Shown one piece after another: positions 1 to 25,366 of a DNA stretch of 25,366 nucleotides. The stretch's first letter is position 1; each line of letters opens with the position of its first letter. Source of the DNA: a virus; IMG/VR virus record IMGVR_UViG_3300025889_000869, positions 1 through 25,366 of that record. One strand, written 5' to 3'. A model generated the notes under the pieces. That model had not been told where the DNA came from. It did not search any database and saw nothing but the letters and a program-made list of their open reading frames with translations. A program made the position numbers and the translations under genes.

Positions 1-120
1 ATGTCTAAATGATTCTATTTTTAGCTTTTGACCCCCCCTATGCGTGTGTTTTTTGCTAATATTTAGGTAAAAACCCACCTTTTCGGTCAAATTTTGCGTG
101 TGTGTGCGGTCATCTTTCAT
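1..120 (-). CDS. Possible 5' part of an ORF leaving the window
   Basis: An ATG at 120 overlaps the stop of the HNH gene and opens a frame of 40 codons that runs off the left edge without a stop. The translation is basic and of low complexity and I recognise no domain. Position right after an HNH gene is where a small terminase subunit often begins, but the region also holds a C/G homopolymer and repeats typical of a cos region, so it may be non-coding. Only sequence beyond the edge can decide. Confidence 0.25.
   Translation of the reverse strand, partial: MKDDRTHTQNLTEKVGFYLNISKKHTHRGGQKLKIESFRH
32..103. other. Candidate cos/terminase-recognition region
   Basis: A run of seven C (32-38, seven G on the transcribed strand) is followed by two direct copies of TGCGTGTGT at 41-49 and 95-103. 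The stretch lies directly downstream of the HNH nuclease gene. In HK97-type phages the cohesive-end site lies close to the HNH and terminase genes. What is seen is the homopolymer and the repeat; the cos assignment is inference. Confidence 0.3.
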
Positions 121-400
121 GTGATTCACGTCCAGATTTGACGTTGTGACACCGATGACACATCGTTTGCAAGTTGTCCCACGCCAACGAATCACCACCG
201 CTTTTGATGGGAACGATGTGGTCCACCACTTGGCCAACGCTTTCACATTCGACACACAACGGGTTCCGCTTGATAAACATTCCGCGCAATCTTCGCCATG
301 CGGTTGACTGATAGAATTTATTTCTTTCAATGCGTTGTTTGCTTGACTTGTTTTGACCTTGCAACCACGGGCGTTGTTTTCTCTTTGGGACATTAGGCAT
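110..400 (-). CDS. HNH endonuclease (HK97 gp74-like)
   Basis: A 96-residue basic protein with a complete HNH zinc-finger core. A first pair of cysteines (PLCVEC, about residues 48-53) is followed by VVDHIVPI, carrying the catalytic-type Asp-His, then by GGDSLAWDNLQTMC and a second cysteine pair (MCHRCH), ending with HNVKSGRE. This is the layout of phage HNH nucleases related to HK97 gp74, which nick DNA and cooperate with terminase in genome cleavage and packaging. The ATG follows the stop of the zinc-ribbon gene directly. It is the last complete gene of the early operon, and the terminase genes would be expected next, beyond the left edge. The family call is secure; the packaging role is inferred from position. 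Confidence 0.9.
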   Translation of the reverse strand: MPNVPKRKQRPWLQGQNKSSKQRIERNKFYQSTAWRRLRGMFIKRNPLCVECESVGQVVDHIVPIKSGGDSLAWDNLQTMCHRCHNVKSGRESHER

Positions 401-703
401 CTACAATTTATCTTTTTGTTCTGGTTTGTAATATTTACGCAAATCGCGGTTGTTCTGGTCGCGTTCCACTTGCGTCATTTTAGATTCCCAGAACCCAAAA
501 TGAATGAACATATGATTGCGCATCGTGTATTTATCCACCACATATTTTTCCGACGCTTGGGGAATGTGCAACCCGCGTTCCCTTTTATATTCTTTTGAAC
601 ACGTTTTGCATTTCGGACGATAACCCGATTTTGTGTCGGTCAATCGTGCGAAATGTTTCAATTCCTTTTCTTCATTACACTTGGTGCAAACTTTAGTTTC
701 CAA
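401..703 (-). CDS. Zinc-ribbon protein with two CxxC motifs
   Basis: A 100-residue basic protein. The first 35 residues hold two CxxC knuckles (CTKC near residue 6 and CKTC near 32) separated by a segment with F and GYRP, a pattern common in small phage proteins related to HNH nucleases. The HNH catalytic histidine and asparagine core is not evident, so it may bind rather than cut DNA. There is no in-frame ATG upstream (an in-frame TAG lies just before), so a TTG at 703, overlapping the end of the preceding gene, is the likeliest start; the next ATG is deep in the protein and would remove the metal sites. It directly precedes the HNH gene and may act with it. The zinc site is read from sequence; the function is unknown. 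Confidence 0.65.
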   Translation of the reverse strand: METKVCTKCNEEKELKHFARLTDTKSGYRPKCKTCSKEYKRERGLHIPQASEKYVVDKYTMRNHMFIHFGFWESKMTQVERDQNNRDLRKYYKPEQKDKL

Positions 704-917
704 TTCTCTTTTCTATTGCGGTTTTTCTGTATTTCTTTATATGAGTGACAACGCCGTCGGCATCTTTGATGAATCGGATGGCGTGTCCAATCATTGGCGT
801 GTCGTTTACTTCTTTCAACAATGGAACCATTTCAGTCAATCGCACGGGTTTGGATTCGCCGACATTCATATCGACGAACAATTGCGCAATCTTGTTTCGT
901 GTTTTCAAATCAATCAT
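693..917 (-). CDS. Small conserved-looking hypothetical protein
   Basis: I do not recognise this 74-residue protein. The ATG at 917 forms an ATGA overlap with the PP-loop gene stop, arguing for translational coupling and against the ATG three codons upstream. The sequence begins with a short amphipathic helix (KTRNKIAQLF) and ends with a strongly basic tail (KKYRKTAIEKR). No cysteines, membrane segment or nuclease motif is visible. Its position between the PP-loop enzyme and the zinc-ribbon protein, with overlaps on both sides, suggests it belongs to the same early expression unit. A nucleic-acid-binding accessory role is possible but unsupported. Confidence 0.6.
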   Translation of the reverse strand: MIDLKTRNKIAQLFVDMNVGESKPVRLTEMVPLLKEVNDTPMIGHAIRFIKDADGVVTHIKKYRKTAIEKRIGN

Positions 918-1753
918 AAGCCACAATATCCCGAATCACATTCATTGAAATCGTCGTCAAACAATTTGATTTGACGTTTCCATTTCATTATCTCGCGGAA
1001 TGTTACATCCGAACGAAATGTTCCTTTGTTGTTTTCTTCTGTTTCTGCAAACCAATTCATTTTTTCGGGTTCCTTGTCGTTCATGTGCGACAACAACATT
1101 GGTGAACGCCACCAGCATCCAACGCAATTGTTCATGTAGGCAAACCGAACACGTTTGTCCGTCCAAAATTGTTCAATCGTGTCTTTGTAAATGTTCGCAT
1201 CAATCAACGGGAATGATGGTTTGCAATATTCAATTGTTTGCCATTTATTGTTCCCGTTTGGATGTTTGCCAACAATTATTTTCACCTCAACCATTCCGTT
1301 GTCGTTCATCTTTTCCATCATGCTTTTGGCACGGCGTGTTTCATTTGCACGATAACCAAAACGCATTTCAACGGGTCCATCAATGGTTTTATGACGCCAT
1401 TCTGCAATCGGAATCGTTTTCATTTCTGTCGTGCAAAACCGCGCGATTTTGTTTGGTAGATAGCCGCCTTTCTTTTTGATTACCTCGTCAAACGTTGGTC
1501 CCGTCAACCAAGTAATTTCACGACCGATGTATTGTTCCAAATCCAACATCGTGAAAATGATTGTGTCATCTTCAGCGGTTGCAACAAATGGTTTCCCGAT
1601 TCTATCTTCAACCATTTGACGAACCTTTTCATCGGGGAATCGACATCGTTCGTCCTCGATTCGAACCAAGGAAAAAACATCATAGTCCGCTGGATAATTT
1701 GCCGCGATATATGACGACGTTTTTCCGCCACTAAGTGAATTTATTGTTTTCAT
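914..1753 (-). CDS. PP-loop ATP pyrophosphatase (PAPS reductase/DndC-like superfamily)
   Basis: A 279-residue protein opening with a PP-loop, SGGKTS (residues 8-13), the ATP-binding signature of the adenine-nucleotide alpha-hydrolase superfamily (PAPS reductases, DndC-type and tRNA-thiolation enzymes). A second recognisable block, RFCTTEMK (105-112), resembles the Cys-containing motif of PAPS reductase/DndC proteins. Four more cysteines form two close pairs (NNCVGCWW, 210 and 213; ECDSGYC, 272 and 277) that could hold a metal or Fe-S cluster with C107. The ECGIH-type C-terminal motif of true CysH is not seen, so assimilatory sulfate reduction is less likely than a sulfur-transfer or nucleotide-modifying role. 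The gene starts 3 nt after the primase-helicase stop, in the replication operon. The superfamily is clear; substrate and role are unknown. Confidence 0.75.
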   Translation of the reverse strand: MKTINSLSGGKTSSYIAANYPADYDVFSLVRIEDERCRFPDEKVRQMVEDRIGKPFVATAEDDTIIFTMLDLEQYIGREITWLTGPTFDEVIKKKGGYLPNKIARFCTTEMKTIPIAEWRHKTIDGPVEMRFGYRANETRRAKSMMEKMNDNGMVEVKIIVGKHPNGNNKWQTIEYCKPSFPLIDANIYKDTIEQFWTDKRVRFAYMNNCVGCWWRSPMLLSHMNDKEPEKMNWFAETEENNKGTFRSDVTFREIMKWKRQIKLFDDDFNECDSGYCGL

Positions 1754-1755
1754 CC

Positions 1756-3717
1756 CTATAAAATACTAAAATTTTTGTCAATCATATCGGTTCGCCCTTG
1801 TTTACGATACCCAAACATTTTGTTGGCTTCCATTTCATTCAACAACTTGGTTGCCGTTCGCTTTGGAACGTTTTCCGTGTCTTGAATGAATTTGATGGCC
1901 GCGGTCTTGCTTTTCCCGTGAATCAATGGCAACACACCATCCATATCGTTTGACGTCCACACGCGTTCTTCAATCTTTTGCAACGGCTCTTTTTCAGTCA
2001 ATTCAATTGAATCATACGACGTGATGACCATTTCCATTGATGGGAATTCAATGTTTCGCGTGTATTCTGGAACAACATCCGACGCACTTGGTGTGTTTTC
2101 CGATTTAGCCAATGAAACGGCGGTTTCTGCCTTTTGCGTCAACAATGCGCCCAAATGTCCTTTGGCGTTTCTGTCATTCTTATTCTCATGTAATACACAC
2201 GAAATGTGGCAATCCTTTTCCGATGTCCATTGCAACAACTTGGACGCTATTTCCGTGGCTTCTTCTTCGTCGTTCACCCCTTTGGATGTCAAATCAACAA
2301 TCCCATCAATGACAACAAATCCAATGTTGTCAAACGATTTCATGACGTATTCCGTCAACTTCAATCGCTCTTTGTTGGTCAACAAACCGCGGAATCTGTA
2401 ATGTTTGAAATTCGGAATGTTGACACGCGGGTCCAATCCCGCCATTGTCAAAATCCTTTTTTTCGCACGCGCTGAATGCCAATCGCCCATTTCCGTGTCA
2501 ATGTAGATGTTCACGCGGTCATGAACGTGTCCGCGGATATGGTTGGAAATCGTATTGGTGGAAACGGCGGCGGCCATCAATGCCGACAAAAAATAACTTT
2601 TGCGCGATTTGGCTTTCCCTTGAATCAATGAAAAATTGCCCATCGTCCCGAACACATATTCATCGCCACCGAAATGCAACGTGATGGCCTTGTCTGGTTC
2701 TGCAACCTCAATGGATGAATCCACTTCCAACGACTGCAACAACGCCGCCATTTCATCCAATTGTTCGGGCGTGGCGTTCTCGTAATCAAACAACGCATCG
2801 TCCGACACTTTGCGTGAATCATTTGATTCGCCGAATCCTTGGTCGCGCAAATCTTTGATTGCGCTTTTGAAATCACCATTGTGACCCAATACAACGAAAC
2901 ATTGGAATGCGTCGTGCGCCTTTTCCGCCTCGAATTGTGTGGATGTCGTAAATGGGAAAAACGAACCCGAATCTTTGAAGATGACACCAGATGTTTCCGA
3001 TGTTGTTTCGCCCGGTCGCAACAAATACGTCATTCTTGCGTTTTCCCGAACGATTGTCCATCCGTAATGCAACAAGACGTCCAACGTGGTGTTCGTGGCT
3101 CTAAACTCGCCCCACGGCGTTGAATCGTCCGAATCGCTATCCAATACCGATTCCGTTGGTTGATTCTTTATTGGTTCGGGTTGCGGAATGGTGGCGTCCA
3201 TCATTTTGGCGCACATCCAAATCACGTTCCGTTCGTCGGGGCTGATTTCAACGACGTCGGTGATTTTTCCAATGATTTTATATCCCTTTGTCGGCCAAAC
3301 AACAATTTGACCACCCTTTCCGCGTGTTTCGAATATTACTTCGCCTTTACTATTCTTCGCCAACTTTTCGTTTCCCGCGATTTCCGAACATTTGAAAATC
3401 CAATGGAAACCGCCCGATTGCGTTTGCTGGATAATCATTTTGTTGATGAGTTCGGGCGCGTTGTCCTCAATCAATCCCTTGAATTCTTCGTATTCTTCCC
3501 CCTCAAAATATTTGGCGTCAATGTCCAAACATTGGATTCCATCGAAACCCATGACCAGACCAATGCCGTTGGTCTTATCGAAAACGCTGAAATCTTCAAT
3601 CGGTGTTTCTGCGTGTTGTTGCCATCCTTTCAGCAATGGCCGTTTTGAATTGCGGACCAATGGAATCGGGGAAAATCCGTGGTCGCGATATTTGTGGGCA
3701 ATCTTTTTGATGTCCAT
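1756..3717 (-). CDS. Primase-polymerase (AEP) fused to RecA-like helicase
   Basis: A 653-residue replication protein. The N-terminal part (about 1-170) is a bifunctional primase/polymerase of the archaeo-eukaryotic primase type: metal-binding CLDIDAK (D65, D67), then SGGFHWIF with H105, then an ETRGKGGQIVVWP block (130-142). A linker follows, with a second small domain around 205-300. The C-terminal part (about 335-600) is a RecA-like ATPase resembling RepA-type helicases: Walker A-like GKAKSRKS (367-374), Walker B FVVIDGIVDL (D471), then a HENK/GHLG block typical of RepA-like ATPases. A C-terminal winged-helix-like tail is possible. It should prime and unwind phage DNA. In the Walker A motif the usual glycine before KS is arginine, which I believe occurs in relatives. 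It is the largest early gene and starts 24 nt after a nuclease gene. Confidence 0.85.
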   Translation of the reverse strand: MDIKKIAHKYRDHGFSPIPLVRNSKRPLLKGWQQHAETPIEDFSVFDKTNGIGLVMGFDGIQCLDIDAKYFEGEEYEEFKGLIEDNAPELINKMIIQQTQSGGFHWIFKCSEIAGNEKLAKNSKGEVIFETRGKGGQIVVWPTKGYKIIGKITDVVEISPDERNVIWMCAKMMDATIPQPEPIKNQPTESVLDSDSDDSTPWGEFRATNTTLDVLLHYGWTIVRENARMTYLLRPGETTSETSGVIFKDSGSFFPFTTSTQFEAEKAHDAFQCFVVLGHNGDFKSAIKDLRDQGFGESNDSRKVSDDALFDYENATPEQLDEMAALLQSLEVDSSIEVAEPDKAITLHFGGDEYVFGTMGNFSLIQGKAKSRKSYFLSALMAAAVSTNTISNHIRGHVHDRVNIYIDTEMGDWHSARAKKRILTMAGLDPRVNIPNFKHYRFRGLLTNKERLKLTEYVMKSFDNIGFVVIDGIVDLTSKGVNDEEEATEIASKLLQWTSEKDCHISCVLHENKNDRNAKGHLGALLTQKAETAVSLAKSENTPSASDVVPEYTRNIEFPSMEMVITSYDSIELTEKEPLQKIEERVWTSNDMDGVLPLIHGKSKTAAIKFIQDTENVPKRTATKLLNEMEANKMFGYRKQGRTDMIDKNFSIL

Positions 3718-3741
3718 TCGTTCTTTGCTCTTTGTTGTGTG

Positions 3742-4104
3742 TTATCTAATCAACGCCCAATTGTCACAATTGCGCGAATATCTTTTGGGCGTCAATGTTA
3801 TTGACTTCCGTCCTTTTAATTCCTTAAAAGGAAAAATAAACCAACGGCGGTTCACCACGTCATAACAGATGACAAAATCAACGTTTTTATATTGGTCGAA
3901 AACACAAGTGATTTCCGCGTGGTGTTTCTTGATGTATGTCGCCGACTTCACTTGAATCGTCACAAAACGATTCCCGCGAAATGCTATCATGTCAATTTCC
4001 GATTGATGGACAAAAGGGAACGCAACGTGCCAATCCCTTTGAATCAATTCCGCCGCACATCGCAATTCCGCCAACGCGCCGTTTTTATGGTTGTCGTGAA
4101 TCAT
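3742..4104 (-). CDS. PD-(D/E)XK nuclease family protein
   Basis: A 120-residue protein with the compact core of a PD-(D/E)XK nuclease: an N-terminal helix with GALAELRCAAEL (E13), a strand carrying SEIDMIA (D38), then the strand VTIQVKSAT with Q51 and K53 in place of the commoner E-x-K. This matches the small family of phage and archaeal Hjc-like endonucleases I know as PDDEXK endonucleases. The C-terminal half alternates strands and basic turns. The start forms an ATGA overlap with the preceding VRR-NUC gene. It probably processes branched or damaged DNA during recombination-dependent replication. Fold assignment is good; substrate is unknown. Confidence 0.72.
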   Translation of the reverse strand: MIHDNHKNGALAELRCAAELIQRDWHVAFPFVHQSEIDMIAFRGNRFVTIQVKSATYIKKHHAEITCVFDQYKNVDFVICYDVVNRRWFIFPFKELKGRKSITLTPKRYSRNCDNWALIR

Positions 4105-4523
4105 TTGATTTTCGACAAATAGTCATCGTAGCTTTTCGCAATGAAATACACGCCACCAGAATCGTTGATTTCCTTTTCAATTTCCTTTTGTTCGGCGGAT
4201 TGTCTGTCCTTTCCAATCTTCACCTCAATGCCGTAAAATTTGCCGTCAATGATTCCAATGATGTCGGGAATCCCTTTGCGCTGGACGCCCTTCCGATACA
4301 CCTTGCGTTTGACATCGTACACCGCGCCGTTGTTTATTCGATACGCAACGCCACCGCGGACGTGATACATATCCCAAATGATTGTTTTTGTCAAATCATT
4401 GGCGGTGGTGTCTTTGAATCTTTGTTTGACCAATGCGTGCGGTGGCAACATTGGGTGTTTTTCGGCTTTCAGTTGGTCGGCTAATTTGCCCAACTCTTTT
4501 AGGTTCTTAGGAATCCAATTCAT
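4101..4523 (-). CDS. VRR-NUC domain nuclease
   Basis: A 140-residue protein whose C-terminal half is a VRR-NUC domain: KGIPDIIG (D87) followed by the FYGIEVKIGK strand (E100, K102) and the helix with Q-S-A-E-Q that typically follows in this family. VRR-NUC proteins are PD-(D/E)XK structure-specific nucleases related to FAN1 and phage Holliday-junction resolvases. The N-terminal 40 residues are helical and could bind DNA or a partner. I place the start at the ATG at 4523; a TTG ten codons upstream would overlap the preceding micro-gene more deeply. It overlaps the next nuclease gene by ATGA, pointing to coupled expression. A resolvase or debranching role is the likely one. Confidence 0.82.
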   Translation of the reverse strand: MNWIPKNLKELGKLADQLKAEKHPMLPPHALVKQRFKDTTANDLTKTIIWDMYHVRGGVAYRINNGAVYDVKRKVYRKGVQRKGIPDIIGIIDGKFYGIEVKIGKDRQSAEQKEIEKEINDSGGVYFIAKSYDDYLSKIK

Positions 4524-4650
4524 TATTGATTCTTTTGTTTGCAGAATGTTCAATCATTCTTGAAATGTGCGTTCGGTCCATGGCTTTCAAATAATCTTTG
4601 GCCAATTCCCAACAAATTCGGTCGAAATCATTCGGTGATTTGTCGCTCAT
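4507..4650 (-). CDS. Micro-gene, 47 residues, unknown
   Basis: An ATG at 4650 opens a 47-codon frame that bridges the exonuclease and VRR-NUC genes, overlapping the end of the first by 23 nt and the start of the second by 17 nt. The translation is a single mostly helical, charged segment (SPNDFDRICWELAKDYLKAM) with no membrane stretch. The tight placement in an otherwise gap-free operon and its amphipathic character favour a real gene over chance, but I recognise no family. Confidence 0.5.
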   Translation of the reverse strand: MSDKSPNDFDRICWELAKDYLKAMDRTHISRMIEHSANKRINNELDS

Positions 4651-5245
4651 ATTTTTGAACTTTATTCCAGAATTCCAAATATTTCATTTTACGCATTTCA
4701 ATTTCCATTTCAACGTCTGGGTCGTTGCGATGAACTCGGAAAATAAACAATTTTTTTTGAATGCGCGGGTCGAACGAAACGAAATCCATCCATTGCAAAG
4801 AATCAATCACAATGAAATAGTGCATCACTTGCGCTTTATATTGTGCGGGAATCTTGTTCATTCTCAAATATTCAACGTGCTTTTTCGTTGATGGACATTT
4901 GATTTCCACGCCACCAATTGGAACGTCCTTTTCATAGACCAGCGCGTCGGGACTGATGGCCAAAAAATCATGTTCGTCGTGAATGCAAAAACCGATTTCC
5001 CTTGCATCGTTTCCCGTTCTCATTCTGTATTCATCCAACGCCACGGGTTCCATCATGATGCCGTGCATCATAGCTTGCGTTGTTGGTGATTCTATAATCT
5101 CGCCCGACAATCGTTCGGCGATTAACTCATCGACAAACGTCAAATTGTTTGACTTGAAAATGTTCGCACATCGCGAACCCGTAATGACACCCAAACGCAT
5201 TTCGAACCATTCGCGTGACCTTTGTTCAACATTCTTGATTTTCAT
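4628..5245 (-). CDS. YqaJ/lambda-exonuclease-like recombinase nuclease
   Basis: A 205-residue protein with the full motif series of the YqaJ viral recombinase (lambda exonuclease) family: an N-terminal EQRSREWFEMRLGVITGS block (7-24), GIMMEP with E66, the metal-binding ISPDALV (D100), VEIKCPS with E114 and K116, and a following Q-A-Q-V-MHY helix (Q139). These enzymes form rings that degrade one strand of double-stranded DNA to expose single strands for annealing. The usual partner, a Beta/RecT-type annealing protein, is not evident here; the acidic-tailed ssDNA-binding protein upstream could interact with the exposed strand. It overlaps the preceding nuclease gene by ATGA. Residues for two-metal catalysis all appear intact. 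Confidence 0.9.
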   Translation of the reverse strand: MKIKNVEQRSREWFEMRLGVITGSRCANIFKSNNLTFVDELIAERLSGEIIESPTTQAMMHGIMMEPVALDEYRMRTGNDAREIGFCIHDEHDFLAISPDALVYEKDVPIGGVEIKCPSTKKHVEYLRMNKIPAQYKAQVMHYFIVIDSLQWMDFVSFDPRIQKKLFIFRVHRNDPDVEMEIEMRKMKYLEFWNKVQKYERQITE

Positions 5246-5784
5246 AAATCTTGATTTATTATTCTGTTTAATTCTTTAATATCGTGCAATTGTGAAATCC
5301 TCAAATCATAGGACGCGGCGCGATATGTTAAGACCGACCCGTTGTCCAAAACTTTCTGTTCACCTTTTGCCATATATGTGGCGTCCTCGAAATACATCTT
5401 TTTGGACCGCCATCCACAAATCGTGGTTTCATTGTTCTTTGTGTTGTGATGACAAAAAACATACATGTGGACCAGATACGATTTTTGCGTTGCCGCGATG
5501 TTGACTTGATAATGTGGGCGAACCGCTGAACGTGTCGCAATCGTTTTCACATCAATCGTCATTCCATTGCTTGCGACAATATCCACGCCGTCGTCAAACC
5601 CTTCTTTGCTTCGGTATTCTTCGACATCAATTCCAAGATATTCGCGGACGACATATTCACCCAATAAACCAATGTATTGGTCTTTTCGTGACCCATCAAA
5701 CCGACCGCGGTTCGCAAGGTTGTGACGCCCCAAATATTTCCAAATCCGTGCGCGTTGTTCTTCTGGTACAATCATGGAAATCAT
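5242..5784 (-). CDS. PD-(D/E)XK restriction-endonuclease-like protein
   Basis: A 180-residue protein with a recognisable nuclease core: IGLLGEYVVREYLG (E43 in the first helix), GFDDGVDIV (D68) and MTIDVKTIA (D78-V-K80). That spacing is typical of PD-(D/E)XK proteins. The region after residue 85 contains many aromatic and histidine residues and a GWRSKKMYFED strand pair that could shape the substrate pocket. I cannot assign a named family. It starts with ATG overlapping the stop of the upstream gene (ATGA) and its own stop overlaps the exonuclease start in the same way, so the two are probably translated together. A recombination or host-DNA-degradation role is inferred. Confidence 0.7.
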   Translation of the reverse strand: MISMIVPEEQRARIWKYLGRHNLANRGRFDGSRKDQYIGLLGEYVVREYLGIDVEEYRSKEGFDDGVDIVASNGMTIDVKTIATRSAVRPHYQVNIAATQKSYLVHMYVFCHHNTKNNETTICGWRSKKMYFEDATYMAKGEQKVLDNGSVLTYRAASYDLRISQLHDIKELNRIINQDL

Positions 5785-5963
5785 GCGTTGTTTTTTTTGC
5801 GGTGTTCTTCAAATAGTCGTTCACCAACCTCGCCTAATATGATTTTTGCGGACATAATGCGTTTCCGTTCTTCTATTCCTTGACGCCATTTTGAATGGTC
5901 GTCGCTTCGTTCGAAATGCCAATCGTGTTGTTCAAGCATTTGCGTGAATTTTTCCTTTGTCAT
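5781..5963 (-). CDS. Small charged hypothetical protein
   Basis: A 60-residue protein, very rich in charged residues and tryptophan-histidine pairs (QHDWHFERSDDHSKWRQG), predicted mostly helical, with a basic C-terminus. No domain is recognised. It starts three bases after the preceding micro-gene stop and overlaps the downstream PD-(D/E)XK gene by ATGA, so it is firmly embedded in the operon. Confidence 0.6.
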   Translation of the reverse strand: MTKEKFTQMLEQHDWHFERSDDHSKWRQGIEERKRIMSAKIILGEVGERLFEEHRKKNNA

Positions 5964-5966
5964 TGT

Positions 5967-6053
5967 TCAATCTTTTTCGATTCCGTTTTCTTTTAAATCA
6001 CGATAACACAATTCAATCATGGTCATCGTTTTGTTGGGGCAATTGCAATTCAT
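5967..6053 (-). CDS. Micro-gene, 28 residues
   Basis: An ATG at 6053, overlapping the upstream stop by ATGA, opens 28 codons beginning MNCNCPNKTM and ending in a charged helix. The N-terminal CNC could be part of a metal site. It is too short for family assignment; support comes from coupling on both sides (overlap upstream, three-base gap downstream). Confidence 0.4.
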   Translation of the reverse strand: MNCNCPNKTMTMIELCYRDLKENGIEKD

Positions 6054-6175
6054 TTCAAAGTGATTGTCGGGTGAGCGTAAACATAAAGCAAAGCCAATAC
6101 ACTTAATGCAAACATGACTATTGTAAACGCTAACAAGTAAAAAAGAATCTTTGTGGCTTTTTCTTGGTCATTCAT
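6050..6175 (-). CDS. Single-span membrane micro-protein
   Basis: A 41-residue frame from ATG 6175 that overlaps its upstream neighbour by 8 nt and its downstream neighbour by ATGA. It has a short charged N-terminus (MNDQEKATK), one long hydrophobic span (about residues 10-34, ILFYLLAFTIVMFALSVLAL) and a short tail, hence an inner-membrane protein with probable N-in orientation. Early-expressed membrane peptides can act in host takeover or superinfection exclusion, but nothing here specifies that. Confidence 0.5.
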   Translation of the reverse strand: MNDQEKATKILFYLLAFTIVMFALSVLALLYVYAHPTITLK

Positions 6176-6329
6176 TCTCTTTGGTTTTTAAATAAACCTC
6201 ATATCTTATTCTAAATTCTTCTTCTGGATTGAAATCCATTTCTCTATCCGCGCCATTTTCTGCAAGTTCTAAATATATGACATCGTAGTATTTATCAAAC
6301 CATTCATCATATTTTAAAAAATAAGTCAT
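6168..6329 (-). CDS. Acidic micro-protein, 53 residues
   Basis: A frame from ATG 6329 giving a 53-residue acidic, tyrosine- and glutamate-rich protein (KYDEWFDKYYDVIYLELAEN, then FNPEEEFRIRYEVY). No domain is recognised. Small acidic proteins from phage early operons are often inhibitors or DNA mimics of host enzymes; that is a general expectation only. The local sequence is more AT-rich than the surrounding genes, as are the two micro-genes after it. Confidence 0.5.
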   Translation of the reverse strand: MTYFLKYDEWFDKYYDVIYLELAENGADREMDFNPEEEFRIRYEVYLKTKENE

Positions 6330-6340
6330 TCTCTTTGGTG

Positions 6341-6694
6341 TTAAAGGTTCGACAACTTATCCAACGCATCCCCAAAATCAACACCAGCGATTTGGCGTTC
6401 GGGTTCGCGGTGTTCATCGACCACCATTTTCATGGCGACCAATTCTTCCAATGACAAATTCAAAATCATTTCCACTTGACCTTGAATCGTCGTCATCAAT
6501 TCTTCATCCGTGGAATCCAACGCGCCCAATGGACCGCGAATCGCCCGTTCGATTTCCGTTTCCAACCGCCCCATCATTTTTTTGATGTTCTGGCGATACA
6601 ATCGTGTTTCCTTCATCGTGTCCATCTGTTCCAATGTCGCTTGATACAATGCCACCAACTTGATGGCCTCTTTGAATGTTGTGAATCGTTCCAT
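6341..6694 (-). CDS. Helical hypothetical protein
   Basis: A 117-residue protein that looks almost entirely helical, with heptad-like hydrophobic spacing through about residue 100 (FKEAIKLVALYQATLEQM; QVEMILNLSLEELVAMKMVV). A short glycine-proline break (RGPLGALDS) near the middle splits it into two helical halves. No known motif. The ATG lies three bases after the preceding stop. A structural, adaptor or dimerising role is conceivable; I do not recognise a homolog. Confidence 0.62.
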   Translation of the reverse strand: MERFTTFKEAIKLVALYQATLEQMDTMKETRLYRQNIKKMMGRLETEIERAIRGPLGALDSTDEELMTTIQGQVEMILNLSLEELVAMKMVVDEHREPERQIAGVDFGDALDKLSNL

Positions 6695-6697
6695 GCT

Positions 6698-6895
6698 CTA
6701 AAACTTTAACCACTTTTTGCGGCGTTGGTATTTCCTAATCAATCGTGCGTTGTTGTTCAATAGGTTCACAATGTCGTCGTTCCATTGCGTCGCGCTGGCC
6801 ACCAACATCGTGTTCAATGAATCCCATTGCAATTCAACGATGTATTGGTCGACAAACATTTTGTGACGCCTCTTTCGAATTATCCTTTTAAACAT
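6698..6895 (-). CDS. Basic hypothetical protein
   Basis: From ATG 6895, which overlaps the stop of the DnaA-like gene by 8 nt, this encodes 65 residues. The N-terminus is strongly basic (FKRIIRKRRHK), the middle is neutral and helical with tryptophans, and the C-terminus is again basic (RKYQRRKKWLKF). Such a charge pattern suits a DNA- or RNA-binding protein. A second ATG at residue 13 would remove the first basic patch. Its overlap with the DnaA-like gene suggests the two are made together. Confidence 0.55.
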   Translation of the reverse strand: MFKRIIRKRRHKMFVDQYIVELQWDSLNTMLVASATQWNDDIVNLLNNNARLIRKYQRRKKWLKF

Positions 6896-7301
6896 AGGCG
6901 TCCAACTTTTCACGCAACGATTGGTTTTCACGTTGCAGTTCATCAACTTGTTCCGTCAATTCGTGAATCTGTTCTTTTCGCAACTCGCGTTCCTTCTTCG
7001 CGTGTCTTGCGCGGTCATCATATTCCGCCAACACTTCCATCAATCGTTCGTATATTTCAACGTATTGTGGCAACCTCATGAATGATTCATGATTCTTGAA
7101 ATGGTGCAAAATGGTGGCGTGGTTCTTTTCGAAGAATTGGCCAATTTGCGTCGCGGAATAATATCCGCGACACACATTGAACAACGCCGCCCGTGGAATG
7201 ACGACGGCTTCTTTTCTGGTCTTTTCCATTGCGTTGACATTGTATTCGTCGCGCAACACCTTGACCATTTCTTCCATCATCATAATTGGTCTAACGTTCA
7301 T
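6888..7301 (-). CDS. DnaA domain IV-like DNA-binding protein with coiled coil
   Basis: A 137-residue protein. Residues about 37-75 match the helix-turn-helix of DnaA domain IV: RAALFNVCRGYYSATQIG, then FFEKNHATILHH, corresponding to the DnaA signature in which an IG-x-x-F helix is followed by (K/R)-x-H-(S/A)-T-(V/I). The AAA+ ATPase part of DnaA is absent. After residue 97 there is a long basic then leucine-rich heptad region (RELRKEQIHELTEQVDELQR) that should form a coiled coil and dimerise the protein. It probably recognises DnaA-box-like sites, either at the phage origin or as a competitor of host DnaA. It sits between the ssDNA-binding protein and the small basic gene in the early operon. 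The domain IV match is convincing by eye. Confidence 0.75.
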   Translation of the reverse strand: MNVRPIMMMEEMVKVLRDEYNVNAMEKTRKEAVVIPRAALFNVCRGYYSATQIGQFFEKNHATILHHFKNHESFMRLPQYVEIYERLMEVLAEYDDRARHAKKERELRKEQIHELTEQVDELQRENQSLREKLDAYV

Positions 7302-7312
7302 AACTCAAAGAA

Positions 7313-7867
7313 TTAAAATGGTAAATCATCATCGTTGTCGTCAAACGCTTGCGACGCCGTGGCCACTTGCGGTTTGTTCGATGCAACCGATGCGGATTGT
7401 TCATCCGTTAATTCGGGTAAATCTGGCAACCCTTCAAACAAGGCGTCGGAATCGGTCACCGCGTATTCAACCAAATTGGTGATGACATAAGCCGACACCC
7501 AAATGGACAAACCTTTTTTCCCTTTGTGTTCCCATTTCTTAATCCACACGTTGGCGCGAATTGTACTTCCGTCACCAATCAATCCGTCGAACGATTGGCG
7601 GTTTGCCAAATACGCTTTCGGGATGTTGATAGACTTAATCTTCACGACGGGAACGTCGTGTTTCAAATTTCCTTGCACGTCGCGGGCGCGAACGTGTTCC
7701 AAAATTCCAAGGTCGGTCAATTGCTTGATGGACGCTTCGTCCAACTCAAGGTCGCAACCATACTTTTCATTCATCTGGTCGGGACCGCTTTCCCGTGTCA
7801 TTCGGGCGAACTTTACGGAACCACTCAAAATGGTTGCGTGTCCTTTTGCAAAATCTACTTTTGCCAT
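7313..7867 (-). CDS. Phage single-stranded DNA-binding protein
   Basis: A 184-residue protein ending in an acidic, low-complexity tail with a terminal hydrophobic-Phe tip (DDNDDDLPF), the hallmark of SSB-type proteins, which use the tip to recruit partners. The body (about 1-150) is beta-rich with KFARMTRESGP and several aromatic-basic strands (VWIKKWEHKGKKGLSIWVSA), like phage OB-fold ssDNA-binding proteins of the T7 gp2.5/Enc34 kind. I take ATG 7867; an in-frame start nine codons upstream would add a hydrophobic stretch unlike the family. It would coat single strands during phage replication and those exposed by the YqaJ exonuclease. Confidence 0.75.
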   Translation of the reverse strand: MAKVDFAKGHATILSGSVKFARMTRESGPDQMNEKYGCDLELDEASIKQLTDLGILEHVRARDVQGNLKHDVPVVKIKSINIPKAYLANRQSFDGLIGDGSTIRANVWIKKWEHKGKKGLSIWVSAYVITNLVEYAVTDSDALFEGLPDLPELTDEQSASVASNKPQVATASQAFDDNDDDLPF

Positions 7868-7930
7868 AATTAAAAAAAATATTATTGACGCCATTATTGT
7901 TGTGTTGATTCGGGGCGTCGTTCCGAATCT

Positions 7931-8068
7931 TTATTGATATTGAATGGGCAAATCTGGCGTCGTGATGTGGTTGATTGCAGAAAGCAATCCAGCCATCAAA
8001 ACGAAAACCATCAATGCAACAATTGTCAAAACGATTGGGGGGTAATTTTTAAGAATCCACTTTTTCAT
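7931..8068 (-). CDS. Single-span membrane micro-protein
   Basis: A 45-residue frame from ATG 8068. A basic start (MKKWILKNY) is followed by one hydrophobic span (about 10-33, IVLTIVALMVFVLMAGLLSA) and a short polar tail. It lies in the gap between the 68-residue protein and the ssDNA-binding protein. Function is unknown; it is the second single-span peptide in the early operon. Confidence 0.5.
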   Translation of the reverse strand: MKKWILKNYPPIVLTIVALMVFVLMAGLLSAINHITTPDLPIQYQ

Positions 8069-8090
8069 TTGCTCTTTGTTTTTGTGGTGA

Positions 8091-8297
8091 TTATGCTTTG
8101 TCATGCGTGTACCACCAATTGTTTGTTTTCAAAAACAACAATGCGTTTTTCTTAGTGCGACATGATGCCACACGTTCGCCGTTCTTTTTTATGGACCAAC
8201 AACGGACAATGCCGTTGGAAACCATTGTGTTCAATAAATACAATTCGCCGTTCATTTCGACCTGGTATTTCCCTTTTGAAATCTTTGTTGTTGTCAT
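8091..8297 (-). CDS. Small hypothetical protein after the hairpin
   Basis: A 68-residue basic protein with probable beta strands (KGKYQVEMNGELYLLNTMVS) and a tryptophan-rich C-terminus (KTNNWWYTHDKA). Translation starts 17 nt after a conserved stem-loop, the same arrangement as the gene at 24611-24844, although the two proteins do not look alike. No family is recognised. The hairpin may control translation of this gene or separate it from the upstream message. Confidence 0.6.
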   Translation of the reverse strand: MTTTKISKGKYQVEMNGELYLLNTMVSNGIVRCWSIKKNGERVASCRTKKNALLFLKTNNWWYTHDKA

Positions 8298-8314
8298 CTT
8301 TACTTTTGTTTTAT

Positions 8315-8366
8315 ACCACCAAATCCCCGCATTTGTTTCAGTGCGGGGCGGTGGTTTATTGTTGGT
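8315..8366 (-). ncRNA. Structured intergenic RNA element, copy 1
   Basis: A 52-nt element that starts one base after the stop of the upstream gene. Read on the minus strand it has an outer stem ACCACC/GGTGGT, a one-base and a four-base internal loop, an inner 7-bp stem CCCCGCA/TGCGGGG and a 10-nt loop CTGAAACAAA, preceded by ACCAACAATAA. A second copy lies at 24867-24918. The two differ at five positions, of which four form two compensatory base-pair changes in the inner stem. There is no U-tract directly after it, so it is not a standard terminator. It may be a protein-binding site, an attenuator or a processing site. Confidence 0.75.
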
Positions 8367-8367
8367 T

Positions 8368-8598
8368 TTATAGTTTTTCTAATTCATCAACGCTTTCAAT
8401 TCCGTGGTCATCAAGAAAAGATTCAGCGGTTGTATATGAATATCTTCTTTCTTGTTTCTTGTAATATGCAACAATGCAAGGTGTATCCGATTCTTTTTGA
8501 TTGTAGTAGAAATAATCTAAACCTTCAATTTTTTTGGACCTAAAAGAATTGATTTTTAGGATTTGTGCAATTTGAAATAGTGTCATTCTTGTTTCCAT
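8368..8598 (-). CDS. Small hypothetical protein, first early gene
   Basis: A 76-residue protein starting at ATG 8598. A helix-turn-helix-like beginning (TLFQIAQILKINSFRSKK) is followed by an aromatic, tyrosine-rich middle (LDYFYYNQ, VAYYKKQERRYSYT) and an acidic tail. It is the first gene after the intergenic promoter and is preceded by the A-rich leader AAACAAAAACAAAGACAAA, nearly identical to the leader of the gene at 24920-25168. First position after the early promoter would suit a regulator, but this is inference. No family is recognised. Confidence 0.6.
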   Translation of the reverse strand: METRMTLFQIAQILKINSFRSKKIEGLDYFYYNQKESDTPCIVAYYKKQERRYSYTTAESFLDDHGIESVDELEKL

Positions 8599-8617
8599 TT
8601 TGTCTTTGTTTTTGTTT
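8596..8617 (-). promoter_or_regulatory. Repeated A-rich 5' leader, copy 1
   Basis: The 19 nt before ATG 8598 read AAACAAAAACAAAGACAAA. The gene starting at 25168 has the same leader with one additional A. Neither has a Shine-Dalgarno sequence; A-rich unstructured leaders are typical of Bacteroidetes translation starts. Confidence 0.55.
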
Positions 8618-8624
8618 AACAATG

Positions 8625-8655
8625 TAAATGTAAAATAAATATTTTAAATACACAA
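8625..8655 (-). promoter_or_regulatory. Candidate early promoter
   Basis: On the minus strand TACATTTA (8625-8632) matches seven of eight positions of the Bacteroidetes -7 consensus TAnnTTTG, and a TTG (8653-8655) lies 20 nt upstream, within the range known for the -33 element. It is located just before the A-rich leader of the first early gene and would drive the whole replication operon. Confidence 0.5.
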
Positions 8656-8850
8656 TATGTGGACAAAAATAATTGTGAATAATCCAATAATAATTCACCA
8701 CGCTAAATCTTGACATTCACTCACAAAAATTTTAATTTGGCCAAGTGGCTTTGCCCCTCGGGGCGGGGGCAGAACACATGGACAAATTAAAGAATAAATT
8801 TTTTCATAAAAATACAATCGTTTTTCTTGCTCTTAACGAATTGTTGTGTG
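8640..8850. other. AT-rich intergenic region, candidate replication origin
   Basis: Part of the only gene-free stretch over 300 bases in the window (8599-8969). It holds TGTGAATAA at 8674-8682 (TTATTCACA on the minus strand, a match to the DnaA-box pattern TTWTNCACA) and TGTGGACAA at 8658-8666 (one mismatch). A perfect 9-bp inverted repeat, TTTAATTTG at 8731-8739 and CAAATTAAA at 8783-8791, encloses two small hairpins, GCCA-AG-TGGC and GCCCC-TC-GGGGC, giving a possible three-way junction. The rest is A/T runs. With a DnaA domain IV-like protein and a primase-helicase encoded just downstream, an origin is a reasonable hypothesis, not shown. Confidence 0.4.
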
Positions 8851-8852
8851 AA

Positions 8853-8890
8853 AACCCAGACGAACCCATTTGGAACGTTTGGGTTTTTTT
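8853..8890. terminator. Second terminator hairpin after lysis genes
   Basis: AACCCAGACG at 8853-8862 pairs with CGTTTGGGTT at 8876-8885 (one G-T pair). Seven T follow on the plus strand and four T on the minus strand, so it can act in both directions, best on plus. It follows the 8899-8927 terminator in tandem. Confidence 0.55.
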
Positions 8891-8898
8891 AATGGCAT

Positions 8899-8927
8899 AA
8901 AAAAAGGGACGTCCAAAAGAACGTCCC
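8899..8927 (-). terminator. Rho-independent terminator of the late operon
   Basis: On the minus strand GGGACGT, an 8-nt loop and ACGTCCC are followed by seven T. It lies about 40 nt after the spanin gene stop and closes the lysis cassette. Its stem sequence closely resembles the terminator at 24537-24569. Confidence 0.85.
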
Positions 8928-8969
8928 CACAACAACAAAACAATCGGTCGCCCGATTGTACGTTTTGCG

Positions 8970-9386
8970 CTATTTCGTCAACCTCATCGCCCACATGATG
9001 ACCAGAATAGACACCACCAACCAAAGAATCGTCATGACCTTGCGATACCATTCGGGACCTTTTTGTTCTTTATAGATGATTCGGTCCACTTGAATTTCAT
9101 CCACAAAACGGATGGTGTCGGGTGGGCAAATCACATCAATGCGAATGGTGTCATGTATCTTTTGAACGCGAACGACCGCATTGTCCTTTTTGATTTCACG
9201 AACGATTGTGTCCCGAACGACCAAGGTGTCCGTTAATCGTATTTCGTCCGTCACGAACGTTGTGTCGACTTTCACAATCGTGTCGTTCATGATTGTTGGG
9301 TCTTTTGCAATCGCACGTTTTAGGTGCCACGATGCACCACACGATTGAAGAACCGCGGCGGTGATTACGACCCACACGAATCGCAT
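8970..9386 (-). CDS. Putative unimolecular spanin (lipoprotein with C-terminal membrane span)
   Basis: From ATG 9386 this encodes 138 residues. The N-terminus is a lipoprotein signal, MRFVWVVITAAVLQSC, with lipobox LQSC and lipidated C16. The middle (about 20-112) is polar and beta-like with repeated D-T-I/V units (NDTIVKVDTTFV, RDTIVREI, HDTIRIDVI, PDTIRFVDEI). Near the C-terminus lies a single hydrophobic span (about 117-134, VMTILWLVVSILVIMWAM). A protein anchored in the outer membrane by lipid and in the inner membrane by a C-terminal span has the architecture of a u-spanin (as phage T1 gp11), which fuses the two membranes in the last lysis step. It directly follows the amidase and holin genes. 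An in-frame TTG upstream would give a poorer signal peptide. Confidence 0.7.
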   Translation of the reverse strand: MRFVWVVITAAVLQSCGASWHLKRAIAKDPTIMNDTIVKVDTTFVTDEIRLTDTLVVRDTIVREIKKDNAVVRVQKIHDTIRIDVICPPDTIRFVDEIQVDRIIYKEQKGPEWYRKVMTILWLVVSILVIMWAMRLTK

Positions 9387-9475
9387 TCGTCGGGATTTTG
9401 GATGTTGCAATTTGGTTGTTCTTCGTTTTCTAAATCTTCAACCCATTGGTCGAAATCGGTTTTTGAATCTGCCAT
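9365..9475 (-). CDS. Acidic cysteine-containing micro-protein
   Basis: A 36-codon frame from ATG 9475, one base downstream of the preceding stop and overlapping the spanin gene by 22 nt. The product is acidic (DFDQWVEDLENEEQ) and ends in CNIQNPDECDSCGS with three cysteines. No hydrophobic part. It may be real because the spacing is tight, but it is short and its role is unknown. Confidence 0.4.
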   Translation of the reverse strand: MADSKTDFDQWVEDLENEEQPNCNIQNPDECDSCGS

Positions 9476-9640
9476 TTACTTTTTGTTTTTCTTTTGTTCG
9501 TTCATAATATACCAGCGTTGTAAGGTATAACCAATGGACGCCAATAGCAAAACAAGTTTCAATGTGGCTTCAATGTTTGTGAATGTGACCGCCATGGTCA
9601 ACGTGTTGATGGTGTACAATTTTAGGTCGTGGATTGACAT
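9476..9640 (-). CDS. Small membrane protein in the lysis cassette
   Basis: A 54-residue frame from ATG 9640. A polar first half (MSIHDLKLYTINTLTMAV) precedes one hydrophobic segment (about 27-40, LKLVLLLASIGYTL) and a strongly basic tail (NEQKKNKK). Its place between the holin candidate and the spanin suggests a lysis role such as a second holin or antiholin. The start is three bases after the upstream stop. Family not certain. Confidence 0.55.
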   Translation of the reverse strand: MSIHDLKLYTINTLTMAVTFTNIEATLKLVLLLASIGYTLQRWYIMNEQKKNKK

Positions 9641-9643
9641 GGG

Positions 9644-9859
9644 TTATTTTTTAGAGGGTGAAAACTTTTCCAACCCCGCGATTCCAAACGAACCCAATGT
9701 CACGATGACAAATGAATTATAAATGAAATCATTGATTGAAATGTTGGTGATGACGTCAAGTAACATGACCAACACCATGACCGCAAAAGAAAGGAAACCA
9801 ATGATTGTTTTTTCGTTCCAATCGTTGTCGTTCTTGAATATCTGGACAAATCGTTTCAT
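9644..9859 (-). CDS. Putative holin, two membrane spans
   Basis: A 71-residue protein with two predicted membrane helices (about 19-36, IIGFLSFAVMVLVMLLDV; about 45-63, FIYNSFVIVTLGSFGIAG) joined by a short polar loop, a basic N-terminus and a lysine-rich C-terminus (KFSPSKK). Size, topology and charge fit class II holins. The gene starts immediately after the amidase stop, as expected in a holin-endolysin pair. Holin sequences diverge widely, so the call rests on architecture and neighbours. Confidence 0.68.
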   Translation of the reverse strand: MKRFVQIFKNDNDWNEKTIIGFLSFAVMVLVMLLDVITNISINDFIYNSFVIVTLGSFGIAGLEKFSPSKK

Positions 9860-10318
9860 TTATTCTTCCGCTTTGGGTGTTGGTTTGGATTTCTTTGGCT
9901 TGGATTTTTTAGGTGTTCCAAATTCCTTTTGAACGTCGAACGACGGACACGCCTTGTTTGAAAATTCATTGTGTCCATGAACGGACGCGTCGGGATATTC
10001 TTTCAGCAATCCGCCAATGATGGTGTTCAGCGTTTCCCGTTGCGCTTGCGTGCGGGTGTCTTTTGGGTTCTTACTTTTATCAAGGCCGCCAATGTAGCAA
10101 ACGTGAATGGAATGTTCGTTGTGTCCCTTGACGCCCGCGCCCATCTGTTCCATCGGTCGTCCGACCTTCAATGTTCCGTCCAACTCAATCACAAAGTGGT
10201 AACCAATGTTTCGCCATCCACGCCCTTTGACGTGCCATGATTTTATCGTTTCCATTTTGATGTCGCGACCTTCTGGTGTCGCGGAACAATGGATAAATAT
10301 TTTGTCAATCTTTCTCAT
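9860..10318 (-). CDS. Endolysin, N-acetylmuramoyl-L-alanine amidase (amidase_2, T7 lysozyme type)
   Basis: A 152-residue zinc amidase that cleaves the bond between muramic acid and the peptide stem of peptidoglycan. Zinc ligands are H10 (IFIHCSAT), H116 (VHGHNEF) and C124 (KACPSFD). Catalytic Y40 (NIGYHFV) and K122 are present; the H116-K122-C124 spacing is the same as H122-K128-C130 of T7 lysozyme. The GWRNIGYHF and HSIHVCYIGG blocks are also typical. The last 20 residues are a lysine-proline tail (KKSKPKKSKP), perhaps for wall binding. No signal peptide, so release depends on the holin encoded next. It lies 3 nt after the 101-residue gene. Confidence 0.95.
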   Translation of the reverse strand: MRKIDKIFIHCSATPEGRDIKMETIKSWHVKGRGWRNIGYHFVIELDGTLKVGRPMEQMGAGVKGHNEHSIHVCYIGGLDKSKNPKDTRTQAQRETLNTIIGGLLKEYPDASVHGHNEFSNKACPSFDVQKEFGTPKKSKPKKSKPTPKAEE

Positions 10319-10321
10319 GAT

Positions 10322-10627
10322 TTATTCTTCTTCATCAATTGGTTCTGGGAAATATTCGGGGTGTTTACGTTTGCACGTTTCAATCCATTCGCGTTCAACA
10401 TCACTTGCGCCCATTATCAAAACGCCCATTGGCGAACACCAAATCATGTTAGCATCCCATGACGCGTTCGGTTCACCATGCCATAAAACGTCCACGGAAT
10501 ATTTTGTGGATTCACCAATGTTTCCAATCATGACGATGTTGTGTTGGTGTCCTTCGCCCAATTTATCGACGGCGTTTTGTGCCGCCGCCATTGATTTGAA
10601 TTCGTATTTTCTTAATATTTTCGACAT
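10322..10627 (-). CDS. Hypothetical protein between receptor-binding and lysis genes
   Basis: A 101-residue protein with a basic, helical start (KILRKYEFKSMAAAQNAVDKL), a beta-rich middle with tryptophans (VDVLWHGEPNASWDANMIWC) and an acidic C-terminus (EPIDEEE). No known domain is recognised. It lies directly after the putative receptor-binding protein and just before the amidase, with short intergenic gaps on both sides, so it is part of the late operon. It could be a tail-fibre accessory or a small virion protein. Spacing and normal composition make it a real gene. Confidence 0.6.
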   Translation of the reverse strand: MSKILRKYEFKSMAAAQNAVDKLGEGHQHNIVMIGNIGESTKYSVDVLWHGEPNASWDANMIWCSPMGVLIMGASDVEREWIETCKRKHPEYFPEPIDEEE

Positions 10628-10629
10628 GA

Positions 10630-12339
10630 TTAAATCGTTGTTAATGTTGCCAATTCATCGTTCGTGTATGTCGCTTTTAATGCCGCGAATTGATGAACCT
10701 TTATCGTCCCACCTTGTCCGGATAATTGAAATTTGACGAACTCGACGAAATCGGGGTCGGTCACTGATGACGCCAACGCGTTCGAACCATTCACAAACAT
10801 TTTTGCGCTTCCGTTTCCGGCGTTGTATTGGATTGCAATTTTTACGCGGTCTGTGTCAAGTTCTTGGCCTATAATCGTCGTCACCGAATTATTGATAAGG
10901 TAAGTGGCCGCGCGTCTTTTGCTCGACGATGAATTTCTATAAATAGCAATTATGTTGCCGCTACCGCTGACTTTTCTTAATCTTATGTTATAATTTGACG
11001 TTTCGCGAACCAAGTCCAGCATGGTGACCTCAGCAAATAAAACAACGCTCGTGAAATCGTCATCGTAGGTCAATTCACTGGTTTCGTCATACGCCCTTGA
11101 TACCGCCGTCCCATAGGTTGGAATGTACGATGTCGCGTTCGCTTCTTCCGCCGTCGCCGTTGGATGTTCTTCTAATTGTGCGCCGTATGCGTAAATTGTC
11201 GCACCGCTTGGAATGTCATCCACATAAAGACCCTGGTAGGTGTTACCATCGTTTGTCGTTTTGTGTTCGTATCGTTCCCATTCCGTGGTCAATGTGATGT
11301 TGGTGGTCCCGCCAAAACCACTTCCGTCTTTCAAAGCAAGTGCTTCACCACCCGATGCGCCTTTCAAATATATTGTTCGAATCGCTGGTTTCGTGACTGA
11401 TGCATTGGTAAGAAAAAAACCCTTGGTTGAATCCGTTGATGTGATTTTCGCGGCATTATAAACGCCTTCTGGCGATGTCGTTTCCGACGTGTTCGATTCA
11501 ATGGTGATTCCTGGTTGTGCCGTCCATGCGCCGAAATATTCCGAATGTGTGAATTTATTTTGTCGCGCTGGTTCCATTAAAACGCACGGGCATGATGCGC
11601 CGTCCGAATAATCAAGACGCGGCATGTCGCCCAGCAATCCAAAACCAACCGATGTCGAATCCGTTTCATGATATTCCGTTGCAACCAATCCCTTTTGCAA
11701 TTGTGAATCTTGGATGATGTATGTTGCGCCCGTGCTTACGCCTGACGTTCCATCTGCGCTTGTAGTGTATAAACGAACGGACGTTTGTGTCGTGTTTGCC
11801 GTGATTGACAACCTATAAAAATCGTTGCCGACGTATTCTTGCGTTGACGCAATCAATCCCGTTTCAAACGCGGCGGATGTTTGTTGGTCATCGCTGATGT
11901 TGAATCGTGCATATTGACCTGCACCCAACGAACCGAAATTCAAACCGATTCCGTTTGATGCGTTAATCTTGACGTAAATTGAAAACGTCAAAACACCCGT
12001 CACGGAAATCGTTTGTTGCAATGCCATTGCGCCACCCGACGAACGTACAATTTCCCACGCGTCCGTTGTTCCGTCATAACCCGTTTGACCGCTTGTTCTT
12101 GTCGTTGCAGATTGGTCCCATGTTGCGTCATCACCGAAATTGTTGGATTTCAAAATCTCGTTCGTGTGTCCCTTTTCAATCAATCCAGATGAATTGATTC
12201 GGGTGGCTTTTGATGCCCCCGACCCGTCGCGGCTGAATGTGAAATCGCCGTTTCCGTCGGTCGGTTTTATGGAATACAATTTGTCATCTTTCGCACCGCT
12301 TGGAATCATCATCAAACTTGCGTCGTCGTAAAAACTCAT
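10630..12339 (-). CDS. Putative receptor-binding tail protein with carbohydrate-binding-like domains
   Basis: I start this at ATG 12339 (MSFYDDASLMMIPSG), giving 569 residues; a TTG 16 codons upstream would overlap the preceding micro-gene. The first 55 residues (YSIKPTDGNGDFTFSR, RINSSGLIEKG) match an N-terminal module I associate with tail proteins of marine Bacteroidetes phages. Two beta-sandwich regions rich in G, S, T and aromatic residues follow (about 80-220 and 270-390), in the style of carbohydrate-binding modules, then a LamG/concanavalin-like C-terminal part (ELTYDDDFTSVVLFAEV; KMFVNGSNALASS). It is the last large tail gene before the lysis cassette, where receptor-binding proteins commonly sit. 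Function inferred. Confidence 0.6.
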   Translation of the reverse strand: MSFYDDASLMMIPSGAKDDKLYSIKPTDGNGDFTFSRDGSGASKATRINSSGLIEKGHTNEILKSNNFGDDATWDQSATTRTSGQTGYDGTTDAWEIVRSSGGAMALQQTISVTGVLTFSIYVKINASNGIGLNFGSLGAGQYARFNISDDQQTSAAFETGLIASTQEYVGNDFYRLSITANTTQTSVRLYTTSADGTSGVSTGATYIIQDSQLQKGLVATEYHETDSTSVGFGLLGDMPRLDYSDGASCPCVLMEPARQNKFTHSEYFGAWTAQPGITIESNTSETTSPEGVYNAAKITSTDSTKGFFLTNASVTKPAIRTIYLKGASGGEALALKDGSGFGGTTNITLTTEWERYEHKTTNDGNTYQGLYVDDIPSGATIYAYGAQLEEHPTATAEEANATSYIPTYGTAVSRAYDETSELTYDDDFTSVVLFAEVTMLDLVRETSNYNIRLRKVSGSGNIIAIYRNSSSSKRRAATYLINNSVTTIIGQELDTDRVKIAIQYNAGNGSAKMFVNGSNALASSVTDPDFVEFVKFQLSGQGGTIKVHQFAALKATYTNDELATLTTI

Positions 12340-12344
12340 ATCAT

Positions 12345-12509
12345 TTAAGGATTTTGAATCATAAATTTCACCGCGTTTGTCACGCAATTAAGACTTTCGA
12401 TTGTTCCGCCGTCGGTCAAAACGCGCGATTCGTAATCGCCAACAATCGACGCCCAAGGGCCACCACCCCCAAACATCAACAAGAAATTCAAATATTTTTC
12501 GTTCGTCAT
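12345..12509 (-). CDS. Micro-gene with DGGTIESLNC motif
   Basis: A 54-residue protein from ATG 12509, ending 5 nt before the receptor-binding gene start. A hydrophobic-glycine beginning (YLNFLLMFGGGG) is followed by YESRVLTDGGTIESLNCVTN. The RV-x-x-DGGT-x-E-x-x-x-C pattern recurs, to my recollection, in short segments of phage tail and virion proteins. It lies between the tail-tip and receptor-binding genes. Probably a small tail-associated protein or an adhesin accessory; the exact role is unknown. Confidence 0.55.
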   Translation of the reverse strand: MTNEKYLNFLLMFGGGGPWASIVGDYESRVLTDGGTIESLNCVTNAVKFMIQNP

Positions 12510-12554
12510 GCCGTCGCCTTTTGTGTTGTAAAATATGAAATCATTTGCATCATT

Positions 12555-14954
12555 TTATTTCTCTTTCTTCTGGATAACAAACCAATTTGTCGAACCGCCA
12601 AACGTGTGTCCCATCAATGTGATTCCGTCAAAACTTCGGTCCATCACATAGGGTTCCGTTGACCCGTCAATCGTTTCGCCCGTTTGCGGTGTCAATTGTG
12701 CTTTTTTAGTTGCGGAAATGGATGAATCTGTTTTGAATCGCAACAACGCCCCGTCAACCGCCGACGGCAAATTGATGGTGTAGGTTCCATTTTCGTCACC
12801 CGAATAATTGATGAAATTCGTGTGGTTTGCCAACGATTGATTTTCCGAACCGCCCGACGACGCGTCCACATCATTGATGGATGTCGTCACACTTCCCGTC
12901 GTTGTAAAATTACCAACCGACGTTTCATTCAATGTTGATGCGCCCGTGACGCCCAACGTTCCGCCAATGGTTGTGTTGTTGGTCACATCCGCATCCGTCG
13001 CATTCATTTGAACCACGCGAATGGTTTCGTCCGTTCCTTGCTGACTACTTATTCGCGCCGTTGCCGTGCCACCGCCACCGCTTCCCACGGGCGTGTCGAT
13101 GGTGATGTTTGTCGTTTGCTTGTTAAACTTGAACCATTCGCCGTTCCATTGGTCGATGTTGGCGTTGTATGTCCCGCGCATCATTAGCCAATTGGATGAA
13201 TCGAAAATGTATTTCATCCCAAAACCTTCCGACGCGATGATGGTCCCGTCGTATCGTTCAACGGGCGAACGATGCAACGATAAGATTTCCGACGTCAACA
13301 TCTTAAACAACCCGATGAATGTTCCCGTGTCGTCGCGACGCCATAATGTCGAACGAACCCACGCGGAACCATTGTAAACGAAAAAAGACCCTTGCATTCC
13401 CGCCGCGTCGCTAATCCTCAATTGACCTAAATCAAGATTTAGATTTGAATTGATTCGTGAATCTGTGTTCGTTGCGCTGAACACCTCAACTTCGGACAAT
13501 GCGCCCGTGTCGTTTAAATACACGACTTTGGACATGATGGAAATTCGCGTTTCATCGAAATATGATGGAATCGTTTGGACGGCTTGTTGGTCATCGTAGA
13601 CGTTCACCCAATCAATGTCAATTTCCACATCACCAGAAACGGGAATCGGTGGCGTTGCGATGTTTGCCGAACCCGACAAAAACAATCCCGTCGCCTCATT
13701 CAATCCCAATCCGCCGTCAATGTAATAATACGACGCCGACGTTTCCCATGTTGTTGGTCCGTATATTGGCGCACCCGCCAATCCCGTTGGGGCATATTCG
13801 CGTTTTAAATAATAGAACGTCCCCGCGTTGTTGGCGTCCTCGATGCGGACTTCCATTTTCCAAACGGGTTGCCACCATTCTTGAGCCACCGACGGCGGCG
13901 TGGTGTTCAACGTCAATTGATATTCCAACCGCGTTTCCAATTGCAATCGTGCGTTGTCCGTGTTGGGAACAAACCCGATGTTCTGGCGCGTTGTGGAATC
14001 TGTGAAATGAATGTTGTTGGCCAATAGATTGGACGCCCGCGATTGATTGAATGATACGGAAACCTTTTGCAATGCGGGCAAAAAGGTGAACGTATTTCCC
14101 GCCATCCGTGCGCCGCCCGCGGTCGTCTGGTCCAATGTCACATCGTCGGAAACGCTCGCCGTGGAAACCTTCGTCCCGTCGTATTGATACGTCGTGACGT
14201 ATCGCGACGACGCCTCACGTTCCAAATATTGCTCAAAATAAAAGATTCCGTCCCGTTGGTAAAAACGTGCGCCAAACGCCACACATAATTCCCGTAAGAT
14301 GTCAAGGTATTTGGGATAGATGATTGTTCCATCTTCTTCCTTATCTTGATAGACGCGGGAATCAAAACGAATCAATGTGGACACGTCGGTCGTTGTCTTT
14401 GCGAACGTCATGTTGGTGTCCCAAACGTTCACAATCGTTCCCAAAAAATGTTCTGTTGACGAATATATTTCCGACAATCCGATGGATTGCGTGGCTTTTG
14501 ATACAATGTTTTGAATCGTTGTGAATCCCGTTGACGTGTATTCTTTATTTGCCAAAAAACCGATTCCATCCGTCGCCGTGATTTCCACAATGCGCGGTTT
14601 GGAAACGTCGTTGTCGGTCATCAAATCTTGCATAATGATTCCCGACCAAAATGTGTCGTTGTAATCAACACCATCGTGCAATAATATTTTCATGAAAAAT
14701 TCGTCGTCTTGACGAACCAAAAGTTTGTTCATGAACGTGTCGAACGAGCCGACATTATTGTAAGCACTAACGACACATTTCGACCCGATGATTGGCGAAA
14801 CGATGTCGTCGGTTTCCCCAGAATATTCCAATTTGAAACCATCTTCCGCAACATTGAACGACGTGGTCGTTCCGACGAATCCCGTTTGGTGAATCTCAAT
14901 TTTGTATTGTTTGCCGTTGCTCGATTTGAATTCGGAAAAAAGACGTAATCCCAT
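12555..14954 (-). CDS. Tail-tip/minor tail protein
   Basis: A 799-residue late protein directly after the tape-measure gene, where distal-tail, tail-tip or baseplate hub proteins are encoded. The first 330 residues are beta-rich with hub-like character (LRLFSEFKSSNGKQYKIEI; MKILLHDGVDYNDTFWSGII; ELCVAFGARFYQRDGIFYFE). The middle (about 330-600) is another all-beta region. After a glycine-rich linker (GSGGGGTATAR, near 640) comes a repeat-like segment, TTIGGTLGVTGASTLNET then VGNFTTTGSVT, typical of beta-helical fibre sections, and a terminal strand-rich knob (LMGHTFGGSTNWFVIQ). It probably joins tail tube to receptor-binding protein. I cannot name the family exactly. Confidence 0.6.
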   Translation of the reverse strand: MGLRLFSEFKSSNGKQYKIEIHQTGFVGTTTSFNVAEDGFKLEYSGETDDIVSPIIGSKCVVSAYNNVGSFDTFMNKLLVRQDDEFFMKILLHDGVDYNDTFWSGIIMQDLMTDNDVSKPRIVEITATDGIGFLANKEYTSTGFTTIQNIVSKATQSIGLSEIYSSTEHFLGTIVNVWDTNMTFAKTTTDVSTLIRFDSRVYQDKEEDGTIIYPKYLDILRELCVAFGARFYQRDGIFYFEQYLEREASSRYVTTYQYDGTKVSTASVSDDVTLDQTTAGGARMAGNTFTFLPALQKVSVSFNQSRASNLLANNIHFTDSTTRQNIGFVPNTDNARLQLETRLEYQLTLNTTPPSVAQEWWQPVWKMEVRIEDANNAGTFYYLKREYAPTGLAGAPIYGPTTWETSASYYYIDGGLGLNEATGLFLSGSANIATPPIPVSGDVEIDIDWVNVYDDQQAVQTIPSYFDETRISIMSKVVYLNDTGALSEVEVFSATNTDSRINSNLNLDLGQLRISDAAGMQGSFFVYNGSAWVRSTLWRRDDTGTFIGLFKMLTSEILSLHRSPVERYDGTIIASEGFGMKYIFDSSNWLMMRGTYNANIDQWNGEWFKFNKQTTNITIDTPVGSGGGGTATARISSQQGTDETIRVVQMNATDADVTNNTTIGGTLGVTGASTLNETSVGNFTTTGSVTTSINDVDASSGGSENQSLANHTNFINYSGDENGTYTINLPSAVDGALLRFKTDSSISATKKAQLTPQTGETIDGSTEPYVMDRSFDGITLMGHTFGGSTNWFVIQKKEK

Positions 14955-14956
14955 GT

Positions 14957-15946
14957 TTAAAAACCTCTATATCTTGAACGTGTTCGTGTTGCTTTTTCGC
15001 TTGACAATAGGATGTCTTGACCGCTTAATCTTCCGTAAACTTCAACCGCGCCGTTGCCACCGCCTTGCATCATGGTGTTTAGTTTTGATAATGGGATGAC
15101 CGCTTCCGATTCTCGCCCCTCGCCAATCAACGCCAATGTCGGTCCCGTCACGATTCCCCCTTCGGCCAATGCTGGGATTCCGCCTTCACCGCTTGCCGCT
15201 TTTGACATCGACGCTTTTATTGCACCCGCGGCGGCAATCATAGCCACACCCGCGGCCAATGCTAATCCCGCCCCGATGGGCGTTGGTCCCGCCAATAACG
15301 CTTTCACAAACCCAGAAACGGCGATTGAATATTGAATGAACATTTGTCCCAACTGCATTAAAAGGTCGGCAAAACTTCCAAGAATAAAACGACCCATGTC
15401 CGCGAATGACGCTTCACCAACCATCATCGCCCCCGCGATTTCAGCCATTCCCGAAATGGTGTTTCGTGCGAAATTCTCAATTGCCTTTCCGCCGTTTTCC
15501 GCCAATTCCAATTGCGCCAATTTTAACCTCACATAATTTTTGCGAAGATTTTCAAATTTGTCGTTGGTTTTTTCTTCGTCAAATGGTAGCGGGTCAAAAT
15601 CTTCCAATGCGCTTGGGTCAAGATTTACATTGAATGCGTCGCCATATCCATCCGAATCCGTCACGCCGTCGAGTGCTTCGCCGTAATTATCAAGCGCAAC
15701 GATTCCGTTGTTGAGGTCTTGATTCAAATCTTCGACTTGCCCTTCCAATGTCCCCAATGAACCCGTCGTTTCTTCGGTTTCCTCTTTAAACAAACCAAGG
15801 TCTTTCTTGATTTCTGTGACAACTTCACTAATAGATTTGAACGCGGGAACCGCCGTTTGTTCCATCTTCTGGAACGGCTTTACCATGATTTTGTCACGAC
15901 CAAAGAATTCAGCCGCTTCGTTGAATGCGCTAATTAATCCATTCAC
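14957..15946 (-). CDS. Tape measure protein, C-terminal part (separate frame)
   Basis: A 329-residue continuation of the tape measure protein. It starts at GTG 15946, overlapping the TGA of the N-terminal part (GTGA). Acidic helical segments (about 40-140) precede hydrophobic alanine-glycine-rich spans (ALLAGPTPIGAGLALAAGVA) and the motif ALAEGGIVTGPTLALIGEG followed by AVIPLSKL, a hallmark of tape-measure C-termini. The frame is open for about 60 nt upstream of the GTG, and the joined translation reads like one protein (NAVFQR then VNGLISAFNE). It may be made by re-initiation, by an unusual frameshift, or the split may come from a one-base change or error in a short AAAGG run. No canonical slippery heptamer is present. 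Confidence 0.8.
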   Translation of the reverse strand: MNGLISAFNEAAEFFGRDKIMVKPFQKMEQTAVPAFKSISEVVTEIKKDLGLFKEETEETTGSLGTLEGQVEDLNQDLNNGIVALDNYGEALDGVTDSDGYGDAFNVNLDPSALEDFDPLPFDEEKTNDKFENLRKNYVRLKLAQLELAENGGKAIENFARNTISGMAEIAGAMMVGEASFADMGRFILGSFADLLMQLGQMFIQYSIAVSGFVKALLAGPTPIGAGLALAAGVAMIAAAGAIKASMSKAASGEGGIPALAEGGIVTGPTLALIGEGRESEAVIPLSKLNTMMQGGGNGAVEVYGRLSGQDILLSSEKATRTRSRYRGF

Positions 15947-17283
15947 CTTTGGAATACGGCGTTCACCATGCTCGCAATGGCGTTTCTTGCCGTTGCGCTG
16001 AATGCTTTAAAATTGTAGGCGACGTAAATCACACCCGCCGCCAATGCCGCAATCAATGCCACAATTGCCGTGATTGGTAAAAACAAAGAATGCGTCACGA
16101 TTGCCAACGCCTTGGTTGCGATTGTCTGCAAAATTGTGGCGTTTCTTAACACAACCAAACTTCGCGCAAGGCCACCAAATAGGAATATTGCGGGACCAGC
16201 TACCGCCGCAATTCCCGCAATGACGGCAATCAATTTTTTCATTGCTGGGGACAATTCATTGATGAACGCCGCCAACGATGTCAATTTCTTAATCAATGGA
16301 ACCAATGCAACGGCAATCAATGCGCCAAACTCAATCGCCACACCTTCAACCGCTGAACCCAACGCCTTGGTTGCACCTTCCGCCGTTAGATTCATGACGT
16401 CCGCCATGGATTTCGCCGCCCCCGCGGATTCTTCAAATGATTTTGTCAATGGGTCAATCTGGTCAACACCTTCGGCCAAAATTGTCAATGCACCTTGCGC
16501 GGCGCGTCCAACCTCATCTTTTGCATCAACCAACGTCAAACCACTTGCCGCCAAATCTCGAATGGCTTCGGTTGTTGGTTTTCCCGTTGTAGCTAATTCC
16601 GAAATGATTCGACGCAATTGTGTTCCCGCCATTGAACCTTTGACACCCGCATTCGCCAACAACGACATCATGGCGGTTGTTTCTTCCAATGACATCCCCG
16701 CGGATTTCGCAATAGGTGCGACCATCTTCATTCCTTCCGCGAATGATTCCATGTCCATTGATGACGTGGAAAAAGATTTGGCCATCACATCCGTGACGCG
16801 TCCCGTTTCGCTAACATCAAAACCAAAACCGCGCAACGTTGCGCCCGCAACTTCCGCCGCCCGTGCCAAATCGCTTCCAGACGCTTGCGCCAAATTCAAT
16901 GTGGCTTCGGTTACACCTTCGATTTGTTTCGCGGTGAAACCAAGTTTCGCAAATTCCGTTTGTAATCCCGCAACCTCACGCGCTGAAAAGATAGTCGAAC
17001 GACCCAATTCTTTGGCGTTGTCCGACAACATTTTGAATTCTTCAGCGGTCGCCCCCGATACGGCTTTGACCTTCGCCATTTCCGCTTCGAATCCTTTGAA
17101 CACATTGAACGACATTGCACCCAAAGCCGTGATGGGCGCAGTCAACTTCATGGACAAATTTTTGCCCGTTTGTTGCATCTTGCGACCCATGCGGTCCATG
17201 GCGCGTTCGGCTTTATTTAAACCCGTGCGGAACGGCTTAATGTTCGCCGTTAATCTAAAATTCAAACTACTTATGCCCGCCAT
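15943..17283 (-). CDS. Tape measure protein, N-terminal part (TP901 core)
   Basis: A 446-residue protein with the TP901-type tape-measure core: ALGAMSFNVFKGFEAEMAKV, SGATAEEFKMLSDNAKELG, then FSAREVAGLQTEFAKLGFT and the LAQASGSDLARAAEVAG region, all in the expected order. The last third is hydrophobic, with several possible membrane-inserting spans (LIAVIAGIAAVAGPAIFLFG; LPITAIVALIAALAAGVIYV). Tape measure proteins set tail length and help DNA entry through the inner membrane. With the 329-residue downstream part the total is about 775 residues; by the known proportion between residues and length this would suit a tail near 110-120 nm. The start overlaps the chaperone stop by 17 nt. Confidence 0.9.
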   Translation of the reverse strand: MAGISSLNFRLTANIKPFRTGLNKAERAMDRMGRKMQQTGKNLSMKLTAPITALGAMSFNVFKGFEAEMAKVKAVSGATAEEFKMLSDNAKELGRSTIFSAREVAGLQTEFAKLGFTAKQIEGVTEATLNLAQASGSDLARAAEVAGATLRGFGFDVSETGRVTDVMAKSFSTSSMDMESFAEGMKMVAPIAKSAGMSLEETTAMMSLLANAGVKGSMAGTQLRRIISELATTGKPTTEAIRDLAASGLTLVDAKDEVGRAAQGALTILAEGVDQIDPLTKSFEESAGAAKSMADVMNLTAEGATKALGSAVEGVAIEFGALIAVALVPLIKKLTSLAAFINELSPAMKKLIAVIAGIAAVAGPAIFLFGGLARSLVVLRNATILQTIATKALAIVTHSLFLPITAIVALIAALAAGVIYVAYNFKAFSATARNAIASMVNAVFQR

Positions 17284-17638
17284 TTGCTTTCGCTCGTTCT
17301 TTTCGTTGGTTGATTACGTCTAAAATTTCCCCACGCGTCCAAACCTTGCGGTCCTTCTTCGCTTCTTTTTCCCACGGAAACACAATCAAATCCTTTGCCT
17401 TGATTCTCTTTTTTGTGTGTGGGTTCAACAAAATCGTTGTCATCCAACGCGTGCGTTCCCATTCCGTTTGTTCTTTTCTGCTTTGACGTTCGTTCCAACC
17501 TTCGACCAGATTCGCCCACTCGCGTGGCAAAAGGTCATAAAATTGGGACGGCATCAATCCAATTTGACCGAACGCGAACGCTTCCAAGGTGTCCCATGTG
17601 GCAACGTCCGTTGATTGTTGTCCCGTTCGGTCAACTAC
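17267..17638 (-). CDS. Tail assembly chaperone T part (-1 frame extension)
   Basis: The -1 frame continues from the slippery site through 123 codons with no stop, first a linker (VVDRTGQQSTDVATWDTLEA), then a conserved-looking domain: GQIGLMPSQFYDLLPREW, WERTRWMTTILLNPHTKK, DLIVFPWEKE. This resembles C-terminal domains of tail chaperone fusions in siphoviruses. The only independent start would be TTG 17587, without a good leader, so expression by frameshifting from the upstream gene is favoured, giving a G-T fusion of about 225 residues. The T part recruits the tube protein to the tape measure during tail assembly. It overlaps the tape measure gene start. Confidence 0.8.
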   Translation of the reverse strand, partial: VVDRTGQQSTDVATWDTLEAFAFGQIGLMPSQFYDLLPREWANLVEGWNERQSRKEQTEWERTRWMTTILLNPHTKKRIKAKDLIVFPWEKEAKKDRKVWTRGEILDVINQRKERAKANGGHK

Positions 17639-17943
17639 TTTTTTTCCGTCTTGTTCGCGAATTGTTGTTCAAAAACGTCGAATGCCTTTTCAATCAACAT
17701 TTCATCTTCATCAATCCAATCCGCAACGTCGGCGACATCATATCGGAACGGCGTTTTTTCTTTTCGCGCCCCGTCTTTAAATCCGCAAAACATTAGCGTG
17801 ATGGCTTGGTCCAACGTCATGTCGTCACCCAATGATTCCAATTGCGCCAATGTTGTTCCCGTCATTCTTGAGAATTCACGCAACGCGTTGAATCCAAATC
17901 GAATCGGGTGTTTTCTTTCACCAATTTCAATAATGTGTGTCAT
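17635..17943 (-). CDS. Tail assembly chaperone G part
   Basis: A 102-residue helical protein encoded between the tail tube and tape measure genes, the fixed position of tail assembly chaperones (lambda gpG-like). It contains RKHPIRFGFNALREFSRMTG and the helices DDMTLDQAITLMFCGFKDGA and DWIDEDEMLIEKAFDVFEQQ. The last codons are GAA AAA AAG followed directly by TAG, which form a canonical -1 slippery heptamer. In most initiations the short product is made; a fraction should shift into the T frame. The leader before ATG 17943 is A-rich (AACAACAACAAAACAAAAAG). Confidence 0.85.
   Translation of the reverse strand: MTHIIEIGERKHPIRFGFNALREFSRMTGTTLAQLESLGDDMTLDQAITLMFCGFKDGARKEKTPFRYDVADVADWIDEDEMLIEKAFDVFEQQFANKTEKK
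17638..17644 (-). promoter_or_regulatory. -1 programmed ribosomal frameshift site A AAA AAG
   Basis: The heptamer A AAA AAG is in the correct phase relative to the chaperone G frame and is followed at once by the in-frame TAG. The -1 frame is open into the T domain. A weak stem (GTTGA with TCAAC) can form downstream and may help. Confidence 0.85.
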
Positions 17944-17966
17944 GTTCTTTTTGTTTTGTTGTTGTT

Positions 17967-17995
17967 AAAAATGGGAACGCCCGACGGACGTTCCC
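17967..17995 (-). terminator. Hairpin with T-tract after the tail tube gene
   Basis: On the minus strand GGGAACG pairs with CGTTCCC across a 9-nt loop, followed by ATTTTT. It lies 8 nt after the tail tube stop. It may be a partial terminator that lowers chaperone and tape-measure levels relative to the abundant tube protein. Confidence 0.65.
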
Positions 17996-18003
17996 TTTTG
18001 TTG

Positions 18004-18435
18004 TTAAACTGATGCTTGCGTCAATACGCCCGTGCCCGTTATGCTGAAAGAATATGTGACATTTTCTTCAACGCCCGCTTCTTGTTCGTAAGAAACTAAA
18101 TATGCTTTTCCACTATAGTCAATTTCCCCCGCCGTCATTGAACCGAATTTCACATCGATTGCCGTTCGGTTGTTTAATATCGTGAACAATTCGTCGGGTG
18201 TTTCGTAATCACCAGAAATTGAATAGGTGACTAACCCGTCGCCACTCAATGACCAATTTTTTAAACCTTCCAAGTTTTCTTGCCACCCCGCTGAATCTTT
18301 CGTGGTGATGTCTCTTGTTTCCATTGAAACAGAAAGTGACGCGCTTGTTGCACGTCCTATGATGTCGTAAGACGACCCGTCTGTACTAATTTGAATCACA
18401 ACGTCCGTTGAATTCATGATTGATGTTGCTGGCAT
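18004..18435 (-). CDS. Major tail (tube) protein
   Basis: A 143-residue, all-beta protein of the TP901-1/HK97 tail tube type: SYDIIGRATSASLSVSMETR, then DITTKDSAGWQENLEGLKNW (the characteristic disulfide-free D-x-T-x-K-x-S-x-GW-x-E motif), SLSGDGLVTY and a C-terminal YSFSITGTGVLTQ. Subunits stack as hexamers to form the tail tube through which DNA passes. It is preceded by an intergenic gap of 35 nt with an AAAGGTAG sequence near the start, and followed by a hairpin terminator, a configuration that suits the high expression needed. Confidence 0.88.
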   Translation of the reverse strand: MPATSIMNSTDVVIQISTDGSSYDIIGRATSASLSVSMETRDITTKDSAGWQENLEGLKNWSLSGDGLVTYSISGDYETPDELFTILNNRTAIDVKFGSMTAGEIDYSGKAYLVSYEQEAGVEENVTYSFSITGTGVLTQASV

Positions 18436-18470
18436 AATTTCTACCTTTTATTTTTTACAATTTACTAAAT

Positions 18471-18860
18471 CTAATCGCGTGACACTCGGAATTTCAAATC
18501 ACATTGTGACCCGAACGTCCGTTCGTCATCGCTGAACAAATCGCGTTGTCCATCGAACACGCACGATTTTACTTTCACGCCGCCAATTGTTTCGTCCATC
18601 CTTACGAATGCGCTTCGAATGTATTCAACGGCGTTTTGTGTGTCCGAATATTTGGTCGAAACCATAGTGATGCGGACGTCAATTTCGTCAATGTGTGAAT
18701 CGCTTTCCTTCGACATACTCGTGGAAATGCTCACAACCTCATAAACCGCGAACGGCGTGGCCTTTGTTTGTTCGCCAACAACGGGGAAAACGCGTCCACC
18801 AAACAACGTGTTCAAATTTGAATCGCTGGTGAATTTTGATTTGATGACAACGCCAATCAT
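18471..18860 (-). CDS. Tail completion protein (DUF3168/gp17-like)
   Basis: A 129-residue protein that resembles the DUF3168 tail completion family: a short N-terminal helix with DSNLNTLFGGRVFPVVGEQT, then KATPFAVYEVVSISTS, a central strand with HIDEIDVRITMVSTKYSD and the helix of TQNAVEYIRSAFVRM. Such proteins cap the tail tube end and join it to the neck. The gene begins with an ATGA overlap with the gp10-like gene and precedes the tube protein, which is the family's usual position. Confidence 0.78.
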   Translation of the reverse strand: MIGVVIKSKFTSDSNLNTLFGGRVFPVVGEQTKATPFAVYEVVSISTSMSKESDSHIDEIDVRITMVSTKYSDTQNAVEYIRSAFVRMDETIGGVKVKSCVFDGQRDLFSDDERTFGSQCDLKFRVSRD

Positions 18861-19465
18861 ACCCGTGCGGCTTTTACTTGTTTATTTAAAAATGAACGCA
18901 TCCGTCGTTTGAACTCATGTCCAACACCCGCGGAATTTTGCATCCGTGCTTTTCTTGCGAATCCAACGTTTGCGCCTTTATACTTTCCATTGTTCAAATA
19001 CCCGTATTCAATGAAATGGGCAAACCAACCGCCTTTTTCTGGGTCTTTGAAAGTACGTTTGACACGCGGTCCAACTTGCAACGATGCGAATGTTGAACCC
19101 TTGTTCACGCGCGTTGTGATGATTCCCATTGATTTCCGCAATTGTCCTTTCGTAATTTCAGCGTAAACGCCGCCGTTGCGATACACAACAAATTTGTCGC
19201 GTGGATTCTTGCGTCCCTTTTCGGATGTTGATGACGATGGGAAATCGGTGATTCCGTCGCGATACGCTTTCAACATTGGTTTCAATGATGCCCGCGCAAT
19301 GCGTCTAATTTGCGCCGTTGTGACGCCGTCGTGTAATTCTTCCAACTCTTTGAATGCGCGTTCGAATTCCTTTTTGATGTCCTTTTCATCAAATCCGATG
19401 AATGCACCACCGCCGCCACGACCTTGGTTTGAACCTTTGATTCTTTGAAACGTATTGAACCCCAT
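18857..19465 (-). CDS. HK97 gp10-like neck/tail completion protein
   Basis: I start at ATG 19465, which overlaps the head-closure stop as TAATG, giving 202 residues; a longer frame would intrude into the upstream gene. The protein has an N-terminal glycine-rich stretch, the helix DEKDIKKEFERAFKELEEL, then TTAQIRRIARASLKPMLKAY, characteristic of gp10-type proteins, and a basic beta region with GWFAHFIEYGYLNNGKY, the typical H-x-x-EYG motif. It ends in a helix that is rich in arginine (FKRRMRSFLNKQVKAARV). It forms part of the head-tail interface. Confidence 0.8.
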   Translation of the reverse strand: MGFNTFQRIKGSNQGRGGGGAFIGFDEKDIKKEFERAFKELEELHDGVTTAQIRRIARASLKPMLKAYRDGITDFPSSSTSEKGRKNPRDKFVVYRNGGVYAEITKGQLRKSMGIITTRVNKGSTFASLQVGPRVKRTFKDPEKGGWFAHFIEYGYLNNGKYKGANVGFARKARMQNSAGVGHEFKRRMRSFLNKQVKAARV

Positions 19466-19788
19466 TAGTCTTTCAATGTTGTCACAATCTTCATGAACGA
19501 TTCGCGCGCGTCGGCGTTTAAAATCGCGTCGATTGTGTAGGTTTTTGAATTGTAGACAATGCGCCACGTTTCTTGAATTGCTGAATCATAGCGGATGAAA
19601 AAATGAACACGCTTTGTGGCGACCATCTGGTTGCCTTCTTCACCTTCGTTTCCGCTCTTTTCTTCGACTTTTGCCCATCGGGAAAATGCCGTTGAAAAAA
19701 CGCCAACATCTTGACCAAAGGAATCCACGTCGGCGGATTGCCTTGTGAACTCAATTCGTCGGTCTAATTGTCCAGCGTGGTCAATCAT
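19465..19788 (-). CDS. Head-tail adaptor/head closure protein
   Basis: From ATG 19788, which overlaps the connector stop as TAATG, this encodes 107 residues. The motif AGQLDRRIEFTRQS at the start and the following FSRWAKVEEKSG, RVHFFIRYDSAIQETWRIVY and KTYTIDAILNADARESFM series are those of SPP1 gp16/HK97-type head closure proteins (phage head-tail joining family). A longer frame with ten additional codons would overlap the connector. The protein seals the connector after packaging and docks the tail. Confidence 0.85.
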   Translation of the reverse strand: MIDHAGQLDRRIEFTRQSADVDSFGQDVGVFSTAFSRWAKVEEKSGNEGEEGNQMVATKRVHFFIRYDSAIQETWRIVYNSKTYTIDAILNADARESFMKIVTTLKD

Positions 19789-20357
19789 TAGAATGTAAAT
19801 ATTCTGTAAGGATTCCACAAATATTCGGACGCCGTTGGCAATGCCTTAACGCGGTCATTGCGTTGGTCGTACAAATCCGAAATCACCAACATCATTCCTT
19901 GAATCAATGGTTTTGGAATGGATGACACATCCGTCCCAACAACATAGCGGACAATGACTTGATTGACGACACCCGCCGCCGCAAACCATCCCGCGGTCGA
20001 TTGAATTCGTGCGGGTTCGCTTATCGTGTCAATGATATATTGGTCGGACGTGATTGTCACTTCGGAACCTATTTCATCCACATATTTGACCGATGTGATT
20101 GATGCAACGGGACCGCGTGACAAATAAATAAGATTTGACAAATTTTCCCATCTGTTCATTGGGAATTTATCAAAGTATTCATCAATCGTGGTTGTCACCA
20201 AAATGCGTCGCGTATATTCTTCACACATTTGACGTGATGCCGTAATCAATGCCGAAATCAATGTGTCGTCATCGCTATGGTCAACGCGAAGAAAATTCTT
20301 CGCTTCACTCAATGTGATTGGTTCGGACGCCGCCGCCGTTACAATATCAAAGGCCAT
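19788..20357 (-). CDS. Head-tail connector (gp6-like)
   Basis: A 189-residue protein of the gp6/YqbG-type connector family. The start SEPITLSEAKNFLRVDHSDD with DDTLISALITASRQMCEEYT is the classic N-terminal signature. A beta-rich middle follows (LSRGPVASITSVKYVDEIG; YVVGTDVSSIPKPLIQGMML), then a helix and DRVKALPTASEYLWNPYRIF at the end. Twelve or thirteen copies form a ring under the portal. ATG follows the upstream stop without a gap. Confidence 0.9.
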   Translation of the reverse strand: MAFDIVTAAASEPITLSEAKNFLRVDHSDDDTLISALITASRQMCEEYTRRILVTTTIDEYFDKFPMNRWENLSNLIYLSRGPVASITSVKYVDEIGSEVTITSDQYIIDTISEPARIQSTAGWFAAAGVVNQVIVRYVVGTDVSSIPKPLIQGMMLVISDLYDQRNDRVKALPTASEYLWNPYRIFTF

Positions 20358-20546
20358 TTATCGTGTTTGTTTTGATGTGGTTTTCTTCACCGCTTTTTTC
20401 GCGCGTTTCTTCGGTGGTTCTGGGACCGCCTCACAAAGACCCGAATTCAAAAACTTTCGTGCTTCGGCTTCGGGTAAATCCACCACGTCATCAACGACGT
20501 GGTGGAATTTAGGTCCGACAACCGATTGGTTGAACTTAACTTTCAT
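20358..20546 (-). CDS. Small capsid-adjacent basic-tailed protein
   Basis: A 62-residue protein starting at an ATG that overlaps the capsid stop as TAATG. The first half is beta-like with HHVVDDVVDLPEAEARKFL, a pattern common in short phage proteins coding between capsid and connector genes; the second half is a lysine-rich tail (EPPKKRAKKAVKKTTSKQ). It may bind DNA or decorate the head. A 10-bp perfect inverted repeat lies inside its coding sequence at 20480-20505. Confidence 0.65.
   Translation of the reverse strand: MKVKFNQSVVGPKFHHVVDDVVDLPEAEARKFLNSGLCEAVPEPPKKRAKKAVKKTTSKQTR
20480..20505. repeat. Perfect 10-bp inverted repeat inside a coding region
   Basis: CCACCACGTC (20480-20489) and GACGTGGTGG (20496-20505) flank a 6-nt loop. 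It codes for HHVVDDVV on the minus strand. A stable mRNA stem 40-65 nt after the capsid stop could protect the capsid message or slow readthrough. Confidence 0.6.
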
Positions 20547-21718
20547 TAAACTTTACCAACGAGGTGTTTGATGGCGCGTGTGTCAACGGCGTGTCCGTCA
20601 CGTCTTGCGCTAACAAGGAAACCGACTTCCATTTCGTCCATGTATCTTTCATCAAGACGAATCAAGTTGATGCCACCAGCACGACGAACAACGTATTTGT
20701 CGAAATCTGCGGCAATCAATACTTTTTCAGCCGCGGCCAAATCGCTATCCATGTCGTTGTTGTAATACACATTATACCCAAACAATTTGTCTGGTTCACC
20801 AGCCGTCATCGATGGGATGAAGATTGGGAAATCGTTTGAACTACCAACGCCCAATTTTTGCAACAATGCCATGATTGTTCCCGAACACATCAAACCGAAT
20901 GAAGATTTGTTGCGGTAAGATGGGTCAATTGAGTGGATAAGATTCAACACGTCGTTCGCTACCAATGCGCCCGATGTTGCAACTTCCGCACCTTCCAAAG
21001 ATTCGGCAACGATTCCTTTTGGCTTGTCTGTTCCGTCCCCCGATGTGAAATCAATGTTTGTAGCGCGTGCAACTCTTTCGCCCAACGCTTCAACCAAGAA
21101 TGAATCAAGATTGAAACCAGCATCGTCAATCAATTGCTTTGATACACGAACTAAAGACGTGTAGTTGTAAGAATTGAACGTAACGTTTCCGAACGTCATG
21201 TCGGTTGCGGTTGTTGCGCCGCCTTCGGCTTTGATTGCCGCATCGTTGCCCGTATCGTTCACGGTTGGGTAGTCTAACGGATTACCGCTTGCCGTGTCCA
21301 ATTTTTTGGCCACTCTTTCAACTTGACCCGTAAATTCCGTTGCAACGTCTAAAACACCGCTGAATCCTTCTGGCACTAAGAAACCACCAGACGCGCCCGT
21401 GGTTGTCAATTGTGCGCGTTCTTCAGCGTTAAGACCCGCTAAACCTCTTTTTAGGTATTTACCGAAAATCGCCGTGCGTGATTGCTTTGGCGCGGCTTCG
21501 CGTGCTTCAGCGTTTGCCGCCAATTCCTTTTTCATTTCCGCCGCACGTTCCAACGTTTCGATTTGCGTCATCATTGAACGCGCGTCGCTTTCCATTGCGT
21601 CGAATTTTTGTTGTTCTTCGGCGTTCAATGAACGACCTTCCTTTTGGGCGTTGTCAACAAGTGCCATCGCGCCTTTGATTAGTTCGGCTCTTTGGCCTCT
21701 CAATTCGATGTTTTTCAT
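20546..21718 (-). CDS. Major capsid protein (HK97 gp5 family)
   Basis: A 390-residue HK97-fold capsid protein. The N-terminal 75 residues form a charged, coiled-coil delta domain (AEEQQKFDAMESDARSMMTQ) that acts as internal scaffold and is likely removed by the protease. The body begins around TTGASGGFLVPEGFSGVLDV and has the typical regions SYNYTSLVRVSKQLIDDAGF, FTSGDGTDKPKGIVAESL and a C-terminal FLVSARRDGHAVDTRAIKHL. The ATG overlaps the protease stop (ATGA), so the two proteins are produced together. Confidence 0.95.
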   Translation of the reverse strand: MKNIELRGQRAELIKGAMALVDNAQKEGRSLNAEEQQKFDAMESDARSMMTQIETLERAAEMKKELAANAEAREAAPKQSRTAIFGKYLKRGLAGLNAEERAQLTTTGASGGFLVPEGFSGVLDVATEFTGQVERVAKKLDTASGNPLDYPTVNDTGNDAAIKAEGGATTATDMTFGNVTFNSYNYTSLVRVSKQLIDDAGFNLDSFLVEALGERVARATNIDFTSGDGTDKPKGIVAESLEGAEVATSGALVANDVLNLIHSIDPSYRNKSSFGLMCSGTIMALLQKLGVGSSNDFPIFIPSMTAGEPDKLFGYNVYYNNDMDSDLAAAEKVLIAADFDKYVVRRAGGINLIRLDERYMDEMEVGFLVSARRDGHAVDTRAIKHLVGKV

Positions 21719-23280
21719 CGTGTTAAATTTAGAATTTTACTTTTATACAAATAAATGTTGGACACTTCTTCGCCATCGTTTGAAACAGAATCACCCGCGT
21801 TGGGTGGTGTTGTTTCAATTGGTGGTGTTTCCGTTTCCAAATCGCGTTTCAATTCCGATGTCGCCATTTGATACGCGGGCATTGCCACGGGACTGACATC
21901 AATCAAACGTGATACTTTTTCAATGATTCGGTACGTTTTGCCGTCGCGTTCTTCCCATCGGTCTTGACCGATTAGGAATGCGAACGACGATTGATTGATG
22001 TCGCCACGCTTCATCAATTCAACCAAATCATTGGCATATGTTGTATTGGGCAAATCGACTTCGTAGTACAAACCGCGTTTGTCCGTTCCGATTCTTAGCG
22101 TGCCACTTGACACACGCCCCAATAAATAATTTTCGTCATGGTTGTAATATGCGCGAACGTCGTCATTCATCACGTCGTCGAATGCGCCTTTTTCTATTTG
22201 CTCATAATACCCCATGAATTCGGAATCCGAATCATAAACGGCCGCATAACCACGAACGACATCGCCGTTGTGTTCCATGCTTTCCATTCGGAATTCCCTT
22301 TGTTCTATTACGCCAGAAGATTTGCGAACTTCGGCGTCAAATTTTTCCAATGAACTGAAACGATGCGCCACATTCAAAACGGGTTTGCGCTCAATATACG
22401 CATCTTCTTCGCTTGAATATCTAAACAACCGAATCAACGCCGCTGGGTCGTCGCTTGTTCCGTTCACCTCAAAACCCGAATCCGCTTCAATCACGCCGTC
22501 GGTTTCCACTTGGATGATTCGTCCGTAAGCATTGCCGCCCGATGAATTCCATTTCACGAAATCACCAACCGACAATTCGTCGGGTTCCGCGCGTTCTTCA
22601 ACCAAGATTCCGCGAACACTTTCAACGACCGATGAATTGTTGTCGTAATGACGACCGATTTCCAATTCTTGAATCTTTGCGATTTTGCTTTCATCGTCGC
22701 CCATAGCGAACACGCGTTCTTTGTCAATGCCGTTCGCAATGGCGAACCCTTGCAAATATTCATCGTTCTCGCGTGCGCTTATGATGTAAATTTCCGAACC
22801 TTTGTTTTTTTCTTCTTCAAAATATGCGCGTCCCGCTTCCGTGTTCAATGTGCCATCAAAATCAAACGACACTTTTTCCATTTCTGGTTCTTCGCTCATT
22901 TCCGATTTGCCAAACGTGATGACGATTTCGTCATCTGTTTCAATCACGGATTTGATATGTCTTTTCTTTTCTTCCATTTGTTCAATCGTTCTTTTTGCCC
23001 AACGCAACATTTCATCGCCACCCCATGCCGCGTACATTATCGAACCGCAAATTTCCTTTCCATCCTCATCAAAGAAATCGCCTTGGTCGTACACTTTGGC
23101 GCGTGATAAAAATGAATAAGTGCGAACCAAAACATCGTCCGAAATCGGGTCGCCCTTTGATAAGGTGTTGGCTCTTTGCCAACCCACGGGCGTTCCACAA
23201 TCCGTTCCGTTTTCTTCGCGGTGTTTCAACGCTTTTGACGCATTATCTCGCGCCGCTTTAGGGTAGTTATTCCACGGCAT
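21715..23280 (-). CDS. Multidomain capsid maturation protease polyprotein
   Basis: A 521-residue protein with at least four modules. Residues about 1-103 form a domain (NASKALKHREENG, CGTPVGWQRANTLSKG, YAAWGGDEMLRWAK) that I know from other phage protease and virion polyproteins. About 136-222 is HAD-like: FDFDGTLN (D140, D142), YIISAR (S168), GDDESK and HYDNN (D213). About 236-290 is a small beta barrel (SVGDFVKWNSSGG), Tudor/HVA1-like. About 325-480 is an HK97-type prohead protease of the U35/S78 family: H381 in YYNHDENYLLGR, serines 431-432 in INQSSFAF and the closing DVSPVAMPAYQM. HK97 gp4 has about 225 residues. It sits between portal and capsid, overlapping both. Confidence 0.88.
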   Translation of the reverse strand: MPWNNYPKAARDNASKALKHREENGTDCGTPVGWQRANTLSKGDPISDDVLVRTYSFLSRAKVYDQGDFFDEDGKEICGSIMYAAWGGDEMLRWAKRTIEQMEEKKRHIKSVIETDDEIVITFGKSEMSEEPEMEKVSFDFDGTLNTEAGRAYFEEEKNKGSEIYIISARENDEYLQGFAIANGIDKERVFAMGDDESKIAKIQELEIGRHYDNNSSVVESVRGILVEERAEPDELSVGDFVKWNSSGGNAYGRIIQVETDGVIEADSGFEVNGTSDDPAALIRLFRYSSEEDAYIERKPVLNVAHRFSSLEKFDAEVRKSSGVIEQREFRMESMEHNGDVVRGYAAVYDSDSEFMGYYEQIEKGAFDDVMNDDVRAYYNHDENYLLGRVSSGTLRIGTDKRGLYYEVDLPNTTYANDLVELMKRGDINQSSFAFLIGQDRWEERDGKTYRIIEKVSRLIDVSPVAMPAYQMATSELKRDLETETPPIETTPPNAGDSVSNDGEEVSNIYLYKSKILNLTR

Positions 23281-24487
23281 CGTTTGCGTCGTTTACATTG
23301 GCGGAAACGTCCGTCATGTTCAGCGGTTGCAAATACACATTGCCGCCGTCAATCGGTTCCATATTTTCAAAACGTCGAATGTCATTGGCGGACAAAAATC
23401 CCCATTGACGCGCGACGGCATACGATTGATAACGCGACTTAATATCGCCACGCAACAATCCATCCATTTCAAATCGGATGTAATAATCGGAATCACCGAC
23501 AAACAATTTTCGGTTCAATTCGGCTTCCCATCTTTTCACCCATGGCAAAATCGTGTTTCGTTGGAACATGATTCCTTGTTCTTCGACATTCGCTCGCGTT
23601 GAACTTTGGTCCATAGAACCCAGATAAGCCAACGGCAAACGGAAAAATCTTGCAATATCTTCAACGCCAAATTTCCGCGTGGAAATGAATTGTGAATCTT
23701 GCGGTGAAACGGACAATTTGGTCACGTTCATGCCTTCTTCCAATATGGCGGTTTTGTGTGAATTGTTCAACCCCGTGTTTCTTTGCGACCACGAACGCAT
23801 CAATCTTTTATAGGCTTCGTCGCTCAATCTTGCTGGGTGTGTCAACACCGCTGAAATGTTCGCGCCGTTTCCAAAGAATGAACCACCGAATTGGTCGGCG
23901 GCCAATCCAAGGCCAATCGATTCACGCGCACATTCAATCACAGATTTCCCAACAACGCCGTCAAATCCTAATCCAACAATGTGAATCATTTCCGAATCGT
24001 CGAACGTTTCTTTGTCGTCTATCTGGTAAAACTTTTCGTCCTCGTATATCTTGACCGATACGCGTTCGGGGGCAATCGGAATCAATTTGATTGGGTTCCC
24101 CGCGTTGTCGCGTTTGATTGCGATGAATGCGTTTCCGTGCAAACAAAGATTTGCTTGACACGTTTCGCGGAATGTAAAATCCGACATCAATTGATTCGGT
24201 TCGTGAATCAATTTATTGATGGGATGCGCGTCGGCATTGCGGACCATTCCGTCCGTCGATTGTTTGACGTGCCACGGCAATGTTGCCATCGTTTCCGATA
24301 TTACACGAACCGCCCCAAATACCGCGGACAATTGCATCGCGGTGTTTTCAGTTACAGAAATCCCCGTTTTTGATTCATTTCCCGCGAACAACCATTCGGC
24401 GGGATTCGACAAATTTGTCGATGGGCGATTCGGGTTGTTTCGAAACGCGCCCAATATTCGCCCAAACAAGTTTTGATTTTCGGCCAT
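23267..24487 (-). CDS. Portal protein (HK97 gp3 family)
   Basis: A 406-residue portal protein. Motifs in order: VTENTAMQLSAVFGAVRVIS (N-terminal helix region), ATLPWHVK, HPINKLIHEPNQLMSDFTFR, NLCLHGNAFIAIKRD, LIPIAPERVSVK, IVGLGFDGVVGKSVIECARE, then EDIARFFRLPLAYLG, TRANVEEQGIMFQRNTILPW and FEMDGLLRGDIKSRYQSY. Twelve copies form the DNA gate at the capsid vertex to which terminase docks. It follows the 24537-24569 terminator, so it probably heads the late structural operon. Terminase genes usually lie upstream; here two small genes and a terminator do. Confidence 0.95.
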   Translation of the reverse strand: MAENQNLFGRILGAFRNNPNRPSTNLSNPAEWLFAGNESKTGISVTENTAMQLSAVFGAVRVISETMATLPWHVKQSTDGMVRNADAHPINKLIHEPNQLMSDFTFRETCQANLCLHGNAFIAIKRDNAGNPIKLIPIAPERVSVKIYEDEKFYQIDDKETFDDSEMIHIVGLGFDGVVGKSVIECARESIGLGLAADQFGGSFFGNGANISAVLTHPARLSDEAYKRLMRSWSQRNTGLNNSHKTAILEEGMNVTKLSVSPQDSQFISTRKFGVEDIARFFRLPLAYLGSMDQSSTRANVEEQGIMFQRNTILPWVKRWEAELNRKLFVGDSDYYIRFEMDGLLRGDIKSRYQSYAVARQWGFLSANDIRRFENMEPIDGGNVYLQPLNMTDVSANVNDANDAVE

Positions 24488-24536
24488 TCGGTTGAAAACG
24501 ATGTTTTAATTGGGGACAAATTAAACAATCATTTGC

Positions 24537-24569
24537 AAAAAAAAGGGACATCCAAAAAATGAATGTCCC
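24537..24569 (-). terminator. Rho-independent terminator before portal
   Basis: On the minus strand GGGACAT, an 11-nt loop and ATGTCCC are followed by eight T. It ends the two-gene unit at 25168-24611. The stem is close to that of the 8899-8927 terminator. Confidence 0.85.
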
Positions 24570-24610
24570 AAAACAAAAACAAAGACCGACACCCGAACGG
24601 GCGTGGTGGG

Positions 24611-24844
24611 TTAAATGGGTTTGTGAATCGCCGCGTTTCGTTCCAATCTGTCGTTTAATGCCGAACGGCTAAACGTCACAATGCGGGCGCATTCTTTCAA
24701 TACTATTCCAGCGGGCGAAATGGATTCGACCGAAAATTCTTTTCCCGTGCGCGTCATTTCAATAATGTCGCCAACGTTGATGTCATCAATTGGATTCATC
24801 TTGCGACAAATTACCAAATCATTTGTGGTTGTTGTGTGATACAT
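24611..24844 (-). CDS. Small hypothetical protein after the hairpin
   Basis: A 77-residue protein with a likely small beta barrel: INVGDIIEMTRTGKEFSVES followed by SPAGIVLKECARIVTFSRSA, reminiscent of SH3/Tudor-like folds, then a short charged helix (NDRLERNAAIHK). No family is recognised. It starts 22 nt after the second copy of the stem-loop element and is followed by a terminator, so it and the upstream gene form a short independent unit before the portal operon. Confidence 0.6.
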   Translation of the reverse strand: MYHTTTTNDLVICRKMNPIDDINVGDIIEMTRTGKEFSVESISPAGIVLKECARIVTFSRSALNDRLERNAAIHKPI

Positions 24845-24866
24845 AAAAAATTATTTTCTGGTTCTT

Positions 24867-24918
24867 ACCACCAAAACCCCCCGTTTGTTTCAGCGGGGGG
24901 CGGTGGTTTATTGTTGGT
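24867..24918 (-). ncRNA. Structured intergenic RNA element, copy 2
   Basis: Same architecture as 8315-8366: outer stem ACCACC/GGTGGT, inner stem CCCCCCG/CGGGGGG, identical loop CTGAAACAAA and identical upstream ACCAACAATAA. It begins one base after the upstream stop codon. The inner stem differs from copy 1 at two base pairs, both changed on both sides. Confidence 0.75.
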
Positions 24919-24919
24919 A

Positions 24920-25168
24920 TTAGAAATCTAAAGTGAAAGAAACTTCTTCAACATCTTTTTCGGTTGCTAATTCTATGTCCATGAATGTTTGGTCGCGTTC
25001 TGTTGGTGATTCAATCACGCAAGTGACACCATCCATTTCGGTCATCAATCTTTGGTATTCTTCCGAATCTTGGTTTTGTAATTTCTTGAATGTTGCGTTT
25101 GATACTTCAACGATGCGTTCTTCGCTTACGATGTAAGTTTCTGTGTAAGTGACTTTAATTGTTTTCAT
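24920..25168 (-). CDS. Small hypothetical protein
   Basis: From ATG 25168 this encodes 82 residues (an in-frame start 17 codons upstream would read through the promoter region and is rejected). It starts with beta strands rich in T, V and I (KTIKVTYTETYIVSEERIVE), has a helical middle (NATFKKLQNQDSEEYQRLM) and an acidic C-terminus (ATEKDVEEVSFTLDF). No known domain. It has its own promoter and the A-rich leader shared with the gene at 8368-8598, and is followed by the second stem-loop element. Confidence 0.65.
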   Translation of the reverse strand: MKTIKVTYTETYIVSEERIVEVSNATFKKLQNQDSEEYQRLMTEMDGVTCVIESPTERDQTFMDIELATEKDVEEVSFTLDF

Positions 25169-25188
25169 TTTGTCTTTTGTTTTTGTTT
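25166..25188 (-). promoter_or_regulatory. Repeated A-rich 5' leader, copy 2
   Basis: The 20 nt before ATG 25168 are AAACAAAAACAAAAGACAAA, one A longer than the leader at 8596-8617. No Shine-Dalgarno sequence is present. Confidence 0.55.
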
Positions 25189-25194
25189 GATATT

Positions 25195-25223
25195 CAAATA
25201 TACAAAAAAAACAATACAATCAA
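25195..25223 (-). promoter_or_regulatory. Bacteroidetes-type promoter
   Basis: On the minus strand TATATTTG (25195-25202) is a perfect match to the -7 consensus TAnnTTTG, with TTG (25221-25223) 18 nt upstream as a -33 element; a TTTTG is just before. It lies between the stop of the partial gene and the A-rich leader of the next. Confidence 0.7.
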
Positions 25224-25245
25224 CAAAACGTGAAAAACTTTTTTT

Positions 25246-25366
25246 TTAATTATTCCCAACCGATTCGCAATCCGTCCAAAAGACATCCACCATTTCCCCG
25301 TTTAAAACCAAACGAATCGTGAATCCGTCGCCCGATTCTTGCAACCACGGCGTGAATCCTAAATCA
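25246..25366 (-). CDS. C-terminal end of an unknown protein (partial)
   Basis: An open frame enters from the right edge and ends with TAA at 25248-25246. The last 39 residues are visible: beta-like with TPWLQESGDGFTIRLVLNGE and VDVFWTDCESVGNN. There is no internal start, so the gene begins outside the window. In a circular map it might be the last gene of the missing terminase segment. No family assignment is possible. Confidence 0.6.
   Translation of the reverse strand, partial: DLGFTPWLQESGDGFTIRLVLNGEMVDVFWTDCESVGNN

Follow-up and report, generated by a model that had tools for sequence, protein, structure and literature searches.

Known cases of GATC loss and the stretch analysed

Restriction-site avoidance is a textbook phenomenon. 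In Staphylococcus phage K, GATC has been lost genome-wide, which the accessible text of PMC6532042 reads as escape from Sau3A. According to the accessible part of a second study, about one tenth of phage and viral genomes have eliminated restriction sites, and avoidance is found mostly at orthodox type II sites, being slight or absent where types I, IIG and III are concerned (PMC6286503). The E. coli phage phiX174, of 5.4 kb, is also completely devoid of GATC, and there the driver discussed in the part of the paper at hand is mismatch repair (PMC5014478). Among Bacteroidota phages, the closest cultured cases are those of Flavobacterium LMO6/LMO9, whose host-dependent plating was ascribed by the authors to restriction-modification (PMC7077304, accessible text). 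In these we counted 2 GATC against 66 expected in tooticki6-1, 4 against 67 in mumin9-1, and 2 against 65 in both snork6-1 and hemulen6-1 (first 36,000 bases each), with CTAG, CGCG and GGCC depleted too. GATC was thus nearly lost in four of the seven cultured records examined, the other three being FpV9 (46/150 observed/expected), 2A (38/113) and phi18:3 (77/123 in its first 49 kb).

The DNA analysed here, called the window throughout, is a 25,366-base IMG/VR contig whose record is classed as linear. Like phage K, it shows whole-genome loss of GATC; unlike phage K, for which the host enzyme is known, any enzyme acting on the window would have to be read from phage sequence alone, and the family of the window includes GATC-bearing and even GATC-enriched members. 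Like the window, dsDNA phages in PMC6286503 have lost a palindromic type II site almost entirely, whereas the joint depletion of at least six words, some of them non-palindromic and in a set that differs between clades, departs from the pattern given in the accessible part of that study. The LMO6/LMO9 phages resemble the window as Bacteroidota phages from which GATC is nearly gone, but they belong to another family, carry several methyltransferases and retain a few GATC sites, while the window has no methyltransferase. Our search of the literature on GATC absence in such phages found no paper on the family of the window (most subscription journals lay outside its scope). The purge of GATC described below is real, and restriction-site avoidance as such is already known from other phages.

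The window is an HK97-type tailed phage from a family of small phages that probably infect marine or aquatic Bacteroidota. All recognised genes lie on the - strand, a tail tube and a head-tail connector gene among them, and the features on which the following sections draw are:

110..400, - strand: HNH endonuclease (Pfam HNH, E 9e-10), adjoining the terminase genes
914..1753, - strand: PAPS-reductase-like ATP pyrophosphatase (phrog_424), with a partial, weak SspD match
1756..3717, - strand: Prim-Pol + AAA replication protein, with Cellulophaga phages as its nearest cultured relatives
3742..4104, - strand: PDDEXK_5 family protein, which occurs in GATC-keeping relatives too
4101..4553, - strand: VRR-NUC-like nuclease (VRR_NUC under the Pfam cut-off; phrog_93 endonuclease), also in GATC-keeping relatives
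4628..5245, - strand: YqaJ recombination exonuclease
5242..5784, - strand: 180-aa protein, PD-(D/E)XK nuclease-like by eye only, with no match in Pfam, PHROGs or NCBIfam
9860..10318, - strand: N-acetylmuramoyl-L-alanine amidase, an endolysin (phrog_822, E 1e-59)
15943..17283, - strand: tape measure / minor tail protein (PhageMin_Tail, E 9e-40)
20546..21718, - strand: HK97-type major capsid protein (Phage_capsid, E 2e-49)
21715..23280, - strand: prohead protease (S78)
23267..24487, - strand: portal protein (Phage_portal, E 3e-107), the basis of the family tree

A Bacteroidota host is suggested by two observations: the nearness of the Prim-Pol to that of Cellulophaga phages (33% identity, 45% of the protein covered) and a TATATTTG-like motif near position 25,190, which we take to be a promoter of the Bacteroidota type. 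No tRNA genes were found in the window. Base 1, about 110 bp past the HNH stop codon, coincides with the end of contig L098, which is 99.8% identical. At the other end, contig L002 (99.6% identical over 4,855 bases; GATC 0 versus 35 expected) runs past base 25,366 into TerL and TerS, and in L100 and L106 the homologues of both window ends adjoin each other, from which we conclude that about 2 kb, carrying TerS and TerL, is missing from the window.

Absence of GATC and depletion of further words in the window

The first-pass annotation, made from the sequence alone, had reported that GATC was absent, that about 99 sites would be expected at equal base frequencies, and that this pointed to strong selection. 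An exact search finds no GATC on either strand of the whole 25,366-base window, and the figure of 99 is correct (25,366/256). More realistic null models lead to the same result. One hundred dinucleotide-preserving shuffles give an expectation of 114.85 (sd 9.39), a first-order Markov model gives 114.5, and the second-order model, the kind of comparison which that annotation had proposed, gives 106.6. When synonymous codons were shuffled within the ORFs of the window, holding protein and codon usage constant, 80 GATC were expected in coding DNA, with a minimum of 65 in 60 shuffles. The absence of GATC is therefore independent of protein and codon content.

The loss is specific to the word itself, since GAT and ATC are both common in the window, while AATC (518 versus 390 expected, both strands counted) and CATC (334 versus 237) are over-represented, as would be expected of substitutes for GATC. 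Avoidance extends to all three codon registers: the ratio of GAT to GAC for aspartate is 0:46 before a codon starting with C and 200:195 elsewhere, that of ATC to the other isoleucine codons is 0:114 after a codon ending in G and 171:184 elsewhere, and that of TCN to AGY for serine is 0:11 after xGA and 420:88 elsewhere. In the relative G011 the aspartate bias is the opposite, with a GAT:GAC ratio of 47:6 before C.

One might look to base composition, to codon usage or to an artefact of assembly or of the library in a genome so strongly skewed that GAG occurs only 11 times on the + strand. This explanation is refuted, since the nulls that hold dinucleotides, trinucleotides or codons all expect at least 80 GATC, which also bears out the claim of strong selection, and since GATC-free and GATC-bearing contigs come from the same datasets: in 3300018416, L015 has 11 GATC versus 35 expected and L021 and L104 have none, and in 3300028008, L004 has none and G010 has 39 versus 96 expected. 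We give it next to no credence.

Further words are depleted in the window, as measured against maximal-order Markov and codon-shuffle expectations (given in that order). GGAG/CTCC is missing from both strands (expected 27 and 91), as is TCAGA/TCTGA (24 and 28); ACCGT/ACGGT occurs once (52 and 26), CCGG three times, at 3012, 10718 and 10817 (72 and 46), and CAGG/CCTG five times (36 and 56). The total loss of GGAG/CTCC had been missed on first inspection. CTAG is also absent (0 versus 10.5 expected) and is low in many related contigs as well. The two words most depleted by the Markov measure, GATC and CCGG, are both palindromes, which is what the accessible part of PMC6286503 leads one to expect where type II sites are avoided.

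GATC and nuclease or methyltransferase genes among relatives

Relatives were collected through the capsid, portal and Prim-Pol proteins, giving a set of 106 contigs that includes the window, in which pieces of one record were replaced by that record. Three members of the series L001-L112 were dropped: L091, a piece of 3,092 bases, and the distant L024 and L026, whose capsid identities are 28% and 34% and whose GATC counts are 51/69 and 13/17 observed/expected, respectively. The ratio of observed to expected GATC is below 0.06 in 51 of the 106 contigs (a count of contigs and not of independent events, since a single virus may account for several from the same dataset), from 0.06 to 0.6 in 42, and above this in 13. 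The comparison with related phages that the first-pass annotation had advised thus reveals widespread loss, in a state that varies on the tree.

The tree is the better measure. On the portal tree (79 rows), the zero-GATC state requires seven changes, at least six of which are forced by supported branches, so GATC has been gained or lost repeatedly, presumably along with changes of host. Close kin of the window keep or even enrich the word: in coding DNA, by codon shuffling, G011 has 159 GATC versus 81 expected and G012 has 96 versus 39. A further case is that of L041 and L040, whose portal proteins are identical and whose DNA is 97% identical. Over a shared 3.3 kb, L041 has six GATC and L040 none, by gain or loss in either direction. 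When the 76 substitutions between them were placed randomly on L040, 1.7 GATC arose, and six or more in only 11 of 2000 draws; three of the six sites in L041 sit amid several neighbouring differences.

The set of lost words varies by clade in the same manner, as expected if host enzymes change. CCGG, GGAG and TCAGA are lost in the clade of the window; a sister clade (L030-L046) has no GATC, shows depletion of CATG and ACAG, and retains CCGG to a greater extent; both G011 and G012 keep GATC and have lost CAGG, and AGCT is absent from G011 (0 versus 26). The clade word counts and the family codon shuffling excluded contigs shorter than 7,000 bases.

These comparisons bear on two other accounts of the absence. 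Escape from methyl-directed mismatch repair (MutH/Dam) has been proposed for phiX174, which is devoid of GATC and in which added sites reduce the mutation rate (PMC5014478, accessible part). Applied to the window, this idea leaves unexplained the losses of CCGG, GGAG and other words, as well as the GATC-enriched relatives. Bacteroidota are not known to have MutH, which counts against it further, and we regard it as hardly credible here. Alternatively, the phage itself could break down the DNA of its host with a nuclease that cuts at GATC, a GATC-free genome being its self-immunity. The window encodes suitable candidates in the HNH, PDDEXK_5, VRR-NUC-like and YqaJ proteins and possibly in a further PD-(D/E)XK protein. 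However, the PDDEXK_5, VRR-NUC-like and YqaJ genes are equally present in the GATC-keeping L080 and L105, and the protein at 5242-5784 went undetected in the GATC-free sister lineages and is present (31%) in L105, which has 51 GATC. No DpnII-family match was found in 14 records, and no nuclease gene tracked GATC absence among the relatives compared, which makes such an origin very unlikely.

The methyltransferases were examined along the same lines. PF00145, PF01555 and PF02086 gave no matches in the window, and the TerS-TerL piece, read from L002, carries no methyltransferase; the earlier remark that none was visible therefore stands, and across the window and this piece we found no GATC methyltransferase of the phage's own for self-protection. 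Around TerS, methyltransferase genes are swapped between relatives, namely a 208-aa N6/N4 enzyme, a 334-aa N6/N4 enzyme and the cytosine enzyme C5H, and this swapping around the terminase genes is a sign of restriction pressure. Family-wide searches with PF02086 and PF01555 covered 37 records of the 106. The 334-aa enzyme, which is CcrM-like, occurs in 8 of the 106 contigs and in none of the zero class, but a 95% identical copy lies in a stretch of phage DNA that has 22 GATC versus 40 expected. C5H was found only in the GATC-bearing G009, G028, L052 and L059, but a 56% identical enzyme occurs in tooticki6-1, with 2 GATC versus 66. Given a counter-example to each, GATC protection can be credited to neither. 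The 208-aa enzyme is present in six zero-class contigs and eight others, and the record G001 has a further cytosine methyltransferase elsewhere, yet no GATC. Gain of a methyltransferase was accordingly rejected as the cause of GATC return, since none of the three tracks GATC cleanly.

Probable host restriction and the sparing of GGATC

The best explanation, which we hold to be very likely, is restriction by the hosts, with GATC among several specificities. Both the role of host enzymes and their type are conclusions that we infer from the phage sequences. The lineage would have been long exposed to hosts with an enzyme cutting unmodified GATC (DpnII/MboI/Sau3AI specificity). For a phage with no GATC methyltransferase every GATC is a liability, and selection would have exchanged each one for synonymous or near-synonymous words. 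CCGG, GGAG/CTCC, ACGGT, TCAGA and CAGG may have been purged likewise, lineage by lineage, as the imprint of several host enzymes. The first-pass annotation had named DpnII-type restriction; this remains the simplest cause of the GATC loss, but with at least six words depleted one such enzyme cannot be the whole story. Against host restriction stand the facts that no gained or lost gene explains the timing of GATC return and that GGAG, ACGGT and TCAGA are depleted though they are not palindromes.

The same annotation had offered restriction of modified GATC as an alternative, with Dam-type methylation in some hosts and a DpnI-type enzyme in others. This would yield the same absence as restriction of unmodified GATC, so that the two cannot be told apart by the counts, and the accessible part of PMC6286503 gives GATC as under-represented in 45 of 46 phages of hosts annotated with such enzymes. 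The authors there see ordinary type II enzymes with the same site as the main reason for weak avoidance of such sites; moreover, passage through methylating hosts would be required, and further enzymes would be needed for the other lost words. We therefore consider restriction of modified GATC unlikely.

The hosts of relatives were sought by a portal-alignment scan of 84,980 species genomes, which returned a single relative, located in a MAG assigned to candidate division WOR-3. This hit was set aside: the phage part, some 6.5 kb long, ends at an N run inside the capsid gene, and with unrelated genes flanking it the scaffold was taken as chimeric and uninformative on the host.

Host restriction of GATC may also have a sequence context. 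In the middle group (42 contigs, 0.06-0.6), GGATC/GATCC occurs 476 times versus 782 expected (0.61) and GATC in other contexts 353 times versus 1399 (0.25), and GGATC/GATCC is spared relative to other GATC in 41 of the 42. The unrestricted group shows the same tilt in milder form (1.12 versus 0.79; 11 of 13 contigs), so the sparing is partly background. By codon shuffling, GGATC/GATCC occurs 16 times versus 14 expected in L089 and other GATC 3 times versus 30; G017 is similar (24 versus 18, and 7 versus 30), whereas G015 goes in the opposite direction (7 versus 16, and 20 versus 32).

It is possible, if rather doubtful, that the depleted words record which restriction systems uncultured hosts possess, and that some of these words are not ordinary type II sites, as the loss of GGAG/CTCC in the clade of the window and the GGATC-sparing loss of GATC in the middle group might indicate. 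If this were true, some defence directed at GATC would fail to act on GGATC, being blocked there or not recognising it. The GATC purge itself belongs to a known class; what deserves further attention is the pattern across the family and the GGATC context rule. With about half of the related contigs free of GATC, GATC-cutting enzymes may be common in the hosts of these aquatic phages. Close relatives that lack the word, have lost part of it in a context-dependent manner or have doubled it provide a natural experiment on the speed of purge and regain, and the restriction specificities of hosts may be readable from phage sequence without culturing the hosts.

Loss of a further tetramer

The non-palindromic tetramer GGAG/CTCC does not occur on either strand of the window (1-25366), where 91 occurrences would be expected when synonymous codons are shuffled within ORFs, preserving protein sequence and codon usage. 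This word is almost gone (1/114) from the close relative G001 as well.

Methyltransferases and other genes in the family

Individual genes are located as follows:
Window, 914-1753: PAPS-reductase-like protein
G001, 17504-19179 (in its piece L116): putative gene pair, the first PAS histidine-kinase-like and the next response-regulator-like
G001, 23086-23916 (L116:7086-7916): Cytosine-5 methyltransferase

The methyltransferase is an insertion that separates the DnaA-C-like gene region from the adjoining gene, and the window lacks it at the matching position. Among relatives (L127, L100, L064 and L059), the HNH-TerS-TerL region is a hot spot of gene exchange, with differing DNA methyltransferase genes swapped in and out around the terminase genes. 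The kinase-like and regulator-like pair, on a 30-kb phage contig, was assigned by reading the sequence only. The PAPS-reductase-like protein, whose match to SspD (phosphorothioate defence) is weak and partial, is patchily distributed across the phage family. A stretch of this family also lies in a MAG labelled candidate division WOR-3 (CP070686.1, 2393413-2414636); it ends in a run of N, and the scaffold is likely chimeric.

GATC in related contigs

Under the same shuffling, GATC is enriched about twofold in G011 (locus L067; 159 versus 81 expected) and G012 (L008; 96 versus 39 expected), the reverse of the window. In the 42 middle-class contigs (observed/expected 0.06-0.6; e.g. L089, L085, L016 and L049), GATC is depleted except within GGATC/GATCC, which is spared, as if this context were protected, or unrecognised.
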